Positions 1 through 64,000 of a DNA stretch of 64,000 nt are shown in pieces. The DNA is from Acetobacter ghanensis (lineage in GTDB: Bacteria; Pseudomonadota; Alphaproteobacteria; Acetobacterales; Acetobacteraceae). Location: the NCBI RefSeq assembly GCF_001499675.1, contig NZ_LN609302.1, positions 2,513,896-2,577,895 of the forward strand. Direction: 5' to 3'. How positions within the stretch are numbered: the stretch's first letter is position 1; each line of letters begins with the position of its first letter. The translations under genes were made by a program, and so were the position numbers. The notes below the pieces were generated by a model, which saw only the letters and a list, made by a program, of their open reading frames with translations, was not told the origin of the DNA and ran no database searches.

Positions 1-2
1 AC

Positions 3-323
3 GAATCCACCATGGGCTTTATTGGTATTGGCAGCGCCATAACGGCCATGCTGTGGAACTACCTGTACAATCTGGTCTTTGACCGGGTGATGACGCATCT
101 TTACTGCACCACCCACAAAACCCTGCGCATCAGGCTTGTGCACACGCTGCTGTTTGAGGCCGGATTACAGGTTGTACTGCTGCCGGGCATTGCGCTGTAC
201 ACCCATGCCCCGCTGCTCCAGACCTTTTCGCTCTCGCTATCACTTGCGCTGTTTTATCTGGTTTACGCCTTTGTGTTTAACATGGCTTACGACCGGGTTT
301 TTCCCCTCGCCCACAAAGCCTGA
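3..323 (+). CDS. PACE-family (bacterial transmembrane pair) efflux protein, 5' truncated by window edge
   Basis: The reading frame is open from the window start, so the true N-terminus lies upstream; an ATG at 12 is probably internal. Two copies of the aromatic-N-x-x-Y/F-D signature are visible: WNYLYNLVFD near the start and VFNMAYDRVFP near the end, each closing a pair of hydrophobic helices. This is the mark of the bacterial transmembrane pair domain, found twice in PACE proteins (proton-driven inner-membrane exporters of cationic biocides such as chlorhexidine). The second domain, with the HTLLFEAG segment, is complete; the first has lost its beginning. PACE proteins are usually about 150 residues and 107 codons are visible here. 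The substrate cannot be read from sequence. Confidence 0.75.
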   Translation, partial: ESTMGFIGIGSAITAMLWNYLYNLVFDRVMTHLYCTTHKTLRIRLVHTLLFEAGLQVVLLPGIALYTHAPLLQTFSLSLSLALFYLVYAFVFNMAYDRVFPLAHKA

Positions 324-431
324 CTCCGCGCCGTAGCGGGAACACCCGGTATGCGCGCCGGGTGGTGCAGCGCCCTCCTCACGCCCAATCACTTTTTGGC
401 CGGGTGGCGCAGTCCGGCAAACAGAAGGTAT

Positions 432-446
432 TGCGACTAATTATCA
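432..446. promoter_or_regulatory. Candidate Fur box upstream of bfd
   Basis: Read on the minus strand, this 15-mer is TGATAATTAGTCGCA. Its left half matches the 7-1-7 Fur consensus (TGATAAT-N-ATTATCA) exactly and its right half matches at four of seven positions. It lies about 50 bases before the bfd start, where an iron-responsive operator would be expected, since bfd is classically derepressed in low iron. The assignment rests only on similarity and position. Confidence 0.45.
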
Positions 447-493
447 TTTATGGTTCAGTATCGGCAGACTCGTAATGTAGAGGTGCCTAAGGA

Positions 494-730
494 ATGGTTG
501 TCTGCTCCTGCAACCTACTGACACATAAAGATGTTGAAGCCGCTGTGGCCGATGGCGCAAACCACCCGCGCGAGATCTATGCTGCCCGTGGCTGCAAGGC
601 CCAGTGCGGTAATTGCGTTAAAGGCGTGGTGTGCCTGCTGCGTGAGGCCAAACTCCGGCACATGCAGCAGGCCGAACTGGCCGCCCTTGCGGCCCGCCAG
701 CAGGGCACTGCACTGGCTGCATCCGCCTGA
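494..730 (+). CDS. bfd: Bacterioferritin-associated ferredoxin
   Basis: A 78-residue protein that should carry a [2Fe-2S] cluster and donate electrons to bacterioferritin so that stored Fe(III) is released as Fe(II). The ligands are Cys4 and Cys6 (C-x-C at the N-terminus) and Cys38 and Cys41 (C-x-x-C), with the 31-residue spacing typical of the BFD domain; Cys34 is an extra cysteine. The C-terminal 25 residues form an Ala-rich extension beyond the domain. The start is supported by a GAGGTG ribosome site at 480-485. A Fur-like box lies upstream, and no bacterioferritin gene is adjacent. Confidence 0.88.
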   Translation: MVVCSCNLLTHKDVEAAVADGANHPREIYAARGCKAQCGNCVKGVVCLLREAKLRHMQQAELAALAARQQGTALAASA

Positions 731-811
731 TCCACCACGCCGGGGACCCACCCGGCCCAGCCACTGTAACCCCGCTTGCGCAGGAGCTGCGCTTCTGGCA
801 CCGATGCTGTC

Positions 812-1792
812 ATGAGCAATCCTGTTTTTGTACTGGGCGGTGGTGCCTGGGGCACTGCACTCGCACTCCATGCAGCACGCATTGGGGCAGAGGTGCACCT
901 TTGGGCCCGTAATGCCCAGACCCTGCCCAACGGGGCCATGCCCCGCCTGTCGGATTATCCGCTCCCCCCCACCGTACATGTTTGCAGCACCCTGCCGCAG
1001 GTAACGCCAGACTGTGTTCTGGTCGCCATCCCCACCCAATATCTGGCCTCCGTTCTGCCCATGCTGCCCGCAGGCGTGCCCGCCGTATTGTGCTGCAAGG
1101 GAATAGAACGCCAGACGCTGGCTTTTCCGCTGGATATTCTGGCGCGTGAGCGGGCGGACGTGCCCGGCGCCGTGCTGTGCGGCCCCAACTTTGCGCGCGA
1201 GATTGCTGCAGGCCTTCCCGCCGCCGCAGTGCTGGCTGCCCTGGAGCACGCACGCGCCCAAGCCTTGAGCAGCCTGCTCTCCTCCCCCCTTTTTCGCCTG
1301 TATGCCAGTACGGACTGCATTGGCGTGCAACTGGGAGCCGCGGCCAAAAATGTTATTGCCGTAGCCTCCGGCGTGACCATTGGCGCAGGGCTGGGCGAAA
1401 ATGCCCGCGCCGCCCTGATTACCCGAGGACTGGCCGAAATAACGCGGCTGGCTACGGCCCTTGGCGGGCAGGCCGCCACACTGGCGGGCCTTGCCGGGTT
1501 GGGAGACCTGCTACTGACCTGCACCGGGGCCGCCTCCCGCAACTATCAGATGGGGCTGGCCCTTGGCCGGGGTATGAACACCCATGCTGCGCTGGGCAGT
1601 CTGCCGGGTGTGGCCGAGGGCATTACAACCGCCGCCGCCCTGCAGGCTCTGGCCCGCGCACATGGGGTGGAAACCCCTATTACAGACTGCATCGCCGCCT
1701 TTATGGAAGGGCAGATAACCCTCCCACAGGCCACGCACAGCCTGCTCAGCCGCCCGCTTAAAAGCGAGCAGGAACCCTCATCACCCGTCTGA
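812..1792 (+). CDS. gpsA: NAD(P)H-dependent glycerol-3-phosphate dehydrogenase
   Basis: Reduces dihydroxyacetone phosphate to sn-glycerol 3-phosphate in the cytoplasm, the entry to phospholipid synthesis. The ATG at 812 places the Rossmann motif GGGAWG at residues 9-14, normal for GpsA; the frame extends upstream to a weaker ATG at 776 that would add 12 unrelated residues. The catalytic lysine lies in GAAAKNV (Lys179), followed by the conserved C-terminal stretch with TCTGAASRNYQMG and GVAEGITTA. The 326-residue length is standard. The gene follows bfd closely on the same strand, but no functional link is evident. Confidence 0.93.
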   Translation: MSNPVFVLGGGAWGTALALHAARIGAEVHLWARNAQTLPNGAMPRLSDYPLPPTVHVCSTLPQVTPDCVLVAIPTQYLASVLPMLPAGVPAVLCCKGIERQTLAFPLDILARERADVPGAVLCGPNFAREIAAGLPAAAVLAALEHARAQALSSLLSSPLFRLYASTDCIGVQLGAAAKNVIAVASGVTIGAGLGENARAALITRGLAEITRLATALGGQAATLAGLAGLGDLLLTCTGAASRNYQMGLALGRGMNTHAALGSLPGVAEGITTAAALQALARAHGVETPITDCIAAFMEGQITLPQATHSLLSRPLKSEQEPSSPV

Positions 1793-1993
1793 TGTAGCCC
1801 GGCCTCCAGCCCCCTACGCTACCAGAACGGGAGGCTGATAATACGCAGGGGTATGGCGTGTCACGTTTGTGTGAGAGCTGGAGTCTTTGCCCGCATGGCC
1901 TTGCATCTGCCCCCGTACTTTCCACGTTGAATGAAGCGGCGGAGGACACCCTCGGTCCGCAGACTGACATTTATTGGAAAGGCTGGCATTCCC

Positions 1994-2527
1994 ATGACCA
2001 AACCCAATGCCTCGGAATTACATATCAAAGAATATCTTGGCACCCCCACAGACCTGAAGGCCGACAAGGTCAAGGCTGTTGCCGCAGGGCTGGCCGAAGT
2101 TCTGGCCGATGTGTTCGCCCTTTACGTCAAGACAAAGAATTTTCATTGGCACATGAGTGGCCGCCACTTCCGTGACTACCACCTGCTGCTGGATGAGCAG
2201 AGCCAGCAGATTTTTGCCATGACCGACCCCATGGCCGAGCGTGCGCGCAAAATTGGTGGCACCACCCTGCACTCCATTGGCGAGATTGGCCGCAAGACCG
2301 CCATTCTGGATAACGATGCCCTCTACGTTACGCCGGAGGACATGCTGGCCGAGCTGCGGGATGATAACCTGACCCTGACCAGACGCCTGCGCGCCGTGCA
2401 TGACCTGTGTGATGATGCGCACGACGTGGCCACGGCCAGCCTGCTTGAAAACTGGATTGATGAAACAGAGCGCCGCACATGGTTCCTGTTTGAATGTACC
2501 CGCCCGGTTTTTGGTAAGAACGACTAA
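1994..2527 (+). CDS. dps: Dps-family ferroxidase / DNA-protecting protein
   Basis: A 177-residue ferritin-like protein of the Dps family, which forms a 12-subunit shell that oxidises and stores iron and protects DNA in stationary phase and under peroxide stress. With the ATG at 1994 as start, the intersubunit ferroxidase ligands fall at His51, His63, Asp67, Asp78 and Glu82, the same numbering as in E. coli Dps (segments FHWHMSGRHF, HLLLDEQ and DPMAERA). A purine-rich GGAAAGG ribosome site lies about ten bases upstream. The open frame reaches back to 1931, but those residues are not family-like. The N-terminal tail is short and only weakly basic, so DNA binding cannot be assumed. Confidence 0.92.
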   Translation: MTKPNASELHIKEYLGTPTDLKADKVKAVAAGLAEVLADVFALYVKTKNFHWHMSGRHFRDYHLLLDEQSQQIFAMTDPMAERARKIGGTTLHSIGEIGRKTAILDNDALYVTPEDMLAELRDDNLTLTRRLRAVHDLCDDAHDVATASLLENWIDETERRTWFLFECTRPVFGKND

Positions 2528-2581
2528 CACCCCACAAGGCTGGAGCCCCAATGGGGGCAATGGCCAGACCGGCTGACTGGA

Positions 2582-2598
2582 GCAGGGTTTACCCCTGC
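2582..2598. terminator. Possible stem-loop between convergent dps and aspD
   Basis: GCAGGG (2582-2587) can pair with CCCTGC (2593-2598) around a five-base loop in the gap between two converging genes. No T-tract follows on either strand, so this is at best a weak or factor-assisted terminator. Confidence 0.3.
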
Positions 2599-2617
2599 CC
2601 CGGTCCCACCCGGCAGG

Positions 2618-4261
<1,644 letters not shown>

Positions 4262-4380
4262 TCAAACGGATATTCTTGTTGTTAGGAAACTTGCATGGAC
4301 AGGGGGAGGAAAACCACCCCCAAAAACGCGGCGTGCCCCTGTGTTGCGCGGTTTAGTCCCCTTTGCCCCCCATCCGTGCG

Positions 4381-5595
4381 TCAGACCTGCTCATCCTCAG
4401 GCAGCGGGGCGGTCAGATGGTCTATAACCGCCAGCAGCACCGCTGTAATGGGCGAGGCAAAAGCAAACCCCCACATGCCCAGAAATGCGCCAAAGATGGT
4501 CTGGGACAAAATGGTGAGCGCCGGCGGCATACTGACAGCCCTCTTCTGAATAAAGGGGGACATGACATACCCTTCAAACGCCTGAATAAAGGCATACAGC
4601 CCCGCTACCATAAGCGCCTCACGCGGGCTGATGGACAAGGCGATAAGCAGCGCGGGCAACGCCCCTATGAACGTGCCCAGATAGGGAATGAAGTTGGCCG
4701 TCCCCGCCACCAGCCCAAGCGGAAACGCCAGCGGCATCCCCAGCAGGGAAAGGCCGCCCCATGTCAGCACGCCCACCACGGTCATATCCAGCAACTGCCC
4801 CGCCACCCAGGCAGACAGTACATGCGCCGTGGTGCGGATAAGCCCGCGCGCCGTATGGCGGTACCGCACGGGCACCAGCCGCAACAGGCCATTGGCGTAC
4901 AGGTGGGGCGAAAGAGCGAAGTAAACCCCCGCAATCACAATCACCACAAGCGTACCTGCGGACCCAAAAGTGGAGGTAAGCACGTTGGTCATGGACCCGG
5001 CAAAGTCGATCCCACCTCCGGCTCCTTCCGACCCAAGGGGGCCGGAGGTCTGGTTACCACCAAAAAAGAGAGGAACGTGGTTGAGGACGGAATGCCCGAT
5101 GGGGTTCTTGTCCAACGCAGCATGGAGCGCATCACGCTCATGGGTTAGCGCTGCGTAGAGGTGGGAAAGCTGGGTGACAAGTTCCGGGCCGGACACGTGC
5201 ACCACAAACGACACCCCACTCACAAGGGCGGCCAGAAACAGCACCACAGCCACCCATTGCCGCACAGGCAGCACACGGCAGATCAGCCTTGCAGCACCAT
5301 GCAGCACCACAGCCACAAGGGCGGCGGCAAACACCACCATAACCACGGCCCCGCCCGCATAAATGAACAGCCCCACACACAGGGCCGCCACCACCACAAG
5401 GGCAAGCTGGTAAAAACGCCGCAGAATACGCTCCAGCTTCTGGGCGGACTGCGCCAGAGCCGCTATGTGCGCCGCATCGGCCGCACCAATACCGCTGCCG
5501 GTGTCTGGCGGAGGGCGTGGGCCGTCCTGTGCGTCGGTCTGGCTGGCCTGTTCCGCCCCGTTATCCTGCTTACCCACGAATGTCTGCTGTTCCAC
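4381..5595 (-). CDS. AI-2E family (PerM/UPF0118) transporter
   Basis: An integral membrane protein with seven to eight hydrophobic segments and the family pattern LGLVAGTANFIPYLGTFIGALPA followed by a long terminal helix. The family includes AI-2 exporters and Na+/H+ antiporters, so the substrate is undetermined. The start is taken as GTG at 5595: CAGGAAA lies eight bases upstream and gives 404 residues, normal for the family. The open frame continues to 5766, but that stretch is not protein-like and contains tandem repeats. An acidic, Gln-rich N-terminal cytoplasmic region of about 40 residues precedes the first helix. The gene lies upstream of asdA on the same strand, 131 bases away. Confidence 0.85.
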   Translation of the reverse strand: MEQQTFVGKQDNGAEQASQTDAQDGPRPPPDTGSGIGAADAAHIAALAQSAQKLERILRRFYQLALVVVAALCVGLFIYAGGAVVMVVFAAALVAVVLHGAARLICRVLPVRQWVAVVLFLAALVSGVSFVVHVSGPELVTQLSHLYAALTHERDALHAALDKNPIGHSVLNHVPLFFGGNQTSGPLGSEGAGGGIDFAGSMTNVLTSTFGSAGTLVVIVIAGVYFALSPHLYANGLLRLVPVRYRHTARGLIRTTAHVLSAWVAGQLLDMTVVGVLTWGGLSLLGMPLAFPLGLVAGTANFIPYLGTFIGALPALLIALSISPREALMVAGLYAFIQAFEGYVMSPFIQKRAVSMPPALTILSQTIFGAFLGMWGFAFASPITAVLLAVIDHLTAPLPEDEQV

Positions 5596-5679
5596 TGGGG
5601 TTATTTCCTGACATGATCGCTTGCCACATGGTGTGCCTGCTTTGTGTGTGGCCGAAAAGAACGGCCCGAACACCCCCTT

Positions 5680-5713
5680 TTCTTGCAACACATTCTTGCA
5701 TTGCATTCTTGCA
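5680..5713. repeat. Three TTCTTGCA repeats at exact 13-base spacing
   Basis: TTCTTGCA occurs at 5680-5687, 5693-5700 and 5706-5713, each start 13 bases after the last. The array lies in the 304-base gap between the divergently transcribed AI-2E transporter (GTG at 5595) and the TetR gene (ATG at 5900). Direct repeats with near-helical spacing suggest a multimeric regulator-binding site. No other feature is seen in this gap beyond the presumed divergent promoters. Confidence 0.5.
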
Positions 5714-5899
5714 CCGCGCGGAAAAGACCTCGAAATAAAAGTAGGACCCGGATATAAAACGGCCACATTGCACGTGCGTTAACACTCTTCCTCCTCTGCC
5801 CAGCTCACACAAAGCGGATAATCGTTGTCTCACCCCCCTCCCCGGTCGCCCAAAAGCTACCTTAGCAAGGCCCTTACCTTTGCCTCCCGTCCGCTGGAC

Positions 5900-6592
5900 A
5901 TGGCGAACCCATGCCTACAGGGGCGCAAGCGGCGCTGTGGCCGACCAACAACCGAGGTAACGGAAGACCTTGACCTGTACCTGCTGGAAATAGCAGCGGG
6001 GCTGTTTGTGCAGCACGGCTATGCAGGCACCTCCATAGACCAGATTGCCCGCAAGGCGTGCGCCAGCAAACAAACCCTCTACCGGCGTTACCCGTCCAAG
6101 GAAGCGCTGTTTATTGCTGTTGTCACCAACCTGACCGGGTCCGTGCTGCGGGCTATGGAAGAAACCCCGCTGACCAACCCGCTGGAAGAGCTGCGCCACA
6201 TCAGCCGGCTGATGCTGGACCTGACCCTGCGGCCAGATGCGCTGGGCACCTACCGTATTCTTATTGCGGACGGGCACAGGCACCCCTCTTTGCAGCAGCA
6301 GGCGGTTGCGGCCATTGGCCAGCCCTTCCACAACAACTTTGTTCGCCTGCTCAAGGCTGCGGAGCAGAAGGGGCAGATCAACCCCGGCTTCGCCAACGAT
6401 ACAACTGCCCGCCTACTCACCGGCATGATTACCGGCTGGCCGATGGAAGACAGCCTGTTCGGCCTTGACCCTCTTAAGACCGAGCAGGAAAAGGAAGCCT
6501 TTTTCAACGAGGCATGGTCCTTCTTCCTCAGCGCCGTGGGGGGCAAGCAACCAGCCCCCGCAGCACACGCGCAGGAAGACGCACAGGTCTGA
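5900..6592 (+). CDS. TetR/AcrR-family transcriptional regulator
   Basis: A 230-residue repressor-type protein. The N-terminal helix-turn-helix is clear: the segment GLFVQHGYAGTSIDQIA followed by ASKQTLYRRYPSKEALF is the canonical TetR DNA-binding domain (about residues 25-65). The C-terminal ligand domain is of the AefR-like type. The ATG at 5900 is preferred over a TTG at 5825, because the extra 25 residues resemble no TetR leader. The gene is divergent from the AI-2E transporter, and the 13-base-spaced repeats between them are a candidate operator, so the transporter may be its target. The ligand is unknown. Confidence 0.85.
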   Translation: MANPCLQGRKRRCGRPTTEVTEDLDLYLLEIAAGLFVQHGYAGTSIDQIARKACASKQTLYRRYPSKEALFIAVVTNLTGSVLRAMEETPLTNPLEELRHISRLMLDLTLRPDALGTYRILIADGHRHPSLQQQAVAAIGQPFHNNFVRLLKAAEQKGQINPGFANDTTARLLTGMITGWPMEDSLFGLDPLKTEQEKEAFFNEAWSFFLSAVGGKQPAPAAHAQEDAQV

Positions 6593-6599
6593 GCGGGCG

Positions 6600-7043
6600 T
6601 CAGGCGCTCCAGCCGCCTTGCTCCACCGGACGGGTGGCCACGTTGGGCTGCTCATCTGGCCGAAAATCCAGCGCAAGCCCGTTCATGCAGTAGCGCAGCC
6701 CCGTGGGAGGTGGCCCATCGGGAAAAACATGGCCCAGATGCCCCTCGCACTCCGCACAATGCGCCTCCTCACGGACCATGCCGTGGCTTGTGTCGCGCCG
6801 GGTGGCCACACCGCCGGGTTCCGCCGCCCAGAAGGAGGGCCAGCCGCTACCGCTCTCATATTTGGTTGTGGAGCGGAACAGCAGGGTCCCGCAGGCGGCG
6901 CAATGGTAGGCCCCTTCCCTTTTTTCCGCATTAAGCGGGCTGGAGCCGGGGTATTCCGTCCCGTGGCCCAGCAGAATCTGCTCCTGCTCGGCAGTCAGGG
7001 GCGCGCGTGGACCACACCCGCCAGAACTACAGTTTTGGGTCAT
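6600..7043 (-). CDS. msrB: Peptide-methionine (R)-S-oxide reductase
   Basis: Repairs methionine-R-sulfoxide in oxidised proteins using thioredoxin. The 147-residue protein has the structural zinc ligands Cys48/Cys51 (HCAACG) and Cys96/Cys99 (HCAEC), the conserved SGSGWPSFW and [11 protein letters not shown] stretches, and the catalytic Cys119 in RYCMNG. It is a stand-alone MsrB with no MsrA fusion. A Cys-rich N-terminus (Cys5, Cys10) lies outside the domain. It converges with the TetR gene, leaving only seven bases between their stops. Confidence 0.93.
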
Positions 7044-7334
7044 AACGGTTCCTCTTTAAGCCAATGCTTGCTGCCAACAGTGCGCTGGCCGCAGCCCCTG
7101 CAAAATGTCCCACACGTTACCGCCCGCCAGCCCCGCGCGCCAAGCACCCTCTTTTCACACTCCGGCGATTGGGCTGTCATAAGCCACAGGTGACGCAACA
7201 AACAGATTGAGGGTTGATGCGGGGTCCGGCTGTTCCTACAGTTGGTCCCTCATCCGGCACAGCCTGCACGCCCTCCGGTTCGGCCTCCAGCCATCCGCGG
7301 GCTCCCCCAACACGGCGTAAAACAGGACCGTACC

Positions 7335-8831
7335 ATGAGCCTTACAGACCTGCTGGTCATGCTGGCCTATCTGGCGGCCATGCCGGTTGTAGCCCTTGTG
7401 CTGGCGGGCCGTCAGTCCTCCCCCCAAAGCTATCTGGAAGGGCATGGAGACCTGCCGTGGTGGGCCTTGTGCCTCTCACTCGTGGCAACAGAAACCTCGA
7501 CCCTGACCGTTATCAGCGTACCGGGCATTGCCTACGGCTCCGGCATGGTTTTTGTGGGGCTGGCACTGGGCTACCTGCTGGGCCGGTCCATTGTGGCATG
7601 GCTGTTCCTGCCCCTGTACCAGCAAGGTCAGATGCTCAGCGCATATGACTGGCTGGGCCAGCGTTTTGGTGCCCCCATGCAACGGCTTGCATCCGCCACG
7701 TTTCTCATAACCCGGCTGCTGGCCGAGGCCGTGCGCCTGTTTGCAGGCATGTTACCCCTTGCCACCATGCTGGCGGCCATGCACTGGCACCTCCCCCAAC
7801 CCGTGGTGCTAGGCGCCATCATGCTGCTGACCCTGCTTTACACAGTTTGTGGCGGTCTGCGGGCTGTAGTGTGGTCGGACAGTTTGCAGTTCTGCCTGTA
7901 CCTGTCCGGGGCAGCCGCGTGTGTGGGACTACTCTGGCACGCGGCCCCAACGGGCACATGGCATACCCTGCAACAGGCCGGACGGCTGCACCTGTTTGCC
8001 CACCATGCCTCCCTACTGAACAACCCTTTTACCCCTCTGGCGGCCATTGGCGGGGGCGCTCTGCTCTCCGTGGCATCCCACGGCACAGACCAGCTTATGG
8101 TCCAGCGCGTACTGGCGGCTCGCAGCCTGCGCGATGCCCGACTGGCCCTGATGGGCAGCGCCGTGGGAGTGGCCATTCTGTTTGCCCTGCTCTCCCTGAC
8201 CGGCGTGCTGCTCTGGGTGCACAATGGTGGGCGAACACTGGAGCAGGCTGGCTTTTCCGCCCCGGATGCCATTTTTCCCGCCTATATTGTGTATGGCCTG
8301 CCGCCCGGACTGCGTGGGCTTATGCTGGCCGGCATTCTGGCCGCAACCATGGGATCACTGTCCGCCACGCTGTCCGCCATGACCGCCGCCAGTGTGGGAG
8401 ATTTTGCCCCCCTGTGCGCCCGTGCCACCCGCGCCTTACGCTGCACGCCGCTAGGCTTTGCCCGACTGGTCACGCTGGCATGGGCTATGGCGCTGGTTGG
8501 CTGTGCCGGGCTGTTTGCCCATGGCAGCCAGTCCGCCATCATGCTTGGCCTGTCCATTGCCGCATGTGGGTATGGCCCCATGCTGGGCACCTTTGTTGCG
8601 GGCATGGCCATACCCCGCACCACAGCCCGTACGCTGGCCCCTGCCTTTGCCATGAGCGTGCCACTTATGGTGTGGACCATGCTGACGCTACGCCCTTACG
8701 GGCAGGCCCTTGCCTTCCCATGGCTTATCGTGCTGGGCATGGTAGCCCTGTTTGGGTTGGCAGGGTTATTCCATATAATGCACCTTATGTTTTGCACCCT
8801 GCGTGCCCGCAACCGGAAGCCGCTACCATGA
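7335..8831 (+). CDS. Sodium:solute symporter (SSS family), probably for amino sugars
   Basis: A 498-residue polytopic inner-membrane protein with about 13 hydrophobic segments and the SSS-type opening in which the first helix is followed by PWWALCLSLVATETS. It is the first gene of an operon: its stop overlaps the next start as ATGA (8828-8831), followed by a MurNAc-6-P etherase, a sugar kinase and a GH20 hexosaminidase. This context suggests uptake of N-acetylglucosamine, N-acetylmuramic acid or a related sugar; the substrate is inference. The ATG at 7335, preceded by an AGGA site, is chosen over an upstream TTG at 7242 whose extra residues are not membrane-like. Confidence 0.82.
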   Translation: MSLTDLLVMLAYLAAMPVVALVLAGRQSSPQSYLEGHGDLPWWALCLSLVATETSTLTVISVPGIAYGSGMVFVGLALGYLLGRSIVAWLFLPLYQQGQMLSAYDWLGQRFGAPMQRLASATFLITRLLAEAVRLFAGMLPLATMLAAMHWHLPQPVVLGAIMLLTLLYTVCGGLRAVVWSDSLQFCLYLSGAAACVGLLWHAAPTGTWHTLQQAGRLHLFAHHASLLNNPFTPLAAIGGGALLSVASHGTDQLMVQRVLAARSLRDARLALMGSAVGVAILFALLSLTGVLLWVHNGGRTLEQAGFSAPDAIFPAYIVYGLPPGLRGLMLAGILAATMGSLSATLSAMTAASVGDFAPLCARATRALRCTPLGFARLVTLAWAMALVGCAGLFAHGSQSAIMLGLSIAACGYGPMLGTFVAGMAIPRTTARTLAPAFAMSVPLMVWTMLTLRPYGQALAFPWLIVLGMVALFGLAGLFHIMHLMFCTLRARNRKPLP

Positions 8832-9794
8832 CCACTTTGCAGACCCCCAACCCGCTCATCCGCACGGAAATGCAGGACCCGCGTTACGATGGGCTGGACA
8901 CATGGCCCACCAACACCGTGCTGGAAGCCCTGCTGGAAAGCCAGCTTGCCGCCACGGCTTCGGTCAAGGCCGCCCTGCCGGACATGGAAGCCGCCATTGC
9001 ACAGGCCGTGCCCCGGCTGGAACGTGGGGGAAGGCTTTTTTACGTCGGGGCGGGGCACATCGGGCCGCATAGGGTTGCAGGACGGCGTGGAGCTGATTCC
9101 CACCTACGGGTGGCCGTCCGAGCGGCTGGTGCTGCTGCTGGCCGGAGGAGAGGCCGCCCTGTTCAGCCCCGTGGAAGGTGCGGAGGATGATGAGGAGGAA
9201 GCCCAGCGCGCCATAACCAGCCACAACCCCAAGGCGGATGATGTGGTCATTGGCATTGCCGCCAGTGGCGGCACACCCTACACCTGCGCCGCCCTTGCCA
9301 GCGCCCGCTTCTGCGGCAGCCTGACCATTGGCCTGTCCTGCACCCCCGGCGCGCGCCTAATGGCCGAAACCGATGTGGGAATCCTGACTGAAACAGGACC
9401 GGAGGTGGTTGCTGGCTCCACACGCATGAAGGCAGGCACAGCGCAGAAAATCTGCCTCAACCTGCTTTCCACAACACTCATGGTCCGCCTTGGCCATACG
9501 TGGCGGGGGCATATGGTGGACATGCGTATTGTCAACACCAAGCTGGTGCACCGCGCCCTGCGCATGATTACACAACTGACCAACTGCTCCGACGAGCAGG
9601 CGCAGGCGGCCCTGCTTAAGGCGGATGGTTCCATCAAACTGGCCATATTGCTCCGCCACGGGCTGGAACCGGCACAGGGCCGTATGCTGCTGCGCCTGTG
9701 CGATGGCCACCTGCGCAGAGCGCTGGAACTGCTGGCCGTGCAGGCCGCACGGGGCGTTGGCCCTACCGCCCAGCAAAGCCAGACGGTATCCTGA
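8828..9794 (+). pseudogene. murQ: N-acetylmuramic acid 6-phosphate etherase, single-base frameshift
   Basis: MurQ cleaves the D-lactyl ether of MurNAc-6-P to give GlcNAc-6-P in peptidoglycan recycling. The coding sequence starts at 8828 inside an ATGA overlap and reads normally through GGRLFYVGAG, then leaves frame. The rest of the SIS domain (TSGRIGLQDGVELIPTYG, then EVVAGSTRMKAGTAQK) continues in another frame to the stop at 9794. Removing one G from the G4 run at 9052-9055 restores YVGAGTSGRIG, the exact family motif, and a 321-residue protein. As written, translation would stop at 9190. The stop overlaps the next start as TGATG. It may be an assembly error or a real null. Confidence 0.85.
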
Positions 9795-10774
9795 TGGCTC
9801 ATGCGCAAACCATTCTGGCGCTGGATGGCGGGGGCACCCACACGCGGGTTGCACTGATTACGCAGGATGCCCGCGTGCTGGCCCACGCCAACGGGCCAGG
9901 CTGCAACCCCTACGACAGGCCGGAATGGGCGCATAACCTGCGGAACCTGCTGCTAACCGTCCCCCATACGGGCCTATGTGCTGCGGTGCTGGGCATGGCG
10001 GGGTATGATGCAGCCCGACCCTCCTCCCACCAGCAGGTGGACGTGGCCCGCGCCGCCCTTGGCCCCCACATCCCCATAGCGTTGGAAAACGATGTGCAAA
10101 CAGCCCACCGCGCGGCCTTTGCTGGTGGTGCAGGCATTTTTGTGCTGGCTGGCACAGGCTCCGTAGCGCAGGCCAGCACGGCTGATGGGCGTACCGCCCG
10201 CGCCGGAGGCTGGGGCTGGCTGTTTGGAGATGAAGGCGGAGGCTACTGGATAGGCTGCCACGCCCTTAACCATGCCGCCCGCTTTCTGGACGACCCGGAC
10301 GTTCCATTTGCCCCGTTCGCACGTGGGCTGCTCCATGCGCTTGACCTCCCCACGCAGGGAGCTGGCGCGGCAGATGCCCTGCGAGAATGGCTGCGCACAC
10401 GCCCCCACCCACGCTCCGCCGTGGGGGACGTGGCCCCAACGGTGCATATGCTGGCCCATGCGCAGGACCCCCACGCCCGCGCGCTCCTCCATGCGGCGGG
10501 GGACCATCTGGCCAATCTGGCCCGAACGGCCAGCAAAGGCATAACGGCTGACCAAACCTCCACCCTGCCGTGGAGTTATGGTGGTAGCGTTATGAACAGC
10601 CCATTTGTACGCGAGCGTGTTGCCACCATGCTGGAACGCCCCCCGACCGCCCCCATTCTTCCCCCGCTGGGGGGAGCCGCCCTGCACGCAGCCCAACTGG
10701 CCGGATGGCAGGTGGATACGGCATGGGTCCATACGCTGTCCCTCGCGCTCTCGACCCAAAAAATAGCAGCATGA
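9794..10774 (+). CDS. BadF/BadG/BcrA/BcrD ATPase-family sugar kinase (N-acetylglucosamine kinase-like)
   Basis: A 326-residue ASKHA-fold kinase. The phosphate-1 loop is LALDGGGTHTRVAL at the N-terminus, followed by NDVQTAH, the phosphate-2 motif LAGTGSVA and the GWGWLFGDEGGGYWIG stretch typical of NagK/MurK-type kinases in this family. It most likely phosphorylates GlcNAc or MurNAc in the cytoplasm after uptake by the upstream symporter, supplying MurQ with its substrate. Start and stop both overlap neighbours (TGATG at 9792-9796 and ATGA at 10771-10774), so translational coupling is expected. Which amino sugar it prefers cannot be told from sequence. Confidence 0.85.
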   Translation: MAHAQTILALDGGGTHTRVALITQDARVLAHANGPGCNPYDRPEWAHNLRNLLLTVPHTGLCAAVLGMAGYDAARPSSHQQVDVARAALGPHIPIALENDVQTAHRAAFAGGAGIFVLAGTGSVAQASTADGRTARAGGWGWLFGDEGGGYWIGCHALNHAARFLDDPDVPFAPFARGLLHALDLPTQGAGAADALREWLRTRPHPRSAVGDVAPTVHMLAHAQDPHARALLHAAGDHLANLARTASKGITADQTSTLPWSYGGSVMNSPFVRERVATMLERPPTAPILPPLGGAALHAAQLAGWQVDTAWVHTLSLALSTQKIAA

Positions 10775-13039
10775 CCCAATCGTTTTCAAAAAACTTCCAT
10801 CCGAACCCTGCTGCTGTGTGGGCTTGCTCTGGCAGGGGCCACACCCCATACGGCTCTGGCGCAGACCGTGCTGGATGCACGCCAGAACAACCTGCCACCT
10901 ACCTTTGCCCGCAACGGAGTGCGCCTGCCGCAGGTCATGCCCAGCCCTGCCGTTATGCAAAGCACCGGGGCCGCCTTTGCCCTGCCCCAAAGCCTGACCC
11001 TGAAATGGAACACGCCACCCACGCCGCTGCTGCTCCGTGCGGCAGAGCGGCTGCGCACCCGGCTTTCCATCCTTGCAGGCCGCACGGTGGACTTTACCAC
11101 TACACCCGATGCACAAGGCGGGCTTGAGCTCACAATCCAGACCACAAAGGATACGGCATTCCCCGGCCCAACCATGCGGGAAGGCTATATGCTGGATGTT
11201 GCGCCCACCGGCATAACACTCACGGCGCAGGGGCCTGCGGGCGTGCTGCACGGCATGGCCAGCCTGAGCCAGCTTGTACGGCAGGAGCTGGATGGCCCCG
11301 TTCTGGCACAGGCCCATATGGAGGACGCACCGCGCTTTGCATGGCGCGGCCTCATGCTGGACACAAGCAGGCACTTCATCCCGCTAGCGGACCTCATGCG
11401 CCAACTGGACGCCATGGAAATGGTCAAGCTGAATGTGCTGCACCTCCATTTGTCCGATGGCGCAGCCTTTAGGGTGGAAAGCAAAAAATTCCCACGCCTG
11501 CATACCGTAGGCAGCCACGGGCAATATTACACGCAGGACCAGATCCGCCAGCTTGTGCGCGAGGCAGCGGATAGAGGCATACGCATTGTGCCGGAATTTG
11601 ATACGCCGGGACACAGTTACGCCATGCTGCTGGCCTACCCGCGCTATGCCGCCAACCTGCCGCTCAACACCACCGACCGGGCGGAGATCAACCGCGCAGC
11701 ACTGGACCCCACCAACCCGGCAACGGCAGGCTTTGTTAACGCAGTGTACGCGGAGATGGCCTCCCTATTCCCCGACCCTGTATTCCACATTGGGGGGGAC
11801 GAGGTGGTGGCAAAACAGTGGACGCAATCCCCCCATATTGCGGCCTATATGAAGCAGCACCACATTGCGTCGGTCGCGGCCCTACAGGCGGACTATACCC
11901 GCCATGTGGCGCAGGCCCTCCGCCTGCGGGGCAAAACCGTTATGGGCTGGGACGAGGTGCAGGAGGCGGACATCCCGCCTGACACCATTATAGAAAGCTG
12001 GCGTGGCCCCGCCCACACCGCACAGGCCACTGCCGCAGGCCGCGCCACGGTTATATCCGGCCCCTATTATCTGGACCGGCTTCTGCCAGCCAGCGCCTAT
12101 TACACCACCGACCCGATGGATACGCACAAAGGCGCGGCGGAAGCACAGGCCGCGGCACAAACCACCGGCCCCGCCCCGCCCGATACCCCGGTGGCCACAG
12201 CGCCAACACCCGCTGTGCCAGACCAGACGGCGGACGCCCCCCTGCCGCCGCTCAGTGACGCGCAGAAAAGCCATGTGCTGGGGGCCGAGGCCGCTTTGTG
12301 GACCGAAGTGGTCTCGCCCGACATGCTGGATGCGCGCCTGTGGCCCCGTGTTATTGCCGTGGCGGAACGCTTCTGGTCGCCTGAAACATGCTGCGATGTT
12401 GCCACCCTGTACCCCAGACTGGCCATGATGCAGGACCGGCTGAACCTGCTGGGCCTCAAAACCCGTTCCAACACCCTGCGTATGCTGGACCGGCTGGCAC
12501 CGGGGGAAACAGAGGCTGCGGACATTCTGCTCTCCGCCGTCTCACCCGTGCGCAATTACGCGCATAACCATGAATTTTTGCAAATCCGGCACAAGCAGAC
12601 CGCCACCTTACAGCCCCTTGGCACTCCAGCAGACATTGCCAGCCCCGACAGCTTTGAAGCCGAAGCCTTTAATGCCGAAGCGCAGGCCTTTATCAGCGGC
12701 CACACCGAGTTACGCCCGGAGTTGGAGCGGATGTTAATCCTGTGGGCTAATAATGACAGCGCGTTTGAGCGGGCCGCCGCACACAATGCGGGCCTGACAC
12801 CCGCACTGGCGGCCTCCACCCAACTGGCCCGGCTGGCCCGCGCGGGGCTTGCCGCCCTTGGCCCCATCCACCCCCTGAACTGGCGTGAAGATGCGCGGGA
12901 CGCCCTGAATACGGCCAAAAAGGATATTGCCGCCTCGTCCAGCATTCATGTGGTCACCAATACGCCCCAACCGGAAGGGGATCTGATCCAGCGTATTGTA
13001 CCCGGCGTGGAAGTGCTGCTTGATCAGGCCATACCCTAA
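10771..13039 (+). CDS. Secreted beta-N-acetylhexosaminidase, glycoside hydrolase family 20 (frameshift in signal peptide)
   Basis: Hydrolyses terminal beta-GlcNAc/GalNAc. The GH20 catalytic pair is the Asp-Glu in HIGGDEVV (about residues 343-344), with the upstream LHLHLSDG and PEFDTPGHS motifs. An Ala/Pro-rich insert of about 45 residues interrupts the barrel before HVLGAEAALWTE. The natural start is the ATG at 10771, overlapping the kinase stop, but that frame breaks within the A6 run at 10788-10793. Dropping one A yields a classical signal peptide (LLLCGLALAGA, then a TALA-Q cleavage site) joined to the enzyme, 755 residues in total. As written, the first in-frame start is a GTG at 10868, which would produce an unexported enzyme. 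Confidence 0.88.
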
Positions 13040-13066
13040 GCGGGGCGCAATGGCGCAAGTCGGGCT

Positions 13067-14764
13067 TTACCCCTCCCGTGGCAGACGTTGGACGAGGGCG
13101 TGAATAACCTCTTCCTCGTAATCAAGCTCTTGCTGGAGCTTCCATTCCGTCTGGTCATTAATCTCCTGCCGGGCAACCAGTTCCCGCATGGTCTGCCGCT
13201 CCGCACGCAGAATTTGTAACCGCAGGGCCAGCTCCATACGGGCGTGCCTTATGGCGCTGCGTCGGTCGGCCTGAGCAATACGGGGAGTAGCGTCCTCCTG
13301 CTCCAACCGGCTCTGGTAGAGCCGGGTCAGGCGGTCGATCACCTCCATACGCGCGGCTTCTATAGCCGCCTTGTCCTCCTCCGTTTCTGGCGGGGTTTCT
13401 ATGGCAGGTGTGCCTTCCGCCTTGTGCAGCAGGTCCAGCGCCGCACGCAGCAGCTTCTGCCGGGCCAAGTTTTCTTCCTCTGCGTTTTTGTCCACCTCCT
13501 CGGCGGGCACAAATCTGAGGCACAGGGGGATAACAACACTGGCCACCAGCAAGGAGAGAATAATAACCCCAGCCGCAATAACCACCACCGGCTCACGCGT
13601 GGGGAATGGCATGGTGCCATCCTCCCCCGTGGGCAAAGACAGCACAGCGGCCAGTGTCACCGCGCCGCGTACACCGGCAAAAGTCAGCAATAGGCTGGCA
13701 GCAAGCCCTGTTGGCTCAAACGGAATGTTATTAATCCGCGCCACGGCCCAACGGCAGGCAATGGACAGCCAGACCCCGGCCAGCCGCATAAGCAGCATGA
13801 TGCCGTAAATTTCCACCACCAGCAGGCCAAGCCGCCACATACCAATATGGTGGGCCAGTACCAACGTACGCGCACTTTGCAGCAGGCTAGGCAGTTGCAG
13901 CCCTAAAAACAGAAAGATAAGCGCGTTAAACACGTAGCTGATCATGGTCCACACCGTGGTGGATTGCAGGCGCGTAGTGGTGGATGCGTCCTCTATGATC
14001 CCCGAAAGCTTGATGACCATGCACCCCGCAACGGCTGCCAGAATACCCGAACACCCCAAAGCCTCTGCTGCGGCATAAACCAGAAAAGGCAGCAGCAGCA
14101 CAAACACGATCTGGGACTGTGTCTCATCATACCCGGAGTTGGTCAGCATCTTGTTTAGGCGGGCGGCAACCCATGCCATACACCCGCCAATGGCCAGCCC
14201 GCCAAATGCCACAAGCAAAAACGTGCCAAAAGCCTGCTGGTAGGAGAACTCCCCCGTAAGCGCATCCGCCATGGCAAAGCGAAAACACACAAGGCCCGAG
14301 GCATCGTTAAACAGCGCCTCGCCCGACAGAAGCTGCAACAGCCGCGTGGGCACACGCCTACCCTTGATAAGGCTGGAGACGGCCACCGTATCTGTGGGGG
14401 AGAGCGCCGCCGCCAGTGTAAAGCAGACCGGCAGGCTCATAACCGGCAGAATCCAGTGGATGGCATACCCGCACAGCAGGGTGCTCAGGACCACCAGCCC
14501 AAACGCCAAAAACAGGATAGGCCCGCGCAGCTCACCAAACTCGCGCAGCGGCATACGGAACGCATCCGCAAACAGCAGGGGGGGCAGAAAAACGAACATA
14601 AACAGTTCGGGGTGCAGCCGCACATTCATGCCCGCCAGCCCAGCCCCCACACCCAGCGCAATCAGAATAACGGGTTGCGGAACCTTCTGGCGCAAGCGCA
14701 GGGTTATCAGGCTGCTGACGGCTGTCAGCAGCAACAGAAGCAGGATGAGTTCTATGGTCAGCAT
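13067..14764 (-). CDS. Na+/H+ antiporter, CPA1 (NhaP-like) family
   Basis: A 565-residue inner-membrane protein with about 12 hydrophobic segments that should exchange cytoplasmic Na+ for protons. CPA1 landmarks are FLPPLLFADAF (about residues 59-69), ALSPTDTVAV (120-129) and the ion-binding GEALFNDASGL with the Asn-Asp pair at 153-154, plus TFAGVRGAVTLAAVL near the end of the membrane domain. A charged, Glu/Arg-rich cytoplasmic tail of about 140 residues, probably helical, follows and may be regulatory. It converges with the GH20 gene. A second, unrelated antiporter (nhaA) lies about 10 kb away. Confidence 0.9.
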   Translation of the reverse strand: MLTIELILLLLLLTAVSSLITLRLRQKVPQPVILIALGVGAGLAGMNVRLHPELFMFVFLPPLLFADAFRMPLREFGELRGPILFLAFGLVVLSTLLCGYAIHWILPVMSLPVCFTLAAALSPTDTVAVSSLIKGRRVPTRLLQLLSGEALFNDASGLVCFRFAMADALTGEFSYQQAFGTFLLVAFGGLAIGGCMAWVAARLNKMLTNSGYDETQSQIVFVLLLPFLVYAAAEALGCSGILAAVAGCMVIKLSGIIEDASTTTRLQSTTVWTMISYVFNALIFLFLGLQLPSLLQSARTLVLAHHIGMWRLGLLVVEIYGIMLLMRLAGVWLSIACRWAVARINNIPFEPTGLAASLLLTFAGVRGAVTLAAVLSLPTGEDGTMPFPTREPVVVIAAGVIILSLLVASVVIPLCLRFVPAEEVDKNAEEENLARQKLLRAALDLLHKAEGTPAIETPPETEEDKAAIEAARMEVIDRLTRLYQSRLEQEDATPRIAQADRRSAIRHARMELALRLQILRAERQTMRELVARQEINDQTEWKLQQELDYEEEVIHALVQRLPREG

Positions 14765-14863
14765 GGTGCGCGCCCTTTGCAGGGCTTCCTGCTTTTTTGC
14801 AAGCGATTATCAGCTTGTTGCGGCATATCCGGCTACCGGCGGCAGTCAGCCGCAAACAGCGCC

Positions 14864-15409
14864 TTAGTGCAGTTGTGCCTGATAGGTGGCCAGTTTAGCC
14901 TGCGTATCCCGCGCGATTGCAACCAGATCGGTATCTTTGGAGGCTGCTATTTGTTTGGCCAGAACTGGCTTTATTCTGGCATCCGCGCTGGAAAAATAAC
15001 GGATATAGCGTTTATCAAACGCGGCTCCGTACAGATGCTGCATCTGATCTATCTGCTTTTGGTCAGTGGCGGAGGGCTTGTCTGTTAGGGTCAGGGCGTG
15101 GCTGGTTGCCAGTTTGGTCAACCGGGCCTGAAGCGCGGTCAGGTCCTGCCCGATGGTTGCGGCAACAAGCGCAATGTCACTCCGCCCTGCATGGGTTCTG
15201 GCGTTTTTGGCCGCGGCAATCTGGGCCAGATTCAGGGCGTTGAGCTTTTGGGCCAAATCCGCGTCCGCAGCGGTAAAGGGGGCGGGCTTTGCAAGCGCGG
15301 GCAAAGGCGGGGCAATAGGTTGTTCGGGCGCAATATAAGCGCACCCACCCAACACCATGAGCAGAATGGGAGAAAACACACGCGCCTTATGGCGGAACAG
15401 AAACGACAT
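14864..15409 (-). CDS. DUF4142-type lipoprotein
   Basis: A 181-residue protein with a basic, hydrophobic leader ending in the lipobox LGGC (cysteine near residue 23), so a lipoprotein. A Pro/Ala linker follows, then a helical domain resembling DUF4142 (ferritin-like fold of unknown function): LNALNLAQIAAAKNA, then the long helix around LTALQARLTKLA. DUF4142 proteins are common in acetic acid bacteria and alphaproteobacteria, often several per genome. No function can be assigned. The gene is solitary, 99 bases upstream of the antiporter on the same strand. Confidence 0.72.
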   Translation of the reverse strand: MSFLFRHKARVFSPILLMVLGGCAYIAPEQPIAPPLPALAKPAPFTAADADLAQKLNALNLAQIAAAKNARTHAGRSDIALVAATIGQDLTALQARLTKLATSHALTLTDKPSATDQKQIDQMQHLYGAAFDKRYIRYFSSADARIKPVLAKQIAASKDTDLVAIARDTQAKLATYQAQLH

Positions 15410-15477
15410 GACTGGGCAGTTCTCCCTGCGGCAAGGTCCAAAAGCGTGGCACAGCTACGCCCAGCATTGGGAGTGAT

Positions 15478-15494
15478 GTTTGCATAAAGCAAAC
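15478..15494. other. Inverted repeat in the 15410-15714 intergenic region
   Basis: GTTTGC-ATAAA-GCAAAC is a perfect 6-base inverted repeat, upstream of both divergent lipoprotein genes. Two TTGTAAC direct repeats follow at 15508-15514 and 15523-15529. These are candidate operator sites; nothing else is recognised in this 305-base gap. Confidence 0.35.
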
Positions 15495-15714
15495 AGGCAG
15501 GCTGCACTTGTAACTTTTACATTTGTAACAGTAGCCACCCATGTGACTGCATAACCTATGATGAAAGCTTACGCCGCGGAAGGCAAGACTACGGCGCGTG
15601 TTTTACACTTCGGTTTGCGCCTTGCATCTGGCGGACAGAACACAGTAGGCTGGGTGTGGCTAACATGCCGCGCGGGGGCATGCGCCCATTCTGGATGTTG
15701 GGATATTCCATTAT

Positions 15715-16317
15715 ATGAACTGTCGTCTTTTAAATTTACTCGCTCTTTCCTCTCTCTCCATCGGGTTAAGCGGATGCGGCTATTTTGATTCACGGGCCGC
15801 GCACAAGGCGCAGATCACCATGATCGGCATGACCTCCTACGACCTTCAGTCCTGCGCCGGTCTGCCAAGTGCCACCAAGCAGATTAACGATACAACGCAG
15901 ATTTACATCTACAACGGCACGCAGCCCCAACCGAGTTATGGCGGCTCCACCCTTATTCCCATAGGGGACATTGCAACAACCATTGCCCAGCTTGGCGGCG
16001 GCGGCGGCACGACCTGCTCGGCCGTAATCCGGCTTGACCATGACCGGGTGGCCGATGTGCATTACACCGGCAATAATGATGAACTGATTGGCACGGATGG
16101 CATCTGTTCCATTATTACCCGCGGTTGCTCCCGCCAGCCCGAAAGCACCATGAACAAGTCCACCGGCAGCCTGCTGTTTGGTCCTGTTTCCGCCTTCCAC
16201 CAGCCCAAGGCTCCCAACCAGTCCACCAATGCCACCTACTCCCCTCAGGCGGGAACGGTGGAAATGAACACGGATAAAAACTCCAAGGACCCGGCTATTA
16301 TCCCGCGCAAACAATAA
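15715..16317 (+). CDS. Putative lipoprotein of unknown function
   Basis: A 200-residue protein with a clear type II signal peptide ending in the lipobox LSGC (cysteine at residue 21, followed by Gly-Tyr). The mature part contains a segment ending GMTSYDLQSCAGLPSATK, a beta-rich middle with a glycine run (LGGGGG) and four further cysteines that could form disulfides. The region from GMTSYDLQSCAG through the nearby VADVHYTG resembles the small outer-membrane SmpA/OmlA-like fold in spirit only. I do not recognise the family. The tail is rich in Ser, Asn and Pro and looks disordered. It is a single gene that converges with a LysR regulator. Confidence 0.7.
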   Translation: MNCRLLNLLALSSLSIGLSGCGYFDSRAAHKAQITMIGMTSYDLQSCAGLPSATKQINDTTQIYIYNGTQPQPSYGGSTLIPIGDIATTIAQLGGGGGTTCSAVIRLDHDRVADVHYTGNNDELIGTDGICSIITRGCSRQPESTMNKSTGSLLFGPVSAFHQPKAPNQSTNATYSPQAGTVEMNTDKNSKDPAIIPRKQ

Positions 16318-16344
16318 GGCTACCCACGCTCTGGCTGGGCGCCA

Positions 16345-17250
16345 TCAGACCAGATGCCCGGCCAGAAGCCCCTCCAGCCAACCGGCAAATGCCTGCAACC
16401 GGGAGGAAAGATGCCGCCTGTGGGGGTATAACAGCGTAACCGGCATGGCGGGCGCGCACCATTGTGGCAGTACCGCACACAGCCTACCGCTCTCCACCAG
16501 GGCACGCACATCATACTGCGGCACCTGAATAAGCCCCAGCCCGGCAAGGCAGCAGGCTATTTGTGTTTCCGAGCTGTTCACCGTGACCGGCCCCGGCAGG
16601 TCCAACGTGTGGAGTTGGCCATCCGCCTCCCACTCCCACGCCTCCACCCGCCCATTGGCGGGGGACATGTAACGCACGGCAAGGTGTCCGTCCTGCACCA
16701 GATCCGCCGGGATGCGGGGCACACCGTGCCGGGCAAGGTATTCCGGACTTGCCACGTTAAGCAGCGTCATCTGCCCCATACGCCGCGCAATCAGCCCTGA
16801 ATCATGCAAAACGCCGACCCGGAGCACACAGTCCAGCCCTTCCTCCGTCAGGTTAACGGGCCTGTCCGTTACCCCCAGCTCCAGCTTTATACCCGGATAG
16901 GCCGCCACAAACTCCGGCAAAGCGGGGGCAACAATCAGCCGGCCAATACGGGCTGGCAGGCTGACGCGCAGCAGGCCCTGCACATGCCCCCGTTCGCGGC
17001 GGAAGAGGTCCTCCGCCTCGTCCATATCCGCCACCAACCTGATGCAATGTTCGTAAAAAGCCAGCCCATCGGGCGTGGGCGTTACGGAGCGGGTCGTGCG
17101 GGTTAACAACCTTGCCCCCACACGCCCCTCCAGCGCCTGCACAGCCGTGGATACGGTGGAACGGGGCAGGCCCAGCGTTTCTGCCGCACGGGTAAAACTG
17201 CCCGTTTCCACCACCCGCGCAAAAATGCGGCACTGATCTATGCGGTCCAC
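16345..17250 (-). CDS. LysR-family transcriptional regulator
   Basis: A 301-residue regulator. The winged helix-turn-helix is at residues 1-60 (FARVVETGSFTRAAETLGLPRSTVS, then LEGRVGARLL), followed by the periplasmic-binding-like effector domain. The GTG start is supported by a strong AGGAGG site seven bases upstream. The close match of the N-terminus MDRIDQCRIF to PA0477/DsdC-like LysR proteins supports it too. It is divergent from an SDR gene with 141 bases between them and probably controls it; an interrupted inverted repeat lies in the gap. The effector is unknown. Confidence 0.9.
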   Translation of the reverse strand: MDRIDQCRIFARVVETGSFTRAAETLGLPRSTVSTAVQALEGRVGARLLTRTTRSVTPTPDGLAFYEHCIRLVADMDEAEDLFRRERGHVQGLLRVSLPARIGRLIVAPALPEFVAAYPGIKLELGVTDRPVNLTEEGLDCVLRVGVLHDSGLIARRMGQMTLLNVASPEYLARHGVPRIPADLVQDGHLAVRYMSPANGRVEAWEWEADGQLHTLDLPGPVTVNSSETQIACCLAGLGLIQVPQYDVRALVESGRLCAVLPQWCAPAMPVTLLYPHRRHLSSRLQAFAGWLEGLLAGHLV

Positions 17251-17284
17251 CAGCCTACCTCCTGCCCATATTGTTCGTAAAATC

Positions 17285-17299
17285 TGACAAGTCTTATCA
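17285..17299. promoter_or_regulatory. Candidate LysR operator
   Basis: TGACAAG-T-CTTATCA is an inverted repeat with one mismatch, in the 141-base gap between the divergent LysR and SDR genes. Its position and dyad symmetry suit a LysR activation site. No experimental family consensus was compared. Confidence 0.4.
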
Positions 17300-17391
17300 T
17301 ATAGGGGAACTTTATCTGAAATTCACCAATGATACTGTGAGAGGCAGAAAAACGGGCATGGGCCTGTTTGTACCCAAAAGGCAGTCCAGAC

Positions 17392-18165
17392 ATGACCAAA
17401 CACAGCATTGCCGGCAAAACCGTCCTGATAACAGGCGGCGCCAAAAATCTTGGTGGCCAGATTGCACGCGATCTGGCGGCACAAAGGGCCAAAACCATTG
17501 TTATTCACTACCACAGCGCCGCCAGCGAGGCAGATGCCAAGGCAACCCTACACGCCATCCAGCAGACCGGCGCACAGGCTTTTGCTTTTCAGGCAGACCT
17601 GACACAGCCGGGCGCTGTTGCGGGTCTGTTTGCAAAAACCCTGCACGCTGCGGGGTCTTTGGATATTGCTATTAACACCGTAGGCAAGGTGCTTAAAAAA
17701 ACCATAGCGGACACAACGGACGAAGAATACGACGCCATGTTCGCCATTAATACAAAAGTGGCGTACCAGTTTATCCGCGAAGCAGGCAAACATCTGAACA
17801 ACAATGGCAAGCTGCTCAGCATTGTTACCTCCCTGCTTGGGGCTTACACGCCATTCTACAGCACCTATGCCGGGGCCAAGGCTGCGGTTGAACACTTTAC
17901 CCGCGCCGCCTCCAAGGAGCTGGGGGCACGCGGCATTTCGGTCAACGCCATTGGACCGGGGCCAATGGATACCCCCTTCTTTTACGGGCAGGAAGAACCT
18001 GAGGCCGTGGCCTACCACAAAACGGCTGCCGCACTTTCCTCCTTCAGCAGCACGGGACTGACCGAGGTGGGGGACATTGTGCCCCATGTGCGCTTTATGG
18101 TCTCTGATGGTTGGTGGATGACCGGGCAGACCATTCTGGTCAACGGTGGATACACCACAAAATAA
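17392..18165 (+). CDS. Short-chain dehydrogenase/reductase
   Basis: A 257-residue classical SDR. The cofactor motif is TGGAKNLGG near the N-terminus (variant of TGxxxGxG), with NTVGKV at the NAG position. The catalytic Tyr and Lys are in YSTYAGAKAAVEHF (Y-x-x-x-K pattern as Y-A-G-A-K), and the C-terminus has the usual WMTGQTILVNGGY. The HYHSAAS segment after strand 2 suggests NADP(H) rather than NAD(H), which is inference. The ATG at 17392 is chosen over an upstream TTG. Control by the divergent LysR regulator is likely; the substrate is unknown. Confidence 0.88.
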   Translation: MTKHSIAGKTVLITGGAKNLGGQIARDLAAQRAKTIVIHYHSAASEADAKATLHAIQQTGAQAFAFQADLTQPGAVAGLFAKTLHAAGSLDIAINTVGKVLKKTIADTTDEEYDAMFAINTKVAYQFIREAGKHLNNNGKLLSIVTSLLGAYTPFYSTYAGAKAAVEHFTRAASKELGARGISVNAIGPGPMDTPFFYGQEEPEAVAYHKTAAALSSFSSTGLTEVGDIVPHVRFMVSDGWWMTGQTILVNGGYTTK

Positions 18166-18190
18166 CCCTGTATTATCTCTATTTTTTATA

Positions 18191-18229
18191 AAACGGCTCT
18201 TCCTGCGTCCAAAGCGGGAGGAGCCGTTT
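18191..18229 (+). terminator. Stem-loop after SDR gene
   Basis: AAACGGCTCTTCC pairs with GGAGGAGCCGTTT (one mismatch) around a 13-base loop, 25 bases past the SDR stop. No T-tract follows on the plus strand, so it may be a weak terminator or an mRNA-stabilising 3' hairpin. Confidence 0.5.
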
Positions 18230-18328
18230 GGCTTGGTGGCCCACGCCCCTCCCCCTTGTGTGGCCGCCCCCGCCATACGTTGCACAAATACAACAGACGT
18301 TTTGCCGCGTTGCGTGAACCACATAATT

Positions 18329-18355
18329 TTAGTTGTTATGTTATATTATAACTAA
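18329..18355. promoter_or_regulatory. AT-rich inverted repeat upstream of TonB receptor
   Basis: TTAGTT at 18329-18334 and AACTAA at 18350-18355 form a dyad enclosing GTTAT...ATAAC, 47 bases before the receptor start. It is the only AT-rich island there and may combine a promoter -10 region with an operator. It is not a clear Fur box. Confidence 0.35.
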
Positions 18356-18401
18356 TAGCTATGCGGCCCTTGGCTCACTCCAGTTCAGGCAACATGCAAC
18401 C

Positions 18402-20663
18402 ATGACCTTCCGACCCTCTGGTCTTCTCCTTTGCTCCTCTTTCCTGAGCGGTCTGGTGGTAACGGGCCATACGGCAGCAGCCCAGACGGCCACAACCACA
18501 CCGCAGGTTACGGCTACAGCCAACACCCAGCCCTCCTCCACCACGGCCAAAAAAATTCCGGTCCGTAAAGGAAGCGAGACTGTAAAGGTTATTCCTCAAA
18601 ACACTACGCACGAGGCGGAGCAGGTTATTGTAACCGCACACCTTGACCGCGCACGCTCCGAGCTTTCGCCCACCACGGGGGCCAGCGTTTACCGGTTTAG
18701 CCGTCAGTCTCTGGAAAACATTCCGGGTGGGGATAATGCACCGCTTAATCAGGTTCTTTTGCAAGCCCCCGGTGTTGCGCAGGATAGTTACGGACAGATC
18801 CACGTTCGTGGAGACCATAACGAGGTGCAGTTCCGGCTGGATGGCGTGCAGCTCCCCGAAGGGCTAAGTGTATTCGGGCAGGCGTTGATGACGCGTTTTG
18901 CCAACAACATGTCCCTCACCACCGGTGCACTACCTAGCCAGTTCGGTTTTCTACAGGCTGCTGTGGTAGATATTACAACCAAAAACGGCACCACCAATGC
19001 AGGGGGCAACCTGTCCATTTACGGCGGTGCGCGGGATTACTTCTTCCCTTCCCTGCAATACGGTTTTCACAAAGGGAAGTGGGATTTTTTTGCCACGGCG
19101 GATTTTGTGCATGACCGGGTGGGGATTGAAAACACCACAGGGTCGTTTAATGCCCTGCATGACCTGAGCAACCAGTACCACTTTCTGGGCCACACCCGTT
19201 ACACGGTGGATGAAGACACGCGTATAAGCCTGATTGCCGGGGTCTCCAACGCGGAATACCAGTTGCCCAACAACCCGGGGCAGGACTGGAACCATGACTA
19301 CACGCCCCCCGCCAATGTAACGCCAAGCAGCAACAGCCTGAACGAGCACCAAAAGCAGATTACGGACTTTGCAATCCTGTCCCTGCAAAAGGAAATTGGA
19401 GCCTTTAGCCTACAGGATTCCGTATTTACCCGTTACAGCAGCCTGCGTTATTCCCCCGACCCAACGGGAGACCTGTATTACTTTGGCAACGCCCAGTGGG
19501 CTGCACGGTCTGTTTTTTCCACCGGCACACAGCATGATGTAACGTGGCGGGCCGCACGGGACCACACCGTACGGTTTGGTTTTCAGGTTTTTGTGGAGCG
19601 GAACGTTTCCAAATCCACATCCTCCGTGTTCAGTCAGGCGGCGGATGGCTCATACGATGCCACCCCCATCAGTGTGCATGACGGTAGCGGCAAAACCGGT
19701 ATGGTTTATGGCCTGTATGCGCAGGATGAGTGGCAACCGCTCAAGAACCTGACCATAAACTACGGTCTGCGGTTTGATGGTGTGAGCGAATACACATCCG
19801 AACATCAGGTCAGCCCACGTGTGAACGTTGTGTGGAAACCGTGGAACGGCGGCACCCTGCACGCCGGATATTCGCGCTACTTTACGCCGCCTCCGTTCGA
19901 GGTTGTCAGCAGTTCCTCGCTTTACCGTTTTGCGAACACAAGTGGCGCGCCGCAGAACTACCAGAATGACAAAGTCCGTGCTGAACGCGACCATTATTTT
20001 GATGCAGGCTTTGACCAGACCATTCTGCCCGGCTGGCACGTTTCGTTCGACGCGTATTACAAGCTGGCCAAAAACCTGATTGATGAAGGCCAGTTTGGCG
20101 CGCCCATCATCATGACCGGCTTTAACTACCGGCATGGGCAGGTTAACGGGTACGAGGTCAGCACATCCTACGACCGTGGTCCGCTTTCCCTTTACGGCAA
20201 TTTTGCATGGTCACGCGCCATAGGCAAAGACATTACCAGCGCTCAGTTCAACTTTGACCCCAATGACCTGAAATACATCAGCAACCGCTGGGTCCATCTG
20301 GACCACGACCAGCGCTGGACCGCCTCCGCCGGGGCAGCCTATACGCTGTTCCACAAAACGCGCTTTCCGCTCCGCCTGTCCGCCACCATGGTGTATGGCA
20401 GTGGCCTGCGTGCGGATGATGATGCCAACGACATCCCCAACGGTCTTGCATTAACCCCTTACGCCACAGTCAATTTTTCTGCCGTGCAGACTATCCATAA
20501 TACTTTTGGCACCGCATGGCAGGGGGATACGCAGCTGCGTCTGGATGTCATCAATCTGGGAGACCATACCTACCTGCTGCGTGATGGTTCCGGCATTGGC
20601 GTGGGCGCACCCCAGTATGGCCTACGCCGGACCATTCTGTGCGGGATTTCCCAAGGGTTCTAA
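18402..20663 (+). CDS. TonB-dependent outer-membrane receptor
   Basis: A 753-residue protein: signal peptide (residues 1 to about 28, ending TAAAQ), a Thr/Ala-rich linker, a TonB-box-like segment around EQVIVTAH, a plug domain (GDNAPLNQVLLQAPGVAQDS, then IHVRGDHNEVQFRLDG) and a 22-strand barrel ending in a terminal Phe (GISQGF). It would import a large or scarce ligand across the outer membrane using TonB energy. The ligand is not evident, because no siderophore or cobalamin gene is adjacent. The start at 18402 gives a proper signal peptide; an upstream in-frame ATG at 18333 does not. A hairpin follows the stop. Confidence 0.9.
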   Translation: MTFRPSGLLLCSSFLSGLVVTGHTAAAQTATTTPQVTATANTQPSSTTAKKIPVRKGSETVKVIPQNTTHEAEQVIVTAHLDRARSELSPTTGASVYRFSRQSLENIPGGDNAPLNQVLLQAPGVAQDSYGQIHVRGDHNEVQFRLDGVQLPEGLSVFGQALMTRFANNMSLTTGALPSQFGFLQAAVVDITTKNGTTNAGGNLSIYGGARDYFFPSLQYGFHKGKWDFFATADFVHDRVGIENTTGSFNALHDLSNQYHFLGHTRYTVDEDTRISLIAGVSNAEYQLPNNPGQDWNHDYTPPANVTPSSNSLNEHQKQITDFAILSLQKEIGAFSLQDSVFTRYSSLRYSPDPTGDLYYFGNAQWAARSVFSTGTQHDVTWRAARDHTVRFGFQVFVERNVSKSTSSVFSQAADGSYDATPISVHDGSGKTGMVYGLYAQDEWQPLKNLTINYGLRFDGVSEYTSEHQVSPRVNVVWKPWNGGTLHAGYSRYFTPPPFEVVSSSSLYRFANTSGAPQNYQNDKVRAERDHYFDAGFDQTILPGWHVSFDAYYKLAKNLIDEGQFGAPIIMTGFNYRHGQVNGYEVSTSYDRGPLSLYGNFAWSRAIGKDITSAQFNFDPNDLKYISNRWVHLDHDQRWTASAGAAYTLFHKTRFPLRLSATMVYGSGLRADDDANDIPNGLALTPYATVNFSAVQTIHNTFGTAWQGDTQLRLDVINLGDHTYLLRDGSGIGVGAPQYGLRRTILCGISQGF

Positions 20664-20672
20664 CGCCACTCT

Positions 20673-20708
20673 GGCTGGCAAAGACCACCATACGGCTCTT
20701 TGCCAGCC
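20673..20708. terminator. Bidirectional stem-loop between TonB receptor and MFS gene
   Basis: GGCTGGCAAAGA (20673-20684) and TCTTTGCCAGCC (20697-20708) form a perfect 12-base-pair stem with a 12-base loop, ten bases after the receptor stop. It also lies just beyond the frame-corrected MFS stop at 20716, so it should terminate or protect both convergent transcripts. T-tracts are short. Confidence 0.6.
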
Positions 20709-20715
20709 CCCCTGA

Positions 20716-21856
20716 TCAGGCCTGTTTTCTGGCCCCAACCACAAACCGGCCCGCGCCCAGTACCAGCAGGGCCAGCACGGCAATGCCAGCACTCCACGCC
20801 AGCACCGCATAAGGGCCGGAGCCCCCCAGCACGACCCCACCACACAAAGCCCCCATACCAATCCCCGCCATTAAAGCCGGTTACGCTAAAGGAGCAGGCG
20901 GCCTCCCGCTCATCCGGAGCCAGCTCCATGGCGTAGTTCTGGGGGGCCATGTTCATAAATGCGCTCACAATCCCCCACACAACCATATCCACCCAGATCA
21001 GGCCGGGCATCCACCCTGCGGCCACCATAACCCCGTGGCTGGCAACAAGAGCCGCCGTTGCAATGCCAATAAGGCGGCCGGACGAACAGGGCAGCCGCGC
21101 CCCAACCCAGTTGCCACCAATGCCGGAAACCCCATAAACCAGAAGCAGAACGGGTATAAGATGTTCCGGACTATGCGGAATATCCTGCAATAACGGCACA
21201 ACATAAGTATAGGCGGTAAAGTGCGCGGTAATAACCAGCATGGTCAGCACCGCAATATACGCAAATACCGGCTGACGGAGCAGACGCCGCAGGTCAAGGT
21301 GCCTGCGCTGCGCGGGCATGGCGGGCAAAAGTGCCAGCACGGCGGCAAACACCACCAACGCACTGACACCGCAAACAGCAAAAGCCGCACGCCAGCCCAA
21401 CCACTGCCCAATGGCGGACGCCAGCGGAATACCCGCGGCAAACCCAACAGCCACCCCGCCAAAGGCCCAGCCCGTTGCCCGTGCAACCGGCATATCCGGC
21501 GCCAGCCGGACCGCAACCCCGGCAATAACCGACCAGAAAATACCATGCCCAAACGCCAGTATAATGCGCAACACGGCCATAACGGCATAGTTGGTCACAA
21601 AGGCGCAGGCCACATCCACACACCCGGCCAGCAGTAACAGACCAGCAACAAGCGTGCGCCGGTCCACGCCGGACGTTAACAGGGTTAATGGTATGGCCGT
21701 CACCGCCACCAGCCACGCATACCCCGTAACAAGCAGCCCCGCTTGCCCGGGCGAAACGTGCAGGCCTTGCGCAATGTCGGTCAGCAGACCAATGGGCATG
21801 ATCTCGGTCACAAGCCAGATGAATGTCCCGACCGAGAGTATGACAAGACGTACCAT
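20716..21856 (-). pseudogene. MFS drug/sugar-efflux transporter, frameshifted near C-terminus
   Basis: A 12-helix major facilitator of the arabinose/chloramphenicol efflux (SotB/YdhP-like) type: TEIMPIGLLTDIAQGL after helix 1, then LRIILAFGHGIFWSV and FGGVAVGFAAGIPL. From the ATG at 21856 the frame is normal through SFSVTGFN, then becomes Trp/Gly-rich nonsense that runs on to 20660. Removing one base at the CC of 20868-20869 restores NAGIGMGALCGG, a hydrophobic last helix and a stop at 20716 (379 residues), directly before a strong hairpin. That agreement argues the frameshift is a one-base insertion in this sequence. If real, the last two helices are lost. Confidence 0.82.
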
Positions 21857-22040
21857 GGTGACAAAACCCGACACAAAAAAGGAGTAAAAGCCACCGAGGC
21901 CCTACTATGCCCCACCACCGTACACAACGCTCCGCCGCATAAAGTCTGCTCCAGCTCTACGCGGTGCTCCCAACGGGGCACAAAAAAGGGCTGGCAGACC
22001 TATGCCTGCCAGCCCCTTCATAACCACCTGTAACGGCTGT

Positions 22041-22580
22041 TCAGGCCGTTGGCTGCGCAGCGGTGGACGTATCGCCCAATGCGGCTTTGAGCTTTGTTTC
22101 CGCCTCGGGGGAGAGGGACGTCTGAAGAATGCGGGCGTGGCCCTTGAACTGCTGCATGTCGGCCAGCACTTTTTCCGGCTGGGACTTGCGCACCAGCACA
22201 AACAGGGCGGATGTGTTGGGCGGAATGGTGTCGCTCAGTTTGGTAATAAACCCGTCATCAATCCCGTAATCGGACATTTTGCCTGCCAGTGCCCCAGCCC
22301 CGGCGCCAACGGCGCTACCAATCACAAATCCGGCCAGCGGGTTAAGGCACAGCAACCCAACCACAGCACCCCAGAACCCGCCCGAGAACAGCCCCCAGGA
22401 TGCCCCTGCCTTTTCCAAATTCACGCTCTGGTGCAGGTGCACCTTGCCGTTGGCATCCCGCGTGACCACAACGGCGTCTTCCAGATCCAGCAGATATTCC
22501 TTCTGGAGTGCGCGGCATTCCGTCAGCACCTTGGTGGCGTCATCAATATGGTCAAAGCCCAGAACGATCAGATCAGACAT
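22041..22580 (-). CDS. DUF1269-type membrane protein
   Basis: A 179-residue protein matching the DUF1269 pattern: a ferredoxin-like N-terminal part (LIVLGFDHIDDATKVL), then LEDAVVVTRDANGKVHLHQ, a Gly-rich central hydrophobic hairpin (WGLFSGGFWGAVVGLL, then GSAVGAGAGALAGK), then DYGIDDGFI and PNTSALFVLV. The function of the family is unknown; the glycine zipper suggests membrane insertion. The start is ATG 22580 with purine-rich sequence upstream; the frame's extension to 22745 is not protein-like. It is divergent from a YidB-like gene. Confidence 0.82.
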   Translation of the reverse strand: MSDLIVLGFDHIDDATKVLTECRALQKEYLLDLEDAVVVTRDANGKVHLHQSVNLEKAGASWGLFSGGFWGAVVGLLCLNPLAGFVIGSAVGAGAGALAGKMSDYGIDDGFITKLSDTIPPNTSALFVLVRKSQPEKVLADMQQFKGHARILQTSLSPEAETKLKAALGDTSTAAQPTA

Positions 22581-22795
22581 GGTATTTCCTTCTCTTGCGC
22601 CCTGCTCCCCAACGGAACCAGCAGCGTAATGCCCATTAATGTAGGGAGCAGCCAAAACCTTTGCCAGAGCCACCCGCACAAGGCTGCCCACACAGAAGGG
22701 CCAGATGTGTTTTATTTTTAATGTTCGTGCCCGCAACTCTGCCACCCTGCGGCCCGTTGCACCTGTATCTCCTTTTCAACGACAGGGGGCTTCCA

Positions 22796-23194
22796 ATGAC
22801 ATTCCTTCACTCCGTCACCAATGCCATCACGCATGTTGGGGACTTCATCACCGGGGCGACGTTGGACAGGTCCGGCCTGTTAACCGCCCTGAACGAAGTG
22901 CTTGGCCCAGTGCCACGGCCAGACCAGCCCAGTAAGCTGGAAAAACGTGCACAGGCCATGGGCATGACCGACACAATCCGCCGTTGGCAGAGCGCGCCCA
23001 ACAGCGCACCCGCAACGGAAGAAGAAGTGCGCGGGTTCTTTTTGCAGGAAGAACTGGACTGGTTTTCCGAACAGACGGGTCTGTCTGATCTGGCTACCAT
23101 GAAAATGATCCGCCGGATGCTGCCGCAATGCGTCAGACTCCGCGCCTTGCATGACCCGTCACTCTTTTCTCAGCCCCCCAGAACGCGGGTATGA
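22796..23194 (+). CDS. YidB-like (DUF937) protein
   Basis: A 132-residue soluble protein. The C-terminal half, ATEEEVRGFFLQEELDWFSEQ followed by TGLSDLATMKMIRRMLPQ, follows the YidB/DUF937 pattern of paired short helices. The N-terminal SVTNAITHVGDF region is amphipathic. No biochemical function is established for the family. The ATG at 22796 is preceded by a GGGGG-containing purine stretch; earlier in-frame codons from 22661 are not coding-like. It lies divergent from the DUF1269 gene, 215 bases apart. Confidence 0.65.
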   Translation: MTFLHSVTNAITHVGDFITGATLDRSGLLTALNEVLGPVPRPDQPSKLEKRAQAMGMTDTIRRWQSAPNSAPATEEEVRGFFLQEELDWFSEQTGLSDLATMKMIRRMLPQCVRLRALHDPSLFSQPPRTRV

Positions 23195-23287
23195 GGGCGT
23201 TGGCGGACTGCACACGGTGTGTGGTGGCCACACGGTTTTGCCCCCACACCGTGCCTGCTTGCACAGGCCGTTGGACATAGTCTACCG

Positions 23288-24508
23288 CTACTGAACACCA
23301 GCCTGTTGTGGCGGAAGCACGTTGCGCCCATGCAGGAAACGCAGCCATAGCCACCCCATAATAGCGGACAGCACCGACCCAGAAAAAATCCCTATCTTGG
23401 CTGATGTAACAAGCCATGTTTCCGAAAACGCCAAATTGGCAATAAACAGGCTGATTGTAAAACCGATACCGCAGAGTAGCGAGAGACCAAACAGCATGGA
23501 CATGGGTGTTTGGGCTGGCAATGTGGTGATCTTCAGTCTGGTGCACAAAACTGTCGCACCAAAAACGCCCGCAGGTTTACCAATAACCAACCCGGCCATA
23601 ATCCCCAGCGGAACAGCCTCCAGCATCATGCCTGCATGAACCCCTGCCAGCGAGACACCCACATTCATAAAACCAAAAAGCGGCAGAACCACCCATGTCA
23701 CAAAAGGGGACAAGGCTGCTGAGGCCCGTGCGAGGGGGCTGGCCTGTGCGGCATCCTTTCCATGTGTCGTGGCGGGCAGGCACAGACCCGTGACCATGCC
23801 AGCCAGTGTTGGGTGCAGGCCCGAAGCCAGAAGTGCGCCCCACAGCAAAGCGCAGCCAAGGCCATACCCCCTTAGGGTTCTCACCCCTACCCTGTTTGCA
23901 CCAATCAGAGCGATTGAGGCCAGCAGAGCTGCCACCATGGCAGGCCAGTACGGGGCACTACCGTAAAACAGGGCAATCACCACAATGCCCAGCACATCAT
24001 CAAAAATGGCAAGGGCCATCAGCCAGATTCTGGCACCGGGCGAGACATGCCGCCCAAGGGCAAGAATAATGGGCAATGTAAACGCGGCATCGGTTGCAAC
24101 AGGAATGGCCCAGCCACGCATGGCTTCGGAGTGCCCGTATGTAACCAGCAGGTACAGCAGCGCAGGCACGACCATGCCCCCCAGCGCACCAATAAGCGGC
24201 AGGGCAATACGCCGGAGTGATGAGAGATGACCGGAGACGATTTCGGTCTTGATTTCGAGAATGACCACCAGAAAAAACAGGGTCATCAACCCATCAGAAA
24301 CCCATGCTTCCAGAGTTTCCGGCCCGTGAGCACCAAGGATGGAAAGCCGCATGGGGGTTGTTATCAACGCAGCATAGCCCGCCGCCCATGCCGAATTTGC
24401 CAGAACAAGCCCGGCAAGAGAGGCCAGCAGAAGAGCCGTTGCCCCACCAGCGGGAGAGAGTAAAAATCGCCGGATGGATGCAGCCTGTATGCCAGAAGGG
24501 TCAGTCAT
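23288..24508 (-). CDS. nhaA: Na+/H+ antiporter NhaA
   Basis: A 406-residue inner-membrane antiporter (12 helices) exchanging Na+ or Li+ for protons and setting cytoplasmic pH. The ion-binding aspartate pair is in ALAIFDDVLGIVV, with the unwound-helix motif IPVATDAAFTLPIILALG just before it and the C-terminal CGIGFTISLFIANLAF. Length and motifs are typical of NhaA. It stands alone, followed downstream on the same strand by no further gene before the convergent YidB-like gene. Confidence 0.94.
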   Translation of the reverse strand: MTDPSGIQAASIRRFLLSPAGGATALLLASLAGLVLANSAWAAGYAALITTPMRLSILGAHGPETLEAWVSDGLMTLFFLVVILEIKTEIVSGHLSSLRRIALPLIGALGGMVVPALLYLLVTYGHSEAMRGWAIPVATDAAFTLPIILALGRHVSPGARIWLMALAIFDDVLGIVVIALFYGSAPYWPAMVAALLASIALIGANRVGVRTLRGYGLGCALLWGALLASGLHPTLAGMVTGLCLPATTHGKDAAQASPLARASAALSPFVTWVVLPLFGFMNVGVSLAGVHAGMMLEAVPLGIMAGLVIGKPAGVFGATVLCTRLKITTLPAQTPMSMLFGLSLLCGIGFTISLFIANLAFSETWLVTSAKIGIFSGSVLSAIMGWLWLRFLHGRNVLPPQQAGVQ

Positions 24509-24565
24509 TCACTCTTGTTGAATGAGACCAGCTCGGCACGCAAGCCAGTCACGCCCAAAACGGAC

Positions 24566-25174
24566 TTAGCGCGAAAGGGGGAGTTCGGTCAGGGTCCAGC
24601 CCGCCTGCCCGTTATGCTCAGCACTTAGGGGAATGGCGTTGGGCAGGCGCACATTGGCCGGTAATGCCATAACCGCACGCAAAGCGCGGAACAGCGCACC
24701 ATGCGCTACAATGAGGGGCAGCCCCTCTGGCGCAGTCGCCCGGTTGACTGCCTGCGCCGCCCGGCTTTTGAGCTCCGCAAACGGCTCTGCTCCCGGTGGG
24801 GTGTATTGCTCGGCAATCCAGTCATCATACCAGTCGGCAATCGGCTGGCCTTCCTGCTCCCCAAAGCAAACCTCGGCCAGCCCATCATCCACACTCAGCG
24901 GCAAAAGGGGCAGGCCGTGGGCTGCCAGTTCGTCCCGCACAATGGATGCGGTCTTATGGGCGCGCTCCAGAGGCGAGCAGACAATACGGGTAATGCTACT
25001 CCCCTGCCCTGCCGCACGCACGGCCTGTTCAATCAGCCGACCAGCCTCCACCGCCTGTTCAATACCGGTCTCGTTCAAGGGCACATCTGTGCGCCCTTGC
25101 GAAAGACCAGCCCGGTTCCAGTCCGTCTGACCGTGACGCAGATACCAGTAAGGGCGGGGGAGAAGCTGGCTCAT
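24566..25174 (-). CDS. Histidine phosphatase family protein (phosphoglycerate mutase-like)
   Basis: A 202-residue member of histidine phosphatase branch 1. The catalytic RHG is at residues 13-15 in YLRHGQTDWN, with SPLERAHKTA carrying the second arginine, Glu in the AEVCFGEQEGQP acid-base loop and the second histidine in LIVAHGALFRAL. Such proteins dephosphorylate phosphosugars, alpha-ribazole phosphate or other small molecules; there is no cobalamin context here. The gene follows prs by six bases on the same strand, so the two are probably co-transcribed. Confidence 0.88.
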   Translation of the reverse strand: MSQLLPRPYWYLRHGQTDWNRAGLSQGRTDVPLNETGIEQAVEAGRLIEQAVRAAGQGSSITRIVCSPLERAHKTASIVRDELAAHGLPLLPLSVDDGLAEVCFGEQEGQPIADWYDDWIAEQYTPPGAEPFAELKSRAAQAVNRATAPEGLPLIVAHGALFRALRAVMALPANVRLPNAIPLSAEHNGQAGWTLTELPLSR

Positions 25175-25180
25175 GACACC

Positions 25181-26113
25181 TCAGTCAAACAGGGAGGACA
25201 CGGAGCTTTCGTCCGCCACGGCACGCATGGCGCGGGCCAGCAGACCGGAAATGGTGATCTGGCGGATATTGGACGCTGCCGTAACGGCTTCCGTTGCCTT
25301 GATGCTGTCCGTCAGGGTCAGCATTTCAATCGGAGAATCGGCAATACGGGGAACAGCCTGCCCGGTCAGCACACCGTGGGTCACATACGCCCCAACGGAG
25401 GCCGCACCCTGTTCGGCAATGGCGCGGGCCGCGTTGCACAGCGAGCCGCCACTATCCACAATATCGTCCACCAGCAGGCAGTGGCGTCCCTTAACATCCC
25501 CGATCACGTTCATGACCTCGGACACACCAGCGCGTTCACGCCGCTTGTCAATAATGGCCAGATCTGTGTTCAGGCGCTGGGCCAACTGGCGCGCACGCAC
25601 AACCCCACCCACATCGGGGGAGACAATCATCAGGTCACGGTCCCCATACTGTGCATGAATATCGCGCACAAACAGCGGAGCAGCGTACAGGTTATCAACC
25701 GGAATATCGAAGAAGCCCTGAATCTGCATGGCGTGCAGGTCCAGTGTCAGCACACGGCTTGCCCCGGCTTCTACCAGAAGGTTGGCAACCAGCTTAGCGC
25801 TAATGGGGGTGCGTGGCCCGGACTTGCGGTCCTGACGGGCATACCCAAAATACGGAATAACCGCAGTAATGCGTTTGGCCGACCCGCGACGCAGGGCGTC
25901 CAGCATGATCAGCAGTTCCATCAGGTTGTCATTCGTGGGCGTGCAGGTGCTCTGGATGACAAAGACATCCTCACCACGCACGTTTTCATGAATTTCAACA
26001 AACACTTCCATGTCCGCAAAGCGGCGCACGGTTACGTTACACAGGGGCAGGTTCAGCTCTGCGGCAACGGCCTGGGCCAGTGGCAGGTTGCTGTTACAGG
26101 CGACGATTTTCAT
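25181..26113 (-). CDS. prs: Ribose-phosphate pyrophosphokinase
   Basis: Makes PRPP from ribose 5-phosphate and ATP, the precursor of nucleotides, histidine, tryptophan and NAD. The 310-residue sequence has the class I landmarks: [20 protein letters not shown] near the N-terminus, [20 protein letters not shown] (ATP/flexible loop), the metal site [10 protein letters not shown] and the PRPP loop [13 protein letters not shown]. The start ATG at 26113 is unambiguous. The long upstream non-coding region with stem-loops (26114-26773) may hold its leader. Confidence 0.95.
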
Positions 26114-26773
26114 GACAAGGACGGTTCCCGGCCTCAGCTGTTACACGAATTAGGAAGGAAGGCTGCAGCGAGGGGGGTTTAGCAACCACACGCCCTATTG
26201 TCATCCATCCTTCGGGCCTGCGGGGGCATATGGCGGGTTAGCGTGTCTTAAAAGCCGCGCATCCCCCGCATATGGCCTATCCATTACTTGCGCAAACCTG
26301 CCGCTTTCTCTAAGGGGGAGCGTTACGACCAAGCACGGCCCATGCCTATACCGCTTGGTCGCAGCGTCTTACCATTTATGGGGCGACCTTACGGTTTTAC
26401 CCCCAGCATCTGGCACAAAACAGCAGGGTATTATGTGTTTTCCGCCCTGGCAACATGGCTGGGGCATGGCCAGACCAGCCCTGCACCGCGATAATTCACC
26501 GGTAAAGCGCCACCTTGCACGGCACAGGGCGCAGGTGGGCACTCCATACGCGGTACGCATAGCAGGTCGCAGTACACAGCATAACGCATCCCCCGCCCCT
26601 TACGCGCAAATATCGCCTCCTCCGGCGCGGACTGCCCCAAAAATCAGCCTTGCCATGCGGTTTAATCCACGCACAGGTTATTCGCAGCGCCGCAAGGACA
26701 TGACATACTGCCCCACCTTAACAGTCCGTCCACGCGTACCCCTACGCAGGAAGCCAGCCCCAACGGAGCCAGC
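26114..26773. other. 660-base non-coding region with several stem-loops
   Basis: No credible ORF lies between divergent prs and the MATE gene. Perfect inverted repeats are seen at 26219-26226/26263-26270 (TGCGGGGG), enclosing a second imperfect stem, and at 26326-26334/26353-26361 (CGACCAAGC). GGTCGC at 26357-26362 can alternatively pair with GCGACC at 26383-26388, and CCACCTTGC (26510-26518) pairs with GCAGGTGG (26531-26538) with one bulge. The overlapping pairing at 26353-26362 makes two mutually exclusive hairpins possible. This may be a leader, an sRNA or merely repeats. No RNase P, tmRNA, SRP or tRNA signature was found. Confidence 0.4.
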
Positions 26774-28237
26774 ATGATCCGGCCCTCTTCGCCCGGTAGC
26801 CGCCCCAAAGCCTGTTTTACAACAGGCAGCATCATGCGGCATGTGCTGGTTATGGCCGGAACCGGGGCCATTGGGCTTATGGCCGTGTTTGCGGTTGATA
26901 TGCTCAACATGATCTATATCAGCCACCTCAACAACACGGCCATGACCGCCGCCATAGGCTTTGCCAGTGCTGTTATTGGCCTACAGATTGCCATTTCCAT
27001 CGGGCTGACCATTGGCATAAGTGCGGCCACAGCGCGCGAGATCGGGGCAGGCAGGCACGAGGAGGCCCGGTGCCTTGCCTCCTCCGCCATGATTGTCATG
27101 GCCGGTGTAACCGGGATTCTGGGCCTTGCCACGGCACTGGCCGCCACTCCCATACTCAGTCTGTTTGGCGCACAGGGGCAAACCCTGACCGAGGCCACAG
27201 CCTATTTGCGCACCCTGAGCGTGGCGCTGCCCCTGATTTGCGTGGGCATGGGCTGCTCCGCCCTTATGCGGGTTGTGGGGGATGCCAAAGGCTCCATGCA
27301 CATTACCCTTATGGGGGCCATGGTGGCCGCCGTGCTGGACCCGCTGTTTATTTTTGGCCTGCATGAGGGGCTTATGGGGGCGGCCATCAGTTCCATCCTG
27401 TCCCGTCTGGTTGTGGCTGGGGCCGGGCTGCGTGGGGCTTTGCGGCACAGTATGCTTGCCCGCCCCTGCCTGCACCGCATTGTGCCCGACACCCGCCGGG
27501 TTGCTGGCATATCGCTCCCCGCCATACTGACCAATCTGGCAACGCCTGCCGGGGGCGTTTACGTCACACGGGCCATGTCCGGCTTTGGGCTGGAAGCCGT
27601 GGCCGGGCAGGCCTCCATTGAGCGTATGGTGCCGGTTCTGTTCTCGCTCGTGTTTGCCTTAACGGGTTCTGTTGGCCCCATTATGGGCCAGAATCTGGGC
27701 GCAGGCCGCCCCGACCGTGTGCGTGAAACACTGGTGGCCGCCCTTAAGCTGGTCGTGCTGAGTGTGGGGCTAACATGGGGCGCCCTCTATTTTGCACAGA
27801 ATCTGATTATTGCCATGTATAATGCACAGGGTAACGCCGCGGCCCTCCTGCACCTGTTCTGCACATGGACCATTGGCAGCTATCTGTTTGTGGGCATGTT
27901 GTTTGTGGCCAATGCCGCATTCAACAACCTTGGCTTTCCACTTTACTCCACCGCCTTTAACTGGGGGCGGGCGACGCTGGGAACCATTCCGTTTGTTCTG
28001 CTGTGCGCGCGCTTTGGCCCGCAGGGGGTACAGGTGGGCCAAGCTATAGGCGCGGTGCTGTTTGGCTCATTTGCCGTCTTGACTGCTTTCCATGTCACGC
28101 GAACACTAACAGCTGTTCCCGTGCCGCGCCCTCCGGCGCCGGAACTCCGGAGCACGCCAGTTTCCGACGTGCCAACCACAAGTGCAGAAGCCGCCATGGC
28201 GGAACTGGACGAAGTGGAAAGTGCCTCCGACCTTTAA
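26774..28237 (+). CDS. MATE-family efflux transporter
   Basis: A 487-residue exporter with twelve hydrophobic segments in two six-helix halves, of the MOP superfamily (Na+- or H+-coupled export of cationic drugs or metabolites). Features are IGLMAVFAVDMLNMIYISHL in helix 1, VGMGCSALMRVVGDAKGSM, and GPIMGQNLGAGRPDRVRETL at the start of the second half. A Pro/Ser-rich cytoplasmic tail of about 45 residues follows the last helix. The start at 26774 leaves a 24-residue leader before helix 1. The long untranslated region upstream could carry a regulatory leader. The next gene starts 22 bases after its stop. Confidence 0.87.
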   Translation: MIRPSSPGSRPKACFTTGSIMRHVLVMAGTGAIGLMAVFAVDMLNMIYISHLNNTAMTAAIGFASAVIGLQIAISIGLTIGISAATAREIGAGRHEEARCLASSAMIVMAGVTGILGLATALAATPILSLFGAQGQTLTEATAYLRTLSVALPLICVGMGCSALMRVVGDAKGSMHITLMGAMVAAVLDPLFIFGLHEGLMGAAISSILSRLVVAGAGLRGALRHSMLARPCLHRIVPDTRRVAGISLPAILTNLATPAGGVYVTRAMSGFGLEAVAGQASIERMVPVLFSLVFALTGSVGPIMGQNLGAGRPDRVRETLVAALKLVVLSVGLTWGALYFAQNLIIAMYNAQGNAAALLHLFCTWTIGSYLFVGMLFVANAAFNNLGFPLYSTAFNWGRATLGTIPFVLLCARFGPQGVQVGQAIGAVLFGSFAVLTAFHVTRTLTAVPVPRPPAPELRSTPVSDVPTTSAEAAMAELDEVESASDL

Positions 28238-28259
28238 CCGAGGGAACAGGAATACGCAC

Positions 28260-28469
28260 ATGTCCAAGCTGACCACGGAAGAACGCAACGCCCTGCCCGA
28301 CAGCGCCTTTGCCCTGCCCGGCCGCCGTTACCCCATACCAGACGCCACCCATGCCCGCGATGCCCTTGCCCGTGCGAGCGAAATGCTGCATCGGGGCAAC
28401 CTGACACAGGCTGAATACGACCTGATCCACAGCAAAGCCGAAGACGTGCTACGCAGAGAACGACTGTAA
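28260..28469 (+). CDS. Small protein with prohead-protease-type motif (DUF6582-like)
   Basis: A 69-residue protein. The central segment FALPGRRYPIPDATHARDAL matches the pattern seen at the ends of phage capsid/prohead proteins and in small stand-alone bacterial proteins (Phe-x-x-Pro, Arg-x-Tyr-Pro-Ile, His-Ala-Arg). The remainder is a charged helix. No phage gene is nearby, so this is a domesticated or independent form. The ATG at 28260 has a GAGGGAACAGGA purine stretch before it. The function is unknown; it lies between a MATE exporter and a YqaA-type membrane protein on the same strand. Confidence 0.65.
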   Translation: MSKLTTEERNALPDSAFALPGRRYPIPDATHARDALARASEMLHRGNLTQAEYDLIHSKAEDVLRRERL

Positions 28470-28478
28470 CTGACAAGA

Positions 28479-29057
28479 ATGCTCGACAAACTTTACGCCC
28501 GCGTTCTGCGGCACGCCGCCAGCCCACATGCCCCGTTATGGCTGGCGGCACTGGCTTTTGCTGAGGCCAGCTTTTTCCCCCTCCCGCCCGAAACGCTGCT
28601 GGTCCCCATGGTACTGGCCCAAAAGGACAAGGCATGGCGTTATGCCGCCATCTGCACCATGGCAAGCGTTGCCGGTGGCCTGCTGGGCTGGCTGATTGGC
28701 GCACTCCTGCTGGATACACTGGCCAAGCCCATTGTACATTTTTACCATGCCGAACACACGCTGGCCGCGCTGCAGGACAAATTCCGCCAGTGGGGGGTAT
28801 GGATCATCCTGTTCAAGGGGCTAACACCCATCCCCTACAAGTTTGTCACCATTGCCAGCGGCATGGCCCACTTTGCCATTGTCCCCTTCCTCTGCGCCAG
28901 CCTTGTCACACGCGGGCTGCGCTTTGCGCTGGTGGCGGGCCTGCTCAAACGGTTTGGCCCCGCCATACAGGGATTTCTGGAAAACCGGCTGCCATTGGTT
29001 ACAGGCGCTTTTGCCTTACTGCTGCTTGGCGGTTTTCTGGCCCTGCGCTACCTGTAA
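28479..29057 (+). CDS. YqaA/DedA-family (SNARE-associated) membrane protein
   Basis: A 192-residue inner-membrane protein with the DedA-type re-entrant pattern: ALAFAEASFFPLPPETLLVP near the N-terminus and FKGLTPIPYKFVTIASG in the second half, each preceding hydrophobic segments. The family is implicated in lipid scrambling and membrane homeostasis. The YqaA subgroup is shorter than DedA, as here. It starts nine bases after the small prohead-motif gene and so is probably in one transcript with it. Confidence 0.85.
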   Translation: MLDKLYARVLRHAASPHAPLWLAALAFAEASFFPLPPETLLVPMVLAQKDKAWRYAAICTMASVAGGLLGWLIGALLLDTLAKPIVHFYHAEHTLAALQDKFRQWGVWIILFKGLTPIPYKFVTIASGMAHFAIVPFLCASLVTRGLRFALVAGLLKRFGPAIQGFLENRLPLVTGAFALLLLGGFLALRYL

Positions 29058-29210
29058 ACACAGCATAAGGCCAAGCCGGAGCCACCTGCACACACAAGGC
29101 AGGACCGCTCTGGCGCGCCTTGCACTCCTTCCCCTGCTCGCGCAGGTAGGAAAACATCGTTTCAACCACGCATCCACACCATCACAACCAACGCGGGAGG
29201 CACAACAGGC

Positions 29211-30220
29211 ATGGCAACTCAGATTGCGGTCATTACGGGAGCAGGGTCGGGTATTGGCCGTGCGGCAGCCCGTGCGCTGGGGCGCGCAGGGTTTGACGTC
29301 GCTCTGCTTGGGCGTGACAAGGCACGCCTGGAGGCCACGGCGCAGAACCTGGCCCAGCACTCCATCCGCACTCTGGTTGTGAGCGTGGATGTAACCGACG
29401 CGCAGGCCGTGCAGGATGCCGCTGACCATATTGAGGCAGAACTGGGCCCCATTTCCGTCTGGGCCAACTGTGCTGGTGCTACGGTTGTGGGGCAGGTTGC
29501 CGCGTTAACCGCGCAGGACATCCAGCGCGCAACGCAGGTAACCTACCTTGGCAGCGTTAATGGCACACTGGCGGCACTGAATGTGATGCGGCGCAGAGGG
29601 CAAGGGGCTATCATCAACCTTGATCTGGCCCCCACCCTGCGCGACCTGCCCCTGCAAGCGGCAGAAAATGGGTCCCGCGCAGCGTTGCGAGCCTTCTGCA
29701 ATAGCCTGAGAACAGAGCTGCGCCACGATGCGGACCATATTCGCGTTGTTATGGTGGATCTGCCCGCCATTAACACCCCGCATTACAACTGGACCCGCAA
29801 CCTGACCGGCAAGCGCCTCAAACCCTTTGGTCCTGTCTATGAGCCTGAAGTGGCGGCGGAGGCTATCTGCCGGGCGGCCTTTACTACCAGCCGCTCCATT
29901 TCCATTGGCTGGGCCAACAGCTTTGCGGCGCTGTGGCGCTTTGCTGGCCCCGGCTGCCGGGAGGCCCATCTGGCCGACCGGGGTTACAAAGCCCAGATGA
30001 GCCATGACTGGGGCAGACGGCCCCCAGCCCAGATGACCTGTACGAACCCGTACCCGGCGCTTACGGGTCCGAAGGTCCGTTTGAGGCCAAGGCCCGCAGG
30101 CTGAACAGCCCGTTTACGGTTTTTGTCTCATCCGGTCTGCGGGCCAGCCTGTTTGGTGCGTTGGCCGCCATGGGGCTGAGCGCGGTTTTTAACCATATCC
30201 GCCAGTGCCATAAGTCCTGA
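29211..30220 (+). pseudogene. Short-chain dehydrogenase, frameshifted near C-terminus
   Basis: A classical SDR: TGAGSGIGRAAAR cofactor motif at residues 10-22, WANCAGA at the NAG position, and a C-terminal extension beyond the catalytic fold. The canonical catalytic Ser-Tyr-Lys appears weakened (NLDLAPTLRDLPLQAAENGSRAAL lacks a clear Y-x-x-x-K), unusual for the family. The frame is intact through MSHDW, then shifts. Adding one C to the C5 run at 30021-30025 restores PSPDDLYEPVPGAYGSEGPF, a hydrophobic end (ASLFGALAAMGLSAVF) and a stop at 30220, for 336 residues. As written, the protein ends at 30104 with basic, Pro-rich nonsense. Confidence 0.82.
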
Positions 30221-30234
30221 TCCCGCTTTAAATG

Positions 30235-30257
30235 TGGGGGGCATTTTATTCCCCCCA
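30235..30257. terminator. G/C hairpin between SDR and Hint gene
   Basis: TGGGGGG and CCCCCCA form a 7-base stem around CATTTTATT, 15 bases past the frame-corrected SDR stop and 12 bases beyond the Hint gene stop on the other strand. Placement suits a bidirectional terminator, although no long T-tract follows. Confidence 0.5.
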
Positions 30258-30268
30258 TACCAGCAGGG

Positions 30269-32146
30269 TCAGGCGCGCAGCTTGTCCGCTTCCACCCTCT
30301 CGGGTTGATCCACCTTATAAGGACCGGCTGCAAGGACCTGAATGGTCAGCAGCCCCATCTGACCCTCTTTCATGCCTTTAAGCGGCAACTCGGCATAGCC
30401 GGAGGTCCAGCGGCTAGCCCCAGCGGCCTCCACCGTATGCCAGCCGGACCATGCAGCCCCTTCGGCCTTAAGGTGCTGGGTCTGCGCTACATGGCGGCCG
30501 CCGCTAAACAGGGTTATGCCTCCAATGGATACCCCCAGCACACGCCGGTCATCGACATAAGGGCCAATGACCCCGGATGGCTTACAGGTGCGTGAGGCCA
30601 GAAAAACTTTTTCCACCCCTGCTGGCAGCATGTAAAAAAACTTGTCTCCATCCCGCCGCAGCAGCCGAACGCGCTGCCCCTTGTCCGTAACCAAAAACAA
30701 CTCCGGGTCCATGCTCAGTGGGGGCGCATCCACACGGGGCCTGCAACCGGGCACACCGGGACTCCGCTCCTGCAACCGGGCAAAAGCCTCTGCCAACACC
30801 TGTTGCCCGCCAAGCTGGGGGAGCACTTCCTTTTCCCACACATGCGGGGCGGCATGGCCAATGCGCAGCATATCCCCACCCCACACAGGATTCTGCCTGT
30901 GGTCCTGCGCCAGATAACACTCCGTTGGCACACCCTCGGCTACCAGCACTGCGTGAGTTTCTGTTTGTACAAGTGTGTAATTGTAAGCAGTAATACTGTG
31001 GTCATAGAAAATACTGCCACCATTAACCAGCGTCCGTACGGGCACAAACTGCCCGTCATGCAGCACACTATGGTGGGGAGTAAGCAGCAGATCCCGCTCC
31101 GGCCGGTTTGGCCCCAGCGCGTGCCGCAAAACCCGGATGGGGTAACCTGCCTCTTCCTCCGGCAACGCGGGCCGGACCTGCACATGCCCACGCTCAACCC
31201 ACAAAAGGCGTTGTGTGGTTGTTCCTCCCTGAGTCCACACATCCACAAGACTGCCGGTCTGGAGTGTGTCCAACATGACCTCGCTCCGGCCAATGTTCAG
31301 ATGTGTGCCCTCAATAAAGCAGGCTTTTGTGCGGGCCTGTGTTCTATCCTCTGCGACACGGAGCGGGTGCAGGGTATCCGCCACCCGGTATTCCCCCGCC
31401 GCCAGCACTGCGTCGTGGGCCAGTTCCACCGTAAACCGCCCAACTTCCGCGTTGTCCGCCCCATGCAGCACAATCGTCCGGCAGGAGCCGCTGGCCGTAA
31501 TATGGTACGCCGCAACAGGCTGGCTGGCGTGGCGGACCTCAATCATGGTCTGTTCGGGGTTGTAATCCAAAATCGCGGTACCAGACAGGTCAAACACCCT
31601 GTGGTCCGCGTTGACGACCAGCGTGCCACCCCCGGCCCCAAAGCGCACCGTGGCGCCACACAGCACATCGGCCGCACCCGTGCCGCAGGTAAACACGCCG
31701 CCATAGGCAATATCCAGCACCACACCATTCAGCGTTGCATCAGGTTCCGCTGGCGCAAACATGGCGCAGCCCCCCACAACATGTACGCACAGGCCAGCGG
31801 GTACGCCCAGCGCAACACCCAACACGGCATTGCCCCCAATATAAAATGCGCTACCCGACGGCACGTGCCCTGTGGCCGGGCCTATGCCAAATGTTGCCTG
31901 TACCCCCGGCGGCACAATGTAAGTGCCCCCTGCCGGAGCGGGAACAACACAAGGGCCACCCTGTTCGTCCAGCAACACGTTTCCATTTGTGCACGCCCCA
32001 AAAATGGCCGGATGAATGACACCATCATAAATCCGTGCGCCATCGGGGGCCGTGATGGCCACATGGTACCCATCCCGCACACCCAGAAACCCCTGATGGT
32101 CCGTGATCTGGTAAGTGACACCGTTTGTGTTGACGTAATGCGCCAT
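30269..32146 (-). CDS. Hint-domain protein (hedgehog/intein-like), beta-repeat N-terminus
   Basis: A 625-residue protein. The first about 285 residues (start ATG 32146, with GGAGG upstream) are Gly/Ala-rich and predicted beta, resembling repeat regions of adhesin or autotransporter type. The centre is a Hint domain: it opens at CFIEGTHLNI with LDTLQTGSLVDV, and its histidine block is TPHHSVLHDGQFVPVRTLVNG. Hint domains self-process by acyl rearrangement at the leading Cys. The closing part (about 160 residues) is unrecognised. Proteins of this layout recur in acetic acid bacteria with unknown function. No signal peptide is seen, so a non-classical secretion route or a cytoplasmic location is open. 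Confidence 0.8.
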   Translation of the reverse strand: MAHYVNTNGVTYQITDHQGFLGVRDGYHVAITAPDGARIYDGVIHPAIFGACTNGNVLLDEQGGPCVVPAPAGGTYIVPPGVQATFGIGPATGHVPSGSAFYIGGNAVLGVALGVPAGLCVHVVGGCAMFAPAEPDATLNGVVLDIAYGGVFTCGTGAADVLCGATVRFGAGGGTLVVNADHRVFDLSGTAILDYNPEQTMIEVRHASQPVAAYHITASGSCRTIVLHGADNAEVGRFTVELAHDAVLAAGEYRVADTLHPLRVAEDRTQARTKACFIEGTHLNIGRSEVMLDTLQTGSLVDVWTQGGTTTQRLLWVERGHVQVRPALPEEEAGYPIRVLRHALGPNRPERDLLLTPHHSVLHDGQFVPVRTLVNGGSIFYDHSITAYNYTLVQTETHAVLVAEGVPTECYLAQDHRQNPVWGGDMLRIGHAAPHVWEKEVLPQLGGQQVLAEAFARLQERSPGVPGCRPRVDAPPLSMDPELFLVTDKGQRVRLLRRDGDKFFYMLPAGVEKVFLASRTCKPSGVIGPYVDDRRVLGVSIGGITLFSGGRHVAQTQHLKAEGAAWSGWHTVEAAGASRWTSGYAELPLKGMKEGQMGLLTIQVLAAGPYKVDQPERVEADKLRA

Positions 32147-32264
32147 ACCCCGACACCTCCCCTTTTGAGAAATACACATGAAGGTGAAGGCATAATGACC
32201 GAATTATAAAAATTAGTTAATGAATTTTTATAGATAATACGCGTTGACGATAAATTAACCCTAT

Positions 32265-32283
32265 GGGCTGGTTAAACCAGCCC
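32265..32283 (-). terminator. Stem-loop at the ispE stop
   Basis: GGGCTGG (32265-32271) and CCAGCCC (32277-32283) form a perfect 7-base stem that overlaps the ispE stop codon. On the minus strand it is followed by AT-rich sequence without a strict T-tract. It probably ends the TPR-ispE transcript. Confidence 0.45.
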
Positions 32284-33176
32284 GCCACCCCACACCCACC
32301 ATGCCGGGTGCGCGTCTTCCAGCCTGTCGGCCGCCTGCCGTGCGGCCTGCGGTGTGGCAAAGATGCCAAAACACGTTGCGCCAGACCCACTCATCCGGGC
32401 CAGCACGCATCCATCCTGCCCGGCAATATCGGCCAGCACATGGCCCACTGGGGGGCATACCACACAGGCTGGCTCTTCCAGACTATTGCCCTGCTGTTTC
32501 AAAAACGTCACCACATCCGCAAGGCTGGACCAGCCATCGGGCATGGTGGCACGCGGCAGAAAATCACCCTCCCGGCGGCGAAACACTTCCGGCGTGGACA
32601 CAGCCTGCCCGCAGTTCACCAACACCATGCCGCATTCCGGCAGGTGGGGGGCCGGAGTCAGGTTTTCACCAATACCTTCCATACGGGTGGTCTGGCTTAA
32701 CAGGCAGACCGGCACATCTGCACCCAGTGTTTCTGCCACTTTAAGCAGGTCCGCCCGGCTGGCCTGCACGTTCCATGCCCGGTCAAGCAGACGCAGGGCG
32801 GCTGCGGCATCGGCCGAGCCACCACCAATGCCAGACGCCACAGGCAGCTTTTTTCCAGCACCAGCCGGCCACCCTGCACATGCGCCTGCGTGCCGCACAG
32901 TTCCTGCAAGGCCCGTGCGGCTTTGAGCACAAGATTATCCGCCCCGGCGGCCGAGGAATCCAGCGCACGGCCGAACCGCCCCGTAATCTCCAGTTGCAGA
33001 GGAGTGGGGCCGGGCTGGTAGTGCAGCACGTCTCCCGCGCCAGCAAACACCACTAGACTATCCAGCAGGTGGTACCCATCTGCCCGCCGACCTGTGACAT
33101 GCAGGTACAGATTGACCTTGGCGGGCGCGGCCTCTGTGAATGCAAAGGTGGAAACGTCCAATGCTGCAACAGTCAC
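32272..33176 (-). pseudogene. ispE: 4-diphosphocytidyl-2-C-methyl-D-erythritol kinase, frameshifted at an A-run
   Basis: IspE is the ATP-dependent fourth step of the MEP isoprenoid pathway, upstream of hopanoids and quinones. From the GTG at 33176 the frame carries PAKVNLYLHVTGRRADGYHLLDSL, then breaks at GRLVLEK. The GHMP-kinase ATP motif PVASGIGGGSADAAAALR and the C-terminal MSGSGATCFGIF lie in a second frame to the stop at 32272. Restoring a seventh A to the run at 32849-32854 (T6 on the plus strand) gives LEKKLPVASGIGGGSAD and a normal 301 residues. The start overlaps the TPR gene stop (GTGA), implying coupling. Since dxs is present, ispE should be essential, so a real lesion is unlikely. 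Confidence 0.88.
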
Positions 33177-35005
33177 GGCGTATGTTTTCCTTGTTCCTGA
33201 GCGGGTTGAGCAGGCGCGGCCTGCCCGGTTGTCTGGGGTGTTGGGGTTACACCCGCTTTCTGTAACGCAGTGCGAATAAGAGCTTCATCCGCGGGGCTTG
33301 GGTGCAGGCCAAGCGCAACATTCCACTGGTCCACCGCCTCGGCCTTGCGGCCCACACGCCAGTAGGCCTCACCCAGATGATAATTCACCTCCGGGTCCTC
33401 TGGCGTCTGCTCGGCTGCTTTTTCCAGCAGGGGAATACCACCGGCCAAATCGCCCTGCTCCACACGCACCCAGCCCAGACTGTCTGTTATGGCGGCATCC
33501 TGCCCGTCCAGCTCATGAGCCTTGCGTAAGAGTTTTTCGGCTTCCTTCAGGTCTTCATGCTGTTCGACCATGCCGTAACCCAAAAAGTTGAGAAGGAGCG
33601 GCTCATCCGGCGCGTAAGCCAGCGCGGCGCGGGTGTCGCTCTTGGCGTGTTCCCAGTCCCCCGCCTCGTGGTAGGCCATGCCGCGCAGGAACAGGAGCGT
33701 CCAGTCCGGCGTCTTCTGCGCATTGGCCAGATCAATCGCACGGGTATAGGCCGCTATGGCGCCGTTCCAGTCTTTTGTCTGGCTCAGCGCATTGCCCAGT
33801 GCACGTTCAATAACAATTTGCCCCGGCGCCTGCTGGGCCAGATGCTGCAACAGGGGAATGGCGTCTGCCGGGTGGTCGTTGGTGGTTTCCAGCACGGCCA
33901 AACGCAATGTTGCTACAATGGCCAGCGGGTCCTGCGGAGGTACACGCACCAGTGTTTCCCGCGCAGCGTCAAAATGCTGCTCATCGTCCTGAATTTCAGC
34001 CAGCATCAGGCGGGCATCAACCAGTGTAGGGTCCATGGACAGGGCAAAGCCCAGCATCAGGCGGGCAGCCTCATTAAACTGGTAAAGGTTCAGGGCCGCG
34101 CCTTCGGCCCCTCCACCCTGCTGTGCCTGCTCGTGGGCTTGCTGACGCAGCAAAAAAGCCGTCAGCACATAAGCGCGGGCAATGCCCTCCCGCGCGGATG
34201 TAACAGGGTAATGGCTGATATTGGCCTGCAACGCTGGACCAGCCAGCCCCAGAATGGAGTCTGTTTCCACCAGTTTACGAATAATGGTGCGCGCTTTGTC
34301 CTGCTGCCCGTGGTTCCACAACCATGCTGCATAGGAGCGGGTTAGCAGCATGTCATAACCCGGCATACTCTTCTGCGCCTGCTCAAACAGAGCGCCAGCT
34401 TTATCGGACAGGCCAGAAACCTGCGCAATAATGGCGGCGTGCAGGGCATTAAACGGCATAAGCACGGAGCTTTGGGCGTGCAGCAGACTGTCTATTGCCA
34501 CATCTGCATGACCCTGCGCCTGCTGGCACCACGCCAACAGCAAAGGCATGATCAGATGGGCCATGGGGTCGGCCCCCGCGCGGTGGTAATACTGCACCGC
34601 ATCGGGCCATGCGCCACGGGTTGCGGCGTCATTCCCCAGAACCAGTGCTGAGATAACGCTGCGGTCCTCGGGGGTTTTGTCCACCAGCCGCGCCAGTTCC
34701 ACTGCCTGCGGGTCCCCCGCCATAACGTTCCGCACAAAGGCCTGCCGCAACAGGTCCATGTTTGCCGGGTCTGCCTGCAATGCGGTGCGGAAGGCCTGCG
34801 CGGCCTCCAGATCATCCCCCAGACGCACGGCTACGATGCCACGCAGGAAGGCTTCCGAATCGACACGCCCTTTGGCGGTCTGGTCAACCGGACCATCTTT
34901 ATGGTGCAGAACGTGAGCAGGCTCGGGTACGGAGGCAAGGGCGGGCGCCACCAGCATTGTGGCGGACAACAGGAAAACCGTAGGCATAAGGCGACAAAAC
35001 AGCAT
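33173..35005 (-). CDS. TPR-repeat protein, exported
   Basis: A 610-residue protein with an N-terminal signal peptide (start ATG 35005: MLFCRLMPTVFLLSATMLVAPALA) and tetratricopeptide repeats for most of its length, clearest between residues 400 and 560 (the pattern DWTLLFLRGMAYHEAGDWEHA and LLNFLGYGMVEQHEDLKEAEKLL). The C-terminus is Pro/Gln/Ala-rich. Such alphaproteobacterial TPR proteins act as periplasmic or outer-membrane scaffolds; the specific role is unknown. Its stop overlaps the GTG of ispE (GTGA), a conserved-looking coupling, so the two are co-expressed. Confidence 0.83.
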   Translation of the reverse strand: MLFCRLMPTVFLLSATMLVAPALASVPEPAHVLHHKDGPVDQTAKGRVDSEAFLRGIVAVRLGDDLEAAQAFRTALQADPANMDLLRQAFVRNVMAGDPQAVELARLVDKTPEDRSVISALVLGNDAATRGAWPDAVQYYHRAGADPMAHLIMPLLLAWCQQAQGHADVAIDSLLHAQSSVLMPFNALHAAIIAQVSGLSDKAGALFEQAQKSMPGYDMLLTRSYAAWLWNHGQQDKARTIIRKLVETDSILGLAGPALQANISHYPVTSAREGIARAYVLTAFLLRQQAHEQAQQGGGAEGAALNLYQFNEAARLMLGFALSMDPTLVDARLMLAEIQDDEQHFDAARETLVRVPPQDPLAIVATLRLAVLETTNDHPADAIPLLQHLAQQAPGQIVIERALGNALSQTKDWNGAIAAYTRAIDLANAQKTPDWTLLFLRGMAYHEAGDWEHAKSDTRAALAYAPDEPLLLNFLGYGMVEQHEDLKEAEKLLRKAHELDGQDAAITDSLGWVRVEQGDLAGGIPLLEKAAEQTPEDPEVNYHLGEAYWRVGRKAEAVDQWNVALGLHPSPADEALIRTALQKAGVTPTPQTTGQAAPAQPAQEQGKHTP

Positions 35006-35186
35006 AAGAACCCTATTCAAGCTGAGGCGGCAGCACCGGGTTGCCGCGGCAGCCGCCCCACACCTGCCAGCATAGCGGAGAGGAACGACATGAACGGCTG
35101 GCTTTTCTCTACCGCGCTCATGCCAAACCGCCAAACCATCCGCGCCATATTCTGCTCCACCCCCTGCTTGTGATACGGTCGGGATA

Positions 35187-36044
35187 ATGCAAGACGCCCT
35201 CTCCCTGCTCCGCCTCTATACTGAATGGGGCGTGGATACCGCCGTTACCGACAACGCCACGGACCACCGTCTGGCGGAGGCAGGGGCATTCCGGCTTCCG
35301 CCTGTGCGTGAGCAGGGCAGACGCACCGGGCAGCCACAGCCCGCAACCGCTCCTTTACAACACTCCCCAGCACCCGCCACCCCTCCTGCCGTCCAGCGGC
35401 CCACCCCGCCCCCACTGGTGGAAGGCGGCATTGCCAGCCTGAGCGAGTCCGTGGCCCTTGCCCAGCAGGTTGCGGCACAGGCCACCACCCCGGACGCCCT
35501 GCGCAGCGCCATGGAGCAGTTTGACACATGCTCGCTGCGTGGCACCGCCATGCACACTCTGGCGCCGTCCGGCCCGTTCAACGCACCGCTCATGCTCATA
35601 GGTGACGCCCCGGATGCGGATGAGGACCGGAGCGGGCAAGTCTTTGCCGGTCTGTGCGGCACTCTGCTAGACACGCTACTGGCCCCGCTCCCGCTGGAAC
35701 GCGGCCAACTGGCCCTGAGCACCGCGCTCCCGTGGCGCCCGCCCGGTGGCCGCCCCCCGTCCGAGGCGGAACAACGCATCTGCCTGCCGTTTCTCCAACG
35801 CGCGATTACCTTGTTCGCGCCCCGCCGTGTGCTGCTATGCGGCCGCCTGCCCGCCACCATGCTGCTGGGCAAGGACGCCACGCTCCCCAAGCGGGACTGG
35901 GGGACGCTGACCCTACCCAATGGTCCAACCCTGCCTGTGCTGGTCATGCGGCACCCACTCCAGCTTCGGGCCTCCCCCACCGCCCGCAGGGAGATATGGC
36001 AGACGTTGATGATGGTGATGAAAACACTGCGAGACACACCATAA
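35187..36044 (+). CDS. Uracil-DNA glycosylase-like protein
   Basis: A 285-residue protein. The C-terminal about 165 residues follow the family 4/5 uracil-DNA glycosylase plan: FDTCSLRGTAMHTL, the catalytic-loop equivalent GDAPDADEDRSGQVFAG, then LPWRPPGGRPPSEAE and the C-terminal RHPLQLRASPTARREIW (counterpart of the HPAYLLR loop). The first loop usually reads GEAPGADED-x-x-G-x-P-F; here Glu is Asp and Gly is Asp, so activity may be altered. Only one Cys remains at the first iron-sulfur position. The N-terminal 100 residues are Pro-rich linker. It is divergent from the TPR gene. The enzymatic role is inferred. Confidence 0.75.
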   Translation: MQDALSLLRLYTEWGVDTAVTDNATDHRLAEAGAFRLPPVREQGRRTGQPQPATAPLQHSPAPATPPAVQRPTPPPLVEGGIASLSESVALAQQVAAQATTPDALRSAMEQFDTCSLRGTAMHTLAPSGPFNAPLMLIGDAPDADEDRSGQVFAGLCGTLLDTLLAPLPLERGQLALSTALPWRPPGGRPPSEAEQRICLPFLQRAITLFAPRRVLLCGRLPATMLLGKDATLPKRDWGTLTLPNGPTLPVLVMRHPLQLRASPTARREIWQTLMMVMKTLRDTP

Positions 36045-36255
36045 AGCAACCACAACCACGCCTGTAATAACCTCATACCTGTCACAAAGAATTACAGCAT
36101 GAAATAACGCCAAATACCTTGGGAAAACAAAGAACTCCGCAAGGAACAACCGGCGCGTTACGGCAAACTTCGTAACGGTTTCTGAAACACGCCAACCAAT
36201 GTTTACACAGAGTAAACTTGCTTTTTGCGCACAAAACGCCTAGACCCCGCCAGCC

Positions 36256-38196
36256 ATGCGAGCGATAGGTCAAATTCCTCATCAGATCGCGGCAAAAGCC
36301 TTTTTGGCTGGTGCCGCTCTTTTGGCCAGCGCTTCCGTCAACACGACGAGAGCCCACGCCAGTTCCCCGGACCACGGGGCAGAACCGCACAGCGAAGAGC
36401 TGGCGATGGTTTTGCCGCGCCGGGCTTTTCCGGAAGGTGATGATCTCACCCTACCCAGGCCACTTCCACCGGATGTGGCAACCCATATCCGCTCCATTAT
36501 CCGACTTCAGCGCATGGGTGCGTTTGCCGAGGCCATCAGCAGCACCACCCATCTGACCGATTCACTGCTGCTGGGCGAGGTAGAGGCCAACCGCTACCTC
36601 AACCCAAGCTACCACCCCAGCGCGACAGAACTGCGCAACTGGCTGAAGCAATACACCAGCTACGCGGATGCACCGGCTGTGTGGGCCCGTCTTGCGGCCC
36701 TGCCTGACCGGGGTGGGCCCATGCCCGCTGCCCCTTCCACCGAGCATCTGGCCCCCGAACACGCGGCCCTTGCAGCAGGGCCGTTGCAGGAATTCACCCG
36801 CAACCCCATGCTGGACCGCACTTTGCGCGAACGCACAACATGGGGCCTTAAAGGTGTGCATAGCGCCCTGCACCTCATCAGCATTACACCGGGCATGACC
36901 CCGGCCTATGCCGCCCAGTTGCAGGCGGAAACGGCACAGGCCATGCTGGCTGCGGGGGAAACAGACCTTGCGCTGGACATAAGCCGGACGGCCAACACCG
37001 TCTCCCACGGGCAGAATGCGCTGGCAGGCTACGTGACCGGGCTGGCCCTGTGGCAGAAGCAGGCTTACAGCGAAGCGACCGAGTTTTTTGAGCGTGCCTC
37101 CCACGCCCCGCGCGCCACGCCGGAAATGCGGGCTGCAAACGCCTTCTGGGCCGCCCGCACGTACGAAAAGACCAACAACCCCCATAACCACCGCTTGTGG
37201 CTCCAACATGCGGCTACCTTCCCGCGCACGTTTTACGGGCTTCTGGCCAGCAACATGCTGCGCACGGGTAGCGGCACGCCACACAAGCTGAGCGAACGCC
37301 ACGGCCTTGCCAGCTTTGCTCCGCTGGAAAGCTCGGGCAATGCCAGCCAGAGCGCGGCCTCCGCGCCGGTTCTGACAGAAATTGACCTGGAGGCCGTGGG
37401 GAACACCAATGTCGGCCGCCGCGTCTTTGCCCTGCTACAGGTCGGGGAGCCAGAAATGGCGGAGAACGCCATGCGCCGTGCATGGCCCAGCCTGCACGAT
37501 GTAACATTGGCCCGCTCCTTCCAACTGGTAGCCGATGCCGCCGGGCTGCATGACCTTGCGCGGGAGATGGAAGACTCCCTGCAAAGTCAGGCCACCACCG
37601 CACAAAACATGGATGATGCGCCACTCCCGCAGCTCCGGCCCCGCAACGGCTTTACCATGGACCCAGCACTGGTTTATGCGCTGGCCCGTGTGGAATCCAA
37701 CTTTGACGCGCGTGCCGTATCCGGTGCAGGCGCACATGGGCTGATGCAGATCCGCCCCATAACGGCTGACTTTGTAACCAGCGCATCTGCCTCCAACCCC
37801 AACCACCGGTTCGAGCGCTCGGCCTCAGCTCTGCATGACCCCAGCCTCAATCTGGAAATCGGGCAGCGCTATGTGCAGTATCTGGCCAAGCTGACCCAGC
37901 AGGCCAACCATACGGAAGCACGGGGCGGAGACATTATCCGCCTGCTGGCCAGCTACAACGCAGGCCCCAACGCTCTGGCACACTGGGAAAATCTGGCAGC
38001 CTCCTCCGATGACCCGCTCTTGTTCATGGAGCTGCTGCCAAACCAGGAAACCCGGAACTACGTGCACCGGACCCTGACCTACCTGTGGCGCTATGCCGCC
38101 AAGATGAAGCTCCCAGCGCCCTCCCTGAGCGCTCTGGCGCAAGGCACATGGCCCGACTTTGCGGATGAAACCGCACTGGCCAGCACCCTGCACTAA
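36256..38196 (+). CDS. slt: Soluble lytic murein transglycosylase
   Basis: A 646-residue periplasmic enzyme that cleaves peptidoglycan glycan strands to 1,6-anhydro-MurNAc products. It has a signal peptide (residues 1 to about 33), a long alpha-helical superhelical domain, and the C-terminal SLT domain with the catalytic Glu480 in ALARVESNFDARAVSGAGA, followed by HGLMQIRPITA and LLASYNAGPNAL. The ATG at 36256 gives a proper leader. A strong terminator lies 70 bases downstream. Its products could feed the MurNAc/GlcNAc genes at 7-13 kb, which is inference. Confidence 0.92.
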   Translation: MRAIGQIPHQIAAKAFLAGAALLASASVNTTRAHASSPDHGAEPHSEELAMVLPRRAFPEGDDLTLPRPLPPDVATHIRSIIRLQRMGAFAEAISSTTHLTDSLLLGEVEANRYLNPSYHPSATELRNWLKQYTSYADAPAVWARLAALPDRGGPMPAAPSTEHLAPEHAALAAGPLQEFTRNPMLDRTLRERTTWGLKGVHSALHLISITPGMTPAYAAQLQAETAQAMLAAGETDLALDISRTANTVSHGQNALAGYVTGLALWQKQAYSEATEFFERASHAPRATPEMRAANAFWAARTYEKTNNPHNHRLWLQHAATFPRTFYGLLASNMLRTGSGTPHKLSERHGLASFAPLESSGNASQSAASAPVLTEIDLEAVGNTNVGRRVFALLQVGEPEMAENAMRRAWPSLHDVTLARSFQLVADAAGLHDLAREMEDSLQSQATTAQNMDDAPLPQLRPRNGFTMDPALVYALARVESNFDARAVSGAGAHGLMQIRPITADFVTSASASNPNHRFERSASALHDPSLNLEIGQRYVQYLAKLTQQANHTEARGGDIIRLLASYNAGPNALAHWENLAASSDDPLLFMELLPNQETRNYVHRTLTYLWRYAAKMKLPAPSLSALAQGTWPDFADETALASTLH

Positions 38197-38263
38197 CGAG
38201 CCCGGCCTATTCCCCGGCATCCGTACCCTCGCAAGGGGCAACGCAACCGGGGCCGTTAATACC

Positions 38264-38297
38264 AAAAAGGGGCGCAGCTTTGGCTGCGCCCCTTTTT
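38264..38297. terminator. Strong bidirectional intrinsic terminator
   Basis: AAAAAGGGGCGCAGC and GCTGCGCCCCTTTTT form a perfect hairpin with a four-base loop (TTTG), flanked by A- and T-runs on both sides. It separates slt (plus) from the CBS/CorC gene (minus). Confidence 0.9.
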
Positions 38298-38338
38298 GTC
38301 TTCTCCACTCTGCCCCGCCCAGCGAGGCAAAGAGCCTG

Positions 38339-39640
38339 TTAGTTCTCCGCCAGAGCCTGACGGCTAGCCCGAACGCGGGCCACACGCCGCCCCTCCACTT
38401 CCAGCACCTCAAACAGCCACCCATCGTAAGCGACCTTGTCCCCGGCCGCAGGCACACGCCGCAGCAGGGCCAGCAACAGGCCACCCAACGTATGGTAGCT
38501 CCCCTCTTCTGGCAGGGAGCGCAAGCCCAGCATGTCCTTAATTTCATCCACTGAGGCCGTGCCTTCCAGCACAATAACCGCATCCGGGGCGGGCACATTG
38601 GCCGCATGGTGGCTGGACTGGGGCTGCTCGTGCGAGGTCTCGCCCACAATGGCGTCAAACAGGTCGGCTGGTGTCACCACACCTTCAAACGCGCCATATT
38701 CGTCCAGCACAAAGGCCATGCCCAAGGAGATGCTGCGCATCCGTTCCAGCATATCCAGCGCGGAAATACTGTCCGGCACGACAACCATCGGCCGCATCCC
38801 CGCCTCTATGGACACGGGCATACCCTCCAGCACCCGGTCCAGCATATCCTTGGCCAGAATGACCCCTACGGGGTTATCCACCCCTCCTTCGCACACCACG
38901 ATGCGGGCATAGCTGGTCTGCTTGAGCAGTTGCACCAGCGCCTCGCGCCCGGCATGGCGGTCTATCCAGCACAGTTCATTTCTGGGCGTCATAATGGCCC
39001 GTACAGGGCGGTCCGCCAGACGCAGCAGCCGTTCAATCATGCTGCGCTCCTCGTGCTCCAGCACGCCCAGACGGGCGCCCTCGGCAATGTAGGCTTTCAG
39101 CTCCTCTTCCGTCAGGCTCTGGTTAACCGCATCACTCGCCCCCATCAGCCGCAGCACCATGTTGGAGGACGCCCGCAGCAGCATGACCACGGGGCCGGTC
39201 ACCTTGGCCAGCAGTTCCAGCGGCATAGCCAGACGGGCCGCCATTTTTTCCGGCTCACGCAGGGCCAACTGCTTGGGCACCAGTTCCCCCAGCACCAGCA
39301 TAATGGCGGTAATGAAGACCACCACCACGATCATGGAAATCTGGGAGGCAAAAGGCCGCAGAACAGCAAACTGCTCCAGAATGGGGGTCAGATGTGCCTC
39401 AACCTGCACCCCGCCAAACGTCCCCTCCAGAATGGAAACCAGCGTCATACCCACCTGCACCGTGGGCAGAAAAATCTGGGGGTCTTCGGCCAACCGCATA
39501 GCCCGGTCCGCACCGCGCACGCCGTTTTCCTGCAACTGGGCCAAACGCGGTTTGCGAACGGAAATAAGAGCCAGTTCCCCCATGGCGAACACCGCGTTGA
39601 GGATAACCAGAAAGAAAATAATAAGAATGGAAAGTGCCAT
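38339..39640 (-). CDS. CNNM/CorC-type transporter (DUF21, CBS pair, HlyC/CorC domain)
   Basis: A 433-residue membrane protein. The N-terminal DUF21 region (three to four helices, MALSILIIFFLVILNAVFAM at the start, then NAVFAMGELALISVRKPRL) is followed by two CBS motifs (IMTPRNELCWID; GVILAKDM with DALDMLERMR-like second half) and a C-terminal CorC_HlyC module (LGLRSLPEEGSYHTLGGLLL). The family exports magnesium or cobalt. The ATG at 39640 is used; the frame extends upstream to 39871 without family similarity. Confidence 0.88.
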   Translation of the reverse strand: MALSILIIFFLVILNAVFAMGELALISVRKPRLAQLQENGVRGADRAMRLAEDPQIFLPTVQVGMTLVSILEGTFGGVQVEAHLTPILEQFAVLRPFASQISMIVVVVFITAIMLVLGELVPKQLALREPEKMAARLAMPLELLAKVTGPVVMLLRASSNMVLRLMGASDAVNQSLTEEELKAYIAEGARLGVLEHEERSMIERLLRLADRPVRAIMTPRNELCWIDRHAGREALVQLLKQTSYARIVVCEGGVDNPVGVILAKDMLDRVLEGMPVSIEAGMRPMVVVPDSISALDMLERMRSISLGMAFVLDEYGAFEGVVTPADLFDAIVGETSHEQPQSSHHAANVPAPDAVIVLEGTASVDEIKDMLGLRSLPEEGSYHTLGGLLLALLRRVPAAGDKVAYDGWLFEVLEVEGRRVARVRASRQALAEN

Positions 39641-39833
39641 GGATAAAACCAACACGCCTTTTGCTGTAGCGGGCTTTGCACAACAAAAGCCCCGCCGTGC
39701 AGGATAGGGGATGATCCGGCGTGAGACCAGCGCCGAACATGCGACCCTCCCTACCCGCCATGTCCATGCGGGCAGTGTATGCCTGCCCATCCAATAAAGC
39801 GGACCAAATTGGTATTCTTTTTCCGGCAGGCAC

Positions 39834-39863
39834 AAAAAAACGGCCCCCGAGGGGGCCGTTCCT
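39834..39863 (-). terminator. Intrinsic terminator of hpnH
   Basis: On the minus strand, AACGGCCCCC and GGGGGCCGTT-type arms form a GC-rich hairpin with a T7 tract following (AAAAAAA at 39834-39840 on the plus strand). It lies 33 bases downstream of the hpnH stop. Confidence 0.88.
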
Positions 39864-39895
39864 TGTCGCACAAAACCGATTCGCTATAGGGCGAA

Positions 39896-41107
39896 TCAGT
39901 CAGCCGCAGTGCTTTCGGCCGGTGCAGCGGCCTTGGGGGCCTCATCATTAGCACCTTCGGTACGCACCACCTTAACGCGCGGAGCCTTGGCAGGCTTGCG
40001 GGCTGCAATGGCGTCCATCTGCTCTTCAACCTGCTTGGAGAACACGTACTGAGCAGGACGCTGGTTAGCCAGCGAGATTTCCGGCGCCATCGGTTTTTCG
40101 GTTTCGGGGCCAAACAGCGCGACCTTGGCAATGTGCCAGGGGCGGCGAACGGCATCCATTACGGCGGTGGATTCATAACCGGAATGCACCATGCAGTCGG
40201 CGCATTTTTCGTAGTTACCGGTGCCGTAATCGTCCCACTTCGTGTCTTCCATCAGCTCACGGAAAGACTTGGCGTAGCCTTCACCCAGCAGGTAGCACGG
40301 GCGCTGCCAGCCAAACACGTTACGCAGGGGCTTGCCCCACGGCGTGCAGTGGTACTGCTCGTTACCGGCAAGGAAGTTGAGGAAGAGCGGAGACTGCGTA
40401 AACCGCCACTTCTTGCCCTTGCCCAGACGGAACACATCGCGGAAGAGCTGCTTGGTTTTCTGCCGGTTGAGGAAGTGCGCCTGATCGGGTGCACGCTCGT
40501 AGGCATAGCCCGGTGCGGTCATGATCCCGTCCACGCCCATGGCCATCACTTCATCAAAGAAGTTGGCCATACGCTGGGGGTCTGCCCCATCGAACACGGT
40601 GCAGTTGATGGACACGCGGAAACCGCGCGCCTTGGCCTTTTTAATGGCGGCAACTGCGCGTTCGTACACCCCGTCCTGACAGACGGAGGCATCGTGCATG
40701 GTCTTGTCGCCATCCAGATGCACATCCCACGAGAAGAAAGGGGATGGTTCGTAATCGTCCATCTTCTTTTCAAGAAGCAGGGCGTTCGTGCACAGGTAGA
40801 CGTACTTCTTGCGCGCGATCAGCCCACGGATGATTTCGGGCATTTCCTTGTGCAGCAGCGGTTCCCCGCCGGCTACGGCAATAACTGGTGCGCCTGCTTC
40901 CGCATCCGCATCCAGACATTCCTGCACGGTCATGCGCTGGTTGAGAATAGCCGCTGGGTAATCGATTTTTCCGCAGCCTGCACAGGCCAGGTTGCAGCGA
41001 AAAAGCGGCTCAAGCATGAGCACCAGCGGATAGCGCTTGCGCCCCGTAATATGCTGTTTGACAACGTAACTGCCGACCCTGACGGCCTGCATTATCGGTA
41101 CGGCCAT
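39896..41107 (-). CDS. hpnH: Adenosyl-hopene transferase HpnH (radical SAM)
   Basis: Adds 5'-deoxyadenosine to diploptene to give adenosylhopane, the first step of the extended C35 hopanoid side chain. The radical SAM cluster ligands are Cys38, Cys42 and Cys45 in FRCNLACAGCGK, with the SAM-binding GGEPLL loop after. The VHLDGDKTMHDASVCQDGVYERA stretch and the C-terminal C-x-x-C set (YEKCADCMVHSGYE) are HpnH-typical. The ATG at 41107 is favoured over 41131. A 45-residue Ala/Lys/Glu-rich tail extends past the usual end. It is divergent from dxs, with a terminator downstream. Confidence 0.95.
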   Translation of the reverse strand: MAVPIMQAVRVGSYVVKQHITGRKRYPLVLMLEPLFRCNLACAGCGKIDYPAAILNQRMTVQECLDADAEAGAPVIAVAGGEPLLHKEMPEIIRGLIARKKYVYLCTNALLLEKKMDDYEPSPFFSWDVHLDGDKTMHDASVCQDGVYERAVAAIKKAKARGFRVSINCTVFDGADPQRMANFFDEVMAMGVDGIMTAPGYAYERAPDQAHFLNRQKTKQLFRDVFRLGKGKKWRFTQSPLFLNFLAGNEQYHCTPWGKPLRNVFGWQRPCYLLGEGYAKSFRELMEDTKWDDYGTGNYEKCADCMVHSGYESTAVMDAVRRPWHIAKVALFGPETEKPMAPEISLANQRPAQYVFSKQVEEQMDAIAARKPAKAPRVKVVRTEGANDEAPKAAAPAESTAAD

Positions 41108-41544
41108 AAACCCCCGCTTTGGCGCATCCACTTAACGCCTGTATCGTGACTGGTAGTAAGACAAGTCAGTATTGAGTATGTCCATAAAGCGCGCGACCGG
41201 ACCTGCTGCCTGCCTGGCCTGCTACTCCACCCGTGGACTGTTAGAAGGAGCAACAGGCGCGGAACATGTATAGCCACGCGTGTATGAGGTATTCGCCTGC
41301 ATATAGGTGGCCTCGTTTGTCAAGCTCAAGTCTTTTTCGCTACCTGTTGCAAAAAAGACACAATCAGCAGCGAGTTTTGTTTCCGTGCTTGCGTTCTTTC
41401 ACAAAACATTAAACCAAACCCCATTGGTTCGCGATGTCTGTCGGCATGTTAACGCGATGTAAGGCACGCCGGGGAACAGCATACCCTGCCTGAAAAAGGC
41501 AGTTATGTGCCGTTTTCCGCTAAAAAGAAGATGGAAACAATCGC
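41108..41544. other. Divergent hpnH/dxs intergenic region
   Basis: A 437-base gap that must hold both promoters. Visible elements are a perfect inverted repeat AACCAA-N6-TTGGTT (41412-41429) and a directly following repeat pair CGCGATGT at 41430-41437 and 41453-41460, spaced 23 bases. No known riboswitch was recognised. Nothing coding is credible here. Confidence 0.4.
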
Positions 41545-43587
41545 ATGGACAGTTCTAAAAACCAGAACGCCGCGTCACCGATTCCCACTTTTGGCCGTTT
41601 TCCTGCGCTGGATCGTGTTCGGGTTCCTGCGGACCTGCGCAACCTGTCTGTTGAGCAGCTCAAGCAGCTTGCGGACGAACTGCGGGCCGAAACTGTGGAC
41701 GCGGTCTCCACCACCGGGGGGCACCTTGGGGCCTCGCTTGGTGTTGTGGAGCTGACCGTAGCCCTGCACGCGGTGTTCGACACGCCCGATGACCGGGTGA
41801 TCTGGGATGTGGGCCATCAGGCCTACCCGCACAAGATTCTGACCGGACGGCGCGAGCGCATCCGCACCCTGCGCCAGCCGGGTGGGCTGTCGGGCTTTAC
41901 CCGCCGCTCCGAGAGCGAATACGACCCGTTTGGCGCGGCCCATTCCTCCACGTCCATTTCCGCAGGGCTTGGCATGGCGGTGGCGCACCACCTGCGTGCC
42001 GAGGATGACCCCTCCTACCGTGAACGCAATGTGATTGCGGTGATCGGCGATGGCTCCATCTCTGCCGGCATGGCGTATGAGGCCATGAACAACGCCGCAG
42101 TGGCCGGGCCGGGCGCTGAACGCCTGATCGTGATCCTCAACGATAACGAGATGTCCATTGCTCCGCCGGTCGGGGCCATGTCCAACTACCTCTCGCGCCT
42201 CATGTCGTCGCGCAAATTCATGGAACTGCGCGAACTGGCGGGTAAATTCGTCAAGAAGCTGCCCGCTCCGGTGGAACGCACCGCCCGCAAGGCGGACGAA
42301 TACGCCCGCGGCATGATTACCGGCGGCACACTGTTCGAGGAGCTGGGCTTTTACTACGTTGGCCCGGTAGACGGGCACGACCTGCCGCAGCTGGTCAATA
42401 TCCTGCGCAACCTGCGCGATACGGATAAAGGCCCCATCCTGCTGCATGTGATTACGGAAAAAGGCCACGGCTACCGCCCGGCAGAAAACGCGGGCGACAA
42501 ATACCACGCCGTAGCCAAGTTCAACGTCATTACCGGTGAGCAGAAGAAAGGCCCCGCAGGCCCGCCCAGCTACACCTCGGTGTTTGCGCGTGAACTTGTC
42601 CGCCGTGCCCAGACCGACAAGCGCCTGACCGCGGTTACCGCCGCCATGCCGTCCGGCACCGGGCTGGATGCGTTTGCCAAGAACTACCCCGACCGCTTTT
42701 TTGACGTAGGCATTGCCGAGCAGCACGCCGTAACCTTTGCCGCTGGTATGGCGACCGAAGGGCTGCGTCCGTTCTGCGCCATTTACTCCACCTTCCTCCA
42801 GCGTGCGTATGACCAGGTCATGCACGATGTGGTGTTGCAGAACCTGCCGGTTCGCTTTGCCATTGACCGTGCCGGTCTGGTTGGGGCCGATGGCGCCACC
42901 CATGCCGGGTCGTTCGATATTGCCTATCTGGGCTGCCTGCCGGGCATGACCATCATGGCCCCTTCGGACGAGCTGGAACTGCTGCATATGACAGCCACAG
43001 CCATTGAGTTTGATGAAGGCCCGATTGCCCTGCGTTACCCGCGTGGCAACGGGCTGGGTCTGGACCTGCCTGCCGAAGGGCAGGTGCTGGAAATTGGCAA
43101 GGGCCGCATTATCCGCGAGATGGGTCGCCAGTTTGGGGCAGAAACGGGTGGCATTGCCATTCTCTCGCTCGGGCCAAGGCTTGGCGCGTGCCTGAAGGCC
43201 GCCGACATGCTGGCGGCTCAGGGGCTGCCGCCCACGGTGGCGGATGCCCGCTTTGCCAAGCCGATTGACACCGCCCTGCTGGAAAATCTGGCCCGCAACC
43301 ATGCGGTGCTGATTACCATTGAGGAAGGGTCCGAAGGTGGGTTTGCCACACAGGTCTGCCACCATCTGGCGCGCACCGGTCTGCTGGATCAGGTCCGATT
43401 CCGCCCGATGACCCTGCCCGACCGCTTTATCGACCACAACACGCAGGACGCGCAGTATGACGAGGCCGGGCTCTCCGCTCCACACATCGTCGCAACCGCT
43501 CTTAACGCACTGGGTGTGAGCGCTACGGGCATCGGAGACATGCTCGAAGCAACCTTGTCAAACCGCTCAACCGGGACAAAATCGTAA
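41545..43587 (+). CDS. dxs: 1-deoxy-D-xylulose-5-phosphate synthase
   Basis: Condenses pyruvate with glyceraldehyde 3-phosphate, the first committed step of the MEP isoprenoid pathway (ThDP- and Mg-dependent). The 680-residue protein has [16 protein letters not shown] (ThDP/Mg motif; Gly-Asp-Gly at 168-170), the N-terminal [21 protein letters not shown] stretch (GGHLGASLG), and the pyrimidine domain with [17 protein letters not shown] and [15 protein letters not shown]. It is placed immediately before hpnM (gap two bases), so hopanoid genes and precursor supply appear co-transcribed. Start ATG 41545. Confidence 0.96.
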
Positions 43588-43589
43588 GC

Positions 43590-44243
43590 ATGAAACGTAT
43601 TTCTTTACGCGCAGGGCTTGTGCTTGGCATGAGCATGGCGCTCCTTCCCGTGGTTGGGGCTGGCGTGTCCGCCCCGGCTGCTTTTGCTCAATCCGCTCCG
43701 AACAGCCCGGTTATTGCACCCGTGCAGACGCTCTACAAAGCGCTGGACCAGATCGTGCAGTCCCACGGCAGCTTTGCAGAGCGTAGCCAGATTGTGGCGG
43801 CCGCTGTTGACCAGTCCTATAATCTGGAAGCGGTGCTCAAGGCCTCCATCGGCCCGCGCTACGCTGGGCTGAGCGCTGACGAGAAGCAGAAACTGCTTGT
43901 CGCGTTCAAGGACTATACGGTTGCGCGCTATGTCAGCAACTTCAAGCCCGGTGCGGACGTCAAGTTCACCATCCAGCCCACCGTGACTGACGCCCCTATT
44001 GGCGGTAACAAAATTGTGGTCACCGACCTTGGCGCGAGCGATGGCTCAACCCCGACCGAAGTCAGCTACATCATGAACAATGCTGGCGGGTCATGGAAAA
44101 TTGTGGACGTGCTGCTGAGCGATGCCCGCATCAGCCAGACGGCCGCCCAGCGCGCGGACTTTAGCTCCACGCTCACCTCTGGTGGTGTTTCTGGCCTTAT
44201 CAGCGTTCTTGAACGCAAGGCTCAGGCCTACTCCAAAGGCTAA
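43590..44243 (+). CDS. hpnM: Hopanoid-associated MlaC/Ttg2D-family protein HpnM
   Basis: A 217-residue periplasmic lipid-binding protein of the MlaC/toluene-tolerance (Ttg2D) family, named HpnM when in hopanoid clusters and thought to help move hopanoids to the outer membrane. It has a signal peptide (residues 1-33, ending AAFAQ) and the fold landmarks IVAAAVDQSYNLEAVLKASIG, YTVARYVSNF and GGSWKIVDVLL near the C-terminus. It starts two bases after the dxs stop and precedes hpnI by 74 bases. No partner RND or ABC gene is in the window. Confidence 0.88.
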   Translation: MKRISLRAGLVLGMSMALLPVVGAGVSAPAAFAQSAPNSPVIAPVQTLYKALDQIVQSHGSFAERSQIVAAAVDQSYNLEAVLKASIGPRYAGLSADEKQKLLVAFKDYTVARYVSNFKPGADVKFTIQPTVTDAPIGGNKIVVTDLGASDGSTPTEVSYIMNNAGGSWKIVDVLLSDARISQTAAQRADFSSTLTSGGVSGLISVLERKAQAYSKG

Positions 44244-44317
44244 AGGAACAGGACAAGGCGCGTGCGGCAACGCAAACAGACACCAATCCCCATTACGGGG
44301 CGCATAATGGTTGGGGC

Positions 44318-45493
44318 ATGGTAGCGGTTTTTCCGATTCTGGCAGCTGCCAGCGCGCTTCTTTCTGTTACCGGCTGTATACAGTCCTCGCTGGGGGCTGG
44401 TCTGCTGGCACGCTTCCGCCGCAATGAGCGGCGGCCAGTGGTGCTGGGCAGCACCCCCCCGGTGAGTGTGCTCAAGCCTCTATACGGGTCCGAACCCCTG
44501 CTGGAAGAAGCGTTGGAAAGCTTCTGCACGCAGGACTACCCCCAGATGCAAATCCTGTTTGGTGTGCGCGATGCGGATGACCCCGCCATTGCCGTGGTGC
44601 GCCGCTTGCAGGAACGCCACCCGCATCTGGATATGGAGCTTGTGGTTGACCCCGCCCTGCACGGGCTTAACCGCAAGATCAGCAACCTGATGAATATTCT
44701 GCCCAAGGCGCGGCACGATATTCTGGTTATTTCCGATTCCGACATCCATGTGCGGCCGGACTACTTGCGCCACATTGTCTCGGCCCTGCACCAGCCCAAT
44801 ACCGGGCTTGTCACCACCCTGTATGCGGGCCTACCCGCCAGTGGCTCCATTGTGCAGATGCTGGCGGCCTGCCAGATCAACCACAACTTTCTACCCGGCG
44901 TCATGCTTTCCCGCTATCTGGGGCGGCAGGACTGTTTAGGGGCCACCATGGCCCTGCGGCGCCAAACGCTGGATGAGGTAGGCGGGCTGGAAGCCCTTCT
45001 ACCCCATGTTGCGGATGACGCCCTGCTTGGCAGGCTTGTCCGGCAGACAGGCATGAACATTGCCATTGCCGAATGCATGACATGGACCACCATTGCCGAG
45101 TCCAGCCTTGGCGAGCTGCTCCGGCATGAGCTGCGCTGGGGCCGCACGGTGTGCACACTGGCGCCAGCGGGCTATGCGGCTTCCTCCATCCAGCTTCCGC
45201 TGTTCTGGGCCTCTCTGGTTGTGCTTTTTCAGCCACACGCGGCATGGAGTTTGCCATTCTTCTGGGGCATATGGGCCATGCGTGCCCTTACATCCCTGCT
45301 GATTGACCGCGCCGTGGGCGCTCGCGCACTGTGGCCGCTGCTGCTGCTCCCCCTGCGGGACTGGCTGTCTGCCGCCATTATGGTAGGGAGCGCAAGCGGT
45401 ACGGAGGTCCACTGGCGGGGGCAGACCATGCACATAGCACCCCACCCGCCAGCGGCACCTGCCCCGGTGCGCAGCCTCTCCCCCGGCCCATAG
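44318..45493 (+). CDS. hpnI: Bacteriohopanetetrol N-acetylglucosaminyltransferase HpnI
   Basis: A GT2-family membrane glycosyltransferase that attaches GlcNAc to bacteriohopanetetrol. The 391-residue protein has an N-terminal membrane anchor, the GT-A domain VSVLKPLYGSEPLLEEALES with ISDSDIHVRPDYL (the DxD-type metal site) and the acceptor/base region CLGATMALRRQTLDEVGG, then QTGMNIA and ELRWGRTVCTLAP (the Q-x-x-R-W-like motif), with several C-terminal helices. Context with hpnJ and hpnK directly downstream fixes the role. Confidence 0.92.
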   Translation: MVAVFPILAAASALLSVTGCIQSSLGAGLLARFRRNERRPVVLGSTPPVSVLKPLYGSEPLLEEALESFCTQDYPQMQILFGVRDADDPAIAVVRRLQERHPHLDMELVVDPALHGLNRKISNLMNILPKARHDILVISDSDIHVRPDYLRHIVSALHQPNTGLVTTLYAGLPASGSIVQMLAACQINHNFLPGVMLSRYLGRQDCLGATMALRRQTLDEVGGLEALLPHVADDALLGRLVRQTGMNIAIAECMTWTTIAESSLGELLRHELRWGRTVCTLAPAGYAASSIQLPLFWASLVVLFQPHAAWSLPFFWGIWAMRALTSLLIDRAVGARALWPLLLLPLRDWLSAAIMVGSASGTEVHWRGQTMHIAPHPPAAPAPVRSLSPGP

Positions 45494-45636
45494 CGAACGC
45501 ACGCAAAGGCTTGCCTTCTTCATATGCGCCAGAGTAATTGCCTAAACCAAAGCAGACGGAAGTCCTTGAACCAGCATTTATGCCGGAGCTTACCGTTGGA
45601 CCCCACCGTTCTACGCCCTTGTCAGGATAGAAACCG

Positions 45637-47064
45637 ATGACGATGAGAACCCTTTTTCTCCAGCCGCCAACTTTTGATGGTTTTGATGGCGGCGCAGGCT
45701 CGCGCTATCAGGCACGCCGTGAAATCAAATCTTTCTGGTATCCGACATGGCTGGCCCAACCTGCCGCTCTGGTCGAAGGCAGCCGCCTGATTGACGCGCC
45801 GCCCGCCAACATGGGCATGGAGCCCATTCTGGAAGACGTGAAGAACCGCGATCTGGTGGTACTGCACACCTCCACCCCGTCCTTTGCCAAGGACGTGCAG
45901 GTGGCCCAGATGCTCAAGGACGTTAACCCGAACCTGAAGATTGGTATGGTTGGCGCCAAAGTGGCCGTTCAGCCGGAAGAAAGCCTGCTCAAGGGTGCGC
46001 CCATCGACTTTGTTGCCCGCAATGAATTTGATTACACGATCAAGGACATTGCCGACGGCATGGACTTCAAGGACGTGGACGGCATTACGTGGCGCAACAA
46101 GAATGGCGAAATTGTCGCCAACCGCGACCGCGCCATGATCGAAGACATGGACTCCCTGCCCTTCGTGACCGAAGTGTACAAGCGTGACCTGCGGATTGAA
46201 GATTACTTCATCGGCTACCTCATGCACCCGTACATCTCCATCTACACGGGCCGTGGCTGCAAATCGCGCTGCACGTTCTGCCTGTGGCCGCAGACCGTGG
46301 GTGGCCACCGTTACCGCACCCGCAGCCCGCAGCATGTGGCAGCCGAAATCCGTCTGGCCATGCAGTACTTCCCGCAGGTCAAGGAATTCTTCTTTGACGA
46401 TGACACCTTCACCGATGATCTGCCGCGTGCGGAAGCCATTGCCCGCGAACTGGGCAAGCTGGGTGTAACCTGGTCCTGCAACGCCAAGGCCAACGTCCCC
46501 TATGACACGCTGAAAGTCCTGCGTGACAACGGCCTGCGCCTGCTGCTGGTTGGTTACGAAAGCGGCAACCAGCAGATCCTGCACAACATCAAAAAAGGTA
46601 TGCGCGTTGAAGTGGCGCGTGAGTTCACCAAGAACTGCCACGAACTCGGGATCAAGATCCACGGCACCTTTATTCTGGGTCTGCCGGGCGAAACGAAGGA
46701 AACCATTCAGGAAACCATTCGCTTCGCGCAGGAAATCAACCCGCACACGTTGCAGGTATCCCTTGCTGCTCCGTACCCCGGCACGGCACTGTTCAAGGAA
46801 GCCACGGAAAACGGCTGGCTGGACGAAAGCAACGCCGAGCTGCTGGACGAAAACGGCGTGCAGATTGCACCGCTGCACTACCCGCACCTCTCGCACACCG
46901 AAATCTTCAACAGCGTGGAAGAATTCTACAAGAAGTTCTACTTCCGCGCTCCCAAGATTGCGTCCATCGTTGGGGAAATGGTGCGTTCGCCCCAGATGAT
47001 GAAGCGCCGCCTGCGCGAAGGTGTGGAGTTCTTCCAGTTCCTTAAAGGCCGCAAGGCTGCCTGA
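45637..47064 (+). CDS. hpnJ: HpnJ, B12-type radical SAM protein of bacteriohopanetetrol cyclitol synthesis
   Basis: Converts the glucosaminyl headgroup of bacteriohopanetetrol glucosamine into the five-membered cyclitol ether by ring contraction. The 475-residue protein has a B12-binding-like N-terminal domain (residues about 1-150) and a radical SAM barrel whose cluster ligands are Cys208, Cys212 and Cys215 (GRGCKSRCTFCLWPQ). The C-terminal half carries FILGLPGETKETIQETI and a long tail to residue 475. It is followed by hpnK. Confidence 0.95.
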   Translation: MTMRTLFLQPPTFDGFDGGAGSRYQARREIKSFWYPTWLAQPAALVEGSRLIDAPPANMGMEPILEDVKNRDLVVLHTSTPSFAKDVQVAQMLKDVNPNLKIGMVGAKVAVQPEESLLKGAPIDFVARNEFDYTIKDIADGMDFKDVDGITWRNKNGEIVANRDRAMIEDMDSLPFVTEVYKRDLRIEDYFIGYLMHPYISIYTGRGCKSRCTFCLWPQTVGGHRYRTRSPQHVAAEIRLAMQYFPQVKEFFFDDDTFTDDLPRAEAIARELGKLGVTWSCNAKANVPYDTLKVLRDNGLRLLLVGYESGNQQILHNIKKGMRVEVAREFTKNCHELGIKIHGTFILGLPGETKETIQETIRFAQEINPHTLQVSLAAPYPGTALFKEATENGWLDESNAELLDENGVQIAPLHYPHLSHTEIFNSVEEFYKKFYFRAPKIASIVGEMVRSPQMMKRRLREGVEFFQFLKGRKAA

Positions 47065-47186
47065 TCTGGCATAATCTACGGCGCTGGGTGGGGGTGGCGC
47101 ATAAGTCCCCCACCCAGAACAGCCATGACAGCCCCCGCCCGCCGGTGTTAGACACAGGCAAAGCTTACCAAGGGGCCGCCAGAACC

Positions 47187-48041
47187 ATGAAACGCGCCAT
47201 TATTTCCGCCGATGATTTCGGCATGTCGGTTGAAGTGAACGAGGCCATTGAACAGGCCCACGTAAACGGCGTGCTCTCAACCGCAAGCCTTATGGTTTCC
47301 GGCCCCGCTGCGCAGGATGCGGTGGAACGGGCCAAACGCCTGCCCTCCCTAAATGTTGGCCTGCATCTGGTGGTTATTGAAGGACCATCGGTTCTGCCCC
47401 ACAACCGCCTGCCGCTGATTACTGGCGATAATGGCTGGTTCTCCTCCTCCCAACTTGGGCTAGGCGTGGACTATTTTTTTCGCCCTGAAGGACGGCGGGA
47501 GCTGGAAGCCGAAATTACCGCCCAGTTCGAAGCCTTCAGCCGTACGGGGCTAGCGTTGGACCACGCCAACGCCCACAAGCACATGCACCTGCACCCGACC
47601 GTGGGTAAGCTGATGATCGGCATTGGCAAAGGCTACGGGCTGAACGCCGTGCGCGTGCCGCTGGAACCCCCTAAACCGCTCTACGCCGCGGGAACCTATA
47701 CAGACACGCTGGGCGATGCGGCCCTGCGCCGCTGGACCGCCCTGCTGCGGCATCAGGCCCACGCGGCGGGCATGGCCACCAATGACTGGTGCTTTGGTCT
47801 GGCATGGAGCGGGCATATGACCACAGAGCGGATGGCGGCCCTTGCGGCGCACCTGCCCGATGGGGTGTCCGAAATCTATTTCCACCCCGCTACCCACAAG
47901 AACCCCATGCTGGAAAAGCTGATGCCGACCTACGAGCACGAGGCCGAATTTCAGGCGCTCTGCTCACCGGGCTTTCGCAAGGGGCTGGAACACGCAGGGG
48001 CGCAACTCTGCGGCTGGCAGGATATAGCACGGAGTGCATAG
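47187..48041 (+). CDS. hpnK: HpnK, deacetylase of GlcNAc-bacteriohopanetetrol
   Basis: A YdjC-like (ChbG/HpnK) carbohydrate deacetylase that removes the acetyl group from N-acetylglucosaminyl bacteriohopanetetrol, the step between HpnI and HpnJ. The 284-residue sequence opens KRAIISADDFGMSVEVN (metal Asp-Asp), with LNVGLHLVVIEG and DHANAHKHMHLHPTVGK supplying the metal histidines. The start ATG 47187 gives the canonical N-terminus; the GTG frame upstream (47088) does not. It is the last gene of the dxs-hpnM-I-J-K run. Confidence 0.94.
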   Translation: MKRAIISADDFGMSVEVNEAIEQAHVNGVLSTASLMVSGPAAQDAVERAKRLPSLNVGLHLVVIEGPSVLPHNRLPLITGDNGWFSSSQLGLGVDYFFRPEGRRELEAEITAQFEAFSRTGLALDHANAHKHMHLHPTVGKLMIGIGKGYGLNAVRVPLEPPKPLYAAGTYTDTLGDAALRRWTALLRHQAHAAGMATNDWCFGLAWSGHMTTERMAALAAHLPDGVSEIYFHPATHKNPMLEKLMPTYEHEAEFQALCSPGFRKGLEHAGAQLCGWQDIARSA

Positions 48042-48180
48042 CAACCACGCCCATGTTGCAAATTTATCGTTATAACAAAAATTTGCATTCATATTTTTCT
48101 AAAATGCTCATTTTTGGTCGTTTTGGGTAATAATATTTCAAACCCTCCCTTGACCGGGCATTTCCCTTCATGCTCCTGAT

Positions 48181-48217
48181 GGCAGACCGACAACAACAAA
48201 AACAATGACGGTCTGCC
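48181..48217. other. Inverted repeat in the 382-base gap before oprB
   Basis: GGCAGACCG (48181-48189) and CGGTCTGCC (48209-48217) are perfect 9-base arms with a 19-base A/C-rich loop. The gap (48042-48423) also contains an AT-rich stretch at 48060-48140 with a GTTATAAC palindrome at 48069-48076. It could be a terminator for hpnK or an operator for oprB; no T-tract follows. Confidence 0.4.
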
Positions 48218-48423
48218 CCATGGTCGCACATTCTGCCCACCGGAATATCCGCCTCCGGTCTTATGCCGCCCGACCCAGTACGCTCTGGTGCGGACTCTAC
48301 CCTGCGCCTGCTGCCACGGTTGTTCTGACCGTCTGAACATCAGGCCCGAAGTCTTTCCCCAGCGGAAACACTGCACGCACAAGACAACTCCCTCCAGCAA
48401 GAGCGAGAGGAAGCGGAATAACA

Positions 48424-50181
48424 ATGTCAAAAACACACCGCCCCCTGCGCCGCCGCACGCCCGAGCGTGCGTTGTGCGCCCTGCACACCAGCACCGCCGC
48501 CGCCATTGCGCTGGCATCCGTCTGGCACGCCCCGTTTGGTGCGGGAGCGGCAAAGGCCCAGACGACCCATGCCTCGGCCCTTACAGCCCAGCCTGCCGTT
48601 GCGCCCATTTCCGACACGATCATCAACCCCGGCAGCAAGGTCCATGCCCTGCCTGCGCAGTCCCTACGCCCGCTAGATGCGGAGACCATTGGCCCGGACC
48701 TGAGCGCCATCCGCCGCCCGCCCAACACGCCCATCCCACCCAGCGGGGTGCCCATTCTGCCATCCCCCGGTCTGGCTCCTTTGAGCGTGATGCCGATTAT
48801 GCCGTCGGAAACCCCACACTCCCTGCACCAGATCGAACTGGACGCCCTGAGCAATAGCGAAGGCCCCTCCGCCCTGCTGCCCGCAGGAGTGGACGCCCAG
48901 CGGGACTACGACCTGCCAGACCCGTACTACGTGCCCACAGCCGGTACGGGGCACCTTATTCCGCAGCTCATGCCCTTCCGCGACCGGTTGAGAGACAAGG
49001 GGTTTTCGTTCTCGTTCTCCTACAAGGGAGAAGCCATGGGGCTGGCATCTGGCGGGTTACCCGGCCAGAAAGGCATCAGCTACGTGCATGAGTTGACCTT
49101 GCAGACCACGTTTGACCTTGGCCGCATGAACGCCGCCCTTAACGGCTGGTCCGTGCATGGGTTGGTTATGGAGCGTGCAGGCCGTGCGGCGCAGAATGTG
49201 CGCGTGGGCGAATACTATGTGGCCCTGCAGGAGGTGTACACGCTCTCGGGCAACGTGGCGGCCCATCTGGTGGACATGTACGCCGAGAAAAAGATGCTCA
49301 ACAACAAGCTGGACATCATTTTTGGCCGTATGTCGCTCACCCACGTCTTCGCCACATCTCCGCTGCTGTGCTCCTTTATGGTCACCTGCTCCGCTCCTGT
49401 GGCCATCAAGCAGTTGCCGGGCATGAGCGTGTACCCAAAGGCCACATGGGGCGCACGGGCGCGCTTCCGCCCCACGCGGGACACGGCCATACAGGTGGGC
49501 GCTTACTCCGTGAGCACCCTGACCGAAAACCCCTCTGGCTGGTCATGGGGGTCCGAGAACGCAACCGGCCTCTCCCTGCCTATCGAATTTACGTGGGCGC
49601 CGTTCCTCACCCGCAACCGCCTGCCCGGCCACTACGTGCTGGGGTATGAGCATGACACCACCCGCTACGCGGACAAGATTGGCTCGGTCCTGCCCAAAAG
49701 TGTAGCCAACACACTGCCGGGCACACATTCCGCACCATCCGACTCCATGTGGCTGGAAGCAGACCAGATGATCTATCGCCTTGGTGGGCGTAACCAGATG
49801 GCCGGTGGTTACCTGATGGCTGGGTACGTGCACGCAACCCCGCATGTGGTGAACATTTCTGACCAGGCTTATGGTGGCCTGTCATTTGTCGGGCTGATTC
49901 CCGGCCGTCTGACGGACCGGTTTGGTGTGCTGTATTCTTGGTACAAAGTTAGCCGCAGGCGGCGCGAAAGCCAGATTCTGGCCGTGGACAACGGGTATTC
50001 CCTCGGCTCAACCATCCGCGGAATCCAGAACGATTCAGAGCTGATCGAAGCCTATTACGGCATTGATGCAACCCATGGCGTGCTGGTCCAGCCTGAATTT
50101 CAGTACATGATCCACCCGGGGGAAACACACAACATCCCCAATGCAGCGCTTGTTGGGCTTAAAGTCATCGCGGCTTTGTAA
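48424..50181 (+). CDS. oprB: OprB-family carbohydrate-selective porin
   Basis: A 585-residue outer-membrane porin for glucose and related sugars. It has a long signal peptide (residues 1 to about 46, ending KAQ), then an unusual Pro/Ser/Ile-rich segment of about 120 residues (repeats of PIMPSETP and ILPSPG type), then the OprB barrel: GFSFSFSYKGEAMGLASGG, LHGLVMERAGRAA-type strands, and LVQPEFQYMIHPGE near the C-terminus. The family domain itself is normal. It is monocistronic, with its own promoter region upstream. Confidence 0.88.
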   Translation: MSKTHRPLRRRTPERALCALHTSTAAAIALASVWHAPFGAGAAKAQTTHASALTAQPAVAPISDTIINPGSKVHALPAQSLRPLDAETIGPDLSAIRRPPNTPIPPSGVPILPSPGLAPLSVMPIMPSETPHSLHQIELDALSNSEGPSALLPAGVDAQRDYDLPDPYYVPTAGTGHLIPQLMPFRDRLRDKGFSFSFSYKGEAMGLASGGLPGQKGISYVHELTLQTTFDLGRMNAALNGWSVHGLVMERAGRAAQNVRVGEYYVALQEVYTLSGNVAAHLVDMYAEKKMLNNKLDIIFGRMSLTHVFATSPLLCSFMVTCSAPVAIKQLPGMSVYPKATWGARARFRPTRDTAIQVGAYSVSTLTENPSGWSWGSENATGLSLPIEFTWAPFLTRNRLPGHYVLGYEHDTTRYADKIGSVLPKSVANTLPGTHSAPSDSMWLEADQMIYRLGGRNQMAGGYLMAGYVHATPHVVNISDQAYGGLSFVGLIPGRLTDRFGVLYSWYKVSRRRRESQILAVDNGYSLGSTIRGIQNDSELIEAYYGIDATHGVLVQPEFQYMIHPGETHNIPNAALVGLKVIAAL

Positions 50182-50305
50182 GACGGTGGACTTACCCGCC
50201 ATAAATGGTGGCTGCCCCCGTGGCAGGCTCTAGGCATGGCGGGCCGCCTCTGCTAGTCAGCTAGGCGAACGTTCAACCTGTACGCGACTGGCCTGCTGCA
50301 TTGGC

Positions 50306-50530
50306 ATGACTGATACGCCCGACACCACTCCCCCACACGGACAGACCCTTTCTGCCAAAGCAGAAGCGGCCCGCGCCGAACGGCTTGCCCGTCAGGCTGC
50401 GGCACTGCGCGCCAACCTGCGCCGCCGCAAGGAGCAGGCCCGGACAAGACAGGACCAGACGGCGGGGGACCAACCCCCGACCACCACACAGCCCACCCCC
50501 GGCAATGGAGAGAGCAAGACATGCCCGTGA
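50306..50530 (+). CDS. Small basic protein upstream of dcd
   Basis: A 74-residue protein whose middle is an Arg/Ala-rich helix ([19 protein letters not shown] followed by [12 protein letters not shown]), then a Pro/Thr-rich tail. Short proteins with the same A-L-R-x-N-L-x-R-R-K core occur near murA in many alphaproteobacteria; function unknown. Its stop overlaps the dcd start by ten bases (50521-50530), which supports that it is translated and coupled to dcd. A nucleic-acid-binding role is only a guess from charge. Confidence 0.6.
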
Positions 50531-51075
50531 TGCCCGATACATGGATCCGCCAGATGGCGCACGATCACGGCATGATCGAACCGTTTGTGGAAAACCAGAA
50601 GCGCGAAGGCGTTATTTCCTACGGTCTGTCCTCCTACGGGTATGATGCCCGCGTGGCCGATGATTTCCGTATTTTTACGGATGTGAACAACGCCATTGTG
50701 GACCCCAAGAACTTCAGCCCCGAAGGCTTTGTGTCCCGCCGTGCGGATGAATGCATTATTCCGCCCAACAGCTTTGTGCTGGCCCATACCATTGAATACT
50801 TCCGTATCCCGCGGGATGTGCTGGTGGTCTGCCTTGGCAAGTCCACCTATGCGCGGTGCGGCATTATTGTAAACGTGACCCCGCTTGAACCGGAATGGGA
50901 AGGGCAGGTCACCATCGAGATCAGCAACACCACACCGCTGCCCGCGCGCATTTACGCTAACGAGGGCATCTGCCAGTTCCTGTTCTTCAAGGGCGATTCC
51001 CCGTGCGAGGTCAGCTACGCCGACCGGGCGGGCAAATACATGGGCCAGCGTGGCGTTGCCACGCCACGGATGTAA
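50521..51075 (+). CDS. dcd: dCTP deaminase
   Basis: Deaminates dCTP to dUTP, the route to dUMP for thymidylate. The 184-residue length is typical. Landmarks are [30 protein letters not shown] and [27 protein letters not shown] (substrate Glu/Arg loop and active-site region), plus the C-terminal GVATPRM. The start at 50521 overlaps the upstream small ORF; an ATG at 50530 is an alternative. MurA starts five bases after its stop. Confidence 0.94.
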
Positions 51076-51079
51076 ACAC

Positions 51080-52342
51080 ATGGATCACTTTGTCATCCGG
51101 GGTGGACGCCCCCTGCATGGGGAAATTACCATTGGCGGGGCCAAGAATGCGGGCCTCAAGCTACTGGTGGCGGGGCTGCTGACATCCGAACGGCTGGTCC
51201 TGTCCAACGTGCCCCATATTGCCGACATTGGCACCATGCGTGCACTGCTGGAGCAGCACGGGCTGGAAGTGCGCGACGTAACGGGCGATGGCTCCACCCT
51301 TTCGGTCGGTGGGGAAATTACCAATACCGAAGCCCCGTATGACATTGTCTCCAAAATGCGGGCGTCCATTCTCGTGCTCGGCCCTCTGCTGGCCCGCTGC
51401 CGGGAGGCGCGCGTGTCCCTGCCCGGTGGGTGCGCCATTGGTACCCGCCCGGTGGACCTGCACCTTAAAGGGCTGGAAACACTGGGCGCGGAAATTACGC
51501 TGGAAAACGGCTATATTAACGCCCGCGCCCCCAAGGGACTTGTTGGCGACCGCATTATCCTGCCTTTTGCCTCGGTCGGGGCGACTGAAAACCTGATGAT
51601 GGCGGCAACGCTGGCTCAGGGTAAAACCGAGATCATCAACGCCGCGCGTGAGCCGGAAATGGTGGATCTGGCCAACTGCCTGAACGCCATGGGCGCACGC
51701 ATTACGGGTGCAGGCAGTTCCGCTATTCTGATTGATGGCGTGGAAGCCCTGCATGGGGCCGAACACCGCATTATGCCTGACCGTATTGAATGCGGCACCT
51801 ACGCCTGTGCGGCCGCCATTACGGGTGGCGACCTGCGGCTGGTAGGCGGGCAGATGGACCACCTTGGCGCTGTTGTGCGCGCGCTGGAAGAATGTGGGGT
51901 TGAAGTCACGCAGGATGGGGACACCATGCGCGTGCGCCGCACGGGGGCCTTGCGCGGGATCGACATCATGACCGAGCCTTACCCCGGCTTCCCGACCGAT
52001 ATGCAGGCCCAGTTCATGGCCCTGCTCTCGGTCGCTGATGGTGCATCCATGATTACCGAAACCATTTTTGAAAACCGGTTCATGCACGTGCCCGAACTCA
52101 ACCGTATGGGTGCGCGCATTAACGTACACGGGTCGTCCGCTATTATCCGTGGCGTGCACAGCCTGTCTGGCGCACCGGTTATGGCAACAGACCTGCGGGC
52201 CTCGTTCTCGCTTATTCTCGCAGGGCTTGCCGCCCATGGTGAGACCATTCTGAGCCGCGTGTACCACCTGGACCGGGGGTATGAGGCCGTGGAACGCAAA
52301 CTGGCCAAATGTGGCGCATTAATCGAGCGCGTGCGGGACTGA
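51080..52342 (+). CDS. murA: UDP-N-acetylglucosamine 1-carboxyvinyltransferase
   Basis: Transfers enolpyruvate from PEP to UDP-GlcNAc, the first committed step of peptidoglycan synthesis. The catalytic cysteine is Cys118 in [16 protein letters not shown], so the enzyme should be fosfomycin-sensitive. Other motifs are [12 protein letters not shown] at the N-terminus (PEP lysine), [21 protein letters not shown] segment and [18 protein letters not shown] near the C-terminus. The 420-residue length is normal. It follows dcd by four bases. Confidence 0.96.
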
Positions 52343-52369
52343 ACACCCTCGAACAAACGCCGTAAGTGC

Positions 52370-52407
52370 AAAAAAAGCCGAGGCAGACGTAACGTAGCGT
52401 ACGGCCG
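52370..52407 (-). terminator. Probable terminator of the lut operon
   Basis: Read on the minus strand, a GCCG...CGGC stem with an inner ACGTTACGT-type self-complementary loop is followed by T7 (A7 at 52370-52376 on the plus strand), 38 bases after the lutC stop. It lies between murA and lutC, which converge. Confidence 0.45.
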
Positions 52408-52444
52408 TTTTACTTTGTCTTCAGGCAGAATGGGGGGACAATAC

Positions 52445-53038
52445 TCAGTCTTCCCACCACACGCTCAAAGTACGCACACCCTGCGCACCACGGATCAGCA
52501 CACCCTGAATATCCGCCGTGGCGGATGGCCCGCTCATGAGCACACCGTAATTGGCGGTATGGAATTCCGGGCGGTCCATATAGGCCGTGTGCATGTTGGC
52601 CGTCAGGTTTTTGGGCGAGAGAATGACCACAATATGCTGGGTCAGATGAGCGGCCGAGTTCAGGTCATGCAGTTGGGCTTCGCTCAGGTAGATCGAGCCC
52701 ATTTCCGCAATGCCGAAGGGGGAGCGCACAACCAGCACATCCACCGATGCCGCCTGCTGGGGAGTGCCCAGCTCTTCTATGCGGATCGTGCCTTCAAAAT
52801 CCGGCACGGCGGAGCAGATAACCTTGGAATCGGGGAAGCGGCGGGCAATGGCGGTTGCCAGTGTATCCCCTTCCTGCCGTTCCAGCACCTGCCCACCCAG
52901 AATCTGGAGGCTGTTCTCAAACCGGGCCTGCCCGTTATCCATATCCCCCAGCCGTGCAACGGGGGGGAGCGGGTGGGCCTTGGGGTCCGGCCGGTTATCC
53001 CGCAGCCGGGTCAGAATGGCATCGCGCGAGGTGCTCAT
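52445..53038 (-). CDS. lutC: LutC-type lactate utilisation protein
   Basis: A 197-residue LutC/YkgG (DUF162-like) protein, a subunit of the L-lactate-oxidising LutABC iron-sulfur complex. The family pattern is visible in the segment [18 protein letters not shown] and the C-terminal [21 protein letters not shown]. Its start overlaps the lutB stop (ATGA at 53035-53038). It is the last gene of the minus-strand operon that begins with glcD. Confidence 0.88.
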
Positions 53039-54441
53039 GCGCCTTCCCCTTCCTTCTTTTTGGTTTTCAGGCGGTTCTGCTTGTACCAGCTGTGGAATGT
53101 CTGCTTGACCGGGTGCGGCAGTTCACGGTGTTTGCCCCATGGATTAAGCCAGTTATACAGCACAAAGCGCGGCATGGTGCTTAACGCGACTTCCGTGCTG
53201 TTGATGGCAGCACGGTACAGGGTCGGCTGCCCCATAAGCTTGCCCGCCATGTGCATGACCTCACGTTTTACAAACGGCAGTTCATGGTGTTCGGCCAGAA
53301 CCCTGCGCCATTTGTAAAGCTGCTCATGGATGTTGATCTTGACCGGGCACACATTGGTGCAGCTCCCGTTCATGGTCGAGGCAAAAGGCAGTGTGCTGTA
53401 TTTGCGCTCGTTAAACGTGGGGTCAATAATCGCGCCAATAGGACCGGAATACACAGCACCGTAGGACAGACCACCCGAGCGGCGGTAAACCGGGCAGGTG
53501 TTCATGCATGCGCCGCAGCGGATACATTTGAGCGAGGTCCAGAAGTCCTCCATGCCCAAACGGTGCGAACGTCCGTTATCCACCAGTACCACATGCATCT
53601 CGCTCCCCTTCTGCGGGCCGCGGAAATGCGTTGTGTACTGCGTAATGGGCGACCCAAGTGCGGAGCGGGAGAGCATACGGATGAACACGCCCATATCCGC
53701 CATACGCGGCACAAGCCGTTCAATCCCGATTGTGGCAATGTGCAGCCCGGGCACAGTAGCACTCAGGTCGGCATTGCCCTCGTTGGTGCAGACCACAAAG
53801 GACCCGGTTTCGGCCACCACAAAGTTGCCGCCAGTCATGCCCGCATCGGCAGACAGAATAACCGGGCGAGCCGCCAGCCGCTGCTGCCATGCAAGGGACT
53901 GCGCACTGTTGTCGTTAGGGTCCGTATGGTAGTATTTGGCAAAAATCTTGGCCACATCGGGGATCAGCTTGTGTACGGCTGGCACCACAATGTGGCTGGG
54001 CATCTGGTCATCCAACTGCTGGATGCGCTCGCCCAGATCGGTTTCTGTCACCACAACGCCGCGTGGTTCCAGATACTCGCGCATACAACATTCTTCGGTC
54101 ACCATGGACTTGCTCTTGATGAGCGATTTGGCACCGTGTTTTTCCAGAATTTCGCCAACTATGCGGTTATGTTCCGCACCATCGGCAGCCCAGTGCACAT
54201 GAATACCGTTCTTTTTGGCGTTGGCCTCAAACTGTTCCAGATATTCTGGCAGATTGGCCAGCGTGTGTTCCTTAATGGCGGATGCACGCGCGCGCAGTTC
54301 CTGCCATTCTGGCAGAATGTGCATTTGCTCATCGCGCTTCTGCCGCAGGTCCCACAGCCGCTCGTCATGGAAGTCCATGTGGGCGGTGTCTTCAATAAAC
54401 TCTTCTGCCGCCTTGGCGTGGTTGACAGGTTTGACTTTCAT
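53035..54441 (-). CDS. lutB: LutB-type iron-sulfur lactate dehydrogenase subunit
   Basis: A 468-residue LutB/LldF protein with an N-terminal LUD domain and two C-terminal [4Fe-4S]-binding motifs: KCIRCGACMNTCPVYRRSGG (C-x-x-C-x-x-C-x-x-x-C-P) and GSCTNVCPVKINIHEQL. It forms the LutABC complex, which oxidises L-lactate to pyruvate and passes electrons to the respiratory chain. Starts and stops overlap the flanking lut genes by four bases. Confidence 0.92.
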   Translation of the reverse strand: MKVKPVNHAKAAEEFIEDTAHMDFHDERLWDLRQKRDEQMHILPEWQELRARASAIKEHTLANLPEYLEQFEANAKKNGIHVHWAADGAEHNRIVGEILEKHGAKSLIKSKSMVTEECCMREYLEPRGVVVTETDLGERIQQLDDQMPSHIVVPAVHKLIPDVAKIFAKYYHTDPNDNSAQSLAWQQRLAARPVILSADAGMTGGNFVVAETGSFVVCTNEGNADLSATVPGLHIATIGIERLVPRMADMGVFIRMLSRSALGSPITQYTTHFRGPQKGSEMHVVLVDNGRSHRLGMEDFWTSLKCIRCGACMNTCPVYRRSGGLSYGAVYSGPIGAIIDPTFNERKYSTLPFASTMNGSCTNVCPVKINIHEQLYKWRRVLAEHHELPFVKREVMHMAGKLMGQPTLYRAAINSTEVALSTMPRFVLYNWLNPWGKHRELPHPVKQTFHSWYKQNRLKTKKKEGEGA

Positions 54442-55181
54442 TCCCGCGCTCCATTCAGAATTTCAGCAATATGAATGAAGCGGATGGGAACACCGGCCCG
54501 CTCCGCACACCCCTGCTGGTGCATCATGCATGACGTATCGGCCGAAACAATGTACTCCGCCCCGGCATTATGGTGGTCCCGCACCTTGTCCGTGCCCATC
54601 TTGGCCGAAACAGCCTCCTCCGTAACCGAGAAGGTGCCGCCAAAGCCGCAGCATTCATCGGGCCTTTTGGGCGTTGCAAAGGAAATACCCTTGACCTTGC
54701 TAAGCAGATCCATGGGCTTGGAGAAGAACGGCTCCCCCAGTTCGGACATGCTTGCCGTGCGCAGCGCACGCAGGGTGCCACAGCTATTGTGCAGCCCCAC
54801 CTTGTGGGGGAATTCGGCCCAGGGGAAGTCTTCCACCTTCAGCACGTCATGCAAAAACTCAACCAGTTCAAACGTGTTTTCACGCACATGGCGCACTTCG
54901 TCCGTCTGGTCGATGGCGTCAAAATTATCCCGCACATGATGTGTGCAACTGCCTGACGGCATGACAATGACATCATACTTGGCGAAGTTTTTGACAAACA
55001 GAGCCTCTGCCGCAGCCGCATCCTTGTTACAGCCGGAATTGGCCATGGGCTGGCCACAGCAGGTCTGGTTCATGGGGTATTCCACGTCCTGCCCCAGCTT
55101 TTCCAGCAGTTCCAGTGTGGCAATCCCCGCGTTTGGATAAAACGCGTCTATATAACAGGGAATAAACAACCCGATTTTCAT
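54438..55181 (-). CDS. lutA: LutA-type CCG-domain lactate utilisation subunit
   Basis: A LutA/LldE protein (247 residues from ATG 55181; a GTG at 55187 would add two). It has two cysteine-rich CCG domains, TCCGQPMANSGC and DECCGFGGTFSV, as in heterodisulfide-reductase-like subunits, plus IPCYIDAFYPNAG at the N-terminus. It is the first of lutABC and starts 29 bases after the ThDP-enzyme gene. Confidence 0.92.
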   Translation of the reverse strand: MKIGLFIPCYIDAFYPNAGIATLELLEKLGQDVEYPMNQTCCGQPMANSGCNKDAAAAEALFVKNFAKYDVIVMPSGSCTHHVRDNFDAIDQTDEVRHVRENTFELVEFLHDVLKVEDFPWAEFPHKVGLHNSCGTLRALRTASMSELGEPFFSKPMDLLSKVKGISFATPKRPDECCGFGGTFSVTEEAVSAKMGTDKVRDHHNAGAEYIVSADTSCMMHQQGCAERAGVPIRFIHIAEILNGARE

Positions 55182-55210
55182 ACGCACCCCCGGTAAAGAA
55201 GCGAGCCTCC

Positions 55211-56908
55211 TCAGCCCGCTGCAATCACAATTTCCACTAAAGATGGGCCATCAGTTGCCAGAGCCGCCTCCAGTGCAGGGGCAATATCGGCTGCCCGTGT
55301 CAGTCTGGTCGATGGCACACCCATGGAACGGGCAAGCGCCTGATAGTCTATGCTCGGGTTCACAATATCCATGGCTGGATAAGTATCCTCCCGCGCGGAA
55401 ATATAGTCTTTTTGCTGCCGCATGAAGTTCTTGAGCACATTGTACTCCTGATTATTCATGACCACAAAAGTAACAGGCAGCTTCTCATGTGCCGCAGTCC
55501 ACAACGCCTGAGGCGAGTACAAGGCTGCGCCATCCCCCACAAGAGACACAACCCGGTCACGCCCAAGGCCAAGCGAGGCCCCAACGGCAGCAGGCATACC
55601 CCAGCCCAGTGCTCCCCCCCGAAGGAAGGAATACTGGGCAGACCATGCACTTTCCAAAAACAGGCGCACATCGGAGGATGTGGCTATGGCCTCGTCCACA
55701 ATGGCGATTTCCGGCCCAATGGCGCGCACCACCTCCCACGCAGCAACTCGTGGGGAGATCACGGCATCATGGTAATGGGCCTGCACATCGGCCCGGGCCT
55801 GCGCCTTTTGGCTCCTGCGCTCCTGCGCAACCTGCTGGCCCACCTGCCTGTAACGGCTGGCGTTGGCTTGCGTAGCCCGGTGCAGCTCGGGCAGCAACGC
55901 CTGTAACGAGGCCTTTACATCCCCCACGACCGAGAGCGGGGTCCAGAACGTCCGCCCCAGATCCCGCACATCGGATGACATCTGATACACCGCACAGCTT
56001 GGCGGCAGGGCCGGGCCTTCTGTGTACAGAATGGTAATGAGCGACTTGCCACCCAGTGCAAAAATAGCGTCATACGCGCTTAGTTTTTCAGCAATGGCGG
56101 TCGCCTGCGTTGGCAGGTTGCCACACCACAACGGGTGGGCCGTTGCAAACGGAATGCGCGATGGCCAGGAAGACCCATACACCGGCGCACCAAGGCACTC
56201 GGCCACAGCCGCGACTTCCGCAGCCGCATCGGAGCCATAAACCTCGTCCCCTGCAATAATGGCCAGCCGCCCTGGCGCTATGCCCGCCAGCGCCTGTGCC
56301 AGTTCGGGCAGGCCACCCGCCACAGCCTGACGGTTAATCTGCGATGGCACACCAATATCCACCGCGCTCAGTTCTTCCATCACATCCATTGGCAGGGACA
56401 AAAACACCGGCCCGCTGGGGGCTGCCGTGGCATCATGAAAAGCGCGGCGCAACAACACGGGCAACTGGTCCGCGTGGGCGACTTCCTGCGCCCATTTAAC
56501 GGCGGGGCGGGCAATCTGCACCAGATCCCCAAACAGCAGCGGGTCGGAGATGGTGTGGCGCGAATCCTGCTGCCCTGCGGTCACCACCAGCGGGGTTTGG
56601 GACACACTGGCATTCAGCAGGTTGCCCAAGCCATGCCCCAGCCCTCCTGCCGTATGCAGGTTGAGGAATCCGGGCTTGCGGGCCGCCTGTGCGTAACCAT
56701 CGGCCATGGCCACCACGCTGGCTTCCTGCAAACCCAGAACGTAATGCACATCCGGCACTTCCAGCAGGGCGTCTATTAACGGAAGTTCCGTCGTACCGGG
56801 GTTGCCAAAAATGTAATCAACGCCCTCGCTACGCAGCACCTCCAGCAGCACCGCAGCGCCCCGGCGCAAGCTGCCTCCGGCCGTATCCACACCTGTTATG
56901 CCTGACAT
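55211..56908 (-). CDS. Benzoylformate decarboxylase-like ThDP enzyme
   Basis: A 565-residue ThDP-dependent enzyme of the pyruvate decarboxylase/benzoylformate decarboxylase class. FGNPGTTELPLI, LGLQEASVVAMADGYAQ (catalytic Glu), the NLHTAGGLGHGLGNLLNA stretch that holds the active-site His in MdlC, and the ThDP motif GDGAALYSPQALW...VMNNQEYN are all present. In MdlC the first motif has Ser where Thr stands here (PGTTE), so specificity may differ. It lies between glcF and lutA in one operon, so its substrate is probably the 2-oxoacid made by those oxidases: glyoxylate, pyruvate or a larger acid. This is inference. Confidence 0.83.
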   Translation of the reverse strand: MSGITGVDTAGGSLRRGAAVLLEVLRSEGVDYIFGNPGTTELPLIDALLEVPDVHYVLGLQEASVVAMADGYAQAARKPGFLNLHTAGGLGHGLGNLLNASVSQTPLVVTAGQQDSRHTISDPLLFGDLVQIARPAVKWAQEVAHADQLPVLLRRAFHDATAAPSGPVFLSLPMDVMEELSAVDIGVPSQINRQAVAGGLPELAQALAGIAPGRLAIIAGDEVYGSDAAAEVAAVAECLGAPVYGSSWPSRIPFATAHPLWCGNLPTQATAIAEKLSAYDAIFALGGKSLITILYTEGPALPPSCAVYQMSSDVRDLGRTFWTPLSVVGDVKASLQALLPELHRATQANASRYRQVGQQVAQERRSQKAQARADVQAHYHDAVISPRVAAWEVVRAIGPEIAIVDEAIATSSDVRLFLESAWSAQYSFLRGGALGWGMPAAVGASLGLGRDRVVSLVGDGAALYSPQALWTAAHEKLPVTFVVMNNQEYNVLKNFMRQQKDYISAREDTYPAMDIVNPSIDYQALARSMGVPSTRLTRAADIAPALEAALATDGPSLVEIVIAAG

Positions 56909-56966
56909 GCCTTTTGCTCCCCCGCGCTGTTTGCCCGCTATACCTGCCCCAACCTACTGCTGGCGG

Positions 56967-58301
56967 TTACTCCGCCGCCAGCTTCTGGCCTTTGAGGGCC
57001 GCAGGTTCCGGCCCGCCGGTGGCCCAGTCCAGCAGTTCCACCGTGTGCACAAATGGCAACCCGACCTCGCTGGCCAGTTGGGTCATGCAGCCAATGTTCC
57101 CGCTGGCAGCAATCTGGGCATCAACCGAGCGGATGTTGCGCAGCTTGCGCTCCTTAAGCTCATTGGCAATTTCTGGCTGCAACAGGTTGTAGGTGCCAGC
57201 AGACCCACAGCACAGATACCCTTCGGGCACATCCAGCACGGTAAACCCTGCCTCGCGCAGCAGGTCCTTGGGCTGGTTCACAATCCGCTGGCCGTGCTGC
57301 ATGGAACACGCGGAGTGGTACACCACCCGCAGCCCGGTGGGGGTAGTGGGTTTTTCCAGCCCGATCTCGACCATAAACTCGGTAATATCACGCGCCATGG
57401 CGGATACGCGGGCAGCCTTGTCTGCCCATTCCGGGTCCAGCCGGAGTGCATGGCCATAGGCCTTGATGGATGTGCCACAGCCGGATGTGTTAATAACAAT
57501 AGCATCCAGCCCGTTGGGGCCATCGGCCTCGCGCAGCCATGCGTCAATATTGGCTTTGACCAGTGGCAGGGCCTGTGCCTCGTCCCCCATATGCTCGGCG
57601 GGGGCACCACAGCAGCCTGAACCTGCGGCAACCACCACTTCCACTCCGTGGCGCTGGAGCAGGCGGATTGTGGCCTCGTTAATGGCGGTGTCCAGCACAG
57701 TCTGCACGCAGCCGTTAAGCAGCGCTACACGCTTACGCGGTTTGACCGCCTTGCCCCCCTCTGGCGCGGGCAAGAATGTTTGCGGCCGGTCCACCGGGCT
57801 GGGGGCTGGTAGCGGCGTGGTTGGCACCATGTCCAGCATGGCGCGCAAGGTGCCCGAGAACAGCCCGCGGAAGGGCCGCCCCAGACGCCCGCCAAAAATA
57901 GCCAGACGGAACAGCCGCGCATTGGGAATAAGCCGGATCAGCAGTTCACGCACCGCACGCTGGAAGAGCGGACGCTTGTAATGCTCCTCCACATATTCGC
58001 GGCCATGCGCAATAAGCTTGGAATATTCCACGCCTGAGGGGCAAATGGCCTCACACGCAAGGCAGGTCAGGCAGCGGTCCAGATGTTCGACCGTTTTGGC
58101 ATCGGGGGCCCCACCTTTTTCGTACATGTCCTTCATCAGGAAAATACGGCCACGTGGGCTGTCATTTTCCTCATGCTTTACGGCGTATGTGGGACAGCGC
58201 GAGAGGCAAACGCCGCAATGCACGCAGTTGCCAATAATATCTTTGGCCAGTTTGACGTTCGGGTCCGCATCCAGCGCGGCCTGAGGAATATGGCTGAGCA
58301 T
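56967..58301 (-). CDS. glcF: Glycolate oxidase iron-sulfur subunit
   Basis: A 444-residue GlcF with two ferredoxin-type [4Fe-4S] motifs (CVHCGVCLSRCPTYAV and CLTCLACEAICPSGVEY) in the N-terminal third and two CCG-type domains after them (GCCGAPAEHMGD; CCGSAGTYNLLQPE). It links the flavin subunits GlcD/GlcE to the respiratory chain. It starts 11 bases after glcE. Confidence 0.94.
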   Translation of the reverse strand: MLSHIPQAALDADPNVKLAKDIIGNCVHCGVCLSRCPTYAVKHEENDSPRGRIFLMKDMYEKGGAPDAKTVEHLDRCLTCLACEAICPSGVEYSKLIAHGREYVEEHYKRPLFQRAVRELLIRLIPNARLFRLAIFGGRLGRPFRGLFSGTLRAMLDMVPTTPLPAPSPVDRPQTFLPAPEGGKAVKPRKRVALLNGCVQTVLDTAINEATIRLLQRHGVEVVVAAGSGCCGAPAEHMGDEAQALPLVKANIDAWLREADGPNGLDAIVINTSGCGTSIKAYGHALRLDPEWADKAARVSAMARDITEFMVEIGLEKPTTPTGLRVVYHSACSMQHGQRIVNQPKDLLREAGFTVLDVPEGYLCCGSAGTYNLLQPEIANELKERKLRNIRSVDAQIAASGNIGCMTQLASEVGLPFVHTVELLDWATGGPEPAALKGQKLAAE

Positions 58302-58312
58302 TGGTGCGTCTC

Positions 58313-59521
58313 CTATGCCTGAACGGTCATGCGGCCGGGGTTGAGAATACCGGCCGGGTCAAAGGCTTTGCGGGTACGAGCGGCCAGAGCCGCCACACCT
58401 GCGCTTACGGGTGGGAACGCACCAAACTGCGCGCGCACGGCATCTGGCGCACGCAGCAGGGTAGCCCGCGCACCTGCCTTTTCCGCCATTTTGCGGTAGC
58501 GCAGCGTATCCACTTCCGGCTGCACACCGCGCATGGTGGAGAACACCGCCCCACCGGCCCAGTCCACAAAAAAGCGGTTGATACAACCTGCACTGCGCGC
58601 CTGCTCCACAAAGGTGGGCATGGTTGTAGCGGGCAGGTTAACACGCCAGACCAGCTCATCCGGCTGGGCGTTCAGGCAATCCAGTTCGCGCACACCGGCC
58701 CACAAGGCATGGCTTTGTTCCTGCTCCAGCACAACCATGGCTCCACGGGTAGCCAACATACCGTTAAGCACCTGCTGGTTACCGGCAACACCGGGCACTG
58801 TGCCTTCCACCCGCACCAGCACCTCACACGCTCCTGCGGCATTCACCCGGCGGGCAAGCCCACCTATGCCCAGCGGCAGGGCGCGCATTCTGGCAAACAG
58901 GGCCACGTCCTCTTCCAGACTGGCGGCGGGCAGCACCAGCGTAACCTCTGCCCGTGGGGCGGGCAGCACCTTGAGGGTTACAGTTGTCAGTGCGGCCAGT
59001 GTGCCGTTGGCACCAGTAACCAGTTTGCTAATGTCGTAGCCGGTCACGTTCTTCATGGTACGGCCACCGGCCTTGAACACGTCTCCCTGACCGTTCACGC
59101 CCTCAACACCCAGAACAAAATCACGCGCAGCACCGGTTAGAATCCGGCGCGGGCCAGACAGGGCGGTGGACACAGCCCCGCCCAGCGTGCTGCGTGCGCC
59201 ATTGGTGCCATACAGCCCGGCATAGCGTGGGGGTTCAAACGGCAGGTACTGCCCTTTTTGTGCCAGAACCTGCTCCACCTCATCCAGCGTGGCCCCAACA
59301 CCTGCGCGAATAACCAGATCATCAGGGTCATAAAAATCTATCTGGTCCAGCCCGCCCAGCTCCAGCACGCGGGTTGAGGCAACGGGGTTGCCCAGCCCGG
59401 CACGGGTCCCATTGCCCCGCACCACCAGAGCCTCACCCCTGCTGGCCGCGTCCATAAGAATATCTGCAACATCCTGTGTAGTGGCAGGACGCATGGATGC
59501 AGTAATTTGTGTGTCTGTCAT
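58313..59521 (-). CDS. glcE: Glycolate oxidase FAD-binding subunit GlcE
   Basis: A 402-residue FAD-linked subunit. It has the PCMH-type FAD fold: LVVRGNGTRAGLGNPVA, YGTNGARSTLGGAVSTALSGPRRI, and the dehydrogenase half GRTMKNVTGYDISKLVTGANGTL near its centre. It associates with GlcD and GlcF to oxidise glycolate to glyoxylate. The ATG at 59521 is 21 bases after the glcD stop. Confidence 0.93.
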   Translation of the reverse strand: MTDTQITASMRPATTQDVADILMDAASRGEALVVRGNGTRAGLGNPVASTRVLELGGLDQIDFYDPDDLVIRAGVGATLDEVEQVLAQKGQYLPFEPPRYAGLYGTNGARSTLGGAVSTALSGPRRILTGAARDFVLGVEGVNGQGDVFKAGGRTMKNVTGYDISKLVTGANGTLAALTTVTLKVLPAPRAEVTLVLPAASLEEDVALFARMRALPLGIGGLARRVNAAGACEVLVRVEGTVPGVAGNQQVLNGMLATRGAMVVLEQEQSHALWAGVRELDCLNAQPDELVWRVNLPATTMPTFVEQARSAGCINRFFVDWAGGAVFSTMRGVQPEVDTLRYRKMAEKAGARATLLRAPDAVRAQFGAFPPVSAGVAALAARTRKAFDPAGILNPGRMTVQA

Positions 59522-59542
59522 GCTTGCAATGCCCTACCAGAA

Positions 59543-61036
59543 TCAGAAACGCGGAACGTCCGCAAAACGCAGGTTACCGTTGTGCACGTGCATCCGCCCG
59601 AACTCCGCACAGCGGCACAGGGTGGGGAACATCTTGCCCGGGTTCAGCAGGTCTTTGGGGTCAAACGCACATTTGACCATCTGCTGCTGCTGCAAATCTA
59701 TTTCGGTAAACTGGTGGGTCATCAGGTCACGTTTTTCAACGCCAATGCCGTGCTCACCACTGAGCACCCCGCCCGCATCCACGCAGGCAATCAGAACATC
59801 CGCACCAAATTCCTCGGCTTTTTCCAGATCCCCCGGTTTGGCTGCATCATACATAATAATGGGGTGCAGGTTGCCATCCCCCGCATGGAAGCAGTTGGCG
59901 TAATCCAGCCCGTATTTTTTGGACATGTCCGCCATCTTGTTCAGAACTTCGGGCAGTTTGTTACGCGGGATGGTGCCGTCCGTGCAGTAATAATCCGGGC
60001 AGAGCTTGCCAATGGCGGAAAAAGCCAGCTTACGGCTGCTCCATATCCGCTGGCGCTCTTCTTCCGTGGTGCTGACCTTGAGCTCGATCGCCCCCTGCCC
60101 GCGTGCCACATCGCTGACCACGCCTACCAGGGCGTCCACCTCAACCGCTGTGCCGTCCAGTTCGCACAGCAGGAGAGCTGCCGTCCGGTCGTCGAATTTT
60201 TCCTTGATCAGGACCGAGACGGCATCCAGCACCTTGCGGTCCATGAATTCCAGCCCGGCGGGAATAATGCCAGCACCAATAATGGCACCCACACATTCAC
60301 ACGCCTCCTCCACGGAGGAGAAGCTCATGGAAATAACACGCGCCACCTCGGGCACAGGCTCCAGCCGCACGGCAATTTCCGTCACCACAGCCAGCAGCCC
60401 TTCGGAACCGGTCAGAACCCCCATAAGGTCCAGCTCGCCTTCCGCCGCGCCAAGGTAGGCACCGCCCAGTTCCACCATTTCGCCGGTCATCAGAACAGCC
60501 TGAATGCCCAGAATATGGTTGGCGGTCACACCGTATTTGAGGCAATGCACGCCACCCGCATTTTCCGCCACGTTACCACCAATGGTGGAAATAAGCTGGC
60601 TGGACGGGTCGGGCATATAACACAGCCCCAGATGGCTGACTGCCTCGGTAATTTTGATGTTAGGCACACCGGGCTGCACTCGCGCCACACGGTTATGCTC
60701 ATCCACCGACAGAACATGACACAGGCGCGATGTCACCAGCAGCACGCCATCTTCCAGCGGCAAAGCCCCGCCAGAGAGCGATGTGCCAGAACCACGGGGG
60801 ACAATTTTGACCCCTTTTTCGTTACAAAAACGCAGAACAGCCTGCACTTCCTGCGCAGAACCCGGCAACACCACCAGCAGCGGCACGGCCATGTAGGCGG
60901 TAATGCCATCGCACTGGTAGGGTTTACGCTCGGCATCGTCGGAAATGACCCAGTCTTTTCCCACAATCTGCCGCAGGCCATGCGCCAGTGCATCACGCTG
61001 GCTTATGATGGCCTGACTTGGTTCGGGCATCTGCAT
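59543..61036 (-). CDS. glcD: Glycolate oxidase flavin subunit GlcD
   Basis: A 497-residue FAD-dependent subunit that oxidises glycolate (and often D-lactate) to the 2-oxoacid. The FAD-binding segment VPRGSGTSLSGGALPLEDGVLL and PDPSSQLISTIGGNVAENAGG is typical, as is the C-terminal NCFHAGDGNLHPIIMYD and SGEHGIGVEKRD. It is the first gene of the glcDEF-ThDP-lutABC operon. An upstream palindrome TGTTATAACA lies at 61133-61142. Confidence 0.94.
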   Translation of the reverse strand: MQMPEPSQAIISQRDALAHGLRQIVGKDWVISDDAERKPYQCDGITAYMAVPLLVVLPGSAQEVQAVLRFCNEKGVKIVPRGSGTSLSGGALPLEDGVLLVTSRLCHVLSVDEHNRVARVQPGVPNIKITEAVSHLGLCYMPDPSSQLISTIGGNVAENAGGVHCLKYGVTANHILGIQAVLMTGEMVELGGAYLGAAEGELDLMGVLTGSEGLLAVVTEIAVRLEPVPEVARVISMSFSSVEEACECVGAIIGAGIIPAGLEFMDRKVLDAVSVLIKEKFDDRTAALLLCELDGTAVEVDALVGVVSDVARGQGAIELKVSTTEEERQRIWSSRKLAFSAIGKLCPDYYCTDGTIPRNKLPEVLNKMADMSKKYGLDYANCFHAGDGNLHPIIMYDAAKPGDLEKAEEFGADVLIACVDAGGVLSGEHGIGVEKRDLMTHQFTEIDLQQQQMVKCAFDPKDLLNPGKMFPTLCRCAEFGRMHVHNGNLRFADVPRF

Positions 61037-61132
61037 TTTTGTTCTCTTTCATACTGCGTTGCCGCGTCATGGAAGAAAAAAGGCAGTGTGCCTGCCTCCT
61101 TTGCTCCGTCCGCCAGTAGTGCCGTGTTGTGG

Positions 61133-61142
61133 TGTTATAACA
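61133..61142. promoter_or_regulatory. Palindrome upstream of glcD
   Basis: TGTTATAACA is a perfect 10-base palindrome about 100 bases before glcD, flanked by TGTTGT and ACAACA arms (61125-61145). A nine-base match (TGTTATAAC, 63836-63844) lies upstream of alsD. It could be an operator for a shared regulator or overlap the -10 element. Confidence 0.4.
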
Positions 61143-61218
61143 ACATTGTCGCGCTAATGAAACGGACGGAGCGGATGACAGCAATAGAACCTGTTCTGCG
61201 TCAAGCGCAGCCCTTTTG

Positions 61219-62907
61219 TCAGGCTGCTGCCGTGGTTTCTCCCAACTGAGCCAAAGGCTGCATCAGCAGGTGGTTGTGGGAGTAGTCAACCGGCACGGCA
61301 ATAACCACCGGCCCTTCCACGTCCATGGCCTCCCGCAGAGCCTGACGCACCCCATCCTCCGTGGTGGCCGTAATGCCTTTTGCCCCGCAGGCTTCTGCAT
61401 ATTTTGCAAAATCAATCGGACCAAAATGCACGCCCGACCCACGGCCGTATTTTTTCTGTTCCTGAATTTCAACCATGTTGTAGGCCTGATCAATCCAGAC
61501 CATATGGATCAGGTTGCACTTCAGGCGCACGGCTGTTTCCAGCTCCATGCTGGACATCATGAATCCGCCATCGCCAGAAATTGAAACAACTTTTTGCGAG
61601 GGGTTCACAAGGCTGGCGGCAATCCCCCACGGCAGGCCCACGCCCATGGTCTGCTGGCCGTTGCTGATCAGCACCTGACGGGCACGGAAGGACAGCAGGT
61701 AACGGGCCAGCCAGATGTGGAAGGTCCCCATATCCAGACACAGGGTCATATCCGGGGTTACAAACTGTTCCAGCTCACGCACGATCTGGAGCGGATGCAC
61801 GGCGGAGTTGCTGCTGCTACGCGCATCCAGCAGAGCAGTGCGGCGGGCTTTTTTATACCCTTCCAGCACGGCTTCCAGTTCTGGCGCGCGGGCAAGACCA
61901 CCCGCCTTGCCACCCAGCCCTTCAAGGGTCAGTGCAATGTCACCAATCAGTTCAATGGCGGGTACAAAAGCGTTGTCCAGCTCGGCGGGAACAATATCAA
62001 CATTAATAATCTGGCGGGCGTCATTCACGTTCCACAGCCACGGGTCATATTCCACCGGGTTGTAGCCCACGGCCACCACCACATCGGCCTCGTGGAGCAG
62101 CTGATCACCATGCTGGTTGCGGAACAGGCCAATACGGCCGCCAAACCGGTCCACCAGCTCTTCCGACACCGCACCAGCGGCCTGATATGTGCCCACAACC
62201 GGCACGCCTGTCAGTTTAACAAAGGCGCGCACGGCATCGGCCACGTCCGGGCGGCTGGCCAGCATACCCAGCAGCATGACCGGACGTTTGGCTTTTTTAA
62301 GCAGCGTTGCGGCCTCGGCCACCACATCCGCCGGAGCGCCACCCATACGCGGAGCCAGACGGTCGGCCAGAACCGGCGCATTGGCAGGCATGGACAGCAC
62401 ATCCATGGGCGTGCTGACAAATGCTGCACCCGGCCGCCCACTTTCTGCAAAGCGGAAGGCATTGGCCATAACTTCCGAAATGGCGGTGGGAGTGGTCAGC
62501 TCCACGCTGTATTTGGTTACGGGGCGGAACAGGCTGACCGTGTCCATGGTCTGGTGGGTCAGCTTAAGCCGGTCGGCCAGCTTGACCGCGCCACCAATGG
62601 CCAGAACGGGGTCGCCTTCGGAATTGGCTGTGGCCAACCCGGTTACAAAATTGGAAGCACCGGGGCCGGATGTTGCAATGCACACCCCTGCCTTGCCGGT
62701 AATGCGGCCAAGGCCACCAGCAATAAAGGCGGCGTTCTGCTCATGCCGGGTCACTACGGTTTCGATCGAGGAATCGACCAGTGCATCAAACAGCCGGTCC
62801 ACCTTGGCGCCGGGAATACCAAACACATGGGTAATGCCATGCGCTTCCAGATTTTTGACAATAAGCTCCGCACCGCATTGTGCGGTGGTGTCTGCCGTTT
62901 TTGACAT
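61219..62907 (-). CDS. alsS: Acetolactate synthase (catabolic type)
   Basis: Condenses two pyruvates to 2-acetolactate and CO2 (ThDP). The 562-residue protein has VTRHEQNAAFIAGGLGRITGK (catalytic Glu), SGPGASNFVTGLATANSEGDPVLAIGG, and the ThDP motif GDGGFMMSSMELETAVRL. It lacks a separate regulatory subunit, and pairing with alsD argues for the AlsS rather than the biosynthetic IlvB role. The ATG at 62907 follows alsD by 96 bases. Confidence 0.94.
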   Translation of the reverse strand: MSKTADTTAQCGAELIVKNLEAHGITHVFGIPGAKVDRLFDALVDSSIETVVTRHEQNAAFIAGGLGRITGKAGVCIATSGPGASNFVTGLATANSEGDPVLAIGGAVKLADRLKLTHQTMDTVSLFRPVTKYSVELTTPTAISEVMANAFRFAESGRPGAAFVSTPMDVLSMPANAPVLADRLAPRMGGAPADVVAEAATLLKKAKRPVMLLGMLASRPDVADAVRAFVKLTGVPVVGTYQAAGAVSEELVDRFGGRIGLFRNQHGDQLLHEADVVVAVGYNPVEYDPWLWNVNDARQIINVDIVPAELDNAFVPAIELIGDIALTLEGLGGKAGGLARAPELEAVLEGYKKARRTALLDARSSSNSAVHPLQIVRELEQFVTPDMTLCLDMGTFHIWLARYLLSFRARQVLISNGQQTMGVGLPWGIAASLVNPSQKVVSISGDGGFMMSSMELETAVRLKCNLIHMVWIDQAYNMVEIQEQKKYGRGSGVHFGPIDFAKYAEACGAKGITATTEDGVRQALREAMDVEGPVVIAVPVDYSHNHLLMQPLAQLGETTAAA

Positions 62908-63003
62908 TGTAGAAAAACCTCGGATCAAGGTGGGCTACCGGGAAACAAAGCGCACAGCAGCCCAACACCATTCAGAAAAAAAACAGGTTAGCCCCAGAGA
63001 ACG

Positions 63004-63785
63004 TCAGCCACCTTCGGCAATGCGAATGGCCTCACTCAGGCTTTCGGGGTTCAGGTTGGCCTGCGCAAACTGCTTGGTGCGCGGCAACTGCACCTGAAGG
63101 TCAGAAATTGTTGCAACTTCCAGCATACCCTTAACAATTTTGTATTCCGTAACATGCCCACCACGTTTGTGATCTTCGGACAGGAAGTGCAGGTGATACC
63201 CCGCCACGTTCACGCCCTGCATGTACACTGGGGTGCGGAAGCCGATCATGGTTCCACTGACCGATTCCATAGTAAAAGTCGGCTGTTTTTTAACAACTTC
63301 CAGCATATGGGGGTATGGCTTGCACTGGCAGAACACCGTGCGGGTATCCACCCGCTCGAACAGGCCGGTAAAGCGCACGGCACCAAACAGGTTGGGGTTG
63401 CCCAGAAGCTGGTCCACCAGCGCTTCAAAACTTTCCTTATCCTTGGGCGTATCGACCGTCACATTTTTTCGGGTTCAAAATACGTCACGCAGGCAAAAGG
63501 TGTTTTAAGGGAGCCGGGCACTTCCGCCGCCAGCCCTTCCGCACGGAACTGGCGCACAACGCCATCCGTTACAATCATCTCCCCATCAAGGGAGTTAAAG
63601 GTGCCAAGGCCAAAGTTGCCGTGCTGGAGCAGCTCATCCAGCGTGGTTTCGCCATCGTACACCGCATCCAGCAGAGCGGCCATGGTGGAGGTCTGATAAA
63701 GACGGTTGATCGGAGGCTTGCCAGAAACTCCGTTACCCAAGGCAGAAGACCGTAGGTCCATATCCGCCACTGGCTGCTTTACCAT
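63004..63785 (-). pseudogene. alsD: Acetolactate decarboxylase, frameshifted at an A-run
   Basis: AlsD converts 2-acetolactate to acetoin. The frame from the ATG at 63785 (with GGAG site eight bases upstream) encodes the N-terminal domain (YQTSTMAALLDAVYDGE; FACVTYFEPEK) and then meets a stop. The C-terminal domain, including the zinc-ligand region YHLHFLSEDHKRGGHV, is in another frame to 63004. A seventh A in the run at 63464-63469 (T6 on the plus strand) gives FEPEKNVTVDTPKDKESF and a 260-residue AlsD. As written, the enzyme is split and inactive, or the sequence is wrong. Confidence 0.87.
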
Positions 63786-63884
63786 CGTCCGCACTCCTTC
63801 AAACTCATACTGGGTCTAAAATCATCTGACGCAGATGTTATAACGGCTTGAAGCAGTCTTCCAATATATCTTGGCGGTGTTATC

Positions 63885-63897
63885 CATATCGGATATG
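63885..63897. promoter_or_regulatory. Candidate operator between alsD and LysR gene
   Basis: CATATC-G-GATATG is a perfect dyad in the 120-base gap between alsD and the divergent LysR gene, eight bases before the regulator start. In alsSD systems a LysR protein (AlsR) binds such a site. TGTTATAAC (63836-63844) lies in the same gap. Confidence 0.5.
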
Positions 63898-63905
63898 TAT
63901 GGGTT

Positions 63906-64000
63906 ATGGACATCCGACACCTCCGCTATTTTGTGACCGTAGCCGAGCATGGCAGCATTACCCGCGCGGCCGAGGCACTGGGCATGGAGCAGCCGCCGCT
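63906..64000 (+). CDS. LysR-family regulator, 3' truncated by window end (AlsR-like)
   Basis: Only the first 31 codons are present: MDIRHLRYFVTVAEHGSITRAAEALGMEQPPL-type helix-turn-helix of LysR proteins. Its divergent position beside alsD suggests an AlsR-like activator of acetoin genes. The effector domain lies beyond the window. Confidence 0.75.
   Translation, partial: MDIRHLRYFVTVAEHGSITRAAEALGMEQPP

What the first reader, a model, noticed from the sequence alone, without database searches (positions are those of the whole stretch)
8828..63785. Six single-base frameshifts, nearly all at homopolymers
murQ (G4 at 9052), GH20 (A6 at 10788), MFS (CC at 20868), SDR (C5 at 30021), ispE (A6 at 32849) and alsD (A6 at 63464) each become full-length and family-typical after exactly one base is added or removed. 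ispE should be essential because dxs is present. The pattern is more like uncorrected indel error than six independent gene losses; real slippage-prone runs remain possible. Anyone annotating the genome would otherwise lose these genes.
Basis: partly seen in the sequence, partly recalled or inferred. Interest (0 to 1): 0.75.

Follow-up and report, generated by a model that had tools for sequence, protein, structure and literature searches.

The report
Sequencing slips that break bacterial genes
Six ordinary genes of what is probably a cocoa-fermenting vinegar bacterium look broken by tiny one-letter slips that are most likely sequencing errors in the public genome, and slips of the same kind may explain several enzymes that were reported as missing from that strain.

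Summary
The six genes are out of frame in the window and keep one frame in nearly all syntenic Acetobacter relatives aligned. One correction: SDR carries two single-base insertions about 18 bases apart, not one deletion; a near-identical intact protein fits only that reading. Six is not the genome's total: the neighbouring 160 kb has 4 more broken genes among 101 compared (A. fabarum: 0 of 110 by the same rule), and directed searches found small lesions in pntB, proC and glpD. ispE is the only ispE locus, no HMG-CoA reductase was found, yet an intact IspE equal to both window pieces outside the run is on record. The genome is very probably A. ghanensis LMG 23848T (GCA_001499675), apparently sequenced by 454. 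Published gaps for that strain (no AlsD though acetoin is made; proC with an internal stop though it grows without amino acids; no PntB; no GlpD) coincide with these lesions. Best explanation: uncorrected indel errors in the assembly. Not a biological feature, but a useful correction. glpD (G7, G8 in relatives) is the one that could be real, because that strain does not grow on glycerol. Raw reads were not available.

The parts
8828..9794 (+). murQ (N-acetylmuramic acid 6-phosphate etherase), broken; one extra G in G4 at 9052-9055
   Evidence: 5 of 5 aligned relatives one base shorter; NF003915 above cut-off on the second piece
10771..13039 (+). GH20 beta-N-acetylhexosaminidase; start and signal peptide out of frame with the body, lesion between 10771 and about 10806 (A6 at 10788)
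   Evidence: (PF00728)
20719..21874 (-). MFS transporter, last ~50 residues out of frame; one extra base near 20868
   Evidence: 6 of 6 relatives one base shorter; PF07690
29211..30220 (+). SDR family oxidoreductase, C-terminal ~65 residues out of frame; two single-base insertions, in G4 at 30010-30013 and C3 at 30028-30030
   Evidence: 6 of 6 aligned relatives; NF005495 above cut-off
32272..33176 (-). ispE, broken; T6 at 32849-32854, one base short of the frame kept in relatives
63004..63794 (-). alsD (acetolactate decarboxylase), broken; T6 at 63464-63469, one base short of relatives
   Evidence: 6 of 6 aligned relatives; TIGR01252 on both pieces, each below cut-off
61222..62928 (-). alsS (acetolactate synthase), intact, next to alsD
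   Evidence: TIGR02418, NF006378
41545..43587 (+). dxs, intact; marker of the MEP pathway
   Evidence: TIGR00204

Best explanation
The six frameshifts are consensus errors of the assembly, not gene losses. The genome is very probably the Acetobacter ghanensis LMG 23848T record GCA_001499675, apparently made by 454 pyrosequencing, which miscounts runs of identical bases; wrong run lengths stayed in the consensus and split otherwise normal genes. Shown: the frames break in the window and are kept in nearly all aligned relatives; more genes are hit outside the window; near-identical intact IspE and SDR proteins are on record. Inferred: that those proteins are from the same species, the strain identity, the sequencing method, and that the cell's own genes are intact.
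For: Relatives keep one frame at the six loci, save SDR and GH20 in the MAG-like G005. P0001 (IspE, 301 aa; a 90% cluster standing for 13 contigs, longest 625,555 bases) equals both window pieces except at the run and the GTG start; P0121 (SDR, 335 aa, same longest contig) equals the window outside the stretch between the two insertions. Neighbouring 160 kb against A. fabarum: 12 of 101 genes showed a frame change; 4 kept (G000:C1 about 2398700, 2469260, 2476783, 2504055), 7 dropped because one segment lacked a coding signature, 1 dropped as a doubtful 98-aa ORF. Reverse: 8 of 110 A. fabarum genes, all 8 dropped for lack of the signature. A. lambici re-shows 3 of the 4 (the fourth lies outside its stretch); reverse 5 of 52 rows, all dropped likewise. 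ispE and alsD are single loci, split only here, whole in 5 of 5 relatives; HMG-CoA reductase in 0 of 6 genomes. Identity: 2,843,651 bases here, 2,843,474 listed for LMG 23848. Published for that strain: no AlsD though acetoin is formed; proC with internal stop though it grows without amino acids; PntB and GlpD not found; here alsD, pntB, proC and glpD carry small lesions. A sister paper of the group points to 454.
Against: No reads were seen. Identity is inferred; 177 bases of size difference are unexplained. 454 use is second-hand; Illeghems 2016 was not read. For murQ the best listed protein is 93% alike, so no near-identical intact copy was seen (it could be hidden inside a 90% cluster); MFS, GH20 and alsD were not searched that way. 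The strain is said not to grow on glycerol, which would fit a real glpD defect. MFS lies at CC, and two of the four neighbouring lesions are extra bases outside any obvious run. Lesion density differs between the window (6 of 49) and its neighbourhood (4 of 101).
Confidence: 0.92

Rival explanations
1. Real recent mutations: the sequenced culture truly carries the frameshifts, for instance as a mismatch-repair-deficient mutator or through relaxed selection in culture.
For: Mixed +1/-1 changes at short runs are what slippage without repair would give; 4 of the 6 genes (murQ, MFS, SDR, ispE) keep a coding signature on both sides of the break, so any real loss is recent; no growth on glycerol fits glpD.
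Against: ispE is the only locus and no HMG-CoA reductase was found; acetoin formation and growth without amino acids are reported for the presumed strain. mutS and mutL were not examined.
Confidence: 0.05
2. Slippage-prone runs whose length differs between cells (contingency loci), or that are read through by slippage of polymerase or ribosome.
For: ispE and alsD lie in six-base T runs that are longer in most aligned relatives; glpD lies in a run of G8 in 5 of 5 relatives.
Against: Most runs here have 2 to 6 bases, short for such mechanisms (recalled); SDR has two separate insertions; near-identical intact IspE and SDR proteins show the plain full-length frame.
Confidence: 0.03

Closest known systems
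Homopolymer indel errors in 454 and other unpolished assemblies (recalled kind; PMC3277595 abstract)
   Same: Single-base indels, many in runs, in unrelated genes, also upstream of genes (two window-specific deletions at 50295 and 50302 upstream of a start)
   Different: Some events sit in runs of one or two bases; SDR has two within 20 bases
Recent pseudogenes in a type strain
   Same: Frame broken, rest of the gene well kept
   Different: Includes a single-copy gene of the MEP pathway and genes whose products are implied by published phenotypes
Phase-variable homopolymer tracts
   Same: A change of run length switches the frame
   Different: Runs mostly too short; only the glpD G8 run looks like one

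Membership tests
Assembly indel errors | Near-identical intact copies elsewhere, equal outside the lesion | tested here: met
   ispE and SDR; not seen for murQ (best 93%); MFS, GH20, alsD not tested
Assembly indel errors | Lesions spread over the genome, not confined to one region | tested here: met
   4 of 101 neighbouring genes; pntB, proC, glpD by directed search
Assembly indel errors | Genes the cell should need are hit too | tested here: met
   ispE single locus, no HMG-CoA reductase, dxs present; need itself is established knowledge, not tested
Assembly indel errors | Raw reads disagree with the consensus | not testable with these tools
   no reads held
Assembly indel errors | Excess at homopolymers | tested here: inconclusive
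   Most window events lie in runs of 3 or more, which hold 18.5% of window bases, but assigning an indel to a run is biased; the conserved-run tally was not informative
Pseudogenes | Relaxed constraint in the broken gene | tested here: not met
   Third-position excess on both sides of the break in the 4 genes that one search covers (murQ, MFS, SDR, ispE); GH20 and alsD not covered
Phase-variable tracts | Run lengths mixed within one culture | not testable with these tools
   no reads held

The most novel reading that the evidence does not exclude
Most lesions are errors, but the glpD G7 run (G8 in 5 of 5 relatives, in the N-terminal GGGVNGTG stretch) is real and switches glycerol use on and off, which would explain the reported failure of the type strain to grow on glycerol.
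Probability: 0.15. Interest if true: 0.4.

Novelty: not a real feature. Interest (0 to 1): 0.33.

Why it matters
If the identity is right, this assembly is the reference used in published metabolic and metatranscriptomic work (GCF_001499675.1). A metabolic model of LMG 23848T reports AlsD, PntB and GlpD as missing and proC as interrupted, and suggests other routes to acetoin and proline; an earlier paper with the same reference reports an expressed acetolactate decarboxylase gene. A split alsD in the reference would reconcile the two. Extrapolating the neighbouring stretch (4 of 101) to a genome of roughly 2,500 genes, on the order of a hundred genes could be affected (inference).

Tried and rejected
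Rejected: six independent gene losses; a one-base loss in SDR at C5; asparagine synthase as another error (TIGR01536 above its cut-off in 0 of 6 genomes, so probably a true absence in this group). Not informative: the conserved-run tally; plasmid similarity for naming the strain; paper searches for the accession LN609302 (one paper, not opened), DSM 18895 (0 papers) and Acetobacter with frameshift and homopolymer (3 papers, unrelated by title and abstract); passages in PMC9379143 and PMC7889782. The first relatives search used window 30269-32179, which I took for dxs and which is not.

Weaker counts left out of the argument. One search, one-base indels unique to one genome among aligned gene units, alignment noise at gene ends included: window 16, G005 14 (in 37 kb), G022 7, G006 6, G016 6, G046 6, G020 0; sister genomes share indels, so this favours a high count for the lone window branch., raw clusters of frame change: window 8, G006 2, G020 5, G046 5, G016 2, G022 3, G005 16. 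Of the window's 8, 4 rest on one query and were dropped; of the control clusters outside G005, six are seen from two or more genomes (G006 26629 and 40202, G020 6637, G046 5532 and 38982, G022_b 1016). I take only G006 26629 for a real break and judged the rest to lie at gene starts or on the antisense strand without checking each. alsD was missed by the rule and rests. In one search the kept row at 114782 also has a third segment without coding signature. The Fisher tests used hand-entered round denominators and are not relied on. Detection in the 160 kb rests mainly on one relative and may miss lesions near gene ends. Not examined: mutS, mutL, D-lactate dehydrogenase, ornithine cyclodeaminase, the mevalonate pathway beyond HMG-CoA reductase.

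Full report
What was checked. The window is G000:C1:2513896-2577895 of a 2,843,651-base genome in three contigs. Named relatives at one locus of the window are Acetobacter lambici, A. syzygii, A. lovaniensis and an uncultured Acetobacter; equal contig lengths tie G006, G016 and G046 to the first three, and G020 to A. fabarum (inference). 58.8 to 60.4 kb of the window align to each of five relatives, and 39.1 kb to a sixth (G005), at about 84% DNA identity.

Observation. Frame breaks at the six genes were seen directly, by protein matches from relatives and by DNA alignment. murQ and MFS carry one base more than the aligned relatives (5 of 5 and 6 of 6); alsD one base less (6 of 6); ispE has T6 where four of five aligned relatives have T7 or T8 and the fifth an interrupted run, and these five keep one frame; SDR has one base more at each of two places than 6 of 6. 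In GH20 the window is the one sequence of six whose first ATG is out of frame (by eye; the script picked a later ATG for G022 and G005). In G005 SDR and GH20 are broken at other places.

SDR. P0121 reads HDWADGPQPDDLY where the window reads HDWGRRP and then, in the other frame, PSPDDLY, as two insertions predict.

Control count: 7 of 49 units short in the window, of which 4 are lesions; A. lambici 1 of 49, A. fabarum 0 of 49, A. lovaniensis 0 of 49, A. syzygii 4 of 48, G022 2 of 49, G005 11 of 33. The A. lambici row, in the antiporter unit, looks like a true break (also, seen from six genomes).

Beyond the window. Of the 160 kb before the window, 121 kb align to A. fabarum. Four genes of 101 are broken by single bases, two extra and two missing; by eye they look like scpA, an amidohydrolase, an amidase and an aldehyde dehydrogenase (recalled motifs, no family search). 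A. fabarum has 0 of 110 by the same rule. The density is lower than in the window.

Near-identical intact copies. IspE P0001 and SDR P0121 are full length and share the same longest contig, 625,555 bases, which is not a contig of G000. Both stand for 90% clusters (13 and 3 contigs), and their source names are hidden, so species and strain are inferred. For murQ the best hit is 93% alike.

Essentiality. One ispE locus, split; no HMG-CoA reductase in 6 of 6 genomes; dxs present, twice. That ispE is needed follows from established knowledge of the MEP pathway.

Identity and literature. PMC13209655 lists A. ghanensis LMG 23848, GCA_001499675, at 2,843,474 bases (one passage seen). PMC9729256 (passages and section 17 seen) says of this strain: no acetolactate decarboxylase although acetoin was formed; proC annotated with an internal stop although it grew without amino acids; the transhydrogenase beta subunit missing; no glycerol 3-phosphate dehydrogenase and no growth on glycerol. 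In G000, alsD is split; pntB is split by one extra base; proC has an in-frame stop just before its body, the exact change not worked out (its body matches TIGR00112 over 1-263); glpD has G7 where 5 of 5 relatives have G8. Asparagine synthase, also reported missing, is above cut-off in none of the six genomes. Two further reported gaps were not tested. PMC7920976 (passages seen) reports an expressed acetolactate decarboxylase gene in A. ghanensis with this reference. PMC5946041 (two passages seen) describes 454 pyrosequencing 'as described previously', citing the A. ghanensis genome paper (Illeghems 2016), which I did not read. Of PMC3277595, on 454 and Illumina errors, I saw the abstract.

Conclusion. 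Consensus errors explain the set with probability about 0.92. Shown: breaks, relatives, intact near-identical IspE and SDR, lesions outside the window. Inferred: species of those proteins, strain, method, intact genes in the cell.

Noticed in passing
41545-43587 and G000:C1:1729030-1730987: dxs is present twice at 94% DNA identity; in five of five relatives contigs end inside it, which suggests near-identical duplicate copies there too. Possible gene conversion.
   Followed up: partly
39899-47061: Hopanoid genes (HpnH, HpnJ) lie on either side of dxs.
   Followed up: no
13070-14764 (orthologue in L070 near 6629): The Na+/H+ antiporter unit is intact here but frameshifted in the A. lambici assembly.
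   Followed up: partly
50295 and 50302: Two window-specific one-base deletions 7 bases apart, upstream of the ATG of a small ORF, against 6 of 6 relatives.
   Followed up: partly
L092, L093 (G005): MAG-like assembly with 11 of 33 gene units short; probably error-rich too.
   Followed up: no
30272-32179: 636-aa ORF with no NCBIfam match at E 1e-10; up to 25 partial matches in other genomes of the genus.
   Followed up: no
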